Source of the DNA: Hymenobacter oligotrophus
GTDB lineage: Bacteria; Bacteroidota; Bacteroidia; Cytophagales; Hymenobacteraceae
Reading direction: 5' to 3'
DNA length: 64,000 nucleotides
Assembly (NCBI RefSeq): GCF_003574965.1
Contig: NZ_CP032317.1
Coordinates: 1,674,001-1,738,000 of the forward strand
Part shown: positions 1 to 64,000 of the stretch, piece by piece
Numbering within the stretch: position 1 is the first letter of the stretch
Layout of the letters: each line of letters opens with the position of its first letter
The notes under the pieces: model-generated
Databases searched by the model: none
The model's input: only the letters and a program-made list of their open reading frames with translations
What the model was told of the DNA's origin: nothing
Position numbers and translations under genes: made by a program

Positions 1-239
1 TTGGCCAGCAATTGCCCGCTTGCACCTCCAACAAATGGCTCGTGGGCCATACCCTAGGTGCCTCGGCAGCGCTCAGCCTGAACTATGCCTGCGAGTTGCT
101 GCTGGGTGCTACTCCGGCGGCGTTGCCCTTTGCATCCTGGCTCAACGAGCACCCCGTACGGCAGCCCTTGCGCCGCATTATGGTAAATGCAGCGGGCTTT
201 GGCGGCAACGCAGCCAGCGCCATCGTAGCCCTGGCCTGA
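1..239 (+). CDS. Beta-ketoacyl-ACP synthase, C-terminal end (partial)
   Basis: The reading frame is open from the window edge, so only about the last 78 residues are here. They contain the C-terminal ketosynthase signature: a Lys followed by GHTLGAS, which carries the second catalytic His, and then NAAGFGGNAAS close to the end. Family knowledge says this domain condenses an acyl chain with malonyl-ACP. The short C-terminal half and the wording of the motif also occur in ketosynthases of aryl-polyene or flexirubin pigment clusters, but the upstream genes are outside the window, so the pathway cannot be told. The first TTG in frame at position 12 is internal and not a real start. Confidence 0.85.
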   Translation, partial: GQQLPACTSNKWLVGHTLGASAALSLNYACELLLGATPAALPFASWLNEHPVRQPLRRIMVNAAGFGGNAASAIVALA

Positions 240-252
240 AACACCGCTGCGT

Positions 253-291
253 CCTAGGTGCCTGCCAGCTTTTTTCGCCCGGGCACCTAGG
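253..291. terminator. CCTAGG-type hairpin after ketosynthase
   Basis: CCTAGGTGCC (253-262) is followed 19 bases later by its exact reverse complement GGCACCTAGG (282-291). The loop contains a run of T. The site begins 14 bases after the ketosynthase stop, where a terminator would be expected. It is one of several hairpins in this window built on the same palindromic word. Confidence 0.5.
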
Positions 292-463
292 GCGTGGCGG
301 CGCAGGCGTAAGCCGCAGCCGCCGCAATCCTTGCAGATGTTGCTGACGCCTGGCTCGCCCTCTCCATCGGGACATGCGCATCGAGCATTTCTTCGGAGGC
401 CGTGCTCCGGAGGGGCCCCGTGAGGCCCCAATCGTTGCTGACGACCGCGCCGGCTTGGCTCCT

Positions 464-480
464 CCTCTCCACCGGAGAGG
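464..480. repeat. Short GC-rich palindromic repeat
   Basis: CCTCTCC, a three-base loop and GGAGAGG form a perfect small stem, followed by GGGGCCGGGGGGTGAGG. This resembles the common intergenic repeat of the form 'cctctcc-ggagagg-ggccggggg-tgagg' known from many bacterial genomes. Only one copy is seen here, so the repeat call rests on general knowledge. Confidence 0.35.
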
Positions 481-602
481 GGGCCGGGGGGGTGAGGCCA
501 TCGGGGGCCGGGGCATGAGGCCCCCGACTTTAACCGCACCCAGCGCGAAACTTTCCGACGGGCGCCGTAAGTTAGGCTCGCCAATTTCCCCAACGCCCCG
601 CC

Positions 603-1961
603 ATGAAATTTCCGCTGCTCGCATCTGCTGCATTCCTGTTCCCGTTAGCCCTTTTCGCGCAAGCGCCCACCGCTCCGCCCACCGACGCCGAAATCCAGAA
701 GATGATAGCCGAAATTTCGGCCGACCGCCTCAAAGACGACGTGTATAAAATGGTGTCGTTTGGCACGCGCCACACCCTCTCCGATACCAAAAGCAAAAAG
801 CGCGGTATCGGCGCCGCCCGGCGTTGGGTGGAAGAGGAGTTTCGGAAGTACAGCAAAGCCAGCGGCGGCCGCCTGAAGGTGGAGCAAGACACCTTTACGG
901 TAAAGCCCGACGGCCGCCGCGTGGATGTGAAAACCGTAATGGCCAACGTAATGGCCACCTTGCCCGGCACCGACCCCAACGACAACCGCGTGTTCATCGT
1001 GAGCGGCCACCTCGACTCGCGCGTGACCGACGTGATGAACCGCACCGCCGATGCGCCCGGCGCCAACGACGACGCCTCGGGCGTAGCCGTGGTAATGGAA
1101 ATGGCCCGCGTAATGGCCAGCCGCAAATTCCCGTGCACGCTCATTTTCGTGGCCGTGCAAGGCGAAGAGCAAAGCCTGATTGGCTCGGGCTACCTGGCCC
1201 GCAAAGCCAAGGCCAACAACTGGAACATCGTGGGCATGCTCAACAACGACATCGTGGGCAACTCGCACGGCCACGACCCCGACCTGCACCAGCCCAACCT
1301 CGTGCGCGTGTTTAGCGAAGGCGTACCCGCCAACGAAACGCCCGAGCAGGCCCAGCTGCGCCGCCAGCTTTCTGCCGAAAACGACTCACCCTCGCGCCAG
1401 TTGGCCCGCTACGCCAAGCAAACCGGCGAGCAGTACGTAGCCGGCCACACCGTAGCCCTGGAGTACCGCCCCGACCGCTTCCTGCGCGGCGGCGACCACA
1501 CGCCCTTCAACCAGCAAGGCTACGCCGCGGTGCGCTTCTCCGAGATGAACGAGGACTTTACGCACCAGCACCAGGACCTGCGCACCGAAAACGGCCGCCA
1601 GTACGGCGACCTGCCCGAGTTTGTGGACTACGAATACCTGCGCAAGAACACTGGCGTAAACCTCGCCACCATGGCTAGCCTGGCCCTTGCCCCTGCCGCG
1701 CCGCAAAACGTAGGCGTGCTCACGGCCAACTTAACCAACCGTACCGAGCTGAAGTGGGACGCTCCCACTACCGGCCGCAAGCCCGCTGGTTACGTGGTGC
1801 TGATGCGCGAAACCTCGTCGCCGGTATGGCAGCAGCGGTTCCCCGTGCAAGGCACCACCGCCGACCTGCCTCACAGCAAGGATAACTTCATCTTCGGTGT
1901 GGCCTCAGTGGATGAGAGTGGCCATGAGAGCCTGCCGGTAATCCCGAAGCCGGTGCGGTAA
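603..1961 (+). CDS. Secreted M28-family metallopeptidase with C-terminal Fn3-like domain
   Basis: A 452-residue protein with a signal peptide ending near residue 20 (FAQA). The M28 zinc site is complete: His136 and Asp138 in SGHLDS, Asp156 in GANDDASG, the Glu188-Glu189 pair in QGEEQS, Asp216 in NNDIVG and His299 in GGDHTPF. These are the metal ligands and catalytic acid of co-catalytic zinc aminopeptidases. After about residue 365 comes a module of roughly 90 residues (APQNVGVL to the end) that looks like fibronectin type III. The likely role is degradation of peptides outside the cytoplasm. It stands alone, preceded by a repeat-rich spacer and followed by a large palindrome. Confidence 0.9.
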   Translation: MKFPLLASAAFLFPLALFAQAPTAPPTDAEIQKMIAEISADRLKDDVYKMVSFGTRHTLSDTKSKKRGIGAARRWVEEEFRKYSKASGGRLKVEQDTFTVKPDGRRVDVKTVMANVMATLPGTDPNDNRVFIVSGHLDSRVTDVMNRTADAPGANDDASGVAVVMEMARVMASRKFPCTLIFVAVQGEEQSLIGSGYLARKAKANNWNIVGMLNNDIVGNSHGHDPDLHQPNLVRVFSEGVPANETPEQAQLRRQLSAENDSPSRQLARYAKQTGEQYVAGHTVALEYRPDRFLRGGDHTPFNQQGYAAVRFSEMNEDFTHQHQDLRTENGRQYGDLPEFVDYEYLRKNTGVNLATMASLALAPAAPQNVGVLTANLTNRTELKWDAPTTGRKPAGYVVLMRETSSPVWQQRFPVQGTTADLPHSKDNFIFGVASVDESGHESLPVIPKPVR

Positions 1962-1982
1962 CCCACGCCCGTCATCCTGAGC

Positions 1983-2047
1983 AAAGCGAAGGACCTTACC
2001 ACGCGAGATAGTAATTACTATCTAGGCGTGGTAAGGTCCTTCGCTTT
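1983..2047. repeat. Large imperfect palindrome (interspersed-repeat type)
   Basis: A 22-base arm at 1983-2004 is matched exactly by its reverse complement at 2026-2047. The spacer holds a second perfect 18-base palindrome (2006-2023) centred on TAATTA, so nearly the whole 65 bases fold into one hairpin. The preceding GTCATCCTGAG resembles the opening of well-known bacterial intergenic repeats. It lies 22 bases after the M28 stop and could also stop transcription. No transposase is near. Confidence 0.75.
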
Positions 2048-2058
2048 ACCGACGTTAG

Positions 2059-2277
2059 AGCAAACCTCAACGGGTTATTCGCAACCACGGAGGCCGCAAC
2101 GCCTACACGCTGCTGATTCAATCAGATACCATAAGTCATTTCTACGACGATTTTGCCTTGCAAAAGTCGACGGATTGGGGCAAGGCGAAGTGGCGTAATG
2201 TTTACTACCGTTCCAATCATCGGAGTCCGGTTTATCGATTTCAATTGCGGCTGTCCGATGCCGCGGCCAAGAAATAG
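2059..2277 (+). pseudogene. 5'-truncated gene remnant, family not recognised
   Basis: A frame of about 72 codons is open from just after the big palindrome to TAG at 2275-2277, but it has no ATG, GTG or TTG start in a sensible place, and a stop lies at 2056-2058. The translated text looks like the end of a real protein, with aromatic and charged patterns such as HFYDDFALQK and KWRNVYYRSNH, and a KK end. Its base composition is lower in GC than its neighbours. I read it as the surviving 3' end of a gene whose front was lost at the palindrome. The family was not recognised. Confidence 0.45.
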
Positions 2278-2391
2278 CAACAAAGGCAGCACCCGCACAC
2301 GATACCACATAAAAGGGTGAATTGCGCGTGCCCAGTGCAGCGGGGCAACGGCTTTGCTGGTCAGTGCACCACAGCTCACCTATACTGCAAC

Positions 2392-3309
2392 ATGCCCAGC
2401 CTGTCCTACTACCTCACTGCCTCCGTCATCAAGCTTAAAGGCTTGAAGAAAACCTTTTCCGGCTCCTCCATCGACTATGCCAAGCTGCGCCGCGACGATG
2501 TGCACGTGCCCACGCCGCGCCATACGCTGGGGCAAGAGTTCCGGACGGTAAAGGCCGGGCTAGCTACGCTGACGGAAATACTGCCCGCCACCGTCAGTCA
2601 GCCGGACGTAGCTGTGCTGTACTGCCCGGGCGGCGCCTTTGTCTACGGCCCCACCGAAATCAACTGGCACAGCATTGCCCGGCTTGCGCAGCAAACCCAG
2701 CTGACGGCTTACTTGGTAGACTACCCCAAAGCGCCGGAAAATCAAATTAATACCCTCAACCGCAGCCTCGACGACGCATACGCCCACCTGCTCACGCGCT
2801 ACGCCGCCCGCAACATTATTCTAATCGGTGATTCGGTGGGCGGCACGCTGCTAGCCCTGCTGGTGCAGCGGTTGCTGCGGCAAGGCGCCACTGAGCTACC
2901 CAACAGCCTCATTCTGGTGTCGCCGGTAGCCGATGCCAGCATGACTAACCCGGCCATTCCGGCGCTGGATCAGCAGGATATCATGCTTGGTACGGCGGGC
3001 GTGTTGTCGGCCAAGCGCATGTGTGCCGGTCCGTTGTCGCTGCGTAGCTCTGATATTTCGCCGCTATACGGCTCGTTCGAGGGCTTCGTGCCTACTTACT
3101 TATTCATTGCCGAGCGCGACATTATGCGCCCCGACGAAGAGTTGCTGGCTCAAAAACTGATGGCCGCAGAGGTACCGCTACGGGTGGTACGCGGCGCCGG
3201 TATGCCGCACATCTGGCCCTTGCTGCCCGTAATGCGTGAGGCCCGGCAGGCGCTGAATGAAATTGGGGAGATTATCAGAGAGCAAGCGCCACCAAGTTGT
3301 CGGCGGTAG
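2392..3309 (+). CDS. Alpha/beta hydrolase, hormone-sensitive-lipase type
   Basis: A 305-residue esterase-like protein. The oxyanion-hole motif appears as PGGAFVYGP, a variant of HGGG. The nucleophile elbow is GDSVGG, the acid is likely the Asp in AERDIM, and the catalytic His is in GMPHIWPL. These are the marks of the HSL (GDXG) family, which hydrolyses short-chain esters. The start was taken at ATG 2392 (MPSLSYYL) because the conserved N-terminal helix begins there. An earlier in-frame ATG at 2317 would add 25 residues of poor quality. No signal peptide is evident, so it is probably cytoplasmic. It appears monocistronic. The substrate cannot be told. Confidence 0.85.
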   Translation: MPSLSYYLTASVIKLKGLKKTFSGSSIDYAKLRRDDVHVPTPRHTLGQEFRTVKAGLATLTEILPATVSQPDVAVLYCPGGAFVYGPTEINWHSIARLAQQTQLTAYLVDYPKAPENQINTLNRSLDDAYAHLLTRYAARNIILIGDSVGGTLLALLVQRLLRQGATELPNSLILVSPVADASMTNPAIPALDQQDIMLGTAGVLSAKRMCAGPLSLRSSDISPLYGSFEGFVPTYLFIAERDIMRPDEELLAQKLMAAEVPLRVVRGAGMPHIWPLLPVMREARQALNEIGEIIREQAPPSCRR

Positions 3310-3435
3310 CCTTGGGGTAACTGCCGATGGGAAGTCGTTGTTGCAAAAACAGGTCGGTGTCACAGTTGATAAAACAGGCATCTTGCAAATAAACTGCGCA
3401 ACTTAAACTGCCGCAGCTGCCTTACCTTGCGCCCT

Positions 3436-5544
3436 ATGACCCGTGCTGCCCTTGCCTTTGCTGCCGCGCTGCTTGCCTCCGGGCCCGCGCTGGCTCAAAC
3501 CCTCCGCTCCCCCTCCAACAAGCTCGCGCTCAACTTCCGCTTGAGCCCCGAGGGCGAGCCGCTGTACCAGCTCAGCTTCGGGCAGAAGCAAGTGCTGAAA
3601 CCCAGCCGCCTAGGTGTGTTGCTGCAAGGCCAGCCAGGGTTCGACAAAGGGCTGACGGTAATCAAAGTTGATTCGGCGCAGGCCGATGAAACCTGGGCGC
3701 CGGTGTGGGGCGAGGTGAAGCAAATTCGCAACCGCTACAAAGAGTTGCTGGTAACGCTGCAGCAACCGGGCACTGAAAAGCGGCAGATGCAGGTGCGTTT
3801 CCGGTTGTTTGACGACGGCCTGGGTTTTCGGTACGAGTGGCCGCAGCACCCCAACCTGCAGTACTTTGTGGTGCAGCAAGAGCGTACCGAGTTCAACCTG
3901 CCGGCCAACCACAAAGCCTTCTGGATACCCGGCGACTACGACTCGAACGAGTACGCCTACCAAACCACCCGACTGAGCGAGGTGAACACCCTGCCCATTA
4001 CGCCCATTCAGCTAAAGGCAGCGCCAACCACGGTGCAAACACCCCTGATGCTGAAATCGGACGATGGGCTGTACGTGAACATCCACGAAGCGGCCTTGGT
4101 GAACTACCCCGCCATGATGCTGAATGTGGACACTAAGAACTACGCCCTAGGTGCGCAGCTGGTGCCCACGGCCACCGGGGCCGCGGCTTACCTGCAAGCG
4201 CCCGAGCACACGCCCTGGCGCACGGTGGTAGTAAGCAACAAAGCCACCGAGGTACTGGCCTCGAAGCTTATTCTGAACCTGAACGAGCCCACCAAGCTGC
4301 AGGATGTTAGCTGGATTAAGCCGCAGAAGTTTGTGGGGGTGTGGTGGGAGATGCACGTCAACAAAGCCTCCTGGAACTACTCCGACACCGGCAACCTAAA
4401 GCTGGCCTCCACGGATTGGAACGCGCTTAAGCCCAACGGACGCCACGGCGCCAACACCGCCAACGTAAAGCGCTACATCGATTTTGCGGCCAAGCACGGC
4501 ATTGAGGGCGTGCTGGTAGAAGGCTGGAACGTGGGTTGGGAAGACTGGCACGGCAACTGGAAGGAAGAGGTGTTCGACTTTGTGACGCCGTACCCCGATT
4601 TCGACGTGCAGGAGCTGCAGCGCTACGCCGTGGGCAAGGGCGTAAAGCTGATTATGCACCACGAAACCTCGGGCTCGGTTACCAACTACGAGCGCCGCCA
4701 GGACGAAGCCTTGCGCTTTATGAAAGACCACGGCTACGATGCCGTGAAAACCGGCTACGTGGGCCGCATTATTCCGCGCGGGGAGCACCACGATGGCCAG
4801 TGGATGGTAAACCACTACAACCGCACCGCCGAGCACATGGCCAAGCGCCAGATTATGGTGGATATGCACGAATCGGTGCGCCCCACCGGCCTGCACCGCA
4901 CCTACCCCAACTGGCTGGCCAGCGAGGCGGCACGCGGCAACGAGTTCAACGCCTGGAGCGAAGGCAACCCACCCGAGCACGAAACCATTTTGCCCTTTAC
5001 GCGCCTGATGGGCGGCCCCATGGATTACACGCCCGGCGTATTCCAGATAAAGCTGGAAAGCTGGAACCCCGAGCGCAACAAAGGCCGGCAAGTGCACACC
5101 ACCCTGGCCAAGCAGCTGGCCCTGTACGTTACCATGTACTCGCCGCTGCAAATGGTCGCCGACCTGCCCGAAGCCTACGAGCAGCGCCTCGATGCCTTTC
5201 AGTTTATCAAGGACGTACCCGTGGATTGGGACGACACCCGCGTGCTGCTGGCCGAACCCGGCGACTACCTCACCATCGCGCGCAAAGCCAAAGGCAAAGA
5301 CGAGTGGTACCTAGGTGCCATTACCGACGAGCAGGCCCGCAACCAGCAAGTAAAGCTCGATTTCCTCTCGCCCAACACCACCTACGAAGCCACCATCTAC
5401 GCCGACGGCAAAGGCGCCGATTGGGAGAAAAACCCCATGGTGTACCAAATCCGGAAACAGCGGGTAACCAGCAAATCGAACTTAAAGCTGCAGTTGGCTG
5501 CCGGTGGTGGTACAGCCATCAGCTTTAAGCCCGCGCAGCGCTAG
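3436..5544 (+). CDS. Glycoside hydrolase family 97 (SusB-like alpha-glucosidase)
   Basis: A 702-residue secreted enzyme with a signal peptide ending near residue 21 (ALAQ). The start is ATG 3436; TTG 3427 is in frame but unnecessary. GH97 motifs are clear: HHETSGS, then DMHESVRPTG with Glu479, and EGNPPEHE with Glu514 and Glu516. The NPPEHE form and the HE motif match the inverting branch typified by SusB, not the retaining branch with an Asp nucleophile. It would release glucose from alpha-glucans, probably in the periplasm. Unlike the starch loci of Bacteroides, no SusC/SusD pair or regulator is next to it in this window. Confidence 0.9.
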   Translation: MTRAALAFAAALLASGPALAQTLRSPSNKLALNFRLSPEGEPLYQLSFGQKQVLKPSRLGVLLQGQPGFDKGLTVIKVDSAQADETWAPVWGEVKQIRNRYKELLVTLQQPGTEKRQMQVRFRLFDDGLGFRYEWPQHPNLQYFVVQQERTEFNLPANHKAFWIPGDYDSNEYAYQTTRLSEVNTLPITPIQLKAAPTTVQTPLMLKSDDGLYVNIHEAALVNYPAMMLNVDTKNYALGAQLVPTATGAAAYLQAPEHTPWRTVVVSNKATEVLASKLILNLNEPTKLQDVSWIKPQKFVGVWWEMHVNKASWNYSDTGNLKLASTDWNALKPNGRHGANTANVKRYIDFAAKHGIEGVLVEGWNVGWEDWHGNWKEEVFDFVTPYPDFDVQELQRYAVGKGVKLIMHHETSGSVTNYERRQDEALRFMKDHGYDAVKTGYVGRIIPRGEHHDGQWMVNHYNRTAEHMAKRQIMVDMHESVRPTGLHRTYPNWLASEAARGNEFNAWSEGNPPEHETILPFTRLMGGPMDYTPGVFQIKLESWNPERNKGRQVHTTLAKQLALYVTMYSPLQMVADLPEAYEQRLDAFQFIKDVPVDWDDTRVLLAEPGDYLTIARKAKGKDEWYLGAITDEQARNQQVKLDFLSPNTTYEATIYADGKGADWEKNPMVYQIRKQRVTSKSNLKLQLAAGGGTAISFKPAQR

Positions 5545-5555
5545 GTCAGTTTCAC

Positions 5556-5628
5556 GCAGAAGCCGCAGAGGGCTTACGCAGAAGGCGCCAAATCAGCGTC
5601 CTCCGCGTAAGCCCTCTGCGGCTTCTGC
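5556..5628. repeat. Long inverted repeat between convergent genes
   Basis: A 24-base arm (5556-5579, beginning GCAGAAGCCGCAG) is repeated exactly in reverse complement at 5605-5628, with a 25-base spacer. It sits between the ends of the convergent GH97 and DUF2911 genes, so it can act as a two-way terminator, although there is no T run. The wording resembles mobile intergenic repeats of related genomes. Confidence 0.7.
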
Positions 5629-5644
5629 GGGCTAACAATGCCGC

Positions 5645-6508
5645 TTACTTCTTGCCTTTCACCTCCTTAAGCAATTGCTCGTTCAGGCGGGTGTACTCGT
5701 CGCGGCTGTGTTCGTTTTTCTCCTGCTTCACGAGGGCCAACGACTGGCGCACGGCATCGGCGGCTTCGGCGTTGCGGTTGGCTTTCTGCAGCATTTTGCC
5801 CTTCCAGTAATAGGCGTAGTAGCTGGGCTGCTGCTTAATGGATTCGTCGAGCCAGGCAATGGCTTGGTTCAGGTCTTTGCCGGTGCTGTAGTAGTACTGC
5901 GCGGCGGCGAAGTACGGCTTCTTGTCCGTCTTCATGGCGTCCTGAATTTGCGCCATGATGCGGGCGTCGGCATCGGCCTCGATGGGCACGCTCACGCGCA
6001 CTTTGTCCCACCGCAGGTACAAGTCGGCGGCGGCAGGCTGCAGGTTTTCCAGCGTAATGGCAAACGACTCGGCGGCGGTGTTGGCGGTGCGCGGCTTGGC
6101 TTTCACGCGCACTTGGTCGAGTTCGGGCCGGTAGTCGTAGGCACCCCACTGCGAGGTGTCTTTGTTCAGAATGATGGTCCACTCCTTGGGGTCGGGGATG
6201 GTGAACAAGGCGTAGGTACCGGCCGGCACCACTTGGCCTCCAAATTTTACTTCCTCGCCAAACTTGATGCGGGTAGACGAGTTGGCCCCCGTGCGCCACA
6301 CCTGGCCGTAGGGCTCCAGCTTACCAAAGATGTCGCGGCCGCGCTTGGAGGGGCGGCCATACGTCAGCTCGATGTAGGACGTGGAGAAATCCTGCCGCAT
6401 GCGCACAGTAGGGCTCATCACGGGCAGGCGCAGTTGTTGGGCTTGCAGCGGCAGCGCGGCTACGCTACACAAGCCTCCAGCCAAAACCAGAGTGGAAAGT
6501 AGTTTCAT
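5645..6508 (-). CDS. DUF2911 domain-containing secreted protein
   Basis: A 287-residue protein with a signal peptide ending near residue 23 (LQAQ). The first two thirds match DUF2911: SYIELTYGRPSKRGR, GQVWRTGANSSTRI, PAGTYALFTIP and KEWTIILNKD. This is a beta-rich family common in Bacteroidota with no known reaction. The last third (about residues 190-287) is helical, with YYYSTGKDLNQAIAWLD and a following repeat that resemble TPR units, as in many members. It probably acts in the periplasm or on the surface. It is convergent with GH97, and no operon partner is visible. Confidence 0.85.
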   Translation of the reverse strand: MKLLSTLVLAGGLCSVAALPLQAQQLRLPVMSPTVRMRQDFSTSYIELTYGRPSKRGRDIFGKLEPYGQVWRTGANSSTRIKFGEEVKFGGQVVPAGTYALFTIPDPKEWTIILNKDTSQWGAYDYRPELDQVRVKAKPRTANTAAESFAITLENLQPAAADLYLRWDKVRVSVPIEADADARIMAQIQDAMKTDKKPYFAAAQYYYSTGKDLNQAIAWLDESIKQQPSYYAYYWKGKMLQKANRNAEAADAVRQSLALVKQEKNEHSRDEYTRLNEQLLKEVKGKK

Positions 6509-6711
6509 GCAGGTCGGGTGTGGAACTCAGTGGGGCTTACAAGCAAACATCGTCCCAGTACGGCCGAAAATTAGCAAGAAGCCCAACAAACGTTCGGTAA
6601 GGTAGCCGAATGCCGCCGAAATGCCTACGCCACAGGGCTCCGGCGCCTACAACGCAGCTCCGGTGTAGGTATTGCGCGTGCCGCACCAAGGCCCCAACGG
6701 CCCCAAACATG

Positions 6712-6749
6712 GCAACTGCTTCGGTGCCAAAAGGCACCGAAGCAGTTGC
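6712..6749 (-). terminator. Hairpin terminator after the beta-helix lipoprotein gene
   Basis: GCAACTGCTTCGGTGCC (6712-6728), a four-base AAAA loop and the exact reverse complement (6733-6749) form a 17-bp stem. It lies about 48 bases beyond the stop of the - strand lipoprotein gene. There is no T run, so intrinsic termination is likely but not certain. Confidence 0.55.
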
Positions 6750-6796
6750 ACCGAAATAGAACAATTGAATAGTAGTTAAGCCTAGGTGCGCGGCGC

Positions 6797-8521
6797 TTAG
6801 TGGCTTTGGTACAGAATGTGGCTACCCTGCACCCACACGCCCGGTAGCGTATCGATGTAGATGCCCCGCCAATCGTTGGCGGCGGGCGCGTTGGCGGTGC
6901 CGTTGCCGTTCGAGTCGCCCCCTAGGGCGTCGTCCTTCACGGAGGTAAAGCGTACGCCGGGGCCGTTGTGGTTTAGCAGTTGGCTGGTGCCGGTGCGCAG
7001 CGTCATTTGTAGGCCGGGGTTAAATTTCAGCACCACGTTGTTGCCGAGGGCCAGCGTGTTGGCAGGTGCCAGGTCGATGTTGCTCAGGTTCACAAATGCC
7101 ACCTCGGTTTCGCCCCAGCTCACGTTGGGCTTCAGCAGGTTCGCGTTCCAGTCGACGTAAATGCCTTGGTACTGGTTTTTCTCGGCCGCGTTGGCGGGGT
7201 TGCTGAAGGTGTTGGAGTCGTCGAGGTCGATGTTGGAGGTAATCGACAAGGGGCGCACGTTGTCGAAGAAGGTGTTGCTGCGGATAACGGTACCAGCGGC
7301 CGAGGCGTGGGCATCGAGCACGGCGCGGGTAGCCGTGCTCACATCGTCGCCGTTGTGGGCGAATACGCTGTTGCGCACCTCGGCCACGGCGCCGGTTAGG
7401 TTGAGTACCGTGCCGCCGCCGCCGCCGTAGTAAAAGCGGGAGTTATCGAGCACCGAGCCGGTGGTGGTGTTCAGCACCAAGCCGCGCCAGCTTTTGCGGG
7501 CCGGGGCCGTGGCATTGCCGTTGGCGTTGGTGTCGCCGCCCGTGGCATCGTCGTGGATGGACGTGAACACGACGGGCTGCGCCGCGGTACCATTGGCCAG
7601 TATGCGGCCCGAGCTGGCCGTGAGCACCAGGTTGCCTAGGTCGTCGAACTTCACCATCACGCCGGGCCCCAGGGTCATGGGCGCATCAAGCGTGAGGCCG
7701 CCCACCACAAAGGGCACTTCGGTTTCGCCCCAAGTCAGCGCTACCGAGGTGCTGCTGGCGTCCTCTACCCAAATGCCGTTGTGGTCGTTTTTCTCGGCCG
7801 GGTTGGCGGGGTTGCTGAAGGTGTTGGAGTTGTTGAGGCTATACAGATTGGTGATGCGCAGCGGCATTTCGTTCAGGTAGAACGCGTTGCCTTCGATTAC
7901 CGTGTTGGTAAGCGCACGGCTGGCGCTGAGGGCCCCTTTGAAGTTGGGCGCACCGCCGCCGTTGCGCACAAACCGGCAGTTGCGCACCGTAGCCGAAGCA
8001 TCAAACAGATCGAGCGTGGTGTTTGGCGCGCCGGCCCCACCGTACATAAACCGGCAGTGCTCGAAGCGCGAGCCGCTTTGGCCCGCAAGCGCAATGCTGC
8101 TCCAATTGCGCTTGGCCGGGGTAGTAGCAGCGCCGTCGTTGTTGGTGTCGCCGCCGTGGGCGTCGTCGAGAACCGAGGTAAACACCACAGGGTTATCCGC
8201 AGTACCCACCGCCTCGATGCGCCCACCAGCCGTTAACGACAAGCCTGCGTTGGCCTGAAACTTCACGATGGCTCCGGCCTCGATGGTCAGCGTGCTGCCC
8301 AGCGTGACGTTGGGCCCTACCACATACACTTTGCAGCTCTGCCAAGTAGTGGGCGTGTTGATGGCGCTGGTAACCGGCACCACTGTGTAGCTGCAGGTAT
8401 TGTTGCCGCCAGTAGGCTTGCCAGGCTCGGGCTCGTTGTTCTTGTTGCATCCGACCAGTGCGGCGAGGCCAAAGCTGCCAAGCAGCGCCGTGCGCAGCGC
8501 CGAGTTGCTAAGCGTTTTCAT
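6797..8521 (-). CDS. Lipoprotein with three beta-helix repeat units
   Basis: A 574-residue protein with a lipobox (LAALVGCNKN), so it should be lipidated at the Cys and exported. The mature part contains three copies of a unit of about 190 residues. Each has a sequence like GxxVKFxxxxxLxL, then VxFTSxxDDAxGGDTNxxG, then WRGxxx and a SRFxYGG or similar turn. The aspartate-rich GGDTNxDG loops look like calcium sites. Together these suggest a right-handed parallel beta-helix of the kind used for surface carbohydrate binding or adhesion. No catalytic motif was recognised. It has a good promoter upstream and a hairpin downstream, so it is probably monocistronic. Confidence 0.8.
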   Translation of the reverse strand: MKTLSNSALRTALLGSFGLAALVGCNKNNEPEPGKPTGGNNTCSYTVVPVTSAINTPTTWQSCKVYVVGPNVTLGSTLTIEAGAIVKFQANAGLSLTAGGRIEAVGTADNPVVFTSVLDDAHGGDTNNDGAATTPAKRNWSSIALAGQSGSRFEHCRFMYGGAGAPNTTLDLFDASATVRNCRFVRNGGGAPNFKGALSASRALTNTVIEGNAFYLNEMPLRITNLYSLNNSNTFSNPANPAEKNDHNGIWVEDASSTSVALTWGETEVPFVVGGLTLDAPMTLGPGVMVKFDDLGNLVLTASSGRILANGTAAQPVVFTSIHDDATGGDTNANGNATAPARKSWRGLVLNTTTGSVLDNSRFYYGGGGGTVLNLTGAVAEVRNSVFAHNGDDVSTATRAVLDAHASAAGTVIRSNTFFDNVRPLSITSNIDLDDSNTFSNPANAAEKNQYQGIYVDWNANLLKPNVSWGETEVAFVNLSNIDLAPANTLALGNNVVLKFNPGLQMTLRTGTSQLLNHNGPGVRFTSVKDDALGGDSNGNGTANAPAANDWRGIYIDTLPGVWVQGSHILYQSH

Positions 8522-8570
8522 AGGTAGGGAGGTTGGGGTGCGTAGCTGACCCTAGGTCAGATTGATGCCC

Positions 8571-8601
8571 CAAACCTACTGCCAAGCTCCGCAGGCCACA
8601 A
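8571..8601 (-). promoter_or_regulatory. Bacteroidota-type promoter for the lipoprotein gene
   Basis: Read on the - strand, TTG (8601-8599) is followed after 20 bases by TAGGTTTG (8578-8571), a full match to the TAnnTTTG -7 element. The gene start at 8521 would be roughly 45 bases downstream of the transcription start. Confidence 0.6.
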
Positions 8602-8685
8602 TCACATATTCTGGTGATGATACAAGTACAGCCCTGCTGCTTTGAGACTTAATACTCAGCATTCAACAACACTTTGGGTTACTGA

Positions 8686-8728
8686 GCCCTAGGTGCCGAG
8701 CTTGAGCGCCCTACCCAGCACCTAGGGC
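8686..8728. repeat. CCTAGG-type inverted repeat
   Basis: GCCCTAGGTGC (8686-8696) and its exact reverse complement GCACCTAGGGC (8718-8728) flank a 21-base loop. It lies between two divergent promoters, so it is unlikely to be a simple terminator of either gene. It may insulate them or bind a protein. Confidence 0.6.
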
Positions 8729-8862
8729 ACCGCAGTGCATCCTTGCGCCTGGCCCAGTGTATCACATATATTTTTTTCGGGGTGCTGGTTGTTGCGGCTT
8801 TATGTCCGTACTTCGCGGCCGCAAACTCGGCTAGTTCCGACTTATCGGGGCATCGGCAGAGT

Positions 8863-8870
8863 TACATTTG
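8863..8870 (+). promoter_or_regulatory. -7 element directly upstream of small gene
   Basis: TACATTTG is a perfect TAnnTTTG element, seven bases before the ATG at 8878. Transcription would begin at or next to the start codon, giving a leaderless or nearly leaderless mRNA. A clear -33 TTG at the usual distance is not visible. Confidence 0.45.
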
Positions 8871-8877
8871 CAGCAGC

Positions 8878-9009
8878 ATGTTCAGCACCGCTTTCAATTT
8901 CGCTTCGCAAACCGCTTCGGCCGGCCTGGTTACCCTGGTTGCGGCTGGCGTGTGTGCTATGGGCAAAAAGGGTAAGTGCGCTAAACGGGTGAAACGTACC
9001 CGGAGCTGA
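8878..9009 (+). CDS. Small 43-residue protein with hydrophobic core and basic tail
   Basis: The ATG at 8878 opens a 43-residue frame. It has an amphipathic start (MFSTAFNFAS), a hydrophobic stretch (AGLVTLVAAGVCAMG) and a strongly basic tail (KKGKCAKRVKRTRS), with two Cys. It is flanked by its own -7 element and by a textbook terminator, which argues that the short frame is a real transcription unit. The layout of one membrane-entering segment followed by positive charges suggests a small inner-membrane or membrane-active peptide. I do not recognise the family. A longer frame from TTG 8743 exists but begins upstream of the promoter element. Confidence 0.55.
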   Translation: MFSTAFNFASQTASAGLVTLVAAGVCAMGKKGKCAKRVKRTRS

Positions 9010-9050
9010 CCGTCGCCCTGCCACTTGTTTGATCTTACTTCAAAGTAGTT

Positions 9051-9079
9051 AGCGCCGGTCCTCCAACCGGCGCTTTTTT
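9051..9079 (+). terminator. Rho-independent terminator of the small gene
   Basis: AGCGCCGGT (9051-9059), a six-base loop and ACCGGCGCT (9066-9074) form a perfect 9-bp stem, followed directly by six T. It lies 41 bases after the small-gene stop and 67 bases before the aspartokinase start. Confidence 0.85.
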
Positions 9080-9095
9080 CTTGCGTTTCACCTAG

Positions 9096-9116
9096 CAACC
9101 ACCCTGCAAGTGGTTG
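9096..9116. other. Small hairpin in the aspartokinase leader
   Basis: CAACCAC and GTGGTTG pair across a seven-base loop, 30 bases before the aspartokinase ATG. It might affect translation or be chance. No lysine riboswitch features were seen. Confidence 0.25.
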
Positions 9117-9146
9117 AGTCCTTGTCACTCCACTTTCTCTACTCTC

Positions 9147-10502
9147 ATGAAAGTTCTCAAGTTCGGCGGCACGTCCGTCGGGTCGGCCGAGCGGATGCGT
9201 GCCGTGGCCGAGCTTATCAAGGCCCAGGAGCCCCGCATCGTGGTGCTCTCGGCCATGTCGGGCACTACCAATGCGCTGGTAGCCATTGCCAAGCTGTTGT
9301 TCGAGGGTGAAATCACGGCGGCTACCTCGCAAACCGAGATTTTGCGCCAGCACTACCACATGGTAGCCAAGGAGCTGCTGCCCGATGCGGCCGTGGCCCA
9401 GGAGGCGACCAAGCTGCTCGACGAGTCGTTCAAAACCATTTTCAACCTAACCCGCACGCCACTGTCGGCCTCGGGCGAAAAGGTGATTCTGGCACAGGGC
9501 GAGCTGCTGAGCACGCAGCTGTTTCATTTGTACCTGACGCGCGTGTTGGGTGAGCAAGCGGCCTTGCTGCCAGCGCTGGAGTTCATGCGCCTCGATCACG
9601 ACGACGAACCCGATGCGGCCTACATCCGCGAGCATCTGGCCACGCAGTTGGCGGCACACCCAGGGCACCACCTGTTCATCACGCAAGGCTACATCTGCCG
9701 CAGTGCCGAGGGCTTTATCGACAACCTTAAGCGCGGCGGCTCCGACTACTCGGCGTCGCTGATTGGTGCGGCCGCCAGCGCCGAGGAAATCCAAATCTGG
9801 ACCGACATCGACGGCCTGCACAACAACGACCCACGCGTGGTAGAGGGCACCTACCCCATCCGCGAATTGTCGTTCGATGAAGCGGCCGAGCTAGCTTACT
9901 TTGGGGCTAAAATCTTGCACCCCAGCTCGGTACTGCCAGCGCGCGAGCACGGCATTCCGGTGCGCCTGCTGAACACCATGCAGCCCGAAGCGCCGGGTAC
10001 GCTCATTTCGTCGAAAACCGGTTCGGAGGCAATTAAGGCGGTAGCCGCCAAAGACGGCCTCACGGCCATTCGTATCAAAAGCAGCCGCATGCTGTTGGCT
10101 TTCGGTTTCTTGCGCAGCATTTTCGATGTGTTCGAGCGTTACCGCACGCCCATCGACATGGTAACCACCTCGGAGGTAGCCGTGTCGCTCACAATCGACG
10201 ACTCGAGCAACCTGCCTGCCATTCTGGAAGAGCTTCGCCGCTTCGGCACCGTCGAAATCGACACCGACCTCACCATCATTTGCTTGGTAGGCAACCTGGT
10301 GCAGGAGCAGCACGGCGCCGCCGGCCAGGTGTTCGATACCTTGCGCGATGTGCCGTTGCGCATGATTAGCTACGGCGGCTCGCCCAACAACATCAGCATC
10401 CTCATCAACACCACCGACAAGGCCCGCGCCCTGCATGCCCTCAACGATGGCCTGTTTCGGCGCGAGCAAGCCTTGACTAACGCTCCTACTCAAGGGAACT
10501 AA
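9147..10502 (+). CDS. lysC: Aspartate kinase
   Basis: A 451-residue aspartokinase, which phosphorylates L-aspartate in the first step to lysine, threonine and methionine. The N-terminal KFGGTSVG motif begins at residue 4 of the chosen start (ATG 9147). An earlier frame opening at 9114 would push the motif inside and was rejected. TDIDGLHNNDPR and ELAYFGAKILHP are conserved aspartokinase segments. The last 150 residues carry tandem ACT-type regulatory domains, so feedback control by an end-product amino acid is expected. It is followed by diaminopimelate decarboxylase after a 129-base gap, which points to lysine or peptidoglycan precursor synthesis. It has no fused homoserine dehydrogenase. 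Confidence 0.93.
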   Translation: MKVLKFGGTSVGSAERMRAVAELIKAQEPRIVVLSAMSGTTNALVAIAKLLFEGEITAATSQTEILRQHYHMVAKELLPDAAVAQEATKLLDESFKTIFNLTRTPLSASGEKVILAQGELLSTQLFHLYLTRVLGEQAALLPALEFMRLDHDDEPDAAYIREHLATQLAAHPGHHLFITQGYICRSAEGFIDNLKRGGSDYSASLIGAAASAEEIQIWTDIDGLHNNDPRVVEGTYPIRELSFDEAAELAYFGAKILHPSSVLPAREHGIPVRLLNTMQPEAPGTLISSKTGSEAIKAVAAKDGLTAIRIKSSRMLLAFGFLRSIFDVFERYRTPIDMVTTSEVAVSLTIDDSSNLPAILEELRRFGTVEIDTDLTIICLVGNLVQEQHGAAGQVFDTLRDVPLRMISYGGSPNNISILINTTDKARALHALNDGLFRREQALTNAPTQGN

Positions 10503-10631
10503 GCCCGGCTGCTTTTGGGTCTTAGCTTTCTGATTTACACTTCGCTTTCAACCACTTACCCTGCCGCGGCCTGCCTGGCCGCCCGGCCGCTTTCCTACCT
10601 AGGGGCGGCCAAGGGTAAGCCCACGTATACC

Positions 10632-11774
10632 ATGTCTCTTCAACTTCCGTCGGACTTAGCCACCCGGCCCACACCCTTTTATCTCTACGACCTAGGCCTG
10701 CTGCGCCAGACCTTGCAGGCCGCCCAGCGCGCCGCCGAGTCGCGCAACATTCAGGTGCATTACGCGCTCAAAGCCAACACCAACGACCCCGTGCTGCAGT
10801 TGATGCGGGAGCATGGTTTTGGGGCCGACTGCGTAAGCGGCAACGAAGTGCAGCGTGCCCTCGAGGCCGGCTTCGCGCCCGACCACGTGGTGTTTGCCGG
10901 CGTAGGCAAATCGGATGCGGAAATCAACCGCGCGCTGGCTGCCGATATCTGGTGCTTCAACGTGGAGTCGGGCCCCGAGCTGGAGGTGCTCAGCGAGCTA
11001 GCCGGCGCCCTAGGTAAAAAAGCCCGCGTGGCGCTGCGCCTCAATCCAAACGTTGATGCTCGCACGCACCACTACATCACCACGGGCCTGAAAGCCAATA
11101 AGTTCGGCATTGGCATGGCCGAGTTGCCGGGCGTGGTAGATATGCTGGCAACGCTGCCACACGTGGAGCTGGTGGGTTTGCACGTGCACATCGGTTCGCA
11201 GATTACCGACATATCGGTGTTTGAAACCTTGTGCCACCGCGTGAATGAGTTGCAGCAGTGGTTTGAGCACCGTGGCATTGTGCTGCCCCACCTCAACGTA
11301 GGCGGCGGCCTAGGCGTGAACTACGAGCAGCCCGACGAGCAGCTGATTCCTGACTTCGAGGCCTACTTTAGCACCATCGACCAGTACCTGCGCCGCCGCC
11401 CCGAGCAGCAAGTGCACGTGGAGCTTGGTCGCGCCCTGGTGGCCCAGTGTGGCACGCTGGTAAGCCGTGTGCTCTACGTTAAGGAAAGCCAGCAGACGCG
11501 TTTCGCAATCCTCGATGCAGGCATGACGGAGCTAATCCGCCCGGCTTTGTACCAGAGCTACCACCGCATCGAGAACCTGACCAGCCAAGGCGAAGAGCAG
11601 CTTTACGACGTGGTGGGCCCCATCTGCGAATCGTCGGACTCGTTTGGGCGGCGCATTGCCCTACCCGAAACCCGCCGCGGCGACGTGGTGGTGTTGCGCA
11701 CGGCCGGCGCCTACGGCGAGGTTATGGCCTCGAACTACAACCTTCGCGACAAAGCCCCGGCGGTGTACGTGTAG
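10632..11774 (+). CDS. lysA: Diaminopimelate decarboxylase
   Basis: A 380-residue PLP enzyme of the alanine-racemase-fold decarboxylases, which converts meso-diaminopimelate to lysine. The PLP lysine is Lys47 in YALKAN. Other signatures are HVHIGSQI, the phosphate-binding GGGLGVNY, ELGRALV and CESSDSFG, where Cys332 and the following Glu reach the partner active site in the dimer. The start was set at ATG 10632 (MSLQLPSD). The frame is open upstream from 10515, but that part lacks family similarity. It lies just after aspartokinase and ends at a strong two-way terminator. Confidence 0.93.
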   Translation: MSLQLPSDLATRPTPFYLYDLGLLRQTLQAAQRAAESRNIQVHYALKANTNDPVLQLMREHGFGADCVSGNEVQRALEAGFAPDHVVFAGVGKSDAEINRALAADIWCFNVESGPELEVLSELAGALGKKARVALRLNPNVDARTHHYITTGLKANKFGIGMAELPGVVDMLATLPHVELVGLHVHIGSQITDISVFETLCHRVNELQQWFEHRGIVLPHLNVGGGLGVNYEQPDEQLIPDFEAYFSTIDQYLRRRPEQQVHVELGRALVAQCGTLVSRVLYVKESQQTRFAILDAGMTELIRPALYQSYHRIENLTSQGEEQLYDVVGPICESSDSFGRRIALPETRRGDVVVLRTAGAYGEVMASNYNLRDKAPAVYV

Positions 11775-11790
11775 TACTCGCCCTGCCAAA

Positions 11791-11835
11791 ACCACCGCGG
11801 CCCGGTATCCAGCTAGGATACCGGGCCGCGGTGGT
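11791..11835. terminator. Two-way terminator between lysA and the acetyltransferase gene
   Basis: A 20-bp perfect stem (11791-11810 with 11816-11835, beginning ACCACCGCGGCC) closes a five-base loop. It is preceded by AAAA and followed by TTAAAG. Its last base is shared with the stop codon of the - strand acetyltransferase, so the two convergent genes share it. Confidence 0.8.
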
Positions 11836-12362
11836 TAAAGGCCGAACTCAGGTGCGTAGCGCACCACGCCCTGCACACCTGCCAGCGCACCGGGCACCAG
11901 CTCTAAGGCCATAAATGCGGCGGCCGGCACCGCAAACGGAGCGCTGATGCCCCACTCCTGCGCAGGCCTGAAACCGAACCTAGGGTAGTAATGCTCGTGG
12001 CCAAGAACGATTACTGAGCGGCACCCCAACGCGCGGGCTTGCTCCAAACCACGTTGCACCAACTGGGTACCTAGGCCTTGGCCTTGCCACTCGGGCAGCA
12101 CAGCCATGGGCGCAAGTGCTAGGCTGGTAATTGGCTCCCGGCCAGGCTGCTCGATCTTGATAATGGTAAACAAGATATGGCCGACCACTTGCCCGGCCGC
12201 TTCGGCCACCAACGACAAACCTGGCACAAATGCAGGGCTCTGACGCAGCGCATCAACCAAAAGAGCCTCGTCGGGGCGGTTGAACGCACGCTTGTTTACC
12301 TCGAAAACGGCTTCTTTATCGGCCGGCATTTCGGGGCGCATCTGCGGGTTTGGCTCGGCCAT
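11835..12362 (-). CDS. GNAT-family N-acetyltransferase (YhbS-like)
   Basis: A 175-residue acetyltransferase. The start is taken at ATG 12362 (MAEPNPQM); the frame opens at TTG 12368. The acetyl-CoA loop is visible as PEWQGQGLGTQLVQRGL, preceded by the beta-strand SLALAPMAVL, and HEHYYPRFGFRPA matches the YhbS-type end of the fold. Such enzymes transfer acetyl groups from acetyl-CoA to amines, but the substrate cannot be predicted. Its start lies 13 bases after the stop of the GT39 gene, so the two are likely co-transcribed. Confidence 0.85.
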   Translation of the reverse strand: MAEPNPQMRPEMPADKEAVFEVNKRAFNRPDEALLVDALRQSPAFVPGLSLVAEAAGQVVGHILFTIIKIEQPGREPITSLALAPMAVLPEWQGQGLGTQLVQRGLEQARALGCRSVIVLGHEHYYPRFGFRPAQEWGISAPFAVPAAAFMALELVPGALAGVQGVVRYAPEFGL

Positions 12363-12375
12363 CAGCAAGTTGTGC

Positions 12376-14037
12376 TTAGTAGTAAATAGTCCAGGGGCCT
12401 ACTTGCTCGTGCTTGCCGAGGCCTTTTACCAAGTACTGCCGCTCGGCGGGCAATTCCTTTTTGGTCAGCACCACGGGGCGTTGGCGAAGCCAGGTACCTA
12501 GGGCCACGGTATCGGCGGGGTCTTGCAGGTTGATGAGGTGGCGGCGCCATTGCTCGTCGCGCTCGAATTGGGTTTCGCGCTGCAGGCTGTGGTTGCCATC
12601 GTAGAGCGAAACGGGCAGCTTGTGCTGCTCGAACGCCAACGAAGGCAGCAACTCGTTGTACACCAGCACTGGGCGTTGCGCCAGTTCCAGTTGCTTAAGG
12701 CGCTCGGCCACTGGGCGGCTGCCGTTGGCCTGTCCTTCTACCTGACCTAGGAATGCCTTGGCCGACACCAGCAGGCCCATCGTGAATACCACCGTGAGCA
12801 CCAGCAGCTTGGGGGCAATGCGCACTTCATCCCAAAACAAGTGCGTAAGCAGCAGCACCACCACACCTCCTGCGGGCCACATGGCCGTAACCGGGCTGAT
12901 GGTGAGGCCAAAGCCCGGACCGAAGATGGGCAGCAAGCACATGGCCCCGAGCAACAACCCGAACAACGACATAAAGCCCACATACCAGCGAAACAGCACC
13001 GCATCGGTGCGGCGGCCGAGCAGCTCCACCGTCAGCAGCGCCACCCCCGGAAATATGGGCAGCACGTAGAGCAGCAGCTTCGATTTGGAAAGCGAGAAGA
13101 ACACCAGCGGCACCAGCACCCACCACAGCAGCACTTGCCGCCACCGGGCACCTAGGCCGCGCCAGCCGGTGCGCACCACTTCGGCAATGAGCGCCGCCGA
13201 CCACGGCAAGCTGCCCAGGGGCGCCAGCACCACGTAAAACCACCACGGCTTAGCCCGGTTAAACGTGGCGGCGTTGGCAAAGCGCTGTACCGTGTGCTCG
13301 AACAGAAAATAGCGTAGGAACTTGGGGTCGTCGAGCAGTAGCAACAAGTACCAGCTGAGGCCCGCCATCACAAACAGCCCGAACGCCAGCAGGTGGTGCG
13401 CACTCCAGGGGCGGCGCGGCGCCTCGCGGTTGGTGTGTAGGCTGATTACGGCCATCAGCGGGAGCACCACTGCTACCGGGCCTTTCGTGAGGAAACCTAG
13501 CCCCAACGCTACCCAGCCTAGGTAAAGCCAACCCGCTGCCGGCTTGTCAGCGGGCGTGTAATGGTAGCGCACGAACGCATAAGCCGACAGCAGCTCCAGC
13601 GTAGCCAGGTAGGCATCGGTAGTTACGTTGAGCGCCGAAATAAGCACCACCGGCAGCGTGCCGTACACCACCGCCGTGGCAATGGCGCGGCGCTTATCGC
13701 CGCTGAACAGCAGTAGGCCCAAGCCGTACATCAGCGCCACTTGCCCTAGCACCGCCAGCACCGGCAGCACGCGCACCGCCCCGGCCGAAGAGCCGAACAG
13801 CCCTAAGCCAGCGGCCGTGAGCCAGTACGTAACGGGCGGCTTATGAAAATGCTGAATACCCAGCAGGCGCGGGTGCAGCCAATCCTGCCCCACCAACATT
13901 TCGCGGCCAATTTCGGCGTAGCGCGCCTCGCTGCTCTCGAGCACCCCCCAAGCGTTGAGGTTGACGAAGAACGCCGCACCTAGGGCTAGCAGCAGCAACC
14001 ACAACCACCAACGCGACGACATGGGTAAAGACGGCAT
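12376..14037 (-). CDS. GT39/ArnT-like membrane glycosyltransferase
   Basis: A polytopic protein of about 553 residues. The luminal acidic motif ESSEARYAEIGREM near the N-terminus and the following HFHKPPVTYWL are typical of ArnT/PMT-family (GT-C) enzymes, which move a sugar from a polyprenyl-phosphate carrier to lipid or protein on the periplasmic side. About ten hydrophobic segments follow up to residue 420, and then a soluble C-terminal domain. The start was taken at ATG 14037 (MPSLPMSS); the frame extends upstream to 14064. Lipid A or protein may be the acceptor, but the sequence does not say which. Confidence 0.85.
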   Translation of the reverse strand: MPSLPMSSRWWLWLLLLALGAAFFVNLNAWGVLESSEARYAEIGREMLVGQDWLHPRLLGIQHFHKPPVTYWLTAAGLGLFGSSAGAVRVLPVLAVLGQVALMYGLGLLLFSGDKRRAIATAVVYGTLPVVLISALNVTTDAYLATLELLSAYAFVRYHYTPADKPAAGWLYLGWVALGLGFLTKGPVAVVLPLMAVISLHTNREAPRRPWSAHHLLAFGLFVMAGLSWYLLLLLDDPKFLRYFLFEHTVQRFANAATFNRAKPWWFYVVLAPLGSLPWSAALIAEVVRTGWRGLGARWRQVLLWWVLVPLVFFSLSKSKLLLYVLPIFPGVALLTVELLGRRTDAVLFRWYVGFMSLFGLLLGAMCLLPIFGPGFGLTISPVTAMWPAGGVVVLLLTHLFWDEVRIAPKLLVLTVVFTMGLLVSAKAFLGQVEGQANGSRPVAERLKQLELAQRPVLVYNELLPSLAFEQHKLPVSLYDGNHSLQRETQFERDEQWRRHLINLQDPADTVALGTWLRQRPVVLTKKELPAERQYLVKGLGKHEQVGPWTIYY

Positions 14038-14099
14038 AAGCAAGCAAACAAGAAGCGCGGGCAAAAGTAGCGCTTGCCAACTACCCAGGCGGTATTTCG

Positions 14100-14309
14100 C
14101 TAAGCCCCGGGCTCCTGATTACCACCCGGCTCAGCGTTCGAGGCCGGTTGAGCAGCCTTGCGCGGCCTGAAGCTGATTACCATAAACATCACGCCCAGGA
14201 TGGCAAACACCCGCATGCTCTGTTGCGACAGGCCTAACACCAGCCATGCTAAGCCCGCGAAAAACATCGGGCGCAACTTCAATCGGGTTGTAGGCAGCTT
14301 GCTGTTCAT
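14100..14309 (-). CDS. Small membrane protein, 69 residues
   Basis: ATG 14309 opens a frame encoding MNSKLPTTRLKLRPM, then two hydrophobic stretches (FFAGLAWLVLGLS and VFAILGVMFMVIS), a short basic patch and a Pro/Ala/Gly-rich tail. It ends at TAA 62 bases before the start of the GT39 gene and is on the same strand, so it may lead that operon. I do not recognise the family. A longer frame up to 14546 overlaps the SDR gene on the other strand and was not used. Confidence 0.5.
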   Translation of the reverse strand: MNSKLPTTRLKLRPMFFAGLAWLVLGLSQQSMRVFAILGVMFMVISFRPRKAAQPASNAEPGGNQEPGA

Positions 14310-14414
14310 CGGGGCAATATAGGCCCCTTTGCTACCTGTATTGCCTTCCGAACCCAAACCTTTGCCGCGCACTTGAGTTAGCCTAAGTACTCTGGCTTGC
14401 AACTCATTTGGCTT

Positions 14415-15905
14415 ATGCGCATTCTGCTCACCGGCGCCAACGGCTACATTGGCCAACGCCTGCTGCCGCTGCTGGTAGAAGCCGGCCACGACGTAACCTG
14501 CCTCGTGCGCGACCCCAGGCGCTTTGCCCTGCCGCCCCCGTTGCACGAGCGCGTGCAGGTGGTGCAGGCCGATTTGCGCCAGCCCGATACGCTGCGTCAG
14601 CTACCTCACGACTTCGACGCCGCCTACTACCTGGTGCATTCCATGAGCACCAACGGCCGCGACTTCTTTCGGACCGAGCAGCAGTCGGCCAGCAACTTTG
14701 TGCAGTACCTCAACGGCACCCGCATCCGGCAGGTGATTTACCTCTCGGGCATCGTCAACGACCCGAAGCTCTCCACCCACCTTCGCTCGCGCCTAGGTGT
14801 GGAGCGCGAGCTGAAGAAAGCCGCCCACGCCCAAACCACCGTGTTGCGCGCCAGCATCATCATCGGCTCGGGCTCGGCCTCGTTCGAAATCATCCGTGAT
14901 TTGGTGGAGAAGCTCCCGGTGATGGTGGGCCCTAGGTGGCTAAACTCGCGCTGCCAACCCATTGGCGTGCGCGACGTGATGCACTACCTCACCGCCGTGC
15001 TCGACAACCCCGCTTGCTTGGGCAAAACCTTCGATATCGGTGGGCCCGATGTGCTCACGTACAAGCAGATGCTGCAGGGCTTTGCGCGGCTGCGCGGCTT
15101 TCGTCGGCCCATACTCACGGTGCCGGTGCTCACGCCCCGGTTGTCGTCGTGGTGGTTGTTTCTGGTAACGCGCACCTCGTTTTCGCTGGCGCAAAGCTTG
15201 GTCGATTCGCTGAAGAATGACACCGTGGCCGATTTGCGTCGCAGCATCCGTAAAGCCGTGCCGCACCAGTGCATGAGCTACACCGAAGCGCTGGAGCTGG
15301 CATTCCAGCGCATCGAGCAAAACGAGGTAATCAGCAGCTGGAAGGACGCGGCCAGCAGCGGCGTGGCCGACAAAAACTACATGGACTACGTGCAGATACC
15401 GCAGCACGGCATGTTCTTCGACCGCCAAGTAATGCACTTTGCCCGCCCGCCCGAAGAGGTGCTCGATAACATTTGGCGCATTGGCGGCAAACGCGGGTGG
15501 TACAAAGTGGATTGGCTGTGGCGCGTGCGTGGCTTGCTCGATAAACTAGTGGGCGGTGTAGGCTTGCGGCGCGGACGCCGTTCTGCCTCGTCGCTGCGCC
15601 CCGGCGACCCGCTCGATTTCTGGCGTGTGCTGGTAGCCGACCGTGCCAGCCGCCGTCTGCTGCTCTATGCCGAAATGAAGCTGCCCGGCGAAGCGTGGCT
15701 GCAGTTTCGCATTCTCGATAACGCCGATGGCACCCACGTGCTCGAGCAATTGGCCGCTTTCCGGCCGCGCGGCTTGGCGGGGCGCTTGTACTGGTATTCG
15801 CTAGTGCCCTTCCATTTCGTCATTTTCAAGGGCATGATCGAAAATATTGTGCAGTACGGCAGCACGCCTAGGTCACCATCGTCTGCGGTGCCGTCGGCTA
15901 CCTAG
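14415..15905 (+). CDS. NAD(P)-dependent SDR with C-terminal DUF2867
   Basis: A 496-residue protein beginning MRILLTGANGYIGQRL, an extended SDR nucleotide-binding motif (GxxGxxG). Residues 1-300 resemble atypical SDR or NmrA-like proteins, with YYLVHSM and IYLSGIV. The remainder, from about WKDAASSG to FHFVIFKGM, matches DUF2867, a ligand-binding fold found fused to such reductases. The reaction is unknown. ATG 14415 is chosen because the GxxGxxG motif begins within a few residues. The stop codon lies inside a CCTAGG word. It is divergent from the small membrane gene at 14309. Confidence 0.85.
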   Translation: MRILLTGANGYIGQRLLPLLVEAGHDVTCLVRDPRRFALPPPLHERVQVVQADLRQPDTLRQLPHDFDAAYYLVHSMSTNGRDFFRTEQQSASNFVQYLNGTRIRQVIYLSGIVNDPKLSTHLRSRLGVERELKKAAHAQTTVLRASIIIGSGSASFEIIRDLVEKLPVMVGPRWLNSRCQPIGVRDVMHYLTAVLDNPACLGKTFDIGGPDVLTYKQMLQGFARLRGFRRPILTVPVLTPRLSSWWLFLVTRTSFSLAQSLVDSLKNDTVADLRRSIRKAVPHQCMSYTEALELAFQRIEQNEVISSWKDAASSGVADKNYMDYVQIPQHGMFFDRQVMHFARPPEEVLDNIWRIGGKRGWYKVDWLWRVRGLLDKLVGGVGLRRGRRSASSLRPGDPLDFWRVLVADRASRRLLLYAEMKLPGEAWLQFRILDNADGTHVLEQLAAFRPRGLAGRLYWYSLVPFHFVIFKGMIENIVQYGSTPRSPSSAVPSAT

Positions 15906-15943
15906 GGCATACTACGTGCGGGAGCAGTCCGTTTCTTTGCCTT

Positions 15944-16684
15944 GTGAAACACGTGCTCCTCGCCGCAGCCCTAGGTTGCGTGGCCGCCGCTCAGCCGCTG
16001 CAGGCCCAAACCCCTACCCCACCGAGCCGCCAGGTAATCAACAGCTGGCTGGTAGGTACTGAGGCGCTGCTGGGCCGGCAGCCCAATTTGGCGATGGGCA
16101 ACCCCGGCTATTGGGCTGCCGGGCTGCACGTGGCGCACCGCAACCTGTGGCAAGAATCCGATGCCGACTACAGCACCACCTTCACGGTGGGTTTGCGCGG
16201 CGGCTTTGGTAGCCTTACCGGCGACTTCCGTTACCCCATACTCGGCAACACGCGCCTGTGGGGCCTCAACCCCTACGCCGCCGCCGATGGCCGCTACTTT
16301 GGCGGTTGGTTTGGGGTGTGGGTGGGCAAGCTGGGCTACTACCGAGAGCTGGAGGCCGTACGGTTTGTGCCGCAACTGCGCGTGCGCGGCGGCCGCCTCG
16401 ACAGCTGGCACGCACAGCTCGACTACGCCCACGATCTTACCGGCCTGGGCAACCCCTCGGCGCGCCTAGGTGCCGGGCGGGGCTTCGGCTCCGAGGGGCA
16501 ATTTCGGCTATTGGTAGGCGTGGCCTTTCCAACTTCATCCTACGATAGCGAAGCCGCCCAGGTATTTGGGCAGGCGTACGTAGCCTTGGGCGGTGCTTGG
16601 AGCATAAGCGCTTATTACCAACCGCCGTTTCGCACGGGTCAGTCGCCCACGCAGGGCACCCTGCAGCTGGCGTGCAGTTTCTAA
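15944..16684 (+). CDS. Secreted hypothetical protein, possible outer-membrane beta-barrel
   Basis: A 246-residue protein with a GTG start and a signal peptide ending near residue 22 (LQAQ). The mature part has many alternating hydrophobic and aromatic stretches such as FTVGLRGGFG, YFGGWFGVWVG and FRLLVGVAF, and ends LQLACSF. A beta-rich barrel with a terminal Phe is the usual form of small outer-membrane proteins, but I do not recognise the family. A weak -7 like TTTCTTTG lies a few bases upstream. It ends eight bases before the convergent DUF2905 gene. Confidence 0.65.
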   Translation: MKHVLLAAALGCVAAAQPLQAQTPTPPSRQVINSWLVGTEALLGRQPNLAMGNPGYWAAGLHVAHRNLWQESDADYSTTFTVGLRGGFGSLTGDFRYPILGNTRLWGLNPYAAADGRYFGGWFGVWVGKLGYYRELEAVRFVPQLRVRGGRLDSWHAQLDYAHDLTGLGNPSARLGAGRGFGSEGQFRLLVGVAFPTSSYDSEAAQVFGQAYVALGGAWSISAYYQPPFRTGQSPTQGTLQLACSF

Positions 16685-16692
16685 CCTAGGTA

Positions 16693-16917
16693 CTACAGCC
16701 TGCGCACCAACCACATAATCGCGCTCAGCACCAAACTCAGCAGCAGCATCGATACGATGGGCGCGTAGAATCGGAAGTTGGGCCGTTCGATGCGGATGTC
16801 GCCGGGCAAGCGGCCAAACCAACTGAATAAGCTGCCACCGCCCAGCCAAATCACGGCGCCGAGCACCACAATGCCGAGGCCAGCAATGACGAGTAGTTTA
16901 CCGAGTTGGGGAGGCAT
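16693..16917 (-). CDS. DUF2905 small membrane protein
   Basis: A 74-residue protein with two hydrophobic segments. Between them sits the conserved DUF2905 motif FGRLPGDIRIERPNFRFYAP. The start is ATG 16917, with an in-frame TTG just before it. The family is widespread and without an assigned function. It is probably an inner-membrane protein. The gene is convergent with the secreted hypothetical at 15944 and downstream of the transglutaminase-like gene, from which a terminator separates it. Confidence 0.85.
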   Translation of the reverse strand: MPPQLGKLLVIAGLGIVVLGAVIWLGGGSLFSWFGRLPGDIRIERPNFRFYAPIVSMLLLSLVLSAIMWLVRRL

Positions 16918-16926
16918 CAATGTGGG

Positions 16927-16969
16927 AAAAAGTACACCCGTTCGTTACGTAAGTCGCTCCGAACGGGTG
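16927..16969 (-). terminator. Rho-independent terminator after transglutaminase-like gene
   Basis: On the - strand CACCCGTTCG (16969-16960), a 15-base loop and CGAACGGGTG form a 10-bp stem, followed by TAC and five T. It begins 28 bases after the transglutaminase stop. Confidence 0.7.
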
Positions 16970-16996
16970 CAGTGCCTAGCTTGTAAGGAACGCAGC

Positions 16997-18106
16997 TTAC
17001 TCTGGCTTGGCGTAGAAATCGGCCAACGAGCGGGTGTACACGCAGTAGTTAATGGGCGAGCTAGCCTGGAACACCGTCGGCTCCTTAGCGCCCACCGGCA
17101 CCAACATCAGGCTGCTCTTGCCGTTCACCTTTTCGCGCTGCAGGCCAACGCCTTCGCGGTTGTCGAATCGTACATCGAGGTAGTATAAGTAGGGCGTAAT
17201 CCAGTCAACGTAGCCCCGCTTGGCCGTGCCCGATAGGCTGCGGATTTCCAGTTCCTTGTAGTTGCGCACAATGGCTTGCTGAAATTCCACGGCGTTCAGT
17301 GGCTTGCCGCGCAGCACGGGCATTACATCCCACTGCCCATCGAGCAGCACCCACTTTTGCAGATCGGGCAACCAGGTTTCGAGCAACACGTGCCCCGCAC
17401 CCGATTGGGTGGTTTCCACTTCCTTGGTTTTCAGGCCCAGCACCCGCGACTTCAGCCCGTAGGCGTTGAGGCACGAGGTGGCCACAATGCCGTACTCCAC
17501 GCAGCGGAATTGCTTGCCTTGTTTGGCCTCGGCCAGAATCGTTAGGGCATCGTTCTTCGTCGGGGTGTTGCCGCCATCGTGGCGCCACTGCTGGTGCACC
17601 CAGTGCAGCAGGCGCTGGGCGCGCTCGGTATCGTTGGCAGCACCCTGCACCACGGCGTCGAGGTTGTATTGCTGACGCAGCTGGGCCAGATACGCGTTGT
17701 TAGTTCCGCTCTCGTAGCGAATGGCGTGCGTGGCGGCTCCGCGCGGGCCGTTGTAGCGCAGCCGCTCCGCTTGAAAAGCCGTGGCGCGCAACTCAGTAAG
17801 GGCATAGCGGCCATCGTCGAGCAGCACGTAAAACTGCTTTTTGTCGCCGGGCGCCAGCGTGTAGCGAATCGAGTCACGGTCGGTCCGGAACACGAGGGTT
17901 TCTTTGCTGGCGTGCAACGGTAAAAGCAGCACATCGGGGCTGGCTTCGGGGGCAATGCGCCAACTGCCTTTCACCCAAGCATTACCGAGGCGGTAGTCGG
18001 CCTGGTCGGCATGTGCCTTCACCACGGGCAAGCCTTGGTAGGTAGCAGTTTGGGCAATTGCCGTTCCGCAAGTGAGCAGTAGGCCGAGTAGCAAAGAGGT
18101 TTTCAT
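16997..18106 (-). CDS. Secreted transglutaminase-like (papain-fold) protein
   Basis: A 369-residue protein with a signal peptide ending near residue 19 (AIAQ). The transglutaminase-like core has the expected triad: Cys202 in FRCVEYG, His239 in GAGHVLLETW and Asp256 in LLDGQWD. Such folds work as peptidases or amide-bond enzymes in the periplasm. The N-terminal 150 residues are beta-rich without a recognised domain. The gene has its own terminator, and a small palindrome lies upstream of its start. The substrate is unknown. Confidence 0.85.
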   Translation of the reverse strand: MKTSLLLGLLLTCGTAIAQTATYQGLPVVKAHADQADYRLGNAWVKGSWRIAPEASPDVLLLPLHASKETLVFRTDRDSIRYTLAPGDKKQFYVLLDDGRYALTELRATAFQAERLRYNGPRGAATHAIRYESGTNNAYLAQLRQQYNLDAVVQGAANDTERAQRLLHWVHQQWRHDGGNTPTKNDALTILAEAKQGKQFRCVEYGIVATSCLNAYGLKSRVLGLKTKEVETTQSGAGHVLLETWLPDLQKWVLLDGQWDVMPVLRGKPLNAVEFQQAIVRNYKELEIRSLSGTAKRGYVDWITPYLYYLDVRFDNREGVGLQREKVNGKSSLMLVPVGAKEPTVFQASSPINYCVYTRSLADFYAKPE

Positions 18107-18170
18107 AGCGGTCAGAATGAGTTCGTATGACCGCCTAGATGCAAGTGGTTTGAAGAGCGTTGCCTACGCT

Positions 18171-18192
18171 AAACCACATGAATATGTGGTTT
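18171..18192. promoter_or_regulatory. Palindrome upstream of transglutaminase-like gene
   Basis: AAACCACAT and ATGTGGTTT flank a four-base spacer, 65 bases upstream of the - strand start at 18106. The position and symmetry fit an operator for a dimeric regulator. No TAnnTTTG element was found nearby to anchor it. Confidence 0.3.
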
Positions 18193-18296
18193 CTAACACT
18201 TTTCAGAACTAGAACCAAAAACAGAGGAGCATCACCGCCAGCATTGCTTTTGGTTTTTGATTACCCAAGAGTGCGTTGAGCTAAGAATGCCGCAAA

Positions 18297-18330
18297 CGAA
18301 AACCGGCTGCCCGTTTCACGGCAGCCGGTT
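18297..18330 (-). terminator. Rho-independent terminator of topB
   Basis: AACCGGCTGCC (18301-18311) and GGCAGCCGGTT (18320-18330) form an 11-bp stem. On the - strand it is followed by TTTTCGTTT. It begins ten bases after the topoisomerase stop. Confidence 0.75.
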
Positions 18331-18339
18331 GTTCGCTTA

Positions 18340-20886
18340 TTACTTCTTCTCAAACACAAACTTCACCTCTCCTTCGGCTGATATTTCGAGTGCAGCCTCA
18401 AACTTGGCGCCGGTGCGCTGCGAGGTAAACCCGCGTATCACATCCGACTTGCCCCGGCGCAGCAGCTTGGCCACTTGCGCATCGGTGAGCTGGCGGCCGC
18501 ACAGCTCCATCGGCACCCGAAACTGGCAGTCTTCGCGAAAGCGCGAACAACCCCAGGCCGTTTTGCCCTTGAGCATGGTACCCAGGCGGCACACCGGGCA
18601 AGGTATCTGCTGCGGCTTGTCGTCGGCGGCGGGTTTGCTCTCGGCGGCGCGTTGCAGCTCGGGCTGGTGCTGGGCGTTTAGGCTGATGGCCGCGTCGAAC
18701 TTCTGCCCTAGGTCGTCGATGAAGCCTTTGATGACGGGAGTGCGGCCCTTGGTTAACAGCGCCTGCACTTGCTTGTCGGTGAACTTCTTACCCTCGAACA
18801 CCAACGGCAGCCGGAACTGGCAACCTTCGCGGAAGCGTGAGCAGCCGAACGCCGTTTTGCCTTTGAGCACGTGGCCTTGTCCGCAAACCGGGCAACCACC
18901 TAGGGCGCCATCGGGGCCGGGCGTGGTGGGGACAGCAGGCTTCGCGGGGGCGGGCTTGCTGCCGCCGTTTTTGGCTGCCGAGGCAGCAGCTTCGGTGGCC
19001 GTGGGCGGCGGGGCCACCATGCGGGCGCGGTCTTGCTTTACCTCCTGCACCATCTCTTGCACCAAGCCTTTTAGCTCGGCCAAAAACTGATCGGGCTCGA
19101 GGTTGCCGCCTTCAATCTGGCGCAGCTTCCGCTCCCACTGCCCCGTCAGCTCCGCCGATTTCAGCGTGGGGTTCCGGATCAGGCCGATCAACTCGACGCC
19201 GGTGGGCGTGGGCACAATGCGCTTTTTTTCGCGCAGGATGTAGCCGCGCTTAAAAAGCGTTTCGATGATGGCGGCGCGCGTAGAAGGCCGGCCAATGCCG
19301 TTTTCCTTCATGGCTTGGCGCAGTTCTTCGTCCTCCACGTTGCGGCCGGCGGTTTCCATGCCGCGCAGCAACATAGCCTCGGTGTACTCGCGTGGGGGCT
19401 GGGTTACTTTTTGGTCGAGGCGCGGCTTGTGCGGACCCGATTCGCCCTTCGTGAACGACGGCAGCACGGTGTTCACCACGTCGTCGTCGCCTTCGCCAGC
19501 CTTCGCCGTGTTAGGCGCCTGTTGCTGCGTAGGGTCGCCGTACACAATGCGCCAACCGGGGTTGAGGATCTGTCGGCCACGCACCCGGAACGGGTGCCCC
19601 GCCGCCTCGGCCGTAACCGTGGTGTTCGACACTTCGCAATCGGGGTAGAACGCGGCCAGAAAGCGGCGTACGATGATGTCGAACACGTTGTGCTCGGCCT
19701 GGCTCAGGCCCCCGGGCGCGTTGCCCGTCGGGATGATGGCGTGGTGGTCGGTTACCTTGTTGTTGTTGAATACCTTGCTCGACTTGCGAATCTTCTCGCC
19801 CAGTAGCGGCTGCACCAAGGTGCGGTACGGCCCGCTGATGCCCTGCAGAATGCCGGGAATTTTGGGGTACTGGTCGTCGGGCAGGAAGGTGGTGTCCACA
19901 CGCGGATAGCTGACTACCTTCTTCTCGTAGAGGCTTTGCACCGTCTTCAGCGTATCCTCGGCCGAGAGGCCCAGCTGGTTGTTGCACTGCACCTGCAGCG
20001 AGGTAAGGTCGAACAAGGCAGGCGGCGACTCCAGCGCCTTCTTGATTTCGACGCCCGTAACCGTAAGGGGCGCGTCCTTCACGGCGGCCATAGCGGCATC
20101 GGCTTCCTCCTGGCTTACGAAGTAGCCACGCGCTTTCAGACGAGCTTTCTCGTCGGGCTCGTCGTCATCGGCCTTGCCCTTTTTAGGCGGCGCTACGTGG
20201 CTGAACAAAGTGCCTCGGTACTCGGTGCGCAGCACCCAATACGGCTCGGGTTTAAAATTGCGAATCTCGTGGTAGCGGTCGACGAGCAAAGCCAGGGTGG
20301 GCGTTTGCACGCGGCCCAGGCTTAGCACCTGCCCGCGGCCCGAGGCGTACTTCAGGGTAAACAAGCGCGTGGCGTTCAGGCCCAGCAGCCAGTCGCCAAT
20401 GGCGCGGCTCTTGCCGGCCATGTACAGGCGGTCGAACTCTTTGCCCTCGCGCAGGTTGGCAAAGCCTTGCCGGATGGCTTCTTCGGTGAGCGACGAAATC
20501 CAGAGGCGCTTGAAAGGCTTGCGGTACTTGGCTTCGGTAAGCACCCAGCGCTGAATCACCTCCCCTTCCTGGCCGGCGTCGCCGCAGTTGATTACTTCTT
20601 CGGCACTGTTCAGCAGGCCTTTGATGACAGCAAACTGCTTGCGCACGCCGTCGTCCTGCATCAGCTTGATGCCGAAGTTATCGGGCATCATGGGCAGGTC
20701 GTGAATGCTCCAGCGCTTCCACTCGGGGCGGTAGTCTTCGGGCTCCTTCAGGGTGCAGAAGTGCCCAAACGTCCAGGTGACTTGGTAACCGTTGCCCTCG
20801 TAGTAGCCATCCATGCGCCGGTTGGCACCTAGCACGTTGGCTATTTCGCGGGCTACGCTGGGTTTTTCGGCAATGCAGACTTTCAC
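18340..20886 (-). CDS. topB: DNA topoisomerase III (type IA)
   Basis: An 848-residue topoisomerase. The start is a GTG at 20886 (VKVCIAEKPSVAREIA), because TOPRIM begins there; the frame is open for another 59 codons, but that stretch covers a terminator. TOPRIM acidic residues appear in CGDAGQEGEV (Asp103, Glu107). The catalytic tyrosine is Tyr327 in VVSYPRVDTTF. Past residue 640 there are two copies of a module that starts CPVC, continues with LKGKTAxGCSRFRE and ends VIKGF or VIRGF, a zinc-ribbon-like repeat. It would relax negative supercoils and resolve replication intermediates. No conjugation genes are nearby, so it is probably the chromosomal enzyme. Confidence 0.9.
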   Translation of the reverse strand: MKVCIAEKPSVAREIANVLGANRRMDGYYEGNGYQVTWTFGHFCTLKEPEDYRPEWKRWSIHDLPMMPDNFGIKLMQDDGVRKQFAVIKGLLNSAEEVINCGDAGQEGEVIQRWVLTEAKYRKPFKRLWISSLTEEAIRQGFANLREGKEFDRLYMAGKSRAIGDWLLGLNATRLFTLKYASGRGQVLSLGRVQTPTLALLVDRYHEIRNFKPEPYWVLRTEYRGTLFSHVAPPKKGKADDDEPDEKARLKARGYFVSQEEADAAMAAVKDAPLTVTGVEIKKALESPPALFDLTSLQVQCNNQLGLSAEDTLKTVQSLYEKKVVSYPRVDTTFLPDDQYPKIPGILQGISGPYRTLVQPLLGEKIRKSSKVFNNNKVTDHHAIIPTGNAPGGLSQAEHNVFDIIVRRFLAAFYPDCEVSNTTVTAEAAGHPFRVRGRQILNPGWRIVYGDPTQQQAPNTAKAGEGDDDVVNTVLPSFTKGESGPHKPRLDQKVTQPPREYTEAMLLRGMETAGRNVEDEELRQAMKENGIGRPSTRAAIIETLFKRGYILREKKRIVPTPTGVELIGLIRNPTLKSAELTGQWERKLRQIEGGNLEPDQFLAELKGLVQEMVQEVKQDRARMVAPPPTATEAAASAAKNGGSKPAPAKPAVPTTPGPDGALGGCPVCGQGHVLKGKTAFGCSRFREGCQFRLPLVFEGKKFTDKQVQALLTKGRTPVIKGFIDDLGQKFDAAISLNAQHQPELQRAAESKPAADDKPQQIPCPVCRLGTMLKGKTAWGCSRFREDCQFRVPMELCGRQLTDAQVAKLLRRGKSDVIRGFTSQRTGAKFEAALEISAEGEVKFVFEKK

Positions 20887-20952
20887 TATCGCAGGTAATC
20901 GTGGTTGGTGGCGGCGCCGTTGCGCGGGGGGCTTCGGCGGCACTGCAATCAA

Positions 20953-20960
20953 CAAAGATA
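20953..20960 (-). promoter_or_regulatory. Possible -7 element for topB
   Basis: On the - strand TATCTTTG is a perfect TAnnTTTG, about 66 bases upstream of the GTG start. A -33 TTG at the expected spacing is not obvious. Confidence 0.4.
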
Positions 20961-21013
20961 CGCCCGAAAAAAGTCGTTCGGGCGGGTGTACTCGGCCATG
21001 CGCCAGCCCCAAC

Positions 21014-21047
21014 AAAAAACCCTCCGGGCTACGTGCCCGGAGGGTTT
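21014..21047 (-). terminator. Rho-independent terminator of the carbonic anhydrase gene
   Basis: A 13-bp stem (AAACCCTCCGGGC at 21017-21029 with its reverse complement at 21035-21047) closes a five-base loop and is followed on the - strand by six T. It lies 53 bases past the carbonic anhydrase stop. Confidence 0.85.
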
Positions 21048-21099
21048 GCTTGCAGGCCTGCACGCCAAGCGCCGGGCCCTAGGTGGCGCAACTCAAGGC

Positions 21100-21858
21100 C
21101 TAGGCAGGCAGCTTGGTTTCGCTTTGCTCAGAGGCTTGCGGGGCTTCCTGCTTTTTGCCTTTGTGGTTGCCGAGCTGCTGTTGCAGCTGCTGCTTCACCT
21201 CGTCCTGCACTTTCGGATCGAGCGCGGCGCCGGCGTTGGCAATGGTGCTGTAAATGTGGTTGAACTCGTCCAGGTCGCGGGTGTCTACCTCCAGGTCGTG
21301 CAAAATGCCTTCGCTGATGTCGTACACCAACCCATGCAGCTGCGGCGGGTTGGGCTTGGTGCGGGCGTTCTGGATGATGTTGGTTTTGGCCAAGTTGCGC
21401 ACCTGCTCAATCACGTTCAGCTCCACGAGGCGGCGCAGGCGCTGGTTTTCGTCCTGAATGCGCAGCAGCTCCGTTTCGTGCAGGCGAATTACGTCGCGGA
21501 TGTTGGTAAGCCAGCTATCGATGAGGCCGTGCTGCTTGTTAGAAGCTGCCGCCGCCACGCCGCCGCAGCCGTAGTGACCTACTACCAGAATCACCTCTAC
21601 CTTAAGCACTTCCACCGCGTACTGTAGCACCGACAGCATGTTCATGTCGGTGGGCACTACCAGGTTGGCAATGTTGCGGTGCGTAAACATCTCGCCCGGC
21701 ATGGTGCCCGTAATGGCCGAGCCCGGCACGCGCGAGTCGGAGCAGCCGATGAACAGGTAACGCGGCTTTTGGCCCTGCGACAATTTGTGGAAGTATTCCG
21801 GGTCTTCGGCAAGTCGAGCCTCCACCCAGCGGCGGTTGCCATCGAGAATGTGTTGCAT
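21100..21858 (-). CDS. Beta-class carbonic anhydrase
   Basis: A 252-residue beta carbonic anhydrase, which interconverts CO2 and bicarbonate. Zinc ligands are Cys39 in GCSDSR, with the Asp41-Arg43 dyad, and His95 and Cys98 in GHYGCGGV. The C-terminal extension of about 40 residues is rich in Gln and Lys and looks disordered. It lies directly downstream of a SulP-family transporter on the same strand (65-base gap), an arrangement known from bicarbonate uptake systems. It ends with its own terminator. The cytoplasm is the likely site because no signal peptide is seen. Confidence 0.92.
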   Translation of the reverse strand: MQHILDGNRRWVEARLAEDPEYFHKLSQGQKPRYLFIGCSDSRVPGSAITGTMPGEMFTHRNIANLVVPTDMNMLSVLQYAVEVLKVEVILVVGHYGCGGVAAAASNKQHGLIDSWLTNIRDVIRLHETELLRIQDENQRLRRLVELNVIEQVRNLAKTNIIQNARTKPNPPQLHGLVYDISEGILHDLEVDTRDLDEFNHIYSTIANAGAALDPKVQDEVKQQLQQQLGNHKGKKQEAPQASEQSETKLPA

Positions 21859-21923
21859 AATTGGGGAATGGGGAAGTGAGGTTGGTGCGAGCTTACGCGG
21901 AATGCTGCGGGCCCGGCCCGCGC

Positions 21924-23546
21924 TTAATGACCTAAAACCTGAACCTGCGGAATGTCGCGCAGAACCAGCTCCACGCCCCGGTCGTTGGCGCTTTGCCGGA
22001 AATTTTCGATGGCTTCGAGCACGTCGTAGTCAATCGAAACTGAATCGGAGCCGTCCAAAATCACGCGCGTACCCGGCTTAAACCGGTCGAGGGTGGTGGT
22101 AATGGCTGCTTTGTTCAGGAATGATACGTGCTCGGCCAGCTTGAGGTGCACGGTGCCGGGCTGGTGGTCGGGCTCGTAGTGGAAAAAATAGGCCGACTCG
22201 GCATTGGCCTTCAGGATGTAGAAAGCAGCCACGGCCAGGCCTACGCCCACGCCTTTAAGCAAATCGGTGAACAGAATAACGCCGATGGTAACCACAAACG
22301 GCAGGAACTGCGCCCAGCCCAACTTCCACTGCGTAACGAACAGGGCGGGCTTGGTGAGTTTGTAGCCCACCATCAGCAGCACCGCCGCCAGTGCCGACAA
22401 CGGAATCAGGTTGAGCACATCTTCGAGAAACAGCACGGCCATCAGCAGCAGAATGCCGTGGATGAAGGCCGAAAGCCGCGAAGCCGCGCCGGCGTTGATG
22501 TTGGCCGACGAGCGCACGATTACGGCCGTGAGCGGCAAGCCGCCGAGCAGGCCCGAAATGATGTTGCCGGTACCCTGCGCCAACAGCTCGCGGTTGGTGG
22601 GCGTGTTGCGCTTCAGCGGGTCGAGTTTATCAACGGCCTCCACGCTCAGCAACGACTCAAGCGAGGCCACAATGCCGATGGTGAGGGCCAGCAGGTAGAT
22701 GTTGCCGTTCAGCAGCACGCTCCAATCGGGGAAGCGCAAGGAGCCCAGCACGTCGTCGACGGAGCTAATAACCGGCAACTTAACCAGGTGCGTGGTTTTT
22801 ACCTGCCACTCGGGGCGCATGCTACCTAGGGCCAGGTTGATCAAAATAGAGCACACAACCACGATCAGCGCACCCGGCACCAGGCCCAGTACTTTGTTGC
22901 GCTTGACGAAGGGCCGCTCCCAAAGCAGCAGCACCGTGAGCGAAAACAGGCCGATGAGGAGGGCGCCGGGCTGCAGTTCGCCAATAGCCCGCCCAATCGA
23001 CGAGAACGTGTTCATGCCGTCGGGCTGAAAGAAATTCAGGTCCTCGAAGAAGTCTTCGTCGCCGCCCAGGAAGTGCGGAATTTGCTTCAGAATGAGAATT
23101 AGGCCGATGGCCGCCAGCATGCCCCGGATAACCGAAGTAGGAAAGTACATGCCGATGACGCCGGCTTTCAGCGCACCTAGGGCTACTTGCAACACCCCCG
23201 CTAGCACCACGGCCACCAAAAAGGCCTCGTAGCTACCGGCTTGCTGAATGCCCGCCAATACAATGGTGGTGAGGCCGGCGGCCGGGCCGCTCACGCTCAG
23301 GTGCGAGCCGCTAACCCAGCTGACAACCACCCCGCCCACAATGCCAGCCACAAGGCCGGCGAGCAGCGGAGCACCCGAAGCAAGCGAAATGCCCAAGCAC
23401 AAGGGCAGCGCAACCAAGAATACTACCAAGCCGGCGGGCAAATCCTTAACCAGCGTATTGCCAGCCGACGGCGGAGGGCCTACCGGCGAAGCCGTAGCCG
23501 AAGATGCGGCCGGCGCTGCCGGTGATGATATCGTTGTTGAATCCAT
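21924..23546 (-). CDS. SulP-family anion transporter, probable bicarbonate transporter
   Basis: A 540-residue membrane protein with ten to twelve hydrophobic segments. The N-terminal PLCLGISLASGAPLLAGL and the GSHLSVSGPAAGLT segment are the SulP signatures. The end (about 465-540) carries a reduced STAS-like domain, with VILDGSDSVSIDYDVLEAI. SulP proteins carry sulfate, bicarbonate or other anions. The following carbonic anhydrase gene favours bicarbonate. The first 30 residues are an Ala/Pro/Ser-rich cytoplasmic tail. The transport substrate is an inference. Confidence 0.85.
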   Translation of the reverse strand: MDSTTISSPAAPAASSATASPVGPPPSAGNTLVKDLPAGLVVFLVALPLCLGISLASGAPLLAGLVAGIVGGVVVSWVSGSHLSVSGPAAGLTTIVLAGIQQAGSYEAFLVAVVLAGVLQVALGALKAGVIGMYFPTSVIRGMLAAIGLILILKQIPHFLGGDEDFFEDLNFFQPDGMNTFSSIGRAIGELQPGALLIGLFSLTVLLLWERPFVKRNKVLGLVPGALIVVVCSILINLALGSMRPEWQVKTTHLVKLPVISSVDDVLGSLRFPDWSVLLNGNIYLLALTIGIVASLESLLSVEAVDKLDPLKRNTPTNRELLAQGTGNIISGLLGGLPLTAVIVRSSANINAGAASRLSAFIHGILLLMAVLFLEDVLNLIPLSALAAVLLMVGYKLTKPALFVTQWKLGWAQFLPFVVTIGVILFTDLLKGVGVGLAVAAFYILKANAESAYFFHYEPDHQPGTVHLKLAEHVSFLNKAAITTTLDRFKPGTRVILDGSDSVSIDYDVLEAIENFRQSANDRGVELVLRDIPQVQVLGH

Positions 23547-23683
23547 TAGAACAGAGTAAACCGATGCGTTTTTAATGAGCAGATGCGTTGTTTACGCGCA
23601 TGCGCCCCGTTAGTCTGCAAGTTTCCTCCGTTGTCTTAATCTGCGGTTAAAAGCTTATTAAAGCCAGGTTAAAAAGCGGCTTT

Positions 23684-25072
23684 CTAGGTGTCGAGCCGAG
23701 GCAGCTCCAGTACCACCCGGGTGCCCTGGCCGAATTGGCTATGCACCTGAATGCTGCCGCCGTGCAGCTCCATAATTTGGTGCGTGAGGGGCAATCCGAT
23801 GCCGTGGCCGGGTACACCGCGCGCGTTATCGGCCCGGAAAAAGGGCACGAACACTTGTTGCCGGTCGGCCTCGTGCATGCCCACTCCCCAGTCCTGCACT
23901 TCCAGCTTCACATGGCGGGCGTTGGCGCCAAGGGTAGCCAGCACCGGCCGCCGGGCACCGCGCGAAAACTTGCAAGCGTTTTCGAGCACGTTGAGCGCGG
24001 CCGAGAGCAGCAAGGCTTCGTTGCCGCTCACCACGGGCTCGATGTCGGCAGGGAGCTGAAAATCCAAATCGATGCGGCAGGTTTGGTGGCGGCGCTGCAC
24101 CTCTTCGTGCGCTTGCAGCAGCAACTCATCGAGGCGCAGCGGGGCCAGCGGCACCTGCGAGGGGTCGTCGGAGGCGCGGGCAATTTGCAGCAGGCCATTG
24201 GTGAGGTCTTTCAGCAGGCGGGCGGCATCGAGGGTATTGCGCAGTACCTGCTGGTACTCCTCGGCGCTGCGCGGTTGCAGCAAGGCTACCTCCAGCTCGC
24301 CGATGAGCACCGTAAGCGGCGTGCGCAGCTCGTGCGAGGCATCGCGCACAAAGGTGCGCTGGCCTACAAACGCGGTTTGCAACCGATCGAGCAGGCTGTT
24401 GAAGGTGCGGGCCAGCTGCGACACTTCGTCTTGGCCGCCGGCGCCCGACAAGCGGCGGTGCATGTCGGAGGCGGTAATGCTGCTCATTTCTTGCACGGCC
24501 AAGCGCATGGGCCGCAGGGCCTGGCCGGCGAAAATCCACCCACCAATACCCGTTACTACCAACGAAATCAGCAAGCCCGTAATAAGCACCGTGCGCAGCG
24601 TACCCAGCTTTTGCTCGCTGTCGGCATCCTTCGACCAAGCCACCACCAGAAACCGGCCGCGCTCGGGCACGGCGTAAAACATGCCCACCGTGTAGCGCCA
24701 GTTGGGCAGTTTTTGGGCCATGCGCTGGCCGTTGTTGGCCAGCCACTCCGCGGGCAACGCGCGGTTGGTGTTCATGCCTTCCCGAAACACCAAGCGCCCA
24801 TTCAGGTCGTAAATCCGCACCTCTTCGTCGGGGAGGGTGCGGTAAAACTGCCGCAAGTAACGGCTGTAGCCGGGCCGGCTGCGCGGGTCGGTTTTGGCCT
24901 GGGTGCCATCGAAATACACGTGCGCCACCACCAGGGCGCGGTTGCGCAAGCTTTCCTCGAACGACTGGCTGCGCGAGAGGTAAGTGAAAAAATATATCAG
25001 CGCCGAAAACAGCAGCAGCGTGCAAGCCACGATGGCAGCAAACTGCAGCGCCAGGCGCAGGCGGATGGACAT
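23684..25072 (-). CDS. Sensor histidine kinase (two-component)
   Basis: A 462-residue kinase with a first membrane segment at about 10-33, a periplasmic sensor region of about 125 residues, a second segment at about 160-182 and a HAMP linker. The phosphoacceptor is His247 in RDASHELRTPLT. The ATPase domain shows N, G1, F and G2 boxes: LENACKFS, DWGVGMHEAD, VPFFRADN and GHGIGLPL. Its partner response regulator lies 240 bases upstream on the same strand. The signal is unknown. No metal-efflux or other effector genes sit nearby to hint at it. Confidence 0.9.
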   Translation of the reverse strand: MSIRLRLALQFAAIVACTLLLFSALIYFFTYLSRSQSFEESLRNRALVVAHVYFDGTQAKTDPRSRPGYSRYLRQFYRTLPDEEVRIYDLNGRLVFREGMNTNRALPAEWLANNGQRMAQKLPNWRYTVGMFYAVPERGRFLVVAWSKDADSEQKLGTLRTVLITGLLISLVVTGIGGWIFAGQALRPMRLAVQEMSSITASDMHRRLSGAGGQDEVSQLARTFNSLLDRLQTAFVGQRTFVRDASHELRTPLTVLIGELEVALLQPRSAEEYQQVLRNTLDAARLLKDLTNGLLQIARASDDPSQVPLAPLRLDELLLQAHEEVQRRHQTCRIDLDFQLPADIEPVVSGNEALLLSAALNVLENACKFSRGARRPVLATLGANARHVKLEVQDWGVGMHEADRQQVFVPFFRADNARGVPGHGIGLPLTHQIMELHGGSIQVHSQFGQGTRVVLELPRLDT

Positions 25073-25312
25073 GGGGCAGTTAGTGAGTTTGCGGGGTTCC
25101 TGAGTTTAGGAGTTGAAAACAGAGCAAGCTGAGCAGGTGCCCTAGGTGAAGAAACGTGCATTCGTACCTAGAGCCGGCGGCAGCACAAGCAGGCACCAAC
25201 TGGCCGGCTACGCAGCCGAGCGGCGCGGCTTCGGGGTTGCAAGCCCGAGCTGCCTGCTGCGGCACCTAGGCAAATTTTAAAACCTTGCCCTCCACGACCT
25301 CCAAAACGCTTG

Positions 25313-25993
25313 CTACCCTTCGTTGACTTTGGCCACGTAGCCCATGCCCACAAGCGTGTGAATGAGCTTGGGCGAAAACTCCTTGTCGATTTTTTTGCGC
25401 AAGAAGTTGATGTACACGTCGATGACATTGGAGCCGGTGTCGAAACTGGTTTCCCACACGTGCTCTAGAATATCGACGCGCGACACCACCCGCCCCTGGT
25501 TGCGCAGCAGGTAGTGCAGCAACGCAAACTCGCGGGCCGTGAGCTGAATGGGCTGCCCGGCACGCATTACCTGCTTGCTCATGGGGTCGAGGGTGAGGTC
25601 GGCGAGGCGCAGCACAGGTTGGCTGGGGGCCTCCTGCCGCCGCCGCGACAACGCCCGGATGCGGGCCAGCAACTCCTGAAAGGCAAAGGGTTTCACGAGG
25701 TAATCGTCGGCGCCGGCGTCGAGCCCCCGAATTTTGTCGTCGGTTTCGCCTAGGGCCGTGAGCATCAAGATGGGCACCCCCGTGTTGTGGGCGCGCACTT
25801 GCCGGCACACCTCCAACCCGCTCAGGCCGGGCAGCAGTTGGTCGAGGATGATCAAATCGTAGGACGTGGTAAGGGCCTGGCGCAAGCCCAGCAGGCCGTC
25901 GGCGGCAATATCAACCGAGTGGGTTTGCTCGCTCAGCCCCTTTTGCAGGAACGCGGCCACTTTCGGTTCGTCTTCAACCAACAGAATTTTCAT
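25313..25993 (-). CDS. OmpR-family response regulator
   Basis: A 226-residue regulator. The receiver domain starts MKILLVEDEP with the acidic pair Glu7-Asp8 and has the phosphoacceptor Asp51 in IILDQLLPG and Lys101 in VKPF. The C-terminal winged helix contains LTAREFALLHYLL and a DNA-recognition end (SNVIDVYINFLRKKID). The start is ATG 25993; the codon two triplets earlier is TTG. It is the cognate of the histidine kinase downstream. A 240-base spacer between them contains two CCTAGG words and no visible gene, so the pair may have separate transcripts. Confidence 0.92.
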   Translation of the reverse strand: MKILLVEDEPKVAAFLQKGLSEQTHSVDIAADGLLGLRQALTTSYDLIILDQLLPGLSGLEVCRQVRAHNTGVPILMLTALGETDDKIRGLDAGADDYLVKPFAFQELLARIRALSRRRQEAPSQPVLRLADLTLDPMSKQVMRAGQPIQLTAREFALLHYLLRNQGRVVSRVDILEHVWETSFDTGSNVIDVYINFLRKKIDKEFSPKLIHTLVGMGYVAKVNEG

Positions 25994-26130
25994 AGGCAAA
26001 TAAAATACTGGACCGAAGGTAGCCGGTTGCGCTCATCCTACAGCACTAATCAGCTCGACTGTAAGATGTTTGGTCGAATTATTGCAGCAAAGCTTATTAC
26101 AAATTATTATCAGAATAATTTAAGATTAAC

Positions 26131-26161
26131 TTGACTAATTAGCCTGCGTCCTATAAGTTTA
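26131..26161 (+). promoter_or_regulatory. Candidate promoter of the exopolysaccharide operon
   Basis: TTG (26131-26133) is followed after 20 bases by TAAGTTTA (26154-26161), one mismatch from TAnnTTTG. The surrounding 26000-26170 is AT-rich, unlike the rest. The Wza-like gene starts about 125 bases downstream. Confidence 0.4.
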
Positions 26162-26292
26162 TGGAAAAATCTTATCTCTTAGGCTCTCCAACTGCTTCTC
26201 ACGTCGACTTGCACCTCTGCACCTAGGGCCGCGCCACCGGCTTTCGGATTGCTGCGTATAGGTCTGCTCTGAAGCATAACTCCACCACCAAC

Positions 26293-27072
26293 ATGCCCCA
26301 CTTGCTGCACCGCGCACGGCTGTGCCTTTTTCTGCTGCCGTTTTTGTTTGCGGCTTGCGTGCCCCAGCGCAACCTGCCCTATTTCCAAGGCAAATACAAT
26401 ACCTCTACGGCGGTGCTAATGCCTAACGCACCGCAGCCGTACCGCATTCAGCCCAACGATGTGCTGTCGGTGCGGGTGCAAAGCGTGCAGCCTGCACTCA
26501 ATGAGATTTTTAACGTGACGGATGCACGGGCCGTGTTTCAGGGCGACCCCGGCAATATGTTTCTGGCCGGTTACAACGTCGACGCCACCGGCCATATCAA
26601 TTTACCTACCGTGGGCAAGGTGAAAGTGCAAGGCCTTACCATCGACGAAACCCAGGCGCGCATCCAGCGCGAGGTGGGCAATTTTGTGCGCGATGCCAAC
26701 GTGCTCGTGAAGCTGCTTTCGTTTAAAATCACGGTGCTCGGCGAGGTAAGAAACCCTGGCCGCCATTTCGTGTATAATGGCCAGGCAACGGTGCTCGAGG
26801 CATTGGGCTTGGCCGGCGACCTAACGGAATTTGGCAACCGCCGTAACGTGAAGCTCATTCGGACTTCGCCCAAAGGCAACGAGGTGGTACTGCTCGACCT
26901 CACCGACCCGAAGCTGTTGGCATCGCCCAACTTTTTTTTGCTGCCCAACGACGCGTTGTACGTAGAGCCCCTGGCCGCCCGTACCAACCGCGCCAACACC
27001 GCCAACCTCGCCTTGGTATTCTCGGGTATCTCGGCCCTGGCCCTGATCCTGAACTACCTCAAGCTGAACTAG
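26293..27072 (+). CDS. Polysaccharide export lipoprotein, Wza-like
   Basis: A 259-residue lipoprotein with the lipobox LFAACVPQ (Cys22). After it comes a Poly_export domain (YRIQPNDVLSVRV to about residue 125) and one SLBB domain (FKITVLGEVRNPGRHFV). A hydrophobic helix lies near the C-terminus (LALVFSGISALALIL), matching the membrane anchor of short Wza forms in Bacteroidota. It would form or help form the outer-membrane channel for the polysaccharide. It is the first gene of the export operon and is followed after 66 bases by the tyrosine autokinase. Confidence 0.9.
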   Translation: MPHLLHRARLCLFLLPFLFAACVPQRNLPYFQGKYNTSTAVLMPNAPQPYRIQPNDVLSVRVQSVQPALNEIFNVTDARAVFQGDPGNMFLAGYNVDATGHINLPTVGKVKVQGLTIDETQARIQREVGNFVRDANVLVKLLSFKITVLGEVRNPGRHFVYNGQATVLEALGLAGDLTEFGNRRNVKLIRTSPKGNEVVLLDLTDPKLLASPNFFLLPNDALYVEPLAARTNRANTANLALVFSGISALALILNYLKLN

Positions 27073-27138
27073 GAACGTAGGTACCTGCGTCCGCACCGGC
27101 TTGCTCCCCCACACGTCCAAACACCTAGCCCAACCGGC

Positions 27139-29520
27139 ATGGAATCACGCGCTACCACTTCCGACGATTTAGATCTTCATCAGTTATTCTTCAAGCTGCG
27201 GGCCCGCTGGCACTTCTTTCTGGTGGGTTTGTTGCTGGCCGGCGCGGCCGCGTTGTTGTACCTCAAGGCCAAGTCGCCGGTATACGACTACAGCGCCACC
27301 ATGCTGATGGGCAACCAAAGCACCGGCTCGAAGCAAGCGCAAGAGCTGCTGAACCTGCTCGAAGTAAAAGAGCGCGGCATTCAAATGGAAGACGAAATTG
27401 GGCTGGTTAGCTCGGCCGGCATGGTGCGCCAGGCCATCGAGAAGCTCCCCGATTTCAAGGTGAGCTACTACGCCGCCCCCGACAACTGGCTGAACAAGGT
27501 GGCCACGCTGCAAGTGCGCGAGCGGCCGGTGGGCACCGTGCCGTTTCGGGTAGAGCCCGACCTAGACGCGCCCCAGCTTACGGGCACCAAAGTAAGCCTG
27601 GAGGTGCTGCCCGATGGCCGCTACCGCCTGCAGGCCAAAGTAGATAAAGGCCAGCTGGCCGACCTGAACACCGGTGCGGTGGTGCGCGAAGTAATCGACA
27701 CGGAGCTCGACCACACCCTGGCGGCCGGCGAGCCGCTGCGCCACGCCCTGCTCAACGTTACCATTCGGCCCGAGGCCAACGCCACGGTTACGCCCGGCGA
27801 GAAATACTTTTTTACCCTGAACGACGTGGGCAGTTTGGCGGGCGCCTACCAAGAGCGCCTCAAGGTGCGCACCATCGACCAGGAGTCGCGCATTATTGAG
27901 CTGCGCACCAAGGGCACCGTGCCCATTAAGGAGCAGCAGTTTTTGGATACGCTGATGAACGTGTTCATCACGGCCGACCTGCGCGAGAAAAACCAGACCG
28001 GCCAGAAAACCGTGGCGTTTCTCGACAACGAAATTGCCAAGCTGGCCCAGGCCCGCCAGCAATCGGCCGCAGAGCTGAGCACCTTTCGGGCCGAGCGCGG
28101 CGTGGTAGACGTAAACGCCCAGTCCGCGTCGGGTATTCAGCAAACCTCCATCCTCGAAAACGAACGCACCCGGTTGGCCTCGCAGCGCAGCTTTTACCAA
28201 GGCATGCTGCGCCAGCTCCGCGACGACCGCGCCGTTACGGCCGCTTCGGCCTCGGGCGTAAACGACCCCGTGCTGAGCAGCCTGATTTTGCAAATGGCCG
28301 AGCTGTACAAAGAGCGCTCAGGCCTGGTGGTGAATGCCAGCAACAACAACCCGCTGGTGGCCGTGCTCGATGAGCGCATCCGCAACACGCGCGCTTCGCT
28401 CGAGCAAAACCTGAGCAGCATGATTCGCTCGACCGACATTCAGTTGGCCGACCTCACGGCGCAACTCAACAAGGTGCGCTCCGAGATGAGCCGCATGCCC
28501 GAAAACGAGCGGCAATTGGCCGTGCTGAAAAGCAAATCCGATTTCAACGATAAGAACTACGGCTTTTTGGTTGACAAGCGCGCCGAAGCGGCCATTGAGC
28601 TAGCCACCAATACCACCGATAAAAAAGTTATCGACCGGGCAGCCATGAGGGGCAACGGCCCCTCGGCGCCACAGCCGCTGTTTGTGGGCTTTATGGCTTT
28701 GCTGGCCGGCTTGCTTACCCCCCTAGGTGTGGTGTTGCTGATGGACAAAGCCAACCGCCGCATCCAGAGCAAAGAAGACCTCTCGCGCATTACCGATATT
28801 CCGATGTTGGGCGTAGTGGCACACGGCAACAAATCGGAGCGGCAGGAAATGCTGCACAACCCCAAAGGCCCCATTGCCGAGTCGTTCCGCTCGATTCGGG
28901 TAAACCTGCAGTACCTCTCGGCCGGGCTCGATAAAAAGGTGATTGGTGTAACCTCCTCGGTACCGGGCGAGGGCAAAAGCTTCTGCGCCGTAAACTTGGC
29001 CGCCGAGCTGGCCCACTCGGGCCGCCGTGTAGTGCTGGTTGAGACGGACTTGCGCCGCCCTACCGTGGCCAACTACTTCAACTACGACCCGCAGGCGCCG
29101 GGCCTGGCCGCTTACCTGGCCAACCTGCACCCGCTGGGCGACTGTTTGCGGGCCTCGTCGGTGCCGAACCTCGATGTGCTGATGTGCGGCGACATTCCGC
29201 CGAACCCGATGGAGCTGCTGGAATCAGCGCGAATGGCCTCGCTCATGGAGCAACTGCGCGAAGAATACGACTACGTACTGCTCGATACCCCGCCCGTGGG
29301 CTACGTGTCGGAGTACTTTGTGCTGCTGCGCCACCTCGACGCCAACATTTACGTGGTGCGCCAGAACTACACCGATCCGTCGTACATCAGCCAGATCAAT
29401 GAGCTCTACGACGAGGGCAAAATCAAGCATGTCTACATCATTATCAACGACATGCACTTCAACAAAACCTACGAGTACCGCTACAAAAAGAAAGCTTACA
29501 CCTACGGGTACAGCCAATAG
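27139..29520 (+). CDS. Polysaccharide chain-length regulator and tyrosine autokinase, Wzc-like
   Basis: A 793-residue fusion typical of Wzc. The Wzz region begins with a membrane segment at about 28-46, continues with a periplasmic coiled coil and ends with a second segment near 515-540. The cytoplasmic BY-kinase has Walker A GEGKS with Lys613, and Walker A' VLVETDLRRPT with Asp637. The C-terminus is rich in tyrosines (YEYRYKKKAYTYGYSQ), the expected autophosphorylation cluster. It controls chain length and export with the Wza protein before it. No cognate low-molecular-weight phosphatase or PHP phosphatase gene lies in the window. Confidence 0.92.
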   Translation: MESRATTSDDLDLHQLFFKLRARWHFFLVGLLLAGAAALLYLKAKSPVYDYSATMLMGNQSTGSKQAQELLNLLEVKERGIQMEDEIGLVSSAGMVRQAIEKLPDFKVSYYAAPDNWLNKVATLQVRERPVGTVPFRVEPDLDAPQLTGTKVSLEVLPDGRYRLQAKVDKGQLADLNTGAVVREVIDTELDHTLAAGEPLRHALLNVTIRPEANATVTPGEKYFFTLNDVGSLAGAYQERLKVRTIDQESRIIELRTKGTVPIKEQQFLDTLMNVFITADLREKNQTGQKTVAFLDNEIAKLAQARQQSAAELSTFRAERGVVDVNAQSASGIQQTSILENERTRLASQRSFYQGMLRQLRDDRAVTAASASGVNDPVLSSLILQMAELYKERSGLVVNASNNNPLVAVLDERIRNTRASLEQNLSSMIRSTDIQLADLTAQLNKVRSEMSRMPENERQLAVLKSKSDFNDKNYGFLVDKRAEAAIELATNTTDKKVIDRAAMRGNGPSAPQPLFVGFMALLAGLLTPLGVVLLMDKANRRIQSKEDLSRITDIPMLGVVAHGNKSERQEMLHNPKGPIAESFRSIRVNLQYLSAGLDKKVIGVTSSVPGEGKSFCAVNLAAELAHSGRRVVLVETDLRRPTVANYFNYDPQAPGLAAYLANLHPLGDCLRASSVPNLDVLMCGDIPPNPMELLESARMASLMEQLREEYDYVLLDTPPVGYVSEYFVLLRHLDANIYVVRQNYTDPSYISQINELYDEGKIKHVYIIINDMHFNKTYEYRYKKKAYTYGYSQ

Positions 29521-29581
29521 ATAGTGCCCGGCCCGCGGGCCGGCACCGCTGCTCTGCCTCCACCTTTTTACTGCTTTCTTT

Positions 29582-31213
29582 ATGGCCTCGTCCGCTGCCC
29601 CGGCACGCAGTCTTACTGCCGCCACGGTTCACGGTGTGAAGTGGACCACGGGTGCCTCCATTACCACTGCGCTGCTGCAGGTGGGCTACACCGCCGTAAT
29701 GGCGCGTTTGCTCACGCCCGCCGAGTTTGGCTTGGTGGCTTTGGCCGGCGTAATCCTGCGTTTTGGCAGCTATTTCGCCCAAATGGGCATGGAGCAAGCC
29801 ATTATTCAGAAGCCCGACATTACCACCCAAGATGTGCGGGCAGCGTTTACCTCATCGGCCCTGCTAGGGGCGTTGTTCACAGCCATTTTGGTGGTGGGCG
29901 CGCCACTTGCCGTTGCGTTTTTCCACGAGCCCAAAGCGGTGCCGGTGGTGCGGGTGCTGGCCCTAGGTCTGTTGCTGACAGGCCTTAACGCCACTGCCCT
30001 GAGCTTGCTGCGGCGGCAAATGCGCTTCCAAATTCTGGCCATCATCGAGGTGGCGGCCTACGTGCTGAGCTACGGCGGCATCGGCATTGTAATGGCGTGG
30101 GCGGGCTTTGGCGTGTGGGCCCTGGTAGGCGCCCAAGTTGGCCAGTTGCTGCTGCTCACGGTTATGGCCTACGCGGCCGCGCGCCACTCCCTGCTGCCGA
30201 TTTTTCAGTGGGCGGTGTACCGCCCGCTGGTGGCCTACGGTTCGCGCATGTCGGCCATTAGCTTCCTGGAGTTCCTTACCGGCTCGCTCGACACCCTGCT
30301 GATTGGCCGATTGCTAAACGCGGCCGCCCTCGGGTTATACAACCGCGCCTGGATGCTCATTGGCTTGCCCATTTACTTGCTCACGAGCAGCATTGCCAAG
30401 GTTATCTTTCCGTCGTTCAGCCAGCTGCAGCACGACCGCCCCAAGCTGCGCGAGGTGTACCTAAGCAGCATTATGCTGATCGGGGCCGTGGTGATGCCCA
30501 CGTGCGCGGGCGCCGCCATGGCCGCGCCCGAAATTGTGCTGGTAATGCTCGGCCCCAAATGGCTCGAGGCCGCGCCCATCTTGCAAATGGTGTGCGTAGC
30601 GTTTTCGATGAGCATGGTTACCATGTTTGCCGGCGTGGTGTGCGATGCCACGGCCACCCTCACCCCTAAGCTCATCCTCAACATCGGCTACACGGCCCTG
30701 CTGCCTTTGCTGTTTGTGATGATGGCGCCCTACGGCTTGGTGGGCGTAGCTGCGGCCGTGGTAATGGGCGAAGTTGTGCGCACCATTCTGTACATGAGCC
30801 TGATGAACCGGGTACTGGCCGTGGCGCCGCTGGCGGTACTGCGCTCCTACGTGCCCGGCCTTACCATGGCAGCCGCCGTGGCGCTGGTGCTGGGCTTGGT
30901 GATGTACGGCCTGCGCACAGCCGGCGCGCCGCTGCCGGTACGCTTTGGCTTGGCGCTGCTTACCGGGGCCGTAACGGCTGGTGGGCTGCTGCTGTTTTGG
31001 CCGCCCGAGCCGCTGCGCGCCCTGCTGGTGCGCATTGTGGCCAAGCTCTCGTTGCCCACTACGGGCTGGGCCGCCGCCCCCGCGGCCTGGCTGATGCAGC
31101 GCCTAGGTGCTACTCTGGCTCCGGCTGCTGCGGCACCCGTGGTGCCCTATCCTGCCCCCAGCGCCCGGCGCCAGCCTGCCCTTTCTCCCGACCCCGAAGC
31201 AGAATTGGTATGA
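29582..31213 (+). CDS. Lipid-linked oligosaccharide flippase, Wzx/MOP family
   Basis: A 543-residue membrane protein with about 12-14 hydrophobic segments. The opening TVHGVKWTTGASITT and the following MARLLTPAEFGLVAL are typical of WzxC-type MOP flippases, which turn undecaprenyl-linked repeat units to the periplasmic side. The C-terminal 60 residues are Ala/Pro-rich and probably disordered. Its stop overlaps the start of the next glycosyltransferase (ATGA), so translation is coupled. It lies between the autokinase and the first glycosyltransferase of the locus. Confidence 0.88.
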   Translation: MASSAAPARSLTAATVHGVKWTTGASITTALLQVGYTAVMARLLTPAEFGLVALAGVILRFGSYFAQMGMEQAIIQKPDITTQDVRAAFTSSALLGALFTAILVVGAPLAVAFFHEPKAVPVVRVLALGLLLTGLNATALSLLRRQMRFQILAIIEVAAYVLSYGGIGIVMAWAGFGVWALVGAQVGQLLLLTVMAYAAARHSLLPIFQWAVYRPLVAYGSRMSAISFLEFLTGSLDTLLIGRLLNAAALGLYNRAWMLIGLPIYLLTSSIAKVIFPSFSQLQHDRPKLREVYLSSIMLIGAVVMPTCAGAAMAAPEIVLVMLGPKWLEAAPILQMVCVAFSMSMVTMFAGVVCDATATLTPKLILNIGYTALLPLLFVMMAPYGLVGVAAAVVMGEVVRTILYMSLMNRVLAVAPLAVLRSYVPGLTMAAAVALVLGLVMYGLRTAGAPLPVRFGLALLTGAVTAGGLLLFWPPEPLRALLVRIVAKLSLPTTGWAAAPAAWLMQRLGATLAPAAAAPVVPYPAPSARRQPALSPDPEAELV

Positions 31214-32334
31214 AAACCAAAGTTCTATTCGACCATCAAATTTTTACCGTGCAAAACTACGGTGGGGTGTCGCGGTACTTCTGCGAGTTGATGCGCCACG
31301 CCGGACCTGGGCTACAGTGCGAGCTGCCGGTGGTGCTTAGCAACAACCTGTACCTGCGCAACCGGCAGTACACCAACCACCGCACGTTTTTCCCGAACAC
31401 GAATTTGCCCGGCGGCTGGCGCATCATGAGGGCCTGCAACGATTGGGCCGCGCGCAAAGCCTTGCGGCGCGGGGCGTTCGATGTGTTTCACCCAACGCTG
31501 TTCGACGACGACTACTTTCTAGAGCGGATGCCGGCGGGCAAGCCCTTCGTCATCACCATCCACGACATGATTCCGTACCTGTACCCGGCTTATTACCCGG
31601 GTCGGGAGCTGAGCCACTTAAAGCGCGTGGCCGAGCGGGCCAGCCGCATCATCACGGTTTCGGAAAACACCCGCGCCGATGCCCTGCGCCTGCTGCGCCT
31701 GCCGCCCGAGCGCGTGGTGGTTATTCCGCACGGCACTACCACCACCGAGGCCACCGGGCCGGCACCTAGGGTACCGGGCCGTTACGTGCTGTACACCGGC
31801 ACGCGCGGCATGTACAAAAACTTCGGCTGCTTTGCCGAGGCGGCCAGCCTGTTGCGGCGCCAATACCCCGAGTTGTATTTCGTGTGCGCGGGCGGCGGGC
31901 CGTTCAGCCCGGCCGAGCAGGAGCAGTTGCGCGCCTTGCAGCTCACCGACCGGATGGTACAGCTGGGCCCGCTCACCGATGCCGAGTTGGCATACTTGTA
32001 CCGCGGCGCAGCGGCCTTCGTATTTCCCTCGCACTACGAGGGCTTTGGGTTGCCCATTTTGGAGGCCTTTGCCCACGGCTGCCCGGTGGTGCTAAGCGAA
32101 GCCTCGTGCTTTCCGGAAGTTGCCCAAGAAGCGGCGCTGTACTTCCGGCCCGAGGCACCCCAGCAACTGGCCGAGCAACTGGCGCATGTACTCTCCGATA
32201 AAGCGCTGAAACAACGCCTGAGCGCGGCTGGTCGGCTACGCAGCCAGGATTTTACCTGGGAACGCACGGCCGACCTTACGCGCCAGCTCTACAAAGACGC
32301 CGTAACCGAGCCGCTTGTGCTCGAGCTCACCTAA
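31210..32334 (+). CDS. Glycosyltransferase, GT4 family
   Basis: A 374-residue retaining GT-B enzyme. The start ATG 31210 overlaps the flippase stop. The N-terminal loop is QIFTVQNYGGVSRYF. The C-terminal domain has YTGTRGMYKNF and the E-x7-E motif in HYEGFGLPILEAFAHG. Such enzymes move sugars from nucleotide donors to the growing lipid-linked unit. Donor and acceptor cannot be deduced. It sits early in the operon and just before the polymerase candidate. Confidence 0.9.
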   Translation: MKTKVLFDHQIFTVQNYGGVSRYFCELMRHAGPGLQCELPVVLSNNLYLRNRQYTNHRTFFPNTNLPGGWRIMRACNDWAARKALRRGAFDVFHPTLFDDDYFLERMPAGKPFVITIHDMIPYLYPAYYPGRELSHLKRVAERASRIITVSENTRADALRLLRLPPERVVVIPHGTTTTEATGPAPRVPGRYVLYTGTRGMYKNFGCFAEAASLLRRQYPELYFVCAGGGPFSPAEQEQLRALQLTDRMVQLGPLTDAELAYLYRGAAAFVFPSHYEGFGLPILEAFAHGCPVVLSEASCFPEVAQEAALYFRPEAPQQLAEQLAHVLSDKALKQRLSAAGRLRSQDFTWERTADLTRQLYKDAVTEPLVLELT

Positions 32335-32360
32335 CCCTCCACTTCTCCGCTTACTTTGCC

Positions 32361-33665
32361 ATGATCATCAGCCTGCGATTCCGCTTTCTGGTAGTGCTGC
32401 TGGTGGTGTTTCTTACCGACCAAGCCTTTACGGCCTTCGTGTTCGAAGACACCGACGACCCAGTGCTGTGGATGTGCATGCAGTTGCTCACGGCTAGCAT
32501 GATTGGGCTGAGCGCCTTGTACCTGCGCTACTTTAGCCGGCCCATGCGCACGTGGTATTTCGTGATGCTGGCTTGCTTGGCGGCGCTGGCGCTGGAGTCG
32601 CGCATTGGCTGGGACACCTGGATGGTGTATCCGCACGTGTTCAACAAGCTGCTCGTAATCATGCCGCTGTTTGCGGTGTATGGCTTCTATCGCCGCTACG
32701 GCATGCCGCCCCTAGGTTTGCTGATGGCGTTTTTGCTGGTGGGCTTGGCCGCGAGCTTGGTTATTAACTTTCCGGAAGCCCTGAGCTTGGCTTCGTTCGT
32801 CGACAACGAGCGGGGCTTCAACGTCGAGTCGACGTACCTGATTTTGCTGCTGGCGCTGTACTACTTCAACCAGTACGTAGCCAAAGGCGGGCTGCCTAGG
32901 TTGCTGGTGTTTTTTGTGGCCCTGGGCATGATCGGGTTTTTGCAGCACCGCACGGTGTGGCTGTGCGCGGTGTTGGCCCTTACGCTCAACATACTGCTGC
33001 TGCGCCGCACGGCCGGCGTCACGCTTTCGTTCCAACGCTTCCTGCCCATGTTTGTGCTCCCGATTGTGGTGGCCCTAGGTGGCGGCATTGGCGTGGTGCT
33101 GAACAACCCCGAGGTAGTAGCCCGCCTCGAAACCAGCCTCGAAGACATCCAAAACCCCGACAAGCAGGGCACCGGCAGCTGGCGCCTGCAGCAGTTTCGC
33201 TCGTACGAGCCGTTTATTCTGGAGCACCCGGTGGCGGGCATGCGCCTCAAAGGCTTCGAGCTGCCCATTCAGTTTTACGCCACCGACTCGAAGCTGAAGG
33301 TGTGGAAGGACGGCACCGGCCACCACTTTCATAGCTGGTACGTCGACCGCCTGTTTTACTTCGGGGTGGTGGGTGTGCTGCTGGTGCTGGTGATGCCCAT
33401 CCGGCTGGTTATCCGGCGCCTGCGCCACCCCGAGCCACTCGATGCCAACTCGGCTGCTTTCCTGGCTTTTTTGGGTAGCAGCCTCCTCTACAGCTTTTCC
33501 TACGACTGGCCTTACTACATGTACTCCGTTTACGGATTCGCCCTAGCCATCATGGATCCATTGCCGGTGGCCGCGCCGGCCGCTTACCAACCCCGGGTGC
33601 CCCGCCGCGTGCGCCGCACCGAAGAGGCTATTCCTTCCACCGCCGTAGCCCATGCAGATGCTTGA
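32361..33665 (+). CDS. O-antigen polymerase-like membrane protein (Wzy candidate)
   Basis: A 434-residue integral membrane protein with about ten hydrophobic helices and one larger loop at about 230-330 that contains GSWRLQQFRSYEPF and HPVAGMRLKGF. A loop of the form RxWxW with GxGxG-like ends is typical of Wzy/O-antigen ligase proteins. The repeat-unit polymerase normally shows little sequence identity, so the call rests on topology and on position between glycosyltransferases. The 3' end overlaps the next gene by 14 bases. WaaL-type ligase cannot be excluded. Confidence 0.7.
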   Translation: MIISLRFRFLVVLLVVFLTDQAFTAFVFEDTDDPVLWMCMQLLTASMIGLSALYLRYFSRPMRTWYFVMLACLAALALESRIGWDTWMVYPHVFNKLLVIMPLFAVYGFYRRYGMPPLGLLMAFLLVGLAASLVINFPEALSLASFVDNERGFNVESTYLILLLALYYFNQYVAKGGLPRLLVFFVALGMIGFLQHRTVWLCAVLALTLNILLLRRTAGVTLSFQRFLPMFVLPIVVALGGGIGVVLNNPEVVARLETSLEDIQNPDKQGTGSWRLQQFRSYEPFILEHPVAGMRLKGFELPIQFYATDSKLKVWKDGTGHHFHSWYVDRLFYFGVVGVLLVLVMPIRLVIRRLRHPEPLDANSAAFLAFLGSSLLYSFSYDWPYYMYSVYGFALAIMDPLPVAAPAAYQPRVPRRVRRTEEAIPSTAVAHADA

Positions 33666-34692
33666 AAACTACTCCCCTAGCGCGGGCTTCGATACGCCGG
33701 TGCTGCTGCTCATCTTTAACCGCCCCGCTACCACGCGCCGCGTGCTGGAGGCCATCCGGCAGGTGCGGCCCACGCGCCTGTACGTAGCCGCCGACGGCCC
33801 CCGCCCCAACCGCCCCACCGACGAGGCCCTGTGCGCTGAAACCCGCGCCCTGGTGCGCGAGCTGGTCGACTGGCCTTGCGCAGTGCAAACCTTGTTTCGG
33901 GCTGCCAACCTTAACTGCGGCGTGGCGCCGGCCACGGCCATCGACTGGTTTTTTCAGCACGAAGAAGAAGGCATCATTCTGGAAGACGATTGCGTGCCGG
34001 CCCGCTCGTTTTTCGCCTTCTGCGCCGAGCTGCTGGCCCGCTACCGCCACGACACGCGCGTGATGCACATCGGCGGCAACAACTTCGCCGCCGAAGCAGC
34101 CCAAGCACCCGGCCCGGGCACCGATTCGTATTACTTCTCCAGTCAGGTAAACAGCTGGGGCTGGGCCACGTGGCGCCGCGCCTGGCAGCACTTCGATTTT
34201 GCCATGCGGCGCCTGCCCGAACTCGAGGCCCAAGGCAAGCTGCGGGGCATTTACAGCTCGTGGCTGGAGGAGCGCTACCGCCTCAGCAAAATCCGCGGAG
34301 TGCTGGCCCTGCCGCAGCCGCCCGATGTGTGGGACTACCAGTGGCACTTTGCCATTGCGGCCAACTCGGGAGCGTGCATTGTGCCGGCCGTAAACTTGGT
34401 CGGCAACATCGGCTTTGGCGAGCAAGGCACCCACACCACCGATGCCGCCGACAGCCAAGCCGATGTGCCCACGCAGGAGCTGCCGTTTCCGCTGCATCAC
34501 CCGCACCACGTGCTCATCGACCGCAGGCGCGACCGGCGGCGTTTTCAGGAGTTTCTGCAGAGCCGCATCCGGGCCAAGCTGCAACGCCTGCTGAAGCGCG
34601 CCGCCCCGGCTCAGCAACCCGCCCCAGTGGCTGCTGCCACCGTTTTGGCTTCACCCAAAGCCGAGCTTTTCTCACCGGCTACCCAAGCTTAG
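33652..34692 (+). CDS. GT2-type glycosyltransferase
   Basis: A 346-residue protein that begins a GT-A fold with VLLLIFNRPATTRRVLEAI. A DxD-like metal motif is visible in ILEDDCVP (residues about 112-119), and SWGWATWRRAW is typical of a group of sugar transferases annotated near HlpA. The last 40 residues are Ala/Pro-rich. It overlaps the polymerase gene by 14 bases and is followed four bases later by another glycosyltransferase, so it is in the same operon. The sugar is unknown. Confidence 0.82.
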   Translation: MQMLENYSPSAGFDTPVLLLIFNRPATTRRVLEAIRQVRPTRLYVAADGPRPNRPTDEALCAETRALVRELVDWPCAVQTLFRAANLNCGVAPATAIDWFFQHEEEGIILEDDCVPARSFFAFCAELLARYRHDTRVMHIGGNNFAAEAAQAPGPGTDSYYFSSQVNSWGWATWRRAWQHFDFAMRRLPELEAQGKLRGIYSSWLEERYRLSKIRGVLALPQPPDVWDYQWHFAIAANSGACIVPAVNLVGNIGFGEQGTHTTDAADSQADVPTQELPFPLHHPHHVLIDRRRDRRRFQEFLQSRIRAKLQRLLKRAAPAQQPAPVAAATVLASPKAELFSPATQA

Positions 34693-34696
34693 CGCC

Positions 34697-36028
34697 ATGA
34701 AAATTTTGCTTTCTGCGTACGGCTGCCAGCCCAACTCGGGCGGCGAAGACAGCCACGGCTTTAATACCCTTTGGGAAACCGCCGCGCTGGGCCACCAGGT
34801 GTGGTGCTTTACCACGCCGCTAGATAAAAACGGCTCCATCGAGAAGTACCTGCACGAGCACGCCCACAACCCCATTGCCCAGCGCATACGGGTGGTAAAC
34901 GTGGAGGTGCCTAAGTTGCTGAATTACCTGTACCGCTGGCAGTTTGGCGTGTACGCGCACTACATCTACTGGCAATACCGCGCGTGGCGCAAGGCACAGG
35001 AAATCGACCGGGAGGTGGACTTTGATTTGGTGTACCACATCACCTACAACAGCCTGCAAATGGCCTCGTGGATGTGGCGCCTGGGCAAACCGCTGCTGCT
35101 GGGTCCGCTAGGCGGCGGCATGAAAGCCCCGGCCTCGCTGCGCCGCTATCTGCCCGATTGGTTTAAAACCGAAACGATGCGCAACCTCATCAGCCGGCTG
35201 CTCATCACTTTCGACCCGAACGTGCGCCAATCGTTGCGCCATGCCAGACTGGTGCTCACGGCAAACCGCGAAACCGCCGAGCTGGCGCGTCGCCTGGGTG
35301 CCAAGCACGTGGAGCTGGCCATGAGTACCGGGCAGTTCCCGGCGTTTTACCCCCCGCAGTACCCCGTGCGCCCGCAACGCACCAACGGCGAGTTGCGCAT
35401 TCTGTGGCTGGCCCGCTTGTTTCCGCGCAAAGGCTTGCACTTGGTTATCGAAGCGTTGGGCAAGGTCGATCCGCGCGTTAAGTTTCACCTCGATATCGTG
35501 GGCGACGGGCCCGTGGCACCCTTGCTGCCGGGCTGGATTGCCGAGGCCGGCATTCAGGACAAAGTAACCTGGCACGGCGCGGTACCTTTTGGCGCGGTGC
35601 GGCAGGCCTACCTCGAGCACGACTTGTTTATGCTTTGCAGCCTGCGCGACACCTTCGCCTCGCAGTACCTCGAGTCGATGGCCTTGGGCTTGCCCATTCT
35701 GACGCTCGACCACCACGGCGCTACCGATTTTATTCCCGACGACGCCGGCATCAAAGTGCCCGTAACCACGCCCGAAGCTACCGCCGAGGCCCTGGCCCGG
35801 CAGGTGGAGTACCTCTACGACCACCCCGCCGAGCTGGAGCGCATGGGCCGCGCCAGCTACGCCTATGCGCTCCAGCACACCTGGCCCAAGCTGGTGTCGC
35901 ACCACCTAGGGCGCCTAGCGGCCCACGACCCCGCCTTTGCCGAGTTGGCCGCGCCGTTAACTCCGCAAGCCCAGGCGGCGGCCAAGCCCGCCGCGCCGGC
36001 CCTTGCACACGCACCAGTGTTGCCCTAG
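34697..36028 (+). CDS. Glycosyltransferase, GT4 family
   Basis: A 443-residue GT-B protein starting MKILLSAYGCQPNSGGED, with the Gly-rich loop near the N-terminus. The C-terminal domain shows WLARLFPRKGLHLVIEAL and a nucleotide-binding segment RDTFASQYLESMALGLP, a variant of the E-x7-E motif. It would add one sugar of the repeat unit. A short tail of Ala and Pro follows the fold. It is four bases after the previous gene. Confidence 0.88.
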   Translation: MKILLSAYGCQPNSGGEDSHGFNTLWETAALGHQVWCFTTPLDKNGSIEKYLHEHAHNPIAQRIRVVNVEVPKLLNYLYRWQFGVYAHYIYWQYRAWRKAQEIDREVDFDLVYHITYNSLQMASWMWRLGKPLLLGPLGGGMKAPASLRRYLPDWFKTETMRNLISRLLITFDPNVRQSLRHARLVLTANRETAELARRLGAKHVELAMSTGQFPAFYPPQYPVRPQRTNGELRILWLARLFPRKGLHLVIEALGKVDPRVKFHLDIVGDGPVAPLLPGWIAEAGIQDKVTWHGAVPFGAVRQAYLEHDLFMLCSLRDTFASQYLESMALGLPILTLDHHGATDFIPDDAGIKVPVTTPEATAEALARQVEYLYDHPAELERMGRASYAYALQHTWPKLVSHHLGRLAAHDPAFAELAAPLTPQAQAAAKPAAPALAHAPVLP

Positions 36029-36090
36029 GGCGGCCCCACTGTTTTCTTCAGCCGAGCTTTCTCTCCACTCCACTTCCGCTTCCGAGGCTT

Positions 36091-36930
36091 ATGTTGTACA
36101 TCGTCATTCCGGTATTCAACCGCCTGGCTTATACCCGTGCTTGTTTGCAGTCGCTGCGGCAGCAAACCATCAACCGCTTCCGCACAATTGTAGTCGACGA
36201 TGGCTCGACCGACGGTACCAGCGAAGTGCTGGCGCGTGAGTTTCCGGAGGTAGAAGTGTTGCAGGGCGACGGAAACCTGTTTTGGACAGCCGGCGTGAAC
36301 ATGGGCATCCGACGCGCGCTGGAGCACGGCGCCGACCGCGTAATGACGCTCAACAACGACGTGATTTGCGACGCGGCCTTTGTGGAGCGCATGCTGCACT
36401 GGGCCCACAAATACCCCGAAGCACTCCTAGGTGCCCTGGAGCTCGATGCTTCCACGGCCCAGCCTATTTACGGCGGCGAGGTGTTCAGCTGGCTTACGCA
36501 CCGCCGCAGCGACTTGCTGGAGGTGCTGAAGCCCGAGCAACGCCGCGGCCTGCACCCAGTTACCTACTTGCCGGGCCGCGGCCTGCTTATTCCGGCGCAG
36601 GTGTTTGCCAGCATCGGCCTGTTCGACGAGAAACGCCTGCCCCACTACCTGGCCGATTACGACTTCACGAGCGTGGCGCGGCGGCACGGTTTTCCTGTCT
36701 ACATCAACTACGACGCGCACCTGCTGACTTACCCCGAGGAAAGCGGCCAGGAAATTACGCGCAAGCAAAAAAGCCTGCGCGGTTACTACGAGCACCTGTT
36801 TGGCATTCGGGGCGGCGGCAATCTGCGCAACTTCACGCACTTCGCCCTGAAAAACTGCCCCACGCCGCTGGTGCCGCTGTTTCTTGTCAACGGCTACGCC
36901 CGGCGGCTGGTCGGGTACTTTTTGCATTGA
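36091..36930 (+). CDS. GT2 glycosyltransferase, rhamnosyltransferase-like
   Basis: A 279-residue GT-A enzyme. The fold opens MLYIVIPVFNRLAYTRACL, with VVDDGSTDGT, then GNLFWTAGVNMGI and MTLNNDV, where the DxD-like metal site is NND. This pattern occurs in bacterial rhamnosyl- and related GT2 transferases. The start ATG 36091 is used because the conserved strand begins at once; the frame is open upstream within the preceding gene. It is the last glycosyltransferase before the beta-helix genes. Confidence 0.85.
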   Translation: MLYIVIPVFNRLAYTRACLQSLRQQTINRFRTIVVDDGSTDGTSEVLAREFPEVEVLQGDGNLFWTAGVNMGIRRALEHGADRVMTLNNDVICDAAFVERMLHWAHKYPEALLGALELDASTAQPIYGGEVFSWLTHRRSDLLEVLKPEQRRGLHPVTYLPGRGLLIPAQVFASIGLFDEKRLPHYLADYDFTSVARRHGFPVYINYDAHLLTYPEESGQEITRKQKSLRGYYEHLFGIRGGGNLRNFTHFALKNCPTPLVPLFLVNGYARRLVGYFLH

Positions 36931-37082
36931 CAGCGCGACGGAGGCAGCCCTAGGTCGACGGGTGGGTAAAGTCCTGAGCCAGCGTACCAAGCCCTAGGTG
37001 CGAAGTGCCGCGTGCGGCGCCAGCAAGGGCCGCAGGCTATTTATGTTATCTGCACTTTTCACCTATCAGTTACCCCACGCCT

Positions 37083-38285
37083 ATGTCGCCTTTTCGTCTG
37101 ATTTGCTGGTCGTTGTTTGGATCGTGCTTGGCGGTGCCCGCTTCGGAGCAGGCCGGCGTGCCCGGCGCCAATACGCTGGTCATTAAACGCGGCGGCGTTT
37201 ACTCGGGCACGTTTCGCAGCACCAACCCCGATAAGCCGTGCATCCGCATCGACACCAACGAGCCCGTGGTGCTGCGCTATTGCCGGCTCGAGGGCACCGG
37301 CTTGCTGATTGATGCCCGCAACGGCGGCGCCCGCCTAACGGTGCAGCACTGCACGGGCGTAGCCTTGGCCCCCACCGATGACAACGCGGCCCCCGGCAGG
37401 TTTCTGGAAGCCAACAGCGCTACCTCCCTTGCAGTAACCAATTGCGAGATGCGCCAAACCGGAGGCATTGTGGTGTACAAATGGCAAGGCAACGGCTCGG
37501 CTAGCCAAACCCTGCGCATCCTGCGCAACAAGGTGCACAATATTACCGGCCGTTACCGCAACGGGGGCGGGCGCAAGTCGCACTTTATGCTGCTGAACGG
37601 AGTACTGCAGGTGGCCAACGTCGAAATTGCCTGGAACCAAGTCCTCAACGAGCCCGACCGGTCGATGGTAGAAGACAACATTAACATCTACAACTCCTCG
37701 GGCACGTCGGCTAGCCCCATCCGCATCCACAACAACTTTATCCGGGGCGCTTACCCCGTGCCCGCTACCGCCGAAACGTTTACGGGCAGCGGCGTCACCA
37801 CTGACGGCGACGGCAGCTCGCCGCTTACTTGCACCGCTAATGTTGAGGCCTACCAGAACCAGGTGGTTTCGACCTGCAACGCGGCCATGAACATTGCAGC
37901 CGGCCACCACGTGCGTTACCACCACAACCGCATGGTAAGCAGCAGCCAGCTGCCCGATGGCCGAACCCTGAAGGCCACCTACGCGGCAACCTCCGTGTTT
38001 AATGCCTATAACAAACCCCGGAGCGTGTTTTTCGCCAACAAAATCGAGAACAACACCATTGGCTTTGCCAAAAGCGGCTACCAAGTGCCCTTCGCCAATC
38101 GCCACGATTTGAGCACGGGTCATTGCCCCACGTGCATTGGCAACACGCACATGCCCAATCCTATAACCCTCGAAACCGAACAACAGGAGTGGCGCCTGTG
38201 GTTGCAGAAGCTAAGCCGGGCGGGCGTAGAAATTGGGCCCCGGCCTAAAGCCAAAGCGTTGGCCGTCCGCGCCAAACGCGTCTGA
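37083..38285 (+). CDS. Secreted right-handed beta-helix protein
   Basis: A 400-residue protein with a signal peptide-like start (MSPFRLICWSLFGSCLAVPAS). The mature part follows the beta-helix pattern with Asn-rich turns such as RILRNKVHNITGRYRNGGGR, IAWNQVLNEP and EDNINIYNSS. It is a close relative of the larger protein encoded next (both contain TGRYRNGGG or DGRYRNGGG, VEDNIN, TTDGDGSS and CNAAMNIA). Such proteins modify or bind polysaccharide, for example as lyases or epimerases, but no catalytic residues could be assigned. It has no malectin-like modules. A terminator follows. Confidence 0.82.
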   Translation: MSPFRLICWSLFGSCLAVPASEQAGVPGANTLVIKRGGVYSGTFRSTNPDKPCIRIDTNEPVVLRYCRLEGTGLLIDARNGGARLTVQHCTGVALAPTDDNAAPGRFLEANSATSLAVTNCEMRQTGGIVVYKWQGNGSASQTLRILRNKVHNITGRYRNGGGRKSHFMLLNGVLQVANVEIAWNQVLNEPDRSMVEDNINIYNSSGTSASPIRIHNNFIRGAYPVPATAETFTGSGVTTDGDGSSPLTCTANVEAYQNQVVSTCNAAMNIAAGHHVRYHHNRMVSSSQLPDGRTLKATYAATSVFNAYNKPRSVFFANKIENNTIGFAKSGYQVPFANRHDLSTGHCPTCIGNTHMPNPITLETEQQEWRLWLQKLSRAGVEIGPRPKAKALAVRAKRV

Positions 38286-38314
38286 TTACCAACCTTTTTC
38301 AACTTTTTTTCGGC

Positions 38315-38341
38315 AGCACTCCCACTCGGAGTGCTTTTTTT
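38315..38341 (+). terminator. Rho-independent terminator after the first beta-helix gene
   Basis: AGCACTCC and GGAGTGCT form an 8-bp stem around a five-base loop, followed by seven T. It lies 30 bases after the stop. Confidence 0.8.
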
Positions 38342-38460
38342 ATGGCCGAGCTTACTTAGAATTGGTCTATCAAAATTAGGTCTAGCTGTACCGTACGGGC
38401 TATAATTTCGACGCTAGGGCGCCGAAAGGCATATAAATAGTGCAATTCAACTTTATTTTG

Positions 38461-38497
38461 CCCCCCCCTTGCTGTTTACAAAACTTTTATACATTTG
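38461..38497 (+). promoter_or_regulatory. Promoter of the large beta-helix gene, with C8 tract
   Basis: TTG (38469-38471) and TACATTTG (38490-38497) are separated by 18 bases, an excellent match to the Bacteroidota promoter TTG-N19-TAnnTTTG. Eight consecutive C (38461-38468) directly abut the -33 element. Slippage there could change promoter spacing or strength. Confidence 0.7.
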
Positions 38498-38931
38498 CAT
38501 TGAACAACGGCATCAGCAATTGTACTTTTAACATACAATAGCTGAGTTAAAAACCTAATCAACCAGCGTGCATTTCGCAGTAGCCAGATTGCACGACGCA
38601 AAATTAGGTGATGGAAGAAGTAGGTGATAAGTGGTTGCCTGCTAAGTTTGGAGAACAGTGAAGTTGGGTTAAAAGGCTTAATACAAGCCTACTTAGCTTG
38701 GTGACGACGCCAGGCAAACCGACGCTAAGTTCTGGGCCCGGAACAAGCATTTCGGTTAGCACTGCGGTCGAAAATGGATTTTCTGGTTTAATTCTTTTCC
38801 TCTCCGAGGATAATTAAATCTCAAACCCACAATTGCACATTAAACATCTGGCGGACGGAACAAATTGTAACGACCCCAGGTTGAAACCGCAACAATTCCT
38901 GCAAAGGATCTTTTTCCCTAACAAAAACAGA
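38498..38931 (+). other. Long 5' leader of the large beta-helix gene
   Basis: About 430 bases lie between the predicted transcription start and the ATG at 38932. Several short stems can be drawn, among them AGGCTT/AAGCCT near 38675 and CGTGCA/TGCACG near 38570-38595. No known riboswitch class was matched by eye. The last 50 bases are A-rich, as expected for a Bacteroidota translation start. Confidence 0.4.
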
Positions 38932-41217
38932 ATGCAAAAAACCTCTGGATTCCGGCCGCGGTTTGACCGTGAAAACTCTGGTGCACGCTTTCTGCCCTCA
39001 GTGGTGCTCGTGCTGTCGATGATTGGACTGCAGCCTAGCGTTTCGCTAGCGCAGGGCCAAGCCCCTAATGTGACGTATTCGGCACCCCTCGTAATTACGC
39101 AAGGTGGTACCTACTCTGGCAACTTCCGAAGCACGGACTCGAATACCCCGTGCATCCGAATCCAGACCACTCAACCGGTTACGATTGAGAACTGCATCCT
39201 GGCAGGCGCCGGCGACCTGATTGATGCCAAGAACGGCGGTAGCACGCTGATTATCCGCAACAACAAGGGCTACGGCCTGAACCAAAGCGTAGATAATCGC
39301 CGCCATGGCCGTTTCGTGGAGGTAAACTCGGGTCGTTCGGTACTTGTTGAAAACAATTACTTCGAACACACCTCGGGTGTGGCTGCCTACCAGTGGAGCG
39401 GCGATGGTTCGCCCTCGCAAACCCTAACGGTGCGCCGCAACGTGGCCAAGAACATCGACGGCCGCTACCGCAACGGCGGCGGCGAGTACGTACAGTTCCT
39501 AGGTCTGAACCAGGTGCGCAACGTGGGCAACATCGAGGTAGCCTGGAACCAGGTTATCAACGAGCCCAACAACTCGCTCGTCGAGGACAACATCAACTTC
39601 TACAACTCGGGTGGCAAAGCGGGCAGCCCGGCGCGCGTGCACAACAACTACGTGCAAGGTGCCTACCCCATCCCGGCCAACGCCACCAAGTTTACGGGCA
39701 CCGGCATGACCACCGACGGCGACGGCTCGTCGGCCACGACCACGGCTGCCTTCATCGAAGCGTTCAACAACCAGTTCATCTCGACGTGCAACGCGGCGAT
39801 GAACATTGCTTCGGGCCACGATATCCGCTTCCACCACAACCGCATGGTTACGGCTGCCGTTCTGCCCGACGGCACCAAGTTGCCTTCGGCTTGGGCCGCT
39901 ACGGCTATCTTCAATGCCTACCAGCAACCGAGCAGCGTATTCTACAATAACCAGACGGACAACAACACCATTGGTTATTACCGCCAAGGCTACAACGTTC
40001 CCTTCGCCAACCGTCACGATTTGAGCACCGGTGCCTGCAACAACTGCACGAGCACCAACCACCTGCCCAACCCGATTACCATTGACACGGAGAAGAACGA
40101 GTTGACCCTGTGGCAGCAGAAGCTCCAGCAAAACAACATCACCATCGGTGTGGGTGGCTCGGGTACGGTTGTCGTTACCACACCTACGGCTCCTGCGCCG
40201 GCCCCCGCACCGGCCCCTGCTCCCGCTCCGGCTCCTGCCCCTACCAACACCGGTAGCACGCCCATGAGCGGCCCCGCCGATGCTGCTTTCTACCGCGGCA
40301 TCGACATCAACGGCACGGCTGTTACCCTCGACGGCAACAAGTGGGAAGCTTCGGCTGGCGCTGCCAACGTGCAAGTAACGGGCACGAACTTCTCGAACAC
40401 CTCGACTGCACTGAGCCCGGCAACGGATGCAACCCGCGCTGGCATGTTGCAAACGGCTGTAGGCGGCAGCTCGGTAGGCACTACCCTAAGCGGCGTGCCC
40501 GCTGGCACCTACTCGGTATACGCTTACATCTGGGAAGACAACAGCGCTGAGACCACCAACATTGTGCTGAATGGCCAAACGGTGAAAGCAAACCACAACA
40601 CCGGCGGCGCCGGCAAGTGGGAGCGTGTAGGTCCTTTCAAAATCGAGGTAAGCAACGGCAGCATTGCCCTGAGCACCTCAGGCGGCCACCCCAACCTTTC
40701 GGGTGTGGAGGTTTGGAAACACAATACCACGACTACCGCACCGGCCCCCACGGCCCCGGCCGTAACCCGCACCTTGTTCCGCGCCATCAACCTGAACGGC
40801 CCGGCCCAGACCATCGACGGCATTAGCTACGAAGACGGCACTACGTTCAAGGACATCACCACCAACGGCGGTAAGATCTCGACGCAATCGGTGACGCTAA
40901 ACCCGGCTACCGACGCAGCCCGCGCCCAGATGATCCGCTCGTTTGTATGGAGCAATAGCCTGAGCTTGAAGGTGAACAACGTTCCGAACGGCACCTACGA
41001 GGTATCGTACTACGTCTTCGAAGACAACTATGCACAAACCTACAGCACCACGCTGAATGGCCAGCCTTCGCTGACGAACTACAACAGCGGTACAGCCGGC
41101 AAGTGGCAAAAAACCGCACCGCAGAAGGTAACCGTTACCAACGGCGTTATCGAACTGCGCAGCACCGGCGGTGCCATCAACGTATCAGGTATGGAAATTT
41201 ACCGCATCACGCAGTAA
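38932..41217 (+). CDS. Large secreted beta-helix protein with two malectin-like modules
   Basis: A 761-residue protein. ATG 38932 gives a positively charged start and a hydrophobic export segment ending LAQ near residue 43. Residues about 45-400 are a right-handed beta-helix like that of the gene before it. Then comes an Ala-Pro linker at about 417-444 (APAPAPAP). Two similar modules follow (about 453-596 and 613-761); each has FYRGIDINGTAV or LFRAINLNGPAQ, then YSVYAYIWEDN or YEVSYYVFEDN, then GKWERVGPF or GKWQKTAP, and ends with a GVEVW or GMEIY strand. They resemble malectin or CBM-like carbohydrate-binding folds. It probably binds or processes the exopolysaccharide outside the cell. Confidence 0.82.
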   Translation: MQKTSGFRPRFDRENSGARFLPSVVLVLSMIGLQPSVSLAQGQAPNVTYSAPLVITQGGTYSGNFRSTDSNTPCIRIQTTQPVTIENCILAGAGDLIDAKNGGSTLIIRNNKGYGLNQSVDNRRHGRFVEVNSGRSVLVENNYFEHTSGVAAYQWSGDGSPSQTLTVRRNVAKNIDGRYRNGGGEYVQFLGLNQVRNVGNIEVAWNQVINEPNNSLVEDNINFYNSGGKAGSPARVHNNYVQGAYPIPANATKFTGTGMTTDGDGSSATTTAAFIEAFNNQFISTCNAAMNIASGHDIRFHHNRMVTAAVLPDGTKLPSAWAATAIFNAYQQPSSVFYNNQTDNNTIGYYRQGYNVPFANRHDLSTGACNNCTSTNHLPNPITIDTEKNELTLWQQKLQQNNITIGVGGSGTVVVTTPTAPAPAPAPAPAPAPAPAPTNTGSTPMSGPADAAFYRGIDINGTAVTLDGNKWEASAGAANVQVTGTNFSNTSTALSPATDATRAGMLQTAVGGSSVGTTLSGVPAGTYSVYAYIWEDNSAETTNIVLNGQTVKANHNTGGAGKWERVGPFKIEVSNGSIALSTSGGHPNLSGVEVWKHNTTTTAPAPTAPAVTRTLFRAINLNGPAQTIDGISYEDGTTFKDITTNGGKISTQSVTLNPATDAARAQMIRSFVWSNSLSLKVNNVPNGTYEVSYYVFEDNYAQTYSTTLNGQPSLTNYNSGTAGKWQKTAPQKVTVTNGVIELRSTGGAINVSGMEIYRITQ

Positions 41218-41240
41218 CCCCTGCCTTCACTCAACCTCTT

Positions 41241-41268
41241 GCAAAGCCCGGCTCCTGCCGGGCTTTGC
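41241..41268 (+). terminator. First terminator after the large beta-helix gene
   Basis: GCAAAGCCCGGC (41241-41252) and GCCGGGCTTTGC (41257-41268) form a perfect 12-bp stem with a TCCT loop, followed by TGTTTTG. It lies 24 bases past the stop. Confidence 0.8.
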
Positions 41269-41288
41269 TGTTTTGCGACCTACTTGCT

Positions 41289-41319
41289 AAGCCCAGCCAT
41301 TGCAATGGCTGGGCTTTTT
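41289..41319 (+). terminator. Second tandem terminator after the large beta-helix gene
   Basis: A 28-base perfect palindrome (arms beginning AAGCCCAGCCATTG) ends in five T. Two strong terminators in tandem insulate the strongly promoted beta-helix gene from the GDP-fucose genes. Confidence 0.8.
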
Positions 41320-41354
41320 GCACTGAAGCAGCATGATGGTACTTTTCTGAATAA

Positions 41355-41370
41355 AAATAAAATTTTATTT
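41355..41370. promoter_or_regulatory. AT palindrome upstream of gmd promoter
   Basis: AAATAAAATTTTATTT is a perfect 16-base palindrome about 40 bases before the candidate -33 element. It may be an operator or a bend site; the high A+T content makes chance palindromes more likely. Confidence 0.3.
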
Positions 41371-41408
41371 ATTGAAACCGTTGTTTGCCAAATAAGTAAT
41401 CCAATTAT

Positions 41409-41437
41409 TTGCTGGCAAAGTTCTAGGATGAACTTTG
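41409..41437 (+). promoter_or_regulatory. Candidate promoter of the gmd-fcl operon
   Basis: TTG (41409-41411) and GAACTTTG (41430-41437) lie 18 bases apart. The -7 element has one mismatch to TAnnTTTG. The gmd ATG is about 35 bases downstream. Confidence 0.45.
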
Positions 41438-41472
41438 TCGTATCTCCTCCACCTTTCTTTTGCCTACCAACC

Positions 41473-42585
41473 ATGAAGCGTGCCCTCCTTACCGGCATTA
41501 CGGGCCAAGACGGCTCGTATTTGGCCGAGCTGCTGCTCAGCAAAGGTTACGAAGTACACGGCATCAAGCGCCGCTCCTCGCTCTTTAACACCGAACGCAT
41601 CGACCACCTCTACCAAGACCCCCACGAGCAAGACATCCGCTTCAAGCTGCACTACGGCGACTTGTCGGACTCGACGAACCTGATCCGCATCGTGCAGGAG
41701 GTGCAGCCCGACGAGATTTACAACCTCGGGGCCATGTCGCACGTGAAGGTGTCCTTCGACACGCCCGAGTACACGGCCGACGTGGACGGGGTGGGCACCT
41801 TGCGCCTGCTGGAAGCCATCCGCATATTGGGCCTGACGGAGAAGACGCGCATTTACCAGGCCAGCACCTCGGAGCTCTACGGCCTGGTGCAGGAGGTGCC
41901 GCAGCGCGAAACGACGCCCTTCTACCCCCGCTCGCCCTACGCCGTGGCCAAGCTCTACGCCTACTGGATTACGGTGAACTACCGCGAGGCCTACGGCATG
42001 TACGCCTGCAACGGCATCCTCTTCAACCACGAGAGCCCGCTGCGCGGCGAGACGTTCGTGACGCGCAAGATCACGCGCGCGGCGGCCCGCATCGCGCTGG
42101 GCCTGCAGGACAAGCTGTTTTTGGGCAACCTCGACGCCAAGCGCGACTGGGGCCACGCCAAGGACTACGTGGAGGCCATGTGGCGCATCCTGCAGCAAGA
42201 CACGCCCGAGGACTTCGTCATCGCCACGGGCGTGACCACGACCGTGCGCGAGTTCGTGCGCCTGGCGTTCCGCGAACTCGGCATTGAGCTGACGTTTTTC
42301 GGCGAAGGCGCCGACGAAACCGGCCACGTGGTGGCCTGCCACAACCCCGAGTTCCAGCTGCCCCTAGGCAAAGAAGTGGTAGCCGTCGACCCGGCGTACT
42401 TCCGCCCCACCGAAGTGGAGCTGCTCATCGGCGACCCCACCAAGGCGCAGGAGAAGTTGGGCTGGAAACCGCAATACGACTTGCCGGCCCTGGTGCAGGA
42501 TATGATGCAGGCCGATCTGGAGCTGTTCCGCCGCGACGCCACGTTGCGCGAAGCCGGTCACAAAGTGCTGAACTACTACGAATAA
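41473..42585 (+). CDS. gmd: GDP-mannose 4,6-dehydratase
   Basis: A 370-residue extended SDR that converts GDP-D-mannose to GDP-4-keto-6-deoxymannose. The start [19 protein letters not shown] is the classic Gmd opening with [20 protein letters not shown] is the substrate-specific signature. The catalytic pair is Tyr156 and Lys160 in [12 protein letters not shown]. The start ATG 41473 was preferred; the frame is open 78 codons further upstream through the AT-rich region. It is followed by GDP-fucose synthase, giving GDP-fucose for the polysaccharide. Confidence 0.95.
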
Positions 42586-42625
42586 TAGCTATTCGGCACC
42601 GGACTGCTTTCCACCTCCTCCACCT

Positions 42626-43597
42626 ATGGAAAAGAACGCTAAGATTTACGTTGCCGGGCACCGCGGAATGGCGGGCTCGGCCATTGTGCGCCGCTTGCAA
42701 CAAGCCGGCTACCACAACCTGGTGCTGCGGACCTCTAAGGAACTCGACTTGCGCAACCAAGCCGCAGTGGCCGACTTCTTCGCGGAAGAAAAGCCCGGGT
42801 ATGTGGTGCTTGCTGCTGCCAAAGTAGGCGGCATTGTAGCCAACAACACCTACCGCGCCGATTTCCTGTACGACAACCTCATGATTGAGTCAAACGTGCT
42901 GGAGCAAGCCCGCGTGCACGGCGTGCAGAAGCTGCTATACCTAGGCTCGTCGTGCATTTATCCGAAGATGGCGCCTCAGCCCATCAAGGAAGAGTACTTG
43001 CTGACCGGACCGCTGGAACCCACCAACGAACCGTACGCCATTGCCAAAATTGCGGGCCTCAAATTGTGCGAGGCCTACCACGACCAGCACGGTTGCCGCT
43101 TCATCACGGTGATGCCCACCAACCTGTACGGCCCCGGCGACAACTACCACCCCGAAAACTCGCACGTGATGGCCGCGCTGCTGCGCAAAATCAGCGAGGC
43201 GGCAGCCCTAGGTCGGCCGCAGGTGGAGGTGTGGGGCACGGGCAAGCCGTACCGCGAGTTTTTGCACGTCGATGACTTGGCCGATGCTTGTCTGCACCTG
43301 CTGCTGCACTACGATGGGCGCGACCCCATTAACGTGGGCACCGGTGAGGACCTTACTATCCGCGAATTAGCCGAAACCATTGCCGAGCTCACCGGCTACC
43401 AAGGTGAGTTGGTGTTCGATACTTCTCGCCCCGATGGCACCCCGCGTAAGCTGCTCGATGTAAGCCGCCTGCATAACCTAGGCTGGCACCACCGAATTGA
43501 ATTACGCGAGGGCATCCGGCACGTTTTGGAGGCCGCTGAGTGGCACACCGATGCCGCCGAAGTAGCCAACCACGCGCTGTCGGCCTTGGCCACCTAG
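42626..43597 (+). CDS. fcl: GDP-L-fucose synthase
   Basis: A 323-residue SDR epimerase-reductase that turns GDP-4-keto-6-deoxymannose into GDP-L-fucose with NADPH. The nucleotide motif is [11 protein letters not shown] (residues 10-20). LGSSCIYPK and the pair Tyr137 and Lys141 in [10 protein letters not shown] are diagnostic. It lies 40 bases after gmd. The two genes provide GDP-fucose, so fucose is a likely component of the polymer made by this locus. The stop lies in a CCTAGG word. Confidence 0.94.
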
Positions 43598-43643
43598 GCG
43601 GCAGGTTCGTCGCATTCCATTTAATTAGCCTTACCGCCTATTT

Positions 43644-44873
43644 ATGCACGCAGTACTAAGTAGGGTTCAGCGCAGGGCTGGGCGTTTGTTGCGCGAGTGG
43701 GTACCGTACCGCCGCCACTACCGCCCGGTAGGCGTACATGCTAGCAGTGCCCAACTGGCCCAGCAGGCCGGCAGCGGTGCTACGTACAATGAAATTGAGC
43801 CGGCCCATACCTCCACGCTGGAGCTTCCGGCCGGCTTTTATGAGTGCGCGGCCGACTTTTCGGGCTTGCACGGCAAACCCAACGCTACCGAGCAGTTGCC
43901 CGCTGCTTTTGTGCTAACGCTGCGCAACGGCCGGGTGTACGCCGACAACCCCAACAGCGTAGCCATCATCAGCGCCGACAACCGGTTGGTGGGCGATGTA
44001 TCGTTTCAGTACGGCAACTCCTGGAACCTCGCGCAGCCCGAGCACAACAACATCTTTCGGCAGCAGTGGTTTGTGGCGCCTACCCGCATCGAGGGCACCG
44101 TGTTCAGCTTGCTTTCGGGCGGCGGCGCGGCCTCGGGCAACTACTACCACTGGCTCGTCGACTCGCTGCCCCGCTTGCACCTGTTGCAAGAGGCCGGACT
44201 GCTTGGCTCCGTCGATTACTTTTTGGTGTACAACCGCAACCACGGCTTCGTGCGCGAGAGCCTCGCGCACCTAGGCATTGGCCCCGAGCGCATCATCGAC
44301 GTAGAAACGCACCGCCACGTGCAAGCTACGCAGCTAATTGCCACTACCTCGGTGCGAGGCCAGGGTACCCACGTGCCCCGCTGGGCCAGCGACTACCTGC
44401 GCGCGGCATTTTTGCCCCCCGATGCGGCCGTAGCCAGCCGCTTCGGGCCGCTGGTTTACATCAGCCGCCGCGACGCTTCGATGCGCCTAACCCGCAACGA
44501 GGCCGAGGTAGAAAAGCTGCTACACGGCTACGGTTTCGAAACGCACGTGCTCAGCCCCTACTCGTTTGCCGAAAAGGTAGCCTTGTTTGCCGGCGCGCGC
44601 GTTGTGGTGGGCCCCGTCGGCGCGGGCCTTGCCAACCTGGTTTTCTGCCCCACCGGCGCCAGTGTAATTGAGCTGTTCTCGGAACACTTTGTGGTGGCCG
44701 ATTACCTCGACTTAGCTACCAAAGCCGGCATGCATTACCAATTTTTGGTCTCGACCCTAGGTGCTCTTGTAAAAGACCGACGCCAGGCCTGGGAAGAAGA
44801 CCTGCTGATTGACGTAGACGCCCTGCGTGCTCGGGTAGAGCCGCTCGTGGCCGCCAAGCAGCAACTTGCTTAA
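43644..44873 (+). CDS. GT61-family glycosyltransferase
   Basis: A 409-residue protein. The N-terminal 150 residues have no recognised motif. The C-terminal domain has NYYHWLVDSLPRLHLL, YISRRDASMR and GPVGAGLANLVFCPTGA, all typical of the GT61 (formerly DUF563) fold. GT61 enzymes transfer xylose, arabinose or GlcNAc in plants and animals; bacterial members work in polysaccharide synthesis. With a UDP-xylose-type pathway encoded downstream on the other strand, xylose is a fair guess for the donor, but that is inference only. Confidence 0.8.
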   Translation: MHAVLSRVQRRAGRLLREWVPYRRHYRPVGVHASSAQLAQQAGSGATYNEIEPAHTSTLELPAGFYECAADFSGLHGKPNATEQLPAAFVLTLRNGRVYADNPNSVAIISADNRLVGDVSFQYGNSWNLAQPEHNNIFRQQWFVAPTRIEGTVFSLLSGGGAASGNYYHWLVDSLPRLHLLQEAGLLGSVDYFLVYNRNHGFVRESLAHLGIGPERIIDVETHRHVQATQLIATTSVRGQGTHVPRWASDYLRAAFLPPDAAVASRFGPLVYISRRDASMRLTRNEAEVEKLLHGYGFETHVLSPYSFAEKVALFAGARVVVGPVGAGLANLVFCPTGASVIELFSEHFVVADYLDLATKAGMHYQFLVSTLGALVKDRRQAWEEDLLIDVDALRARVEPLVAAKQQLA

Positions 44874-44948
44874 GCACCTACCCCGCTCCTGTTCACCTGC
44901 TTGCGGCAACGGCCGCAACTCCTCCTTTTCAGCTAGCCGCTCCGCCTC

Positions 44949-46907
44949 ATGGCTACTTCCACTGCCACGCCTACGGCGTTGCTTTCCATTGTTACCTGGA
45001 ACAGCGCCGACACCATTGAACAGTGCCTTGCCTCGGTACTGGCGCAAGACCACCCCAACCTTCAGGTTTGGGTGGTCGATAATGACTCGACCGACGACAC
45101 CTGCGCCCGGGTGCAGCGCCTCATCGGGGGCGATGCGCGGGTGCAGCTGCACGCGCTGCCCCAAAACACCGGTTTTTGCGGCGGCCACAACTACGCCCTC
45201 GACCGCACCAGCACCGATTTTGTGTTGCTGGTGAACCCCGACGTGGTGCTGCCCCCCGACTACCTCAGCCACGCCTTACGCATTATGGAGCGCGACGAGC
45301 ACATTGGTACGGTGTGCGGCCTGCTGGTGCAAAGCGATGATGCCGACCCGCTCATCGACTCGGCTGGCATGAACCGTTACTCTGCCGGGCGCTTTGGCCT
45401 GCGCCTGCACGGCCAGCGCGTTTCGGAGGCGCGCCCCGAAGCCGGTTGGGTTGATGGCGCCGATGGGGCCCTGCCGCTGTACCGCCGCCGTTTTATCGAC
45501 GACCTGCGCGTGGCCGGCCATTTTTTCGACGAACGTTTTTTTGCGCACAAAGAAGACTGGGACATTGCCTGGCGCGGCCAGCTGTACGGCTGGCGCACTT
45601 GGTTCGAGCCCGGGTGCCGGGCGGTGCATCCGCGCGTTTTTCGCCCCGGCGACCTAACCCTGCGCCGCCGCCTAGGGGCCGCTATCAAAGCCGATGCTGT
45701 TAAAAACCAACTGCTGCTGCTCACCAAAAATGCGCCCGCCAAACCTGGTTTCTGGTTGCGGGCGCTGCCCCGGCAAGCGGCCGTATTAGCTTATACTTTA
45801 CTTATGGAACGCTCCTCGTTATCAGCTTATTCCTACATCTGGCGCCACCGGCGCGAGGTGCTAACCAGCCGGCGCCTGGTGCAAGCCCGTGCGCGCCTAG
45901 GTGCCCCAGTGCCCCAGGCCGCGGCCAACCAAACCAAGCCTGTGCTGAGCCTGTGCGTGCCCACCTACAAGCGGCCCGAACTGCTGGAGCGCACCCTGCG
46001 TTCCATTGGCCCGCTGCCCCCCGATGTGGAGCTGGTTATTTCCGACAACTCGCCGCTGGAGGATACGCGCAGCGAAGAGCTGGTGAAGCGCGTGCTGGCC
46101 GATGTGCCGGCCACCCAGTGGCGCTACTACCACAACCCGCCCGGCGGCACCACCGCTACCAACTTCAACCTGTGCATTCTGCGGGCCAAGGGTCATTACG
46201 TGATGCAATTTCACGACGACGACTACTTCTTCCCGGGGGGCCTGATGCTCATGCTCAACCGGCTGCGGCGCACGCAGCGCACCCACCCCGTGGTGCTGTT
46301 CGGCGTCGATCTGGTGGATATGCAAGAACGCTTTATTCGCCACCAAGGGGTAAAGCAAGAGGTGTTCCTGAAACCCGCCGACGCGCTCAAAGCGGTGCTC
46401 ACCAATTCTTCGCTGGTGCGCATGCCGGCCATGATCGTGAGCCGCGATGCGTACATGGCGGCCGGCTGCCTCGACGAGCAGCAGGGCCCCAGCGGCGACT
46501 CCGATATGTGGGTGCGCCTGTTTGCGCAGCACGGCGTGTTGCGCGTGCCCGAAACGCCGGCCGCCTACACCATTCACCAAGGCGCCGTTACGGCCCAAAT
46601 GTTTAACCAAGTAACCATCCGGCACCTGATGCGCATGTTCGATAAGGTGCGCACGGCCCAGCACTTGCCCGCCGAGGCGCTCGACCGCGCTCAGGCCAAC
46701 TATTTCTACCAATTTGTGTTGGCCGGTGCGTACCGGGCCCTGCAACGCGGCGACGTAGCCGAAGGGCGCCAAATTTTGGGGCTGCTGGGCACTCCGGAGT
46801 TGCGCGGCCTGCCAGTGCCCGTGCGCTGGTTGCCGGTGCGCGCGGCCTTCTCGCTGCTTTCGCGCCTCGATGGCCGGGTGGTTCGCCCGCTGCTGCCGTC
46901 GATATAG
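44949..46907 (+). CDS. Two-domain GT2-GT2 glycosyltransferase
   Basis: A 652-residue protein with two complete GT-A glycosyltransferase domains. Domain 1 (about 8-240) has LSIVTWNSADTIEQCL, VVDNDSTDDT and LVNPDVVLP. Domain 2 (about 330-560) starts LSLCVPTYKRPELLERTL and has VISDNSP and MQFHDDDYFFP, where DDD provides the metal site. A linker of about 60 residues lies between. Two activities in one chain would allow two sugars to be added in sequence. It is the last gene of the + strand half and is followed by a strong terminator. Confidence 0.82.
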   Translation: MATSTATPTALLSIVTWNSADTIEQCLASVLAQDHPNLQVWVVDNDSTDDTCARVQRLIGGDARVQLHALPQNTGFCGGHNYALDRTSTDFVLLVNPDVVLPPDYLSHALRIMERDEHIGTVCGLLVQSDDADPLIDSAGMNRYSAGRFGLRLHGQRVSEARPEAGWVDGADGALPLYRRRFIDDLRVAGHFFDERFFAHKEDWDIAWRGQLYGWRTWFEPGCRAVHPRVFRPGDLTLRRRLGAAIKADAVKNQLLLLTKNAPAKPGFWLRALPRQAAVLAYTLLMERSSLSAYSYIWRHRREVLTSRRLVQARARLGAPVPQAAANQTKPVLSLCVPTYKRPELLERTLRSIGPLPPDVELVISDNSPLEDTRSEELVKRVLADVPATQWRYYHNPPGGTTATNFNLCILRAKGHYVMQFHDDDYFFPGGLMLMLNRLRRTQRTHPVVLFGVDLVDMQERFIRHQGVKQEVFLKPADALKAVLTNSSLVRMPAMIVSRDAYMAAGCLDEQQGPSGDSDMWVRLFAQHGVLRVPETPAAYTIHQGAVTAQMFNQVTIRHLMRMFDKVRTAQHLPAEALDRAQANYFYQFVLAGAYRALQRGDVAEGRQILGLLGTPELRGLPVPVRWLPVRAAFSLLSRLDGRVVRPLLPSI

Positions 46908-46928
46908 GCCGCTGGCTTCCGTTGCAAT

Positions 46929-46973
46929 GCCAAGCCCCGCGGCGCTAACGAGCGCTGCGGGGCTTGGCGTTTT
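46929..46973 (+). terminator. Rho-independent terminator ending the + strand EPS genes
   Basis: An 18-base arm (starting GCCAAGCCCCGCGG, 46929-46946) and its partner (46951-46968) form a long stem with one mismatch and a four-base loop, followed by GTTTT. Confidence 0.85.
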
Positions 46974-46990
46974 CCTAGATAGCTGGTTTG

Positions 46991-47021
46991 TGCTTTGCGC
47001 GGGGCACCCCGGCGCAAAGCA
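46991..47021. terminator. Second hairpin between the convergent EPS halves
   Basis: TGCTTTGCGC (46991-47000) and GCGCAAAGCA (47012-47021) form a 10-bp stem. It stands between the + strand terminator and the CCTAGG palindrome. Confidence 0.55.
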
Positions 47022-47022
47022 T

Positions 47023-47058
47023 ACCGCCCTAGGTGCCGGCGGCACCTAGGGCGGTTTT
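47023..47058. repeat. Perfect CCTAGG hairpin with T tail
   Basis: A 15-base arm (ACCGCCCTAGGTGCC, 47023-47037) and its exact reverse complement (47041-47055) surround a three-base loop and are followed by four T. It is the cleanest example of the CCTAGG hairpin family in this window. It lies just beyond the end of the - strand nucleotide-sugar dehydrogenase gene. Confidence 0.75.
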
Positions 47059-47076
47059 GTAGGCATGGGCAGCTGG

Positions 47077-48369
47077 CTAAGCCACGCTCTCGGCCGCTAC
47101 TGGCGGCTTGGGCAGCTCGGCAAACGCATAGCGGAAATCAAACAAACGCTTGCTGGTAATCAGCTCCTTGTTTTGCTTGAACTCGGCCCAGCTCGTCAGC
47201 AGCACCAGTTCGTCGGCCTGCTCCACGAGGCTTTCGAGCGAGTCGGCGTAGGCTATCGGCAGCTTAAACTCTTTGTCGAACACCTCGTTGGCCATGGGGT
47301 CGTAGGCCACAATGCGGCTGTAGCCTTTGGCCAGCAGCTTCTCGATGATGAACTTGCTCGGGCTCAGGCGCACGTCGTCGGAACCGCTCTTGAACGCCAA
47401 ACCCAGGATGCCAATGGTGGCCTCTTTGTTGGGCACCGCAGCGGCAATCTTGTTGGCCATAAAATCCATGATTTCATCGTTGATTCGCAGGTTGCCTTCC
47501 AGAATTTTGGCCTCGAAGCCGTTCTCCTTGGCAATGCTGGCCAGCGCGGCCGTATCCTTGGGCAGGCAGTAGCCGCCGTAGCCGCAGCCGGGGAACACGT
47601 AGCTGGCCATGTTGGCCGGGGCCCCTGTCCAGCGCTTGTCCTGATGCAGAATCTTGAATGCCGAGGGCACGTCGATGTCGCCGATGTGCTCGGCAATCAT
47701 GCTCATCTCGTTTGAGAAGCTGATGAGCGTAGAGAGCAGCGTGTTGGAGAGGTACTTGATGAACTCGGCCGAGTTGTACGTAACGTAGTGTACCGGCGCG
47801 TTGAAGGGCAGGTAAATCTGGTTCAGCACTTCTTTGGAACGCTCGTCCTCTACCCCAATCACCACGCGGTCGGGGTTCATAAAGTCGTCCCAGGCGTAGC
47901 CCTCGCGCAGAAACTCGGGGTTCGAGGCCAGGCCAATGGGCTTGTTGTACTGTTGGTTTAGCTGATCAACGTAGGGCTTCACCTTCCGCGACACCGTGGA
48001 GGGCGGCACCGTGCTTTTCGTCACGATTACTTTAAAGTCGCCTTCGCTGGCCTCGAACACGTCCTTCACGGCGCTCAGCAGGTACGTAAGGTTGGCGCTG
48101 CCATCGGGGTTGCCGGGGGTGCCCACGCAAATGATGATGGCCTTGCTGTCGTTCACGGCTTCGTGCAGCGACGCGTCGACGATGAAGTTCTGGCCCAGCT
48201 CCTCGCGCAGGGCTTCGTCGAGGTGAGGCTCGTAAAACGGCACCTCGTAGTTCTTGATTTTGGCTACGCGCTCCTGGTTTACGTCGATGCCGTACACCTT
48301 GAAGCCTTTTTTGCTGAAGCCCAGGGCCGTGGTAAGCCCAACGAACCCTAATCCGAGTACCGTAATCAT
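47077..48369 (-). CDS. UDP-glucose 6-dehydrogenase family enzyme
   Basis: A 430-residue nucleotide-sugar dehydrogenase that oxidises the C6 of a UDP-hexose to the uronic acid. The Rossmann start is MITVLGLGFVGLTTAL. Lys205 lies in AEFIKYLSN, and the catalytic Cys268 is in GCGYGGYCLPKD. The substrate is most likely UDP-glucose, but UDP-N-acetyl sugars cannot be excluded. Its start overlaps by one base with the stop of the upstream SDR gene, which looks like a UDP-glucuronate decarboxylase, so the pair would convert UDP-glucose to UDP-xylose. Confidence 0.9.
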   Translation of the reverse strand: MITVLGLGFVGLTTALGFSKKGFKVYGIDVNQERVAKIKNYEVPFYEPHLDEALREELGQNFIVDASLHEAVNDSKAIIICVGTPGNPDGSANLTYLLSAVKDVFEASEGDFKVIVTKSTVPPSTVSRKVKPYVDQLNQQYNKPIGLASNPEFLREGYAWDDFMNPDRVVIGVEDERSKEVLNQIYLPFNAPVHYVTYNSAEFIKYLSNTLLSTLISFSNEMSMIAEHIGDIDVPSAFKILHQDKRWTGAPANMASYVFPGCGYGGYCLPKDTAALASIAKENGFEAKILEGNLRINDEIMDFMANKIAAAVPNKEATIGILGLAFKSGSDDVRLSPSKFIIEKLLAKGYSRIVAYDPMANEVFDKEFKLPIAYADSLESLVEQADELVLLTSWAEFKQNKELITSKRLFDFRYAFAELPKPPVAAESVA

Positions 48370-49484
48370 TATAGCTGGCCGTTGTTGAGGTGGAGAAATT
48401 TCAGGTAGCGCTGGATGCCTTCTTCAATGCGCACCTGCGGGTCGTAGCCCAAAATGGTGCGTGCCTTGGTGAGGTCGGGGCAGCGGCGGTTGGGGTTGTC
48501 GGTCATGTACTCCTTGTCGTGCGACACGCTAAAGGAGATTTTGCCCGTGTACCCGAAAATTTCGCGGCCGTTGCGCTCGAAGATTTCGGCAAACTCGCGC
48601 ACCGACAGCTCTGGGTTGTCCATGCCGATGTTGAACACATCGAACTCGCCGTGCAGCAGCACTTTGAGGTAGCCCGTAATGGCATCGGAGATGTAGCAGA
48701 AGGTGCGCGTGGGCGTACCGTCCGACAGGATTTCCAGGTCGCGGCCTTCTACCACGGCTTTGGCAAAGTCGGCGGGCAGGCGCTTGTCGTTGATATTCAT
48801 GCCGGGCCCGTAGTTGTTGAAGGGCCGCGCCATGCCGATGGGCATGTTGTACTTCTGCGAAAACAGGTAGCACAGCGTTTCGCCGAAGCGCTTGGCCTCG
48901 TCGTAGCAAGCCCGTGGGCCAATGGTGGCTACGTTGCCGCGGTACTCCTCTTTGGTCGGGATGAATTCAGGAAACGGGTCGCCGTAAATCTCGCTGCTCG
49001 AGAAGAACAGGAAGCCACGCAGCTGCTTTTCGGCATAAAAGTCGAGCAGGCGGCGCAGGCCCGTGATGTTGGCATCTACCGTTTCGATGGGGTAAATGCG
49101 GTAGAACGTGGGCGAGGCAATGGAGGCCATGTGAATGACCAAATCGGCCTCGGCGGCACCGGGAATATCCGCTACCGAGTCGGTAATTACGTTGAACTCG
49201 TGCAGCTTAATTACCTCGGGCTTGCTGGCCACCAGGTTGTCGAGCCAGTCTTTGGTGCCGGTCAGGAAGTTCTCGAGGGCGATGATGCGCTTGATTTGCA
49301 GCTCCTCGGCAAAATGCGCGAAGAAGTGCATAAAGTAGTAGCCCAAAAAGCCGCCGCATCCGGTCAGCAGAATGGTGGAGTCGCGCAGTTTATCCTTTTC
49401 CTGGTCGCTAAGCTTTTCATAGATAGCCACCATGTCCTCCCGCAAAATGCGGTTATCGGTTTTGGTAGGTAAGGCGTCGATCAT
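48369..49484 (-). CDS. SDR family nucleotide-sugar enzyme, UDP-glucuronate decarboxylase-like
   Basis: A 371-residue extended SDR. The Gly-rich motif TGCGGFLG (residues 41-48) lies after a 36-residue N-terminal extension. The active site has SSSEIYGDP with Ser163, Ser164 and Glu165, and Tyr194 with Lys198 in GPRACYDEAKR. The wording GPRxCYDExKR is characteristic of UXS, which decarboxylates UDP-glucuronate to UDP-xylose via a 4-keto intermediate. It is coupled by overlap to the UDP-glucose dehydrogenase gene. Because the - strand cluster also carries other odd sugar genes, a different substrate is possible. Confidence 0.8.
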   Translation of the reverse strand: MIDALPTKTDNRILREDMVAIYEKLSDQEKDKLRDSTILLTGCGGFLGYYFMHFFAHFAEELQIKRIIALENFLTGTKDWLDNLVASKPEVIKLHEFNVITDSVADIPGAAEADLVIHMASIASPTFYRIYPIETVDANITGLRRLLDFYAEKQLRGFLFFSSSEIYGDPFPEFIPTKEEYRGNVATIGPRACYDEAKRFGETLCYLFSQKYNMPIGMARPFNNYGPGMNINDKRLPADFAKAVVEGRDLEILSDGTPTRTFCYISDAITGYLKVLLHGEFDVFNIGMDNPELSVREFAEIFERNGREIFGYTGKISFSVSHDKEYMTDNPNRRCPDLTKARTILGYDPQVRIEEGIQRYLKFLHLNNGQL

Positions 49485-49535
49485 GTATGGGGTAGGTGAA
49501 AGGTGGAGGAGCGTGTGCAGGAAGCGAAGCCGGGC

Positions 49536-50849
49536 TTACACCAGCTCGGCTTTGGGTTGCAAATGCGGGAAGAACAGGGCCGTTTGCTCGCGGTAAAGGC
49601 GCTGCACCAGGTTGTCGGCGGGCAGCTCTACGTCGTCGAACGTGATGGGGTGGTCGCGCGGCACGTCGCGCTTCAGTACGCAACCTTCGGCCAGGCCCAC
49701 GGGCAGCAGGTTTTCGAGGCGGGCGGTTTCGGCGTTTTCGCACTGCCCGTAAGTATCGTAGCCCCCTAGGCCATCGAGCTTGTGGCCGGCTTTCAAGGGT
49801 GTTTTGGCGTGCGTTATTACTTCTACCACCGGGCCACCTAGGGGCGCCATGATGATGTCCTGGAACAGCACCATGCGGGCAATGGAAATCGGAATTTCGG
49901 CGTAGATGAGGTGGTACGGCGTGTAGAAGCTGTAGAGCGGCCCCGTGCCCAGCTTGCCGTACTCGAGGTAATGCTTGGTTTTGGGGTCGTCGGTGGTGGC
50001 GAATACAAACACGCCGGGGCCGGGCTTGGGCCCTACCACATAATCGACGATGCCACCTAGGCGCTTCAGCTCCTCCACGTCGTAGAGGCCGGTCATGTCG
50101 TCGACGTGGCCGTCGTGGTGGTAGCCAAGCATACCGCGCTTGGCCACGCCCATGCCGGTGGCGTTGGCCACGCAGGCTTGCTCAATCGAAATTTTGGTGC
50201 CGTCGGCAAAGCTGGTTACCATTTCGGGCGTCAGCTGCCAGCGTTCGGCAAAGCCTTTTTGGGTGGTGGGGTTGCGGTAGAAATCCTGCAGCCCTTTGAT
50301 GTTGCCGCAAATCAGCGGCGTCAGACCCAGGCCCTTCACAAAGCGGTACAGGTTCATGATTACACCGGGTTGGTCGCCGTCGCAACCGCTCAGCATCACG
50401 CCCGCTTTGTCGGCGTACACCTTCATAATCGGCCCCACGGTGGCATCTACCTCCGGATTGAAAAGCAGCACGTGCTTTTTGTTCTCGATGGCCTTCATCA
50501 CCAAGTTGGCGGCGTAATGGATGGTACCGGTGCACTCCACCAGCAAATCCAGCCCCTCTACTTCGCACAGCAGCTCGGCATTTTCCGTCACGGCCAGGCC
50601 GCCACCCGAAATACACGCCTGCAGCGAGGCTAAGTCGTTGCACTCCTGAGCGGTGTGGCCGGTGTACGCGTAGGCTTCGTGGGCTTTGCTCAGGGTACGG
50701 TTGGCAATAACGCTCACCACCATGCCCGGCGTGTAGCGCATTACCTGGTTTACCATGCCCTTCGCCATTTCCCCGGCGCCCCAAAGTCCTACGCGAATTG
50801 GCCGTCCTTCTTGCTCGCGAGCTTGCAGAAATTTATCAAGTATGATCAT
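49536..50849 (-). CDS. Homoserine-dehydrogenase-like NAD(P) oxidoreductase with SAF-type C-terminus
   Basis: A 437-residue protein. It begins with a Rossmann domain (IRVGLWGAGEMAKGM) of the homoserine-dehydrogenase NAD-binding type, with LLVECTGTIHYAANLV in the middle. A catalytic domain follows with DGTKISIEQACVANATG. The C-terminal part has LLPVGLAEGCVLKRDVPRD, the mark of a SAF-type module. Proteins of this kind recur in polysaccharide clusters beside glutamate-semialdehyde-aminomutase-like genes, but I know no established reaction for them. It lies 51 bases upstream of the SDR gene and is the first gene of the - strand group after an AT-rich promoter region. Confidence 0.75.
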   Translation of the reverse strand: MIILDKFLQAREQEGRPIRVGLWGAGEMAKGMVNQVMRYTPGMVVSVIANRTLSKAHEAYAYTGHTAQECNDLASLQACISGGGLAVTENAELLCEVEGLDLLVECTGTIHYAANLVMKAIENKKHVLLFNPEVDATVGPIMKVYADKAGVMLSGCDGDQPGVIMNLYRFVKGLGLTPLICGNIKGLQDFYRNPTTQKGFAERWQLTPEMVTSFADGTKISIEQACVANATGMGVAKRGMLGYHHDGHVDDMTGLYDVEELKRLGGIVDYVVGPKPGPGVFVFATTDDPKTKHYLEYGKLGTGPLYSFYTPYHLIYAEIPISIARMVLFQDIIMAPLGGPVVEVITHAKTPLKAGHKLDGLGGYDTYGQCENAETARLENLLPVGLAEGCVLKRDVPRDHPITFDDVELPADNLVQRLYREQTALFFPHLQPKAELV

Positions 50850-51151
50850 AACCTGGTTTGGTTGGCAGAGACTTTTACTTATTTTGATTTAAGATAGCCA
50901 CAAATAGGCCAATATTTCTATTTATTCATAGTAAAATATTACGATCAGGTTTTACACGAAATAGGCTTAAACGTGGTATTCAGCAGGCATTTCATTGATT
51001 CACAACGCATCTATTTTAGACTAATTAAAGGCGTTGCCCTAGGTTTTGCTCAATAAATAATGGGTGGTTTTTGCTGAGCCGTAAATAACAACCCCGCCGG
51101 TCCCTTTCGGGTCCGACGGGGCGGCACAAGGCATCGAAACTGCTCCACCTT
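50850..51151. other. AT-rich spacer with terminator and presumed promoter
   Basis: These 302 bases divide the - strand cluster into two transcription units. The right part has the terminator of the aminotransferase gene. The left part (50870-51040) is very AT-rich and presumably holds the promoter of the oxidoreductase gene, though no TAnnTTTG was found. No gene was seen. Confidence 0.6.
51092..51121 (-). terminator. Hairpin terminator of the aminotransferase gene
   Basis: On the - strand CCCCGTCGG and CCGGCGGGG pair, with one G-T wobble, extended by CCC/GGG around a GAAA tetraloop, followed by TTGTTATTT. It begins 31 bases past the aminotransferase stop. Confidence 0.7.
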
Positions 51152-52522
51152 TCAGTTTCGCGCCCGGTACACGGGTTGCACGGAGCGGCCGTGCAGGTAT
51201 TTGTCGAGGCCTTCGTCGAGGGCCTTGCGGTATACACCAAGCACCTCGTGCAGGCGCTCGGCGGTTAGTTCGATGTCGGCGGGCTGGTGGGCGTAGCTCA
51301 CAATCAGCGAGGGCAGCAGCAAGCCCCGGCGCAGCGCTTCTTGCAGCACCAAGGTGCGGAACCCCTGCGAGGGCTGCTGGTCGGCGTCGCGGGTGGCGTA
51401 CACCAGGCACTGCGGCTGGCCCAGTACCGCAAAGTGCCCGCCTAGGTGGTACTCGTCGATCGACTGCGACACGAGGCGGCGCAGGCAGTCGCCGGCTTGC
51501 TGCATGTGCTCGTTCACGGGCTCGCGGCGGTAAGCGGCCAACACCGCGCGCATGGCCGCCAGCGAGTGGCTTTCGGCGCCGTAGGTTGTCGAGAGCAAGA
51601 ACACCCGCTCCTTTTGGTGGTGCAAGCCGCCCAGCTCCATCAGCTCGCGCTTGCCCGCGAGGGCCGCAACGCTAAAGCCGTTGCCGAGGGCTTTGCCCCA
51701 GGTGCTGAGGTCGGGCTTTACGCCGTAAAGCGCCTGCGCACCGCCCACGTGCCAGCGCAAGCCGGTAATGATTTCATCGAAGATAAGCACGGTGCCGTGT
51801 TGGTCGCAGAGACGGCGCAAACCGGGCAGAAAATCGGGAGCCGGCGGGGTTTCCTTCTCAATTTCCAGAATGATGCAGGCAATTTGGCCGGGGTGCTCGG
51901 CAAAAAGCTGTTCCACGCTGCCTAGGTCGTTGTAGCGGAAGCCGAGGGTAAGCTGCCGTACCGCATCGGGTATGCCCGCCCGAACGGCGGTGGTGCCGAT
52001 AAACCAGTCGTCGGTAGAAAAAAACGGGTGGTCTTGGCAGCAGGCCACCAGGTCGCGGCCGGTAGCGGCACGGGCCAGCTTCACGGCGGCCGTGGTTACG
52101 TCGGAGCCATTTTTGGCAAACTTCACCATGTCGCCGGCGCCGGTGGTTTCCAGGAAATCCTCGGCGGCGCGGAGCTCCAGCACGGTTGGCCGGCCCACGT
52201 TGGTGGTGCCTCGCAGCATTTCGCGCTGTGCTGCCCGCAGCACCGGGCCGTAGGCGTGCCCTAGGGTTACGGCCCGCAAGCCCATGCCGTACTCGATGTA
52301 CTCTTGCTGCTCGGTATCCCACACGCGGCAGCCCTTGCCGCGCACCAGGTACGGGGCCATGCTCTCCGGAAACTGGTCGTCGCCTTTGGCATAGGTATGA
52401 CTTCCGCCCGGAATAACCGCATGAAAGCGCTCCTGCAACGCCAGCACGCCGGTGGCCGTTGCGGCCAGCGCAGGTGTTTGGGCTACGGGCGGCGCCAGTG
52501 CTGCAAGTACAGAGGGAGTCAT
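51152..52522 (-). CDS. Class III aminotransferase, glutamate-1-semialdehyde aminomutase-like
   Basis: A 456-residue PLP enzyme. The PLP-binding region is ILIFDEIITGLRW-type with Asp249, and the Schiff-base Lys277 lies in STWGKALGNGFS. Early segments HAVIPGGSHTYAKGDDQFPE and FAKNGSDVTTAAVKLAR are close to glutamate-1-semialdehyde 2,1-aminomutase (HemL). The context in an exopolysaccharide cluster and the neighbours make haem synthesis unlikely; an amino-sugar or a non-sugar substituent is more plausible. It lies 59 bases from the preceding methyltransferase gene and ends the right-hand - strand unit. Confidence 0.82.
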   Translation of the reverse strand: MTPSVLAALAPPVAQTPALAATATGVLALQERFHAVIPGGSHTYAKGDDQFPESMAPYLVRGKGCRVWDTEQQEYIEYGMGLRAVTLGHAYGPVLRAAQREMLRGTTNVGRPTVLELRAAEDFLETTGAGDMVKFAKNGSDVTTAAVKLARAATGRDLVACCQDHPFFSTDDWFIGTTAVRAGIPDAVRQLTLGFRYNDLGSVEQLFAEHPGQIACIILEIEKETPPAPDFLPGLRRLCDQHGTVLIFDEIITGLRWHVGGAQALYGVKPDLSTWGKALGNGFSVAALAGKRELMELGGLHHQKERVFLLSTTYGAESHSLAAMRAVLAAYRREPVNEHMQQAGDCLRRLVSQSIDEYHLGGHFAVLGQPQCLVYATRDADQQPSQGFRTLVLQEALRRGLLLPSLIVSYAHQPADIELTAERLHEVLGVYRKALDEGLDKYLHGRSVQPVYRARN

Positions 52523-52581
52523 GAGCAGTAGGTATGTTGGGAGGTGGAGCTATAGGAGAAGGTACGCGAAGCGACCCTAGG

Positions 52582-53805
52582 TCAGAGGATTAGAAACTCG
52601 CCTTGGAACCCGAGCTGGCGGGCTTGCTCCTGAATTTCGGGGGCGTAGGTAGGGTTGCTGATGAGCACTACATCAGGATGAAACCCCATCAGTTGTTGGG
52701 GCGCTACCACCGGGTGCGCCGTATGGGGCATGTATTGGCCCTGCCGGCGGGGGTTGATGTCGACCACTGCTACCACGCAGTCGTTCAGGTCGAACGTGTT
52801 CAGGAAGGTAATGGCGCGCGACCCAGCAGCCCAGATCACCACGTGCATTCTACTGCTACGCAGCTCGTTTACCCGTAGTTGCCATTGCGCAATTACTTTT
52901 TCGGCGGCGGTTGTGAAAGCACGCACGGCTACGGGCGTGGTGGGGTCGTTGGTTGGCGGCAACGCGGCAGGCTCGGGCAAGGGCATGCCCGCCGGGCGCG
53001 CCACCAGGCTAATGTATTCGCCGTGCCAGCACGGCTCTACTTCGAGCACCTCAAACCCGCTGCTCCGGAACAGGTACGCCAACGATTGCGGCGTAAACCA
53101 AGCCGAGTGCTCGTTTACGATGTTCCAAACCACCTGCTCGCCGATGTTGTAAAGCGCGTTTGGCACCTCAAAATAAATCAGCGGCTGTTCGTCCTCCGGA
53201 ATGGCCCGGCGCAGCATGCGCACAAACTCGGCTTGGTTGCCGGCCATAATATCGAGCATGTGGCGGCAGCTGATGAGCGCGGCCCCGTGCAAGGCGTGGG
53301 CTTTGTCGGCCCCGAAAAATTCTTTGCTAAAGTGCAGGTTATCGGGGTTGCTCTGCCCCTCCCGCGGCGCGTAGCTCGGATCGATACCTAGGCCCGACCC
53401 CATGCCCGAGCGCAACATAGTGCGCAGAAAGTCGCCGTCGCCGCAGCCGATATCCACCACGCGCTTGCCTTGCAAGCGGTAACGCTGCACCAGGTTTGTT
53501 GCCAGGCCATCGGTAAAGGCTTTAAACGAAGGCGAAAACTCCAGCGAAAAGTCGTTGCGGGTGTGGATTATTTTGGCTGGCTCGTAGGCTTCGTTTATAA
53601 TAAAGTGGCAATGCGGGCAAAACGATAGGCGCACATCGGTGATGGGCGCCGCCAGCGCCGCCGCGCGCGTGGGCCACAGAATGCCGGTTTGCGTGGGTAC
53701 CCCGTGCACTTCGTAGAATATCTCGCAATTGGCAAAGCCACACACCCTGCAGGGTTTGCTGGCTGCCTGGCGCGGGCGAGCTTCTGTTAGTATTTGGGGT
53801 TCCAT
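52582..53805 (-). CDS. SAM-dependent methyltransferase with N-terminal zinc motif
   Basis: A 407-residue protein from ATG 53805 (MEPQILTE); the frame is open further upstream but without similarity. Two CxxC pairs (Cys19/Cys22 and Cys63/Cys66) can form a zinc site. A Rossmann SAM motif follows (RVVDIGCGDGDFL, residues about 115-127). The C-terminal 110 residues resemble a nucleotide-binding fold with VVIWAAGSRAI. This order, zinc domain, methyltransferase, C-terminal fold, is that of sugar C-methyltransferases such as TylC3. It would methylate a nucleotide-activated keto sugar. A second enzyme of the same architecture is encoded next. Confidence 0.8.
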   Translation of the reverse strand: MEPQILTEARPRQAASKPCRVCGFANCEIFYEVHGVPTQTGILWPTRAAALAAPITDVRLSFCPHCHFIINEAYEPAKIIHTRNDFSLEFSPSFKAFTDGLATNLVQRYRLQGKRVVDIGCGDGDFLRTMLRSGMGSGLGIDPSYAPREGQSNPDNLHFSKEFFGADKAHALHGAALISCRHMLDIMAGNQAEFVRMLRRAIPEDEQPLIYFEVPNALYNIGEQVVWNIVNEHSAWFTPQSLAYLFRSSGFEVLEVEPCWHGEYISLVARPAGMPLPEPAALPPTNDPTTPVAVRAFTTAAEKVIAQWQLRVNELRSSRMHVVIWAAGSRAITFLNTFDLNDCVVAVVDINPRRQGQYMPHTAHPVVAPQQLMGFHPDVVLISNPTYAPEIQEQARQLGFQGEFLIL

Positions 53806-53891
53806 GGGGAGCGGTCTGAAACGGTGGTGGAGGCGGTAAGCGTACGCATCAGGCCATGGCCAGCAACTCGGCCAGCGCCGAGGCTGCCGCC

Positions 53892-55157
53892 TCAGACTTG
53901 TGCAACACGGCTGGTGCTGGGTGCATGGCTGTATACCTCGAGTTCGGGAATGGCCACTACAAACTGCCCGCCCCACTCGCTGATGAAACCGAGGCGTTCG
54001 GCAATTTCTTCGCGTAGGTTCCAGGGCAGAATGAGTACGTAATCGGGTTGTTTTTCGCGAATCAGATCGGCTGCCAGCACCGGAATGTGGCTGCCGGGCA
54101 AATATTTATTCTGCTTGTAGGGCGAAACATCGGCCACAAACTCGATGAGCCCGGTACCCTGAATGCCGCAGTAGTTGATAAGCGTATTGCCTTTGGCGGC
54201 GGCGCCGTAGCCGGCTACGCGCTTGCCCAGGCGCTTTTGCTCCAGCAAAAACCCCAACAAATCGGTGCGCACCGTATCGATGCGGGGCTGAAAATCTTGG
54301 TAGTACTCCAGCGTGAGCATGCCCGCCTCCCGCTCGCGGGCCAGCAAGGCCCGCACCGCCTCGGTTACGGGCTTGGCGGCGTCGGTGGTGTGGCGCGCAA
54401 AAATGCGCAACGAGCCGCCGTGCGTGGGCAGCTCCTCCAAATCGAACACGGTAAGGCCCTGCGAGGCAAAAATGCGGTTTACCGTGCTCAACGACAGGTA
54501 GCTGTAGTGCTCGTGGTAAATCGTGTCGAACTGGCACTTCTCCACCAAATTCAGCAAGTGCGGAAACTCCATCGTTACCACGCCGCCGGGCTTCAGGGCC
54601 ACGTGCATGCCGCCCACAAAGTCGTTGATGTCGGGCACGTGGGCCAGCACGTTGTTGCCGATGATGAGGTCGGCCTTCTGATCGGCGCTGGCCAGCTCGC
54701 GGGCCAGCTTGGTGGTGAAGAAATCGACCAGCGTACGAATGCCTTTGCCGGCCGCAATGCGGGCGGTGTTGGCCGTAGGGTCGATGCCCAGCACCGGCAC
54801 GCCGTACTCCTGGAAGTACTGCAGCAGGTAGCCGTCGTTGGAGGCCGCTTCAATCACCAGCGAATCCTGGGTGTAGCCAAAGCGCGTCATCATCATGTCG
54901 ACGTAGCGTTTGGCGTGGTTGAGCCAGCTGCTGGAGTACGAAGAGAAATACGTGTACTCGGCCCCGAATATGTCGGCGGCCTTTTTTACCTCCCCGATTT
55001 GCACCAGAAAGCAGTTGTGGCAAACGTAGGTCTTGAGCGGGTAGTGCAGTTCGGGCTCCTCCAGTTGCTGGGCACTCAACATCGAGTTGGAGGGCGGACA
55101 ATGACCTAGGTCAGCGAAAACGTGGTGTAGTTCTGTTTCACAGTGCCGGCAGTTCAT
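53892..55157 (-). CDS. SAM-dependent sugar C-methyltransferase
   Basis: A 421-residue protein starting MNCRHCETEL with Cys3 and Cys6, and Cys46 and Cys49 in YVCHNCF, a zinc-binding N-terminal domain. SAM binding is by VIEAASNDGYLLQYF (about 101-115). HYSYLSLSTVN and THGGSLRIFA are hallmarks of the TylC3/NovU/EvaC group, and the end has GYGAAAKGNTLINY (C-terminal Methyltransf_14 type). These enzymes add a branch methyl to C3 of a 4-keto sugar nucleotide. The start ATG 55157 was chosen over 55208 because the zinc motif begins at once. Confidence 0.87.
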   Translation of the reverse strand: MNCRHCETELHHVFADLGHCPPSNSMLSAQQLEEPELHYPLKTYVCHNCFLVQIGEVKKAADIFGAEYTYFSSYSSSWLNHAKRYVDMMMTRFGYTQDSLVIEAASNDGYLLQYFQEYGVPVLGIDPTANTARIAAGKGIRTLVDFFTTKLARELASADQKADLIIGNNVLAHVPDINDFVGGMHVALKPGGVVTMEFPHLLNLVEKCQFDTIYHEHYSYLSLSTVNRIFASQGLTVFDLEELPTHGGSLRIFARHTTDAAKPVTEAVRALLAREREAGMLTLEYYQDFQPRIDTVRTDLLGFLLEQKRLGKRVAGYGAAAKGNTLINYCGIQGTGLIEFVADVSPYKQNKYLPGSHIPVLAADLIREKQPDYVLILPWNLREEIAERLGFISEWGGQFVVAIPELEVYSHAPSTSRVAQV

Positions 55158-55309
55158 AGTGCAAAGGCTTTCAGAAAGCTCAGGTGAAGAAGGCCGCTCC
55201 GCCCGCAAGCGTGGCTCCTGGCTGCTACCTTGCTAGGTGTGGGAAATGAGTTGCTGGGCAAACGGGGCAGGCTAGCCGAGCCAAGGGCTGGGCAGCACCG
55301 CCCAACGCT

Positions 55310-55876
55310 TTACTCGGCACTTACCACTGCTGGTTTGGGAGTACGGATAAGCGTGAAATCGGGATGCTGCTGGTCGCGGGCCGAAACCAGCACCGGTTCC
55401 ATCGGCCACTCGATACCAAAGGCTGGGTCGTTCCAGCGAATGCCGGCCTCGTGCTGGGGCGCGTACTTGGCCGATACCTGGTAGCTGATGTCGGTATTGT
55501 CCTGCAGGGTAAGAAACCCGTGGGCAAAACCCGCCGGCACGTACAACATGCGGTACGAGTCGGCGGTTAGCTCCACGCCCAGCCACTGCCCATAGGTGGG
55601 CGAGTCGGGACGCAAATCCACGATTACATCGTAGAGGGCGCCGCGCGTGCAACGCACCAGTTTGGCTTCGGCGTAGGGTTCGGTTTGGTAGTGCAGGCCG
55701 CGCAAGGTGCCCTTGCGGGGGTTGTGCGAAAGGTTGGCTTGCAGCGGCGGCGTGCTGATGCCGCGGGCCGCAAACTCGTCTTCGCACCAGGAGCGGGCAA
55801 AAAAGCCGCGCTCATCGGCTATCCGCTCCACATCGACGATGAAAGCGCCGGGAAGTTCCGTCTCGGTGAAGATCAT
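55310..55876 (-). CDS. dTDP-4-dehydrorhamnose 3,5-epimerase-like protein (RmlC/RfbC)
   Basis: A 188-residue cupin epimerase. The catalytic His62 lies in LRGLHYQ and the acid Tyr132 in ISYQVS. DERGFFARSW and VPAGFAHGFLTL are other RmlC motifs. It inverts stereocentres at C3 and/or C5 of 4-keto-6-deoxy sugar nucleotides. No rmlA, rmlB or rmlD occurs in the window, so it likely works on the CDP-type sugar of this operon, not on dTDP-rhamnose. The start ATG 55876 follows 26 extra codons of unrelated sequence. Confidence 0.85.
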   Translation of the reverse strand: MIFTETELPGAFIVDVERIADERGFFARSWCEDEFAARGISTPPLQANLSHNPRKGTLRGLHYQTEPYAEAKLVRCTRGALYDVIVDLRPDSPTYGQWLGVELTADSYRMLYVPAGFAHGFLTLQDNTDISYQVSAKYAPQHEAGIRWNDPAFGIEWPMEPVLVSARDQQHPDFTLIRTPKPAVVSAE

Positions 55877-56011
55877 ACAGGTGGGGTTGTTGCAACAGGC
55901 AGGGCAGCGAGCCAACTCGGCACCGGCCCCTAGGGCTGGCGCACGGCGGGGCACCTAGGGCCCGCCGGGTGTGCTTGCCGCAGCAGCTGGCTGCCGACAA
56001 CAAATAGGGCG

Positions 56012-56899
56012 TTAGTCGATGGGCAAAATGGTGGGCAGGGCAATCCGCTCGCCGATGGGCGCCTGCACCGGCCCCGACAGAATTTCTTCCATCACCGGGT
56101 CGGCGGCGGGGGCGGGCTTGTCGCTCCAGACCTTCCAGGCGGCTTCGCCGCGTTGCCACATATCCTCGAGTAGGTTCTTGTCGCGGAGTGTGTCCATGGG
56201 CTGCCAAAAACCTTGGTGGCGGAAAGCCGCCAGCTTGCCTTCGGCTGCCAGGCGCTCGAGCGGGCCTTTTTCCCACACGGTGCTATCGGCCTCGATGTAG
56301 TCGAACACGGCGGGCTCCAGCACAAAAAAGCCGCCGTTGATCCAGGGCGTTTCGGCGCCTTCGGGCTTCTCCGTAAACGCCTCGATGCGGCCCGAATCTT
56401 CGCCTAGGTTAAACACCCCAAAACGGCCTGGCTGGCGCACCGCTGTAAGGGTAGCCATGGCTCCCTGCTCGCGGTGGAAGCGCACGGCCTCGCGAATATC
56501 AATGTTGCCCACGCCATCGCCGTAGGTCATGCAAAACGTTTCGTTGCCTACGTACTCGCGCACCCGGCGCAGGCGGCCACCCGTCATGGTTTCGAGGCCG
56601 GTATCAACCAAGGTCACCGTCCAGGGCTCGGCGTTGTGGCGGTGCACCTGCATTTCGTTGCGGTCGACGCGAAACGTGATGTCGGCGTTGTGCAAGAAGT
56701 AATCGGCAAAATATTGCTTGATCATGTGCCCTTTGTAGCCGCAGCACACCACAAAATCGGTGATGCCGTGGTGGGCGTAGATTTTGAGGATGTGCCACAA
56801 GATGGGCCGGCCGCCTACCTCGACCATCGGTTTGGGACGTACGCCGCTTTCCTCGCTAATGCGGGTGCCGTAGCCCCCCGCCAGGATAACTGCTTTCAT
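56012..56899 (-). CDS. rfbF: Glucose-1-phosphate cytidylyltransferase
   Basis: A 295-residue nucleotidyltransferase that forms CDP-glucose from CTP and glucose-1-phosphate. The signature is [18 protein letters not shown], followed by [32 protein letters not shown] and [10 protein letters not shown]. RfbF is usually about 257 residues; this one has a C-terminal tail of about 35 residues (from about [10 protein letters not shown]) of unknown role. The normal partner, CDP-glucose 4,6-dehydratase (RfbG), is not encoded in this window. It is the first gene of the right-hand - strand sugar unit after an AT-rich spacer (56990-57080). Confidence 0.92.
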
Positions 56900-57107
56900 G
56901 TATTGGGTGAAATTTGGTGGAGAGTAGCTGTTGAACGGGTGTATTCGCCGGCGCCTCGGCTGGACGCAAGCAGGATACTTGATTCGATATGACTAAAGAT
57001 ATTTTTAATTATAACTTACGAATTACAAATTCCACAGTTAATTTTAATAAGTATAATACATCTTAAAATATTATAAAATTTGCGTTGGCGGTTACGCAGC
57101 GACTGGC

Positions 57108-57884
57108 TCACCAAGGAGCCGGCTCGGCAGGCCGCCCCACTAGGTGTTGCACCGCCCGCTTCGACATCAGCCACACAAACCGCGAGTTGGTAACGAGGTA
57201 GCGGCGCCACAGGCGGCGGGGTTCTAGGTACAGGCGGTAGGCCCACTCCAGCCAGAGCTTACGGGCCCACTCGGGTAACCGACGCTCCAGGCCGGCGTAG
57301 GTCAGAAAAGCCTGCCCCACCCCAAGCATACAAGCCGTTACGCGCCCCTGGTGTTGGGCCATCCACTGCTCCTGGCGCGGGCAACCTAGGGCCACAAACA
57401 CAAGGTCGGGGTTGGCGGCGTTGATGCGGGCCACGTCGGCTTCGTCTTCGGCCGGGGTAAGCGGCCGGAAGGGCGGCGCGTGCATGCCGGCCACGCGCAG
57501 CGTGGGCAACTCGCGCCGGATGCGTTCGTCGATGGCTTGCAGCACGTTTTCGGTGGTGCCGTAGAAGTACACCGACTGGTTGCGCCGGGCGGCCTCGGCC
57601 AGCAGCAAGGGCAAGGCATCCATGCCGGCTACGCGCGGCTGGCGGGGGCCACCAAACCAACGCACGGCGGCAGCCACGGGGCTGCCGTCGGGGGCTACCA
57701 CGGCGGCCCGGTTTACCACGGCGCCAAAAGATGGCTGGCGGTAGGCCTCCACCACCATGTGCACGTTGGCAAAGCACACGTACGACGAGGTACGGGCTGC
57801 ACCTAATTTCAGAATGGTGTCGACCATGGCCGTGGGCGTACCGGTCGAAATCCAGGTGTTCAGGACGGGGTAACGAGGTAGCAC
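57108..57884 (-). CDS. WecG/TagA/CpsF-family glycosyltransferase
   Basis: A 258-residue GT26 enzyme. Diagnostic segments are FANVHMVVEAYRQ, VVAPDGSPV, the late VFVALGCPRQEQWM and the RLPEWARKLWLEW end. Such enzymes add the second sugar to the lipid-linked first residue in polysaccharide synthesis. A GTG at 57884 is the chosen start because it precedes the conserved N-terminal strand; ATG 57828 would cut it off. It follows the initiating transferase gene on the same strand (81-base gap), fitting the reaction order. Confidence 0.88.
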   Translation of the reverse strand: MLPRYPVLNTWISTGTPTAMVDTILKLGAARTSSYVCFANVHMVVEAYRQPSFGAVVNRAAVVAPDGSPVAAAVRWFGGPRQPRVAGMDALPLLLAEAARRNQSVYFYGTTENVLQAIDERIRRELPTLRVAGMHAPPFRPLTPAEDEADVARINAANPDLVFVALGCPRQEQWMAQHQGRVTACMLGVGQAFLTYAGLERRLPEWARKLWLEWAYRLYLEPRRLWRRYLVTNSRFVWLMSKRAVQHLVGRPAEPAPW

Positions 57885-57965
57885 AGAAGCGGTGGATGAA
57901 GTAGGAGTCGGGAGAAGTTGGCTGGGTAGCCGTGCGGGCTTGGGGGCTGCCGAACGGGGCTGGGG

Positions 57966-59363
57966 CTAGTAGGCGTTCTTCTCGCCGCGCACCATGTTCC
58001 AAACCGTTTGGCCGATGATCTTCATATCGAGCCCAAACGACCAGTTCTCCACGTACTTCAGGTCGTACTCCACGCGTTTTTCCATGGTGCCTTCCTCGCG
58101 GGTTTCGCCGCGGTAGCCGTTCACTTGGGCGTAGCCCGTGATGCCGGGCGTTACGGCGTGGCGCATCTGGTATTGGGTGATGTGCTTGGAGTACTCCTCG
58201 AGCTGCGACACCATGTTGGGGCGCGGGCCCACCACCGACATGTGGCCCAGCAGCACGTTGAAGAACTGCGGCAGCTCGTCGAGGTTGTACTTGCGCAGGT
58301 AGGCGCCCACGCGGGTTACGCGCGGATCGTTTTTGGTAGCCTGCAGCTCGGTGCGGCCGTGGGAGGCGCTCATGGTGCGCAGCTTAAAGCACGGGAAAAG
58401 CTGGTTGTGCTTGCCTGGGCGCATCTGCTTAAAGAATATCGGCCCGCGCGAATCGAGCTTGATCAGCAACGCCAGAATGGGCATGATGATCGGGAACACC
58501 AGCAGGATTACCGCCAGCGAAAAAGCCACGTCGAAGATGCGCTTGAGCATCTGGTTCGTGCGAATGCCCAGCGGCTCGTGCCGAATGGTAAGAATGGGCA
58601 TGTGGTCGTAGAAGTACACGTTCACGTCCTTGCGCACGGTACCGCGGAAATCGGGCACGATGCGGAACGAGAGGAAATGCTGATCGGCAAACTGCGAGAG
58701 TTCCTCGATGAGGTCGCGCCGATCGAGCGGCATGGCAAAGTAGATTTCGTCGATGCGGTTTTGCTGGCAAAAGGTTTTCAGATCGGATACTCCGCCGCGC
58801 ACTAAGTTGCGCAGGCCGCCGGGCACGGGCTCGTCGGCAAAAAAGCCGGCAAACTCGTTGGCGATGGGGTCGTGCGAGGCCAGGAAACGGTACAGGCTTT
58901 GGCCGCTTTCGCCGGCGCCTACAATTACGTAGCGGCTAACCGGGCGCGCTACGTGGCGCAGGTACTGGCGGTAGCCAAACGTGAGCACGAAGCGCCCCGA
59001 CACCACTGCTACCAGCGACAGGCTGTAAGCCGCAAACAAAAAGCGGGCGGGCACCCAGTATTGTTGCATCAGTACTGCGCCCGTGAGCAGCAGTACCGCG
59101 TGCAGCAAAAAGGTGCGCACCACGTACATCAGCTTCTCGGGGTACGTGATGAGCCTGTCGACGCGGTAGATGTTGGCGTACTGGCCGGAGAGTATCCACC
59201 AAAGGAGGGCGAATACAACTAAAAGTGCCGGGTAAATGCCTTCAAAATTCCAAGTACCCGACGTGATGTAGCCAGCGCAGCGAAAGGCGCCGAAAATCAG
59301 CAACACGTCGGTGATGGGCAGGATTACACGAGAGGCATCGGTGTAGTGGCGGTACCGTTCCAT
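57966..59363 (-). CDS. Initiating undecaprenyl-phosphate phosphoglycosyl transferase (WcaJ/WbaP type)
   Basis: A 465-residue polyprenyl-phosphate hexose-1-phosphate transferase. The first about 120 residues have four hydrophobic segments, followed by a soluble nucleotide-binding-like domain with IVGAGESGQSLYRF. The catalytic C-terminal bacterial sugar transferase domain begins near residue 270 with KRIFDVAFSLAVILLV and has RGPIFFKQMRPG and GITGYAQVNGYRGE. It starts the lipid-linked unit, most often with glucose or galactose phosphate. ATG 59363 (MERYRHYT) is preferred over 59438. It is transcribed away from an AT-rich region. Confidence 0.92.
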   Translation of the reverse strand: MERYRHYTDASRVILPITDVLLIFGAFRCAGYITSGTWNFEGIYPALLVVFALLWWILSGQYANIYRVDRLITYPEKLMYVVRTFLLHAVLLLTGAVLMQQYWVPARFLFAAYSLSLVAVVSGRFVLTFGYRQYLRHVARPVSRYVIVGAGESGQSLYRFLASHDPIANEFAGFFADEPVPGGLRNLVRGGVSDLKTFCQQNRIDEIYFAMPLDRRDLIEELSQFADQHFLSFRIVPDFRGTVRKDVNVYFYDHMPILTIRHEPLGIRTNQMLKRIFDVAFSLAVILLVFPIIMPILALLIKLDSRGPIFFKQMRPGKHNQLFPCFKLRTMSASHGRTELQATKNDPRVTRVGAYLRKYNLDELPQFFNVLLGHMSVVGPRPNMVSQLEEYSKHITQYQMRHAVTPGITGYAQVNGYRGETREEGTMEKRVEYDLKYVENWSFGLDMKIIGQTVWNMVRGEKNAY

Positions 59364-59459
59364 AGTTACGGGTGCAGGTGGTTGCGACGTAAAGACTTGG
59401 AGCTGCCGGAGTCCGTTACAAGGGCTCAGTACGGGCAAGGTAAGAAAAGGATATTACTT

Positions 59460-59483
59460 AATAAGTATTAATTATTACTTATT
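59460..59483. promoter_or_regulatory. AT-rich inverted repeat upstream of the initiating transferase gene
   Basis: AATAAGTA and TACTTATT flank an eight-base AT spacer about 100 bases upstream of the - strand start. It could be an operator. Its composition makes chance likely enough to keep confidence low. Confidence 0.3.
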
Positions 59484-59922
59484 TAATATTAAATCTAATC
59501 AAACTAGTTTAAGTACCATGGCTAAGCCTATGCCTCAGGCTTCGATTTTCCTGCGGCAGGCCCTAAACGCCGCATACAGCCGAGCTTTGCTTTGTGCTTA
59601 AGCTACTGATGCTCACCTGCTTCGTCGGCGAAGCTCCTCTGTAGTTCCGGCTACACCCGCGTAGGGAGGGTTTTGGGATGCGACATCCAAAATCTTCACA
59701 AAAAAATTTTAGATAAACCACATTTTCACCTTGCAGCCAGCGGCAGGCGGGGGCGGCAAAAGCGCTGCGGTAAGCAAGCCAGGCTGCGAGGTACTGTTGA
59801 GTTGGGTGCGTTCTTTTGGTCGGGTACCTTTGCGCTGCCTAGGTGCCACGGGCCGTGTGGGGTGCCGGAGCAGTGCGGGGCCTTCTCTCCCATCCGCTCC
59901 TGCTGGATTATGACGACGGCGC

Positions 59923-59930
59923 TATTTTTG
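59923..59930 (+). promoter_or_regulatory. -7-like element overlapping the GNAT start
   Basis: TATTTTTG is a perfect TAnnTTTG, four bases before ATG 59934. If real, the GNAT mRNA would be leaderless and translation would begin at 59934, not at ATG 59910. There is no clear -33 partner. Confidence 0.3.
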
Positions 59931-59933
59931 GCT

Positions 59934-60458
59934 ATGAACCCTGCTTACACGGTGGCCCCGGCCACCGCCGCCGACGTGCCCGCGCTTGTTCAGCTCATTA
60001 ACGCTGCATACCGCAGCGAACCAGACCGCGCCGGCTGGACGGGCGAAGGGCACCTGCTCAGCGGCCCACGCACCGACGCCGCGGCACTGCTGGAGCTTTT
60101 ACAGACGCCCGGCGCCACTATTCTTACCTACCGCAACGCCGTGGCCCAACTGCTGGGCTGCGTGTTTGTGCAGCCCCAGCAAGACACCCTTTACCTGGGC
60201 CTGCTGGCGGTGCAGCCCACGGCCCAAACGCACGGCATCGGCAAGCAGCTGTTGCAGGCAGCCGAGGCCTACGCCCGCCAACACGCCTGCCGCAGCATCA
60301 CGATTACGGTGCTTTCGGCGCGGCCCGAGTTGGTAGCGTGGTACGAGCGGCACGGCTTTCGGGGCACCGGCAACGCGCACCCGTTTACGGATGACACGCG
60401 CTTTGGCGTACCCTCCCAGACCCTTACGTTGCTCGAAATGCAAAAGCCGTTGCCTTAG
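59934..60458 (+). CDS. GNAT-family N-acetyltransferase
   Basis: A 174-residue acetyltransferase from ATG 59934 (MNPAYTVAPA), or 182 from ATG 59910. The acetyl-CoA loop is seen in PTAQTHGIGKQLLQAAEAYA. ISVLSARPEL-like strand text is ITVLSARPELVAWYERHGFRG, where the tyrosine and the Arg-His-Gly-Phe turn are typical of the fold's end. The substrate is unknown. It appears monocistronic, between the exopolysaccharide locus and a convergent membrane-protein gene, with a CCTAGG hairpin after it. Confidence 0.8.
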   Translation: MNPAYTVAPATAADVPALVQLINAAYRSEPDRAGWTGEGHLLSGPRTDAAALLELLQTPGATILTYRNAVAQLLGCVFVQPQQDTLYLGLLAVQPTAQTHGIGKQLLQAAEAYARQHACRSITITVLSARPELVAWYERHGFRGTGNAHPFTDDTRFGVPSQTLTLLEMQKPLP

Positions 60459-60566
60459 CCCGTTAGCTGCTCGTTAAAAGCTGGCCCTGCGGCACCTAGG
60501 GCGCGCTGGCTTTGGCACGCACCTGGGGCAATTGGCTGGTTGGCGGGCCGGCCTTGGCCGCTGGTG

Positions 60567-60593
60567 GCCGCGGCACCGCCTAGGTGCCGCGGC
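60567..60593. repeat. CCTAGG-type hairpin between convergent genes
   Basis: GCCGCGGCACC (60567-60577) and GGTGCCGCGGC (60583-60593) form a perfect 11-bp stem whose loop contains the CCTA of a CCTAGG word. It lies about 110 bases past the GNAT stop and 50 bases past the stop of the - strand membrane-protein gene. Confidence 0.55.
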
Positions 60594-60642
60594 GCGGCTG
60601 GCGTGCGGGCAGCTGTTGCCTGCCGGGCAAGCGCCCTATGTG

Positions 60643-61884
60643 CTATTTAAAGCTGAACAGAAACGGAAAAATGAACGTGACGATAACCGTCCAGATAAAG
60701 TAAATGGGCAGGTACACGGCAATGGCGCGCCCCACCCCGCCGAGGCTGCTCTTGCGCGACGCCGCCCCGAACAGCTGAGCCGTTACAAGCAGCAGGTGCA
60801 CCAAAATGAGCACGTTGCCGCCCAGCACTGCGGCCCGGTTCGGGGTGATGCCCCAAGTTGAAATCCGGAACAGAATGGCCGACAGCGCCACGCCGTTGAC
60901 GAGTACTGTAACGGCCGAAAGCAGGGCCAGCACCCAAATTTCGGGGCGCGTTTTGGTGGCGTGGGCGCCTTCCGAAACCGAGAAAAAGATAATGGCCAGC
61001 ACACCGATCAGCAGCGCGTTGAAAATCAGCAGAAACTCCCGGTCGTTGTAGGGGTCTTTGCCCGAGTACAGCATTGCGCCCAGGTACACCACCAGCATTA
61101 CCAACACCAGCGGGCTGAAGATGCGGGCAATAACCGGCGACACCCGGCCCACCAGCTGCGGGTTGGTTTGCGTGAGGTAGGTGCCCACAATGGGCGCGGC
61201 CGCCAGCCCGAATACCACCACGTACTGCACGTAAAACTCCTCGATTTGCAGCCCGATCAGGGAAAACAAGCCGATGGTGATGCCCGTCATGATGGCGCCG
61301 GCAATCAGGATAAGCGTGGTGATAACCACCAAGTCGCCGTTGTATTTCAGAAAACCCAAGCGCTTATCGGGGTTATTGGCAGCGCCGCCCACGTAGGCAA
61401 ACCCCAGCAACGACCACAAAAACAGCAGCAAGTGCACGCACGAGAGCAGCAGTGTGTCGCTGGTGGGCACATTGGGCAGCCAGTTAATGAACAGCACGGC
61501 CAATAGGCTGGCCCCTACCAGAAACGCCGCGGGGCCAACGGCCAGCTTGTTGCGCCAGGCGAAATAGGCCGAGAGCAGCGGAAACACCACGAAGCCGATG
61601 TTGCGCAGGTAAAAGAACTCCTCGCGGAGGTGAAAAATGGCCGGCAACTTGGCAATCAGCCCCGCCAGCAACGACGCAACGACGACAAACCCTAGGTGCG
61701 TGCCGCCTCCGGCAACCGCCGGGGCAGTATATGTAAGGCGGGCGTGCCAATAGGCCAGCAGCACGTTGTCGGGTTGCGCGGGGTACGCAGCCTGAAAGGC
61801 CCGCCGGAAAGCCGGTTTGTCTTCGCGGTACAACCGTTCCAGCAGCTGCGGATTGTTAAGGTTGGCGAGGATGAGGTTTTCCAT
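60643..61884 (-). CDS. Polytopic membrane protein, DUF4153-like
   Basis: A 413-residue protein with about ten to eleven hydrophobic segments after a soluble start (MENLILANLNNPQLLERLY). FFYLRNIGFVVFPLLSAYFAW and KDPYNDREFLLIFNALLIG resemble the DUF4153 family of bacterial inner-membrane proteins, for which no function is established. The family assignment is from general pattern memory, not from a search. The gene is convergent with the GNAT gene and 164 bases from the next gene on the same strand. Confidence 0.65.
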   Translation of the reverse strand: MENLILANLNNPQLLERLYREDKPAFRRAFQAAYPAQPDNVLLAYWHARLTYTAPAVAGGGTHLGFVVVASLLAGLIAKLPAIFHLREEFFYLRNIGFVVFPLLSAYFAWRNKLAVGPAAFLVGASLLAVLFINWLPNVPTSDTLLLSCVHLLLFLWSLLGFAYVGGAANNPDKRLGFLKYNGDLVVITTLILIAGAIMTGITIGLFSLIGLQIEEFYVQYVVVFGLAAAPIVGTYLTQTNPQLVGRVSPVIARIFSPLVLVMLVVYLGAMLYSGKDPYNDREFLLIFNALLIGVLAIIFFSVSEGAHATKTRPEIWVLALLSAVTVLVNGVALSAILFRISTWGITPNRAAVLGGNVLILVHLLLVTAQLFGAASRKSSLGGVGRAIAVYLPIYFIWTVIVTFIFPFLFSFK

Positions 61885-62048
61885 GCGGGCGATGAATTGG
61901 CGCGTTACACTAAAGTACTTTGTGTTTCAAAGCTAATAATCTTGCCGTAACCTGCATTGCTCCTGCGCGAAAAAGTTTGCACTACCACCTAGGGCCGCGC
62001 CAAGTAATTCAGTCAATTCCTCTGCGAAGGGCAAGCAGCCCACCTTGG

Positions 62049-62663
62049 CTATACCCGTATGGGCGGCAACGACCAACCTTTTTTGGCAGCCAGCAGCCGA
62101 AAAACGGTAATCACGCCCACCGACACGAGGAAATTAATCGTCGGATCGAAGCCCAAAAACAGCAGCAGCACGTACAGCACCGCTCCGGTTAGGCAAGGCG
62201 TAGCGTACAGCTGCCGCTCAAACACCAGCGGCACCTCGTTGGCTAGCGTATCGCGGATGACGCCGCCAAACAGCGCCGACACAATGCCGAGCAGCACTGC
62301 CGCCCACGCGTTTACGCCCGCGCTCAGGGCCTTTTGCAGCCCCAGAATGGTAAATATGCCAATGCCCAAAGTATCGAACACCAGCAGCGGGCGCTGCAAC
62401 ACGCCCAACCACCAGCGCCGGCAAACCACGGCAATTAGTACGCTCGCGGTTATTACCACCAGGTAGTTGGCGTCGGTAATCCAAGCCACCGGATGGGTTC
62501 GAATGATGACATCGCGCAGGGTGCCGCCGCCCACTGCCGTCACAAACGCGAAGATGAACAGCGTGAGCACGTCGTGGTCTTTCTTCTTGTGCAAGGCGGC
62601 CAGGGTGCCCGATATGGCAAACACGCCGGTCCCGATTAAATCCGTCAGGTAGATTACACTCAT
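62049..62663 (-). CDS. TRIC-type (UPF0126) membrane channel protein
   Basis: A 204-residue protein from ATG 62663 with seven predicted hydrophobic helices. It is an internal repeat of two similar halves: the Gly-rich motifs VGGGTLRDVI and FGGVIRDTL mark each half. This is the UPF0126 family, whose members are trimeric intracellular cation channels, prokaryotic relatives of animal TRIC proteins that pass K+ or Na+. The in-frame TTG at 62678 gives only five extra residues and was rejected. Confidence 0.88.
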   Translation of the reverse strand: MSVIYLTDLIGTGVFAISGTLAALHKKKDHDVLTLFIFAFVTAVGGGTLRDVIIRTHPVAWITDANYLVVITASVLIAVVCRRWWLGVLQRPLLVFDTLGIGIFTILGLQKALSAGVNAWAAVLLGIVSALFGGVIRDTLANEVPLVFERQLYATPCLTGAVLYVLLLFLGFDPTINFLVSVGVITVFRLLAAKKGWSLPPIRV

Positions 62664-63016
62664 ACACAAACTCGTCAAGCGCCAAAGGTCGGGCCCCAGT
62701 TACCGAAGGTGCCCGTTAAAAAGCAAATTGTTGGCAGTGCGTACGCCGCCCGAACGGGTTGCGCCCGTGCGCTTGCGGCCCCGCTTAGGCCGAAGCTTTG
62801 CGGGCGAGGGCGTGCCGGCAACCGCGCTCCTCCTAGGTGCCGCCAGCCAAAGCGGTGCCGGGGAGCTGGCCCACTGCGTAGTTGGCGTAGTGTGCGCGAT
62901 AGGTTCGTCCTTTGCTCGTTGGGTGGGCTTGGCGGCTGGTTGCTGCAGCTAACGACGGGCAAAGCTATTGGCATTAAACAAAAAACCCTGCTTACTGGTC
63001 GTAAACAGGGTTTTAG
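62664..63016. other. Intergenic region before the tRNA
   Basis: This GC-rich spacer of about 350 bases holds one CCTAGG word near 62834 and ends with the terminator of the tRNA. A long open frame (62709-63071) crosses the tRNA and is not a gene. No promoter with a good TAnnTTTG was found. Confidence 0.6.
62980..63014 (-). terminator. Rho-independent terminator of the tRNA
   Basis: On the - strand AAAACCCTG and CAGGGTTTTT pair around a 15-base loop that itself has a TTAC/GTAA stem. A run of six T follows. It begins three bases past the tRNA 3' end. Confidence 0.8.
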
Positions 63017-63090
63017 TGGGCCCAGCTGGAATCGAACCAGCGACCTACTGATTATGAGTCAGTTGCTCTAACCGATTGAGCTATAGGCCC
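63017..63090 (-). tRNA. tRNA with CAU anticodon (elongator Met or Ile2)
   Basis: A 74-base cloverleaf on the - strand: acceptor GGGCCTA pairing with TGGGCCC, D-arm GCTC/GAGC, anticodon stem ACTGA/TCAGT with loop CTCATAA, and T-arm GCTGG/CCAGC with loop TTCGATT. The anticodon is CAT. The acceptor begins with a G1-C72 pair, so it is not an initiator. Either elongator tRNA-Met or tRNA-Ile2 (lysidine-modified) is possible. CCA is not encoded. Confidence 0.9.
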
Positions 63091-63179
63091 GGCTGAAACC
63101 TCAGTACTGAAAAGGCAGTTGGTTGGTTTCGGCGGCGCAATCTACCAATTTCGCGGGCTCATTACCAAATCTTGCGCTT

Positions 63180-63848
63180 ATGTCTGCTCCTGCGCGGCGG
63201 CTGCCCAACCTGCTTTTCGACTTCGGCGGCGTTATCATCAACGTCGATTACAACCGCACGCTGGAGGCCATGCGCGCCCTAAGCCGCGCGGGCTCCACCA
63301 TCGAGTTTACGCAGGCCTCGCAATCGGCTTTGTTCGACGAGCTGGAGACGGGCCGCCTCACGCCTGCCGAGTTCCGCACGGGCCTGCGCCACCACTACGA
63401 CCTGCACCACGCCACCGACGCCCAGCTCGACGAAGCCTGGAACGCCATGGTGCTCGATTTGCCGCTGGAGCGCATCGAGTACATTCGGGAACTGCGCCGC
63501 GAGGGCTACCAAACCGCGCTGCTCTCCAACACCAACAGCATCCACATCGACATGATTCTGGAGATGCTGCGGCGCCAGTACGGGTTGCAAAACGGCATTG
63601 CCGATGTGCTCGACCGCGTGTTCTACTCGCAGGAAGTGGGCCTACGCAAGCCGGGTAAGGAGGTGTTCGGGCACGTGCTGCGCGAGCTGAACTGGCGCCC
63701 CGAGGAAACTCTTTTCGTGGAGGATAGTATCCAACACATCCGGACGGCCGAAGCGCTGGGCATTCGCACGTTGTTTTTGCAGCCGCCGCTTACCCTCACC
63801 CAAGCCCTACCCGCTGCGCTCCGTGCCTTTTCCGTCCCTTCCACCTAG
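63180..63848 (+). CDS. HAD-superfamily hydrolase, probable phosphatase
   Basis: A 222-residue HAD hydrolase from ATG 63180 (MSAPARRL). Motif I appears as LLFDFGGVIINVDYN with the nucleophile Asp in DFGG, motif II as LLSNTNS, motif III as RKPGKEVF and motif IV as FVEDS. This pattern, with a helical cap inserted after motif I, is that of the YihX-like or epoxide-hydrolase-like HAD phosphatases. It would cleave a small phosphorylated metabolite. The frame opens earlier at 63123 without similarity. It overlaps slightly with the next start. Confidence 0.88.
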   Translation: MSAPARRLPNLLFDFGGVIINVDYNRTLEAMRALSRAGSTIEFTQASQSALFDELETGRLTPAEFRTGLRHHYDLHHATDAQLDEAWNAMVLDLPLERIEYIRELRREGYQTALLSNTNSIHIDMILEMLRRQYGLQNGIADVLDRVFYSQEVGLRKPGKEVFGHVLRELNWRPEETLFVEDSIQHIRTAEALGIRTLFLQPPLTLTQALPAALRAFSVPST

Positions 63849-64000
63849 CCCCCACGGCAGCGACCCGGCCACGCCGCCCGTTGGCCGCGCGCCCCACGCC
63901 CCGCTGCGCTGGCGGTGGCGGCGCTACGAGCGCCCCGAGCCCCCGCTCTGGCGCGTGGTGCTTGTGCACCTAGGGCTGTTTCTGATTACCCTGTACACCA
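63823..64000 (+). CDS. Start of a membrane protein (partial), site-2-protease-like candidate
   Basis: A GTG at 63823 opens a frame that runs to the window edge: a Pro-rich stretch (PFPSLPPSPHGSDP), a basic and aromatic part (RWRWRRYERPE), then a hydrophobic helix with HLGLFLITLY. It overlaps the end of the HAD gene by 26 bases. The order of basic segment and HLGLFL helix recalls site-2 protease (M50) proteins of Bacteroidota, but no HExxH is in view. Only about 59 residues are visible, so the start and the family are uncertain. Confidence 0.4.
   Translation, partial: MPFPSLPPSPHGSDPATPPVGRAPHAPLRWRWRRYERPEPPLWRVVLVHLGLFLITLYT

What the first reader, a model, noticed from the sequence alone, without database searches (positions are those of the whole stretch)
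1..64000. CCTAGG behaves like a highly iterated palindrome (HIP-like element)
By eye I found about 85 CCTAGG sites across the window, some in nearly every gene (for example 3609, 4146, 5310, 11008, 14792, 16467, 28722, 31103, 33075, 36427, 44757, 45896, 59838). At about 60 percent GC, roughly 20 would be expected, and CTAG is usually depleted in bacteria. Most sites are extended to CCTAGGTG or GCACCTAGG. In coding regions the word is mostly read as codons CTA-GGN (Leu-Gly), although CTA is otherwise rare here. This recalls HIP1 (GCGATCGC) in cyanobacteria. It could be a target of a methylase, a structuring protein or a repair system.
Basis: partly seen in the sequence, partly recalled or inferred. 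Interest (0 to 1): 0.75.

Follow-up and report, generated by a model that had tools for sequence, protein, structure and literature searches.

The report
Iterated CCTAGG word, uptake-signal-like
Some Hymenobacter-type bacteria carry one short DNA word thousands of times, some relatives carry different but similar words, and the pattern looks like the 'self' labels that a few other bacteria use when taking up DNA, though uptake was not tested here.

Summary
In detail: 85 CCTAGG in the window (13 expected) and 5678 in the 4.19-Mb Hymenobacteraceae genome, while five of seven congeners hold 123-249. In this genome it is not simply a palindrome but an oriented, bipartite motif: S-CCTAGG-T with a weak second element (about GGSRSC) at +29..+34 from the first base, seen again in 417 sites fetched after its discovery and weakly in unshared sites of two congeners. 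Both orientations are equal, it is densest in intergenic DNA just after stop codons, forms inverted pairs exactly 33 bp apart, and is scarce on three small contigs. Of 204 family genomes, 9 have 5325-8806 CCTAGG, with lineage-specific flanks. Some others iterate other words, mostly containing CTA: CCCTACCC, AACTATAG, AAGTATA. This resembles DNA uptake sequence dialects more than HIP1. None of three methyltransferase families is shared by G000 and congener G007, but pilus-type ATPases are absent too. Best reading, about even odds: a word raised by self-biased DNA uptake through a pilus-less machine. The responsible gene was not found.

The parts
1..64000 (.). 85 CCTAGG sites, 67 of them in the oriented form S-CCTAGG-T (37 on +, 30 on -)
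253..291 (.). inverted pair of CCTAGG 33 bp apart in a 20-bp hairpin (the first core is flanked by T, so it is not of the S..T form)
   Evidence: RNA fold -40.9 kcal/mol, 0 of 200 shuffles as good
8688..8726 (.). inverted pair of S-CCTAGG-T motifs 33 bp apart, in the divergent gap between ORF 6797-8521 (-) and the next + gene of the gene call
   Evidence: (RNA fold -22.0 kcal/mol, z -2.3, 4 of 200 shuffles as good)
47028..47050 (.). inverted pair of the motif 17 bp apart; 15-bp hairpin followed by UUUU
   Evidence: -32.3 kcal/mol, z -6.2
3609..3614 (+). motif; CCTAGG also in G007 and G005, GCTCGG in word-poor G003
4146..4151 (+). motif; CCTAGG also in G007 and G005, CCTCGG in G003
5310..5315 (.). 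CCTAGG flanked by A and T; kept in G007 and G005, CCTCGG in G003
13517..13522 (+). motif; kept in G007 and G005; CCGAGG in G003, CCCAGG in G004 and G001
25749..25754 (.). CCTAGG flanked by G and G; kept in G007 and G005; CCCAGG in G003, G004 and G001
44270..44275 (-). motif; kept in G007, CCTGGG in G005 and G003
45896..45901 (+). motif; kept in G007 and G005; changed in G003, G004 and G001
55954..55959 (-). motif; kept in G007 and G005; not aligned in the word-poor genomes

Best explanation
The iterated word is an uptake-sequence-like self label. Shown: in G000 it is an oriented bipartite site (S-CCTAGG-T, then a weak element about GGSRSC at +29..+34, roughly three helical turns away), spread at about 1.4 per kb on the chromosome in both orientations equally, present at places where word-poor congeners mostly have a sequence one or two bases different, most abundant in intergenic DNA near gene ends, paired as inverted repeats, and scarce on three small contigs; some relatives carry other flanks or other words. 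Inferred: a DNA-binding receptor at the cell surface or in the periplasm prefers DNA carrying the word, so alleles carrying it are imported and recombined into the chromosome more often. This drive fills the genome until it saturates near one site per kb. The receptor's specificity drifts between lineages and gives dialects; loss of the system lets the word decay. The import route would be ComEC-dependent and independent of type IV pili, as genetics suggests for Riemerella.
For: Flank interdependence: A on one arm goes with C or G on the other in 957 of 1165 sites; A with A only 31 against 253 expected. The +29..+34 block, found, is the strongest 6-bp block outside the core in 417 G000 sites fetched afterwards (p 7e-39), and is present in coding sites of either orientation and in intergenic sites without inverted partner. 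Orientation 428:419 over 37 stretches of 20 kb, homogeneous (p 0.96). Coding 1.03 per kb, intergenic 2.40; 5.7 per kb in the first 25 bp after a stop in tandem gaps and 8.1 in convergent gaps of 30-250 bp. 13 inward-facing pairs at exactly 33 bp against a mean of 0.3 per other distance; the 12 with a gene call all lie between genes, 4 convergent, 7 tandem, 1 divergent. Three small contigs: 2 sites in 51 kb against 70.6 expected. Other words; two sister pairs share a word. ComEC in 40 of 40 genomes. The eight genes essential for transformation in R. anatipestifer named in the abstract include ComEC, DprA, ComF and RecA and four unfamiliar proteins (PMC8459023, abstract, sections 19-20, passages); R. 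columbina is transformed less in the presence of its own DNA but not of foreign DNA (PMC7965970, passages). DUS dialects, intergenic placement and inverted pairs are described for Neisseriaceae (PMC3630211, abstract and passages).
Against: No receptor gene found. ComEC is equally present in word-poor genomes. No PF00437 (T2SSE/PilB/PilT) match above cut-off in 40 of 40 genomes, so the known DUS/USS machine is missing. The DUF5689 lead from Riemerella failed. Outside G000 the +30 element is weak: in 76 sites of G005 and G007 that are not shared with the window the block gives p 0.004 and the best block starts at +31/+32; the stronger pooled figure (p 5e-15) contains 84 shared sites. In species of the other genus it is not clear: no position above G 14 near +30 in 161 pooled oriented sites, weak signals at +28, +32, +33 when all G125+G140 sites are counted on both strands (G 14-17), and a hint in the CCCTACCC dialect with 49 sites that was gone at 98. 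Some dialects (ACCTAGGT, CCCTAGGG) are palindromic. Among oriented coding sites, 308 read sense and 231 antisense, probably codon constraint. Of the three window pairs folded, only one is followed by a U run, so terminator use is unproven. Nothing here shows that any Hymenobacteraceae is transformable.
Confidence: 0.45

Rival explanations
1. A HIP-like element: an orphan DNA methyltransferase marks the word, and methylation-directed mismatch repair or another strand-biased repair turns near-matches into the word (the model that Elhai proposed for HIP1).
For: Density about one per kb, palindromic core, palindromic 8-mers in some relatives, alternative words in some relatives as in cyanobacteria (PMC4390886: abstract, sections 7, 12, 19 and part 1 of 2 of section 18). 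G000 has one PF02384 and G007 one PF01555 gene whose specificities are unknown.
Against: None of PF00145, PF01555, PF02384 is shared by G000 and G007. Oriented flanks and a +30 element are not expected of a methyltransferase footprint. Words such as AACTATAG are unlike usual methylase targets (recalled). Other MTase families were not searched.
Confidence: 0.18
2. A binding site for an abundant chromosomal protein (nucleoid organiser, condensin loader or chromosome-wide regulator) whose sites are selected or protected from loss.
For: The bipartite site with about three-turn spacing and inverted similarity of its two parts suits a dimeric DNA-binding protein; window sites are more conserved than the mean hexamer (53 of 74 aligned in G007 and 46 of 70 in G005; means 0.53).
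Against: Selection would have to act on thousands of sites; five congeners live with 123-249; conservation is not exceptional (10th of 597 and 64th of 576 hexamer classes) and is confounded by codon use; scarcity on small contigs is not predicted.
Confidence: 0.22
3. A Chi-like or KOPS-like oriented signal for a helicase-nuclease or translocase.
For: Oriented, iterated, chromosome-wide.
Against: Orientation 428:419 with no heterogeneity among 37 stretches (p 0.96); palindromic core.
Confidence: 0.05
4. Biased gene conversion by a mismatch-specific endonuclease (Vsr-like or unknown) acting on near-matches without methylation.
For: Word-poor congeners mostly have a near-match at the same place (1-2 differences at 82 of 125 aligned places in G001, G003, G004), often CCTGGG or CCCAGG.
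Against: No Vsr (PF03852) in G000 or G007; the differences are what Leu-codon degeneracy would give anyway; does not explain the +30 element.
Confidence: 0.1

Closest known systems
DNA uptake sequence (DUS) dialects of Neisseriaceae
   Same: Thousands of copies per genome, both orientations, intergenic preference, inverted pairs, lineage-specific dialects around a short core (CTG there, PMC3630211; CTA in most words here)
   Different: No type IV pilus/T2SS ATPase match above cut-off in 40 of 40 genomes; no receptor known; uptake not shown; some dialects palindromic; AAGCCCCC (borderline) and AAGTATAA have no CTA on either strand
USS of Pasteurellaceae
   Same: Oriented core plus weaker downstream elements at helical spacing (recalled for USS)
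   Different: Second element is GC-rich, about three turns away, and clear only in G000 and weakly in its two congeners
HIP1 (GCGATCGC) and alternate HIPs of cyanobacteria
   Same: Iterated at about 500-2500 per Mb (PMC4390886 section 7), palindromic core, sporadic alternative words in relatives
   Different: Oriented flanks and bipartite structure in this genome; no methyltransferase family among three tested shared by G000 and G007
Natural transformation of Riemerella (Bacteroidota)
   Same: Same phylum; ComEC needed; competition by own DNA reported in R. columbina (PMC7965970, passages)
   Different: No iterated word mentioned in the passages read; its DUF5689/outer-membrane pair was not recognised as such here

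Membership tests
DUS/USS (uptake sequences) | Short word iterated about once per kb in both orientations | tested here: met
   5678 in 4.19 Mb; 1165 in 844 kb; orientation 428:419
DUS/USS (uptake sequences) | Oriented, non-palindromic motif | tested here: met
   Met in G000, G005, G007; not met in the ACCTAGGT and CCCTAGGG relatives
DUS/USS (uptake sequences) | Inverted pairs between genes, some acting as terminators | tested here: inconclusive
   13 pairs at 33 bp in 844 kb; 12 of 12 gene-called pairs are intergenic; three window pairs fold as hairpins, but a U run follows only one and function is untested
DUS/USS (uptake sequences) | Scarce in recently acquired DNA | tested here: met
   2 in 51 kb of three small contigs against 70.6 expected, one of them related to Hymenobacter plasmids; last 10 kb of L051 without a site
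DUS/USS (uptake sequences) | Dialects that follow the phylogeny | tested here: inconclusive
   Two sister pairs share a word, one borderline; many word-poor lineages lie between (one gene, 34 rows)
DUS/USS (uptake sequences) | Type IV pilus/T2SS-type machine with a word-binding receptor | tested here: not met
   PF00437 above cut-off in 0 of 40 genomes; controls match in 14 of 14, over cut-off in 13
DUS/USS (uptake sequences) | Inner-membrane DNA channel ComEC | tested here: met
   40 of 40 genomes, word-poor ones included
DUS/USS (uptake sequences) | Word increases uptake or transformation | not testable with these tools
   needs an uptake assay
HIP (highly iterated palindrome) | Palindromic extended word | tested here: not met
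   In G000 ACCTAGGT has 31 sites against 253 expected, CCCTAGGG 14 against 97; met in some relatives
HIP (highly iterated palindrome) | Methyltransferase able to modify the word | tested here: inconclusive
   No family among PF00145, PF01555, PF02384 shared by G000 and G007; specificities and other MTase families untested
Chi/KOPS | Orientation bias along the replichore | tested here: not met
   428:419 over 37 stretches, heterogeneity p 0.96; origin and terminus were not mapped
Vsr-type repair footprint | Vsr gene | tested here: not met
   PF03852 no match in G000 or G007; one each in G005 and word-poor G001

The most novel reading that the evidence does not exclude
A family of Bacteroidota (Hymenobacteraceae: Hymenobacter, Pontibacter and kin) uses lineage-specific, roughly 8-bp self words, mostly built on CTA, read by an unknown bipartite DNA receptor of a pilus-independent natural transformation machine. 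None of my ten paper searches listed uptake sequences for this family, and comparing genomes that differ in their word would let the receptor be found.
Probability: 0.4. Interest if true: 0.9.

Novelty: new variant of a known kind. Interest (0 to 1): 0.8.

Why it matters
If true, it shows self-labelled DNA uptake in a phylum whose uptake machine seems to lack type IV pili and is largely unknown. It offers a natural experiment: three word-rich and five word-poor species within one genus, and several words among close relatives, which makes the receptor gene and the origin of uptake sequences directly searchable. Even if uptake is wrong, thousands of copies of an oriented bipartite site that come and go within a genus demand a strong, unknown driving process.

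Tried and rejected
Methyltransferase/HIP: PF00145 and PF01555 in 8 congeners, PF02384 in 22 genomes; none shared by G000 and G007. Vsr: no match in two of three word-rich congeners. Pilus machine: PF00437 in 40 genomes, none above cut-off. DUF5689 lead from Riemerella: searched in 204 genomes; 5 of 6 high-CCTAGG species of genus g5 have a strong hit, and looking beside low-CCTAGG carriers led to the other words, but the gene lies in a FecI/FecR/SusC/SusD/phosphoesterase/GDPD-like operon in the g5 genomes compared (SusC, SusD, phosphoesterase and GDPD by Pfam in G125; homologous clusters; the names FecI and FecR are recalled) and G005, G109 and G164 have no hit, so I dropped it. Genes around comEC in G000, G003, G125, G207: no candidate seen; most of these genes were judged from homology among the four and not named by a search. 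A +29/+31 hint in the CCCTACCC dialect (49 sites) disappeared with 98 sites. A strong word in G017 (z 29.5, 9 copies, all intergenic) looks like a longer repeat and was not counted. AACAACGG in Hymenobacter edaphi is coding only and was taken as a codon effect. Borderline words, z 8-14: G080 and G164 TGGCCTA-type, H. latericoloratus and HSC-4F20 CTACCCC, CA2-7 GGCTAGCC, BT188 and H. qilianensis AGCCCCC-type, P. vulgaris AAGTATA, G214 AACTATAA; outside the family Aquirufa TGATATCA and Mucilaginibacter kameinonensis CCTGCAGG. Word-poor congeners reach up to 12.2, and 14.1 for one CAGCAGCAC-type word, where 9-mers were allowed and no spread filter was used.
Full report
Check of the observation. 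The window contains exactly 85 CCTAGG; shuffles that keep dinucleotides give 13.0 on average and 23 at most. The window is G000:C1:1674001-1738000 of a 4,188,814-base assembly in four contigs, with 5678 CCTAGG and 67 of the reversed control word. In an 804-kb sample the word exceeds an order-2 Markov expectation 7.9-fold and an order-3 expectation 4.6-fold. Of 659 coding sites, 602 read NNC-CTA-GGN, and 602 of 1668 CTA codons are in that context.

Organism. The first 20 kb of contig C2 match 25 plasmid records, 24 of them Hymenobacter. By NrdA the genome groups with Hymenobacter edaphi and Hymenobacter sp. 15J16-1T3B, support 100/100, both of which have 0-2 CCTAGG in 22 kb. The name of the own record is not shown by the tools.

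A natural experiment within a genus. Of 8 genomes of the genus, three have 5325-6212 CCTAGG (G000, G005, G007) and five have 123-249. By topoisomerase III, G005 and G007 are nearer to G000 (94 and 98% identity) than the five (88-90%). Aligned to the window, CCTAGG is present in G007 at 53 of 74 aligned sites, in G005 at 46 of 70, in G001 at 1 of 43, in G003 at 0 of 41 and in G004 at 0 of 41. In these three word-poor genomes 82 of the 125 aligned places differ by one or two bases, for example CCTCGG, CCCAGG, CCTGGG; 8 have a gap. So the sites seem to be born by substitution in place. Among hexamer classes with at least 35 aligned copies the mean conservation is 0.53 in each comparison; CCTAGG ranks 10th of 597 and 64th of 576: above average, not extreme, and confounded by codon use.

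The element is oriented and bipartite. Among 1165 sites in 844 kb of G000, the bases just outside the two arms are far from independent: A on one arm goes with C or G on the other in 957 sites, A with A occurs 31 times against 253 expected, C with C 14 against 97 (chi-square 717, 6 df). Read in the S-CCTAGG-T direction, a second element about GGSRSC appears at +29..+34 from the first base of the core. It was found in the first sample. In 417 oriented sites of G000 stretches fetched later, the block at +29 is again the strongest outside the core (p 7e-39). It is present in coding sites in either orientation, tested against a codon-phase background (p 3e-7 and 1e-8), and in intergenic sites without an inverted partner. 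In G005 and G007 the pooled figure is p 5e-15, but 84 of the 160 oriented sites in the aligned regions are shared with the window; in the 76 not shared the block gives p 0.004 with the best block at +31/+32. The preferences are weak at each position (for example G 0.47 at +30, A 0.34 at +32). The letters resemble the inner half of an inverted copy of the core, and 13 complete inverted pairs face each other at exactly 33 bp, against a mean of 0.3 at other distances.

Placement. Density is 1.03 per kb in coding and 2.40 per kb in intergenic DNA, 5.7 per kb in the first 25 bp after a stop codon in tandem gaps and 8.1 per kb in convergent gaps of 30-250 bp. Orientation is 428:419 over 37 stretches without heterogeneity (p 0.96; extremes 2:8 and 14:6). 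Relative to genes, oriented coding sites are 308 sense and 231 antisense. Of the 33-bp pairs, 12 lie in gene-called sequence: none inside a gene, 4 convergent, 7 tandem, 1 divergent. The pair at window 47028-47050, 17 bp apart, folds as a 15-bp hairpin followed by UUUU (-32.3 kcal/mol), and that at 253-291 as a 20-bp hairpin (-40.9 kcal/mol); terminator function is not shown. The sampled parts of three small contigs (42, 32 and 11 kb; 51 kb sampled) hold 2 sites against 70.6 expected; that all three are plasmids is not shown. The last 10 kb of stretch L051 hold none.

Relatives. Of 204 genomes of the family, nine have 5325-8806 CCTAGG, four have 1209-2331, and no other has more than 888. The high ones differ in flanks: S-CCTAGG-T in the own genus, the same plus CCCTAGGG in G125, ACCTAGGT in G070 and G076, CCCTAGGG or CCCTAGGC in G109. 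The first contig of G140, 102 kb, has 0.5 per kb in the 100 kb read. G076 is probably Hymenobacter crusticola, because both have a contig of 824,280 bases.

Other words. I looked for over-represented words in 20-kb stretches chosen beside DUF5689 genes, in 20 further genomes, 18 of them without the 430-aa DUF5689 gene, and in named loci of a scan with NrdA (72 of 80 loci were long enough). The three calls used slightly different settings, so I repeated the test with one setting (6-8-mers, order-2 model, copies spread over the stretch). Outside the family 0 of 40 loci exceed z 12.4, and 0 of 12 stretches of the word-poor congeners G001, G003, G004 exceed 12.2. The cut of 14 was set after seeing these. 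Above it are, besides CCTAGG-rich genomes: G060 and G074 (CCCTACCC), G222 (AGGTATAG), G197 and G207 (AACTATAG-type), G200 (AAGTATAA); that is 4 of the 12 low-CCTAGG genomes and, of the 20 genomes, G200, G207 and G109 (the last chosen for its CCTAGG count), with G017 left out as a repeat. Among named loci, 6 of 32 in the family pass: H. crusticola ACCTAGGT, H. polaris CCCTAGGG, H. ginkgonis CTACCCCC/CCCTACCC, Pontibacter sp. 172403-2 AAGTATAA, Pontibacter sp. Tf4 CAACTATA and P. fetidus ACTATAGT. G080 (CTAGGCCA, 13.9) is just below; G164 (GTGGCCTA, 9.7) passed only through a 9-mer. The words of this paragraph and the borderline ones occur at 0.4-2.2 per kb in coding and 0.7-5.1 per kb in intergenic DNA (Hymenobacteraceae rows), unlike the codon-driven control AACAACGG with 12 coding and 0 intergenic copies. 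In the NrdA tree P. Tf4 and P. fetidus are sisters, BT188 and H. qilianensis (borderline AAGCCCCC) are sisters, and H. ginkgonis, H. polaris, CA2-7 (borderline GGCTAGCC) and one wordless MAG form a supported group, as if the word could shift stepwise.

What drives it. A drive is needed to raise and keep thousands of copies; known kinds of iterated oligomers are Chi, uptake sequences and HIP (PMC4390886, introduction passage). The partner of HIP is a methyltransferase (PMC4390886). G000 has no PF00145 or PF01555 match and one PF02384 match; G007 has no PF00145 or PF02384 match and one PF01555 match on a 12.5-kb contig; G005 has matches to all three. So no tested family is common to the three. 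Vsr was not found in G000 or G007. Chi-like use is disfavoured by the equal orientation.

Uptake-sequence reading. Density, orientation, downstream element, intergenic and inverted-pair placement, scarcity on small contigs, and different words in relatives parallel DUS and USS (PMC3630211, abstract and passages; the USS downstream tracts are recalled). Against it, no PF00437 match above cut-off was found in 40 genomes. Bacteroidota can nevertheless transform: a screen in Riemerella anatipestifer named ComEC, DprA, ComF, RecA and four unfamiliar proteins as essential (PMC8459023, abstract, sections 19-20 and passages), and in R. columbina own DNA but not foreign DNA competes (PMC7965970, passages). 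ComEC is present in 40 of 40 genomes here, word-rich and word-poor alike, so it permits but does not discriminate. The gene that does was not found.

Literature. Ten searches, covering CCTAGG, highly iterated palindromes, Hymenobacter with natural transformation, methylome or DNA uptake, uptake sequences with Bacteroidetes or Cytophagales, Riemerella transformation and DUF5689, listed no paper whose title or shown abstract start describes this. The library holds open-licence PubMed Central papers only. One paper lists GCCTAGGC as a depleted control palindrome (PMC1939737, one passage).

Confidence. Near certain: the iterated word, its orientation and the +29..+34 element in G000, the intergenic preference, the scarcity on the three small contigs, and several different words in relatives. 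Moderate: that these are dialects of one system. Somewhat under even: that the system is self-biased DNA uptake. On checking I lowered this from 0.50 to 0.45 and the novel case from 0.45 to 0.40, and raised two rivals slightly, because the +30 element is weaker in unshared sites of the congeners and terminator use of the pairs is not shown.

Noticed in passing
G000 genome-wide; other genomes: GGATCC is strongly avoided in G000 (67 copies) and falls to 0-10 copies in 32 genomes of genus g5, against up to 325 in others: perhaps restriction history.
   Followed up: no
window 27139-29520 and 44949-46907: Polysaccharide genes: a Wzc-like tyrosine autokinase and a glycosyltransferase.
   Followed up: no
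G000:C1:2800001-2820000 (L051): CCTAGG falls to 7 in 20 kb and 0 in the last 10 kb, which carry a HlyD-type adaptor; the first part has an ABC ATPase (best NCBIfam match GldA, below its cut-off) and a 1207-aa protein without NCBIfam match, with 83 and 75% relatives in G092.
   Followed up: partly
G000:C2 (L077): 42-kb contig related to Hymenobacter plasmids with heavy-metal efflux genes.
   Followed up: no
L182 (G017), 20 kb: About 9-12 copies of a repeat containing CCGTCGGCC/TCGGCCGA, all intergenic.
   Followed up: no
L227, L229 (Aquirufa), L268 (Mucilaginibacter kameinonensis): Weaker palindromic words TGATATCA and CCTGCAGG outside the family, possibly similar phenomena.
   Followed up: no
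L149, L150, L151 and other loci: Conserved SusC/SusD/DUF5689/phosphoesterase/GDPD gene cluster in the g5 genomes compared.
   Followed up: partly
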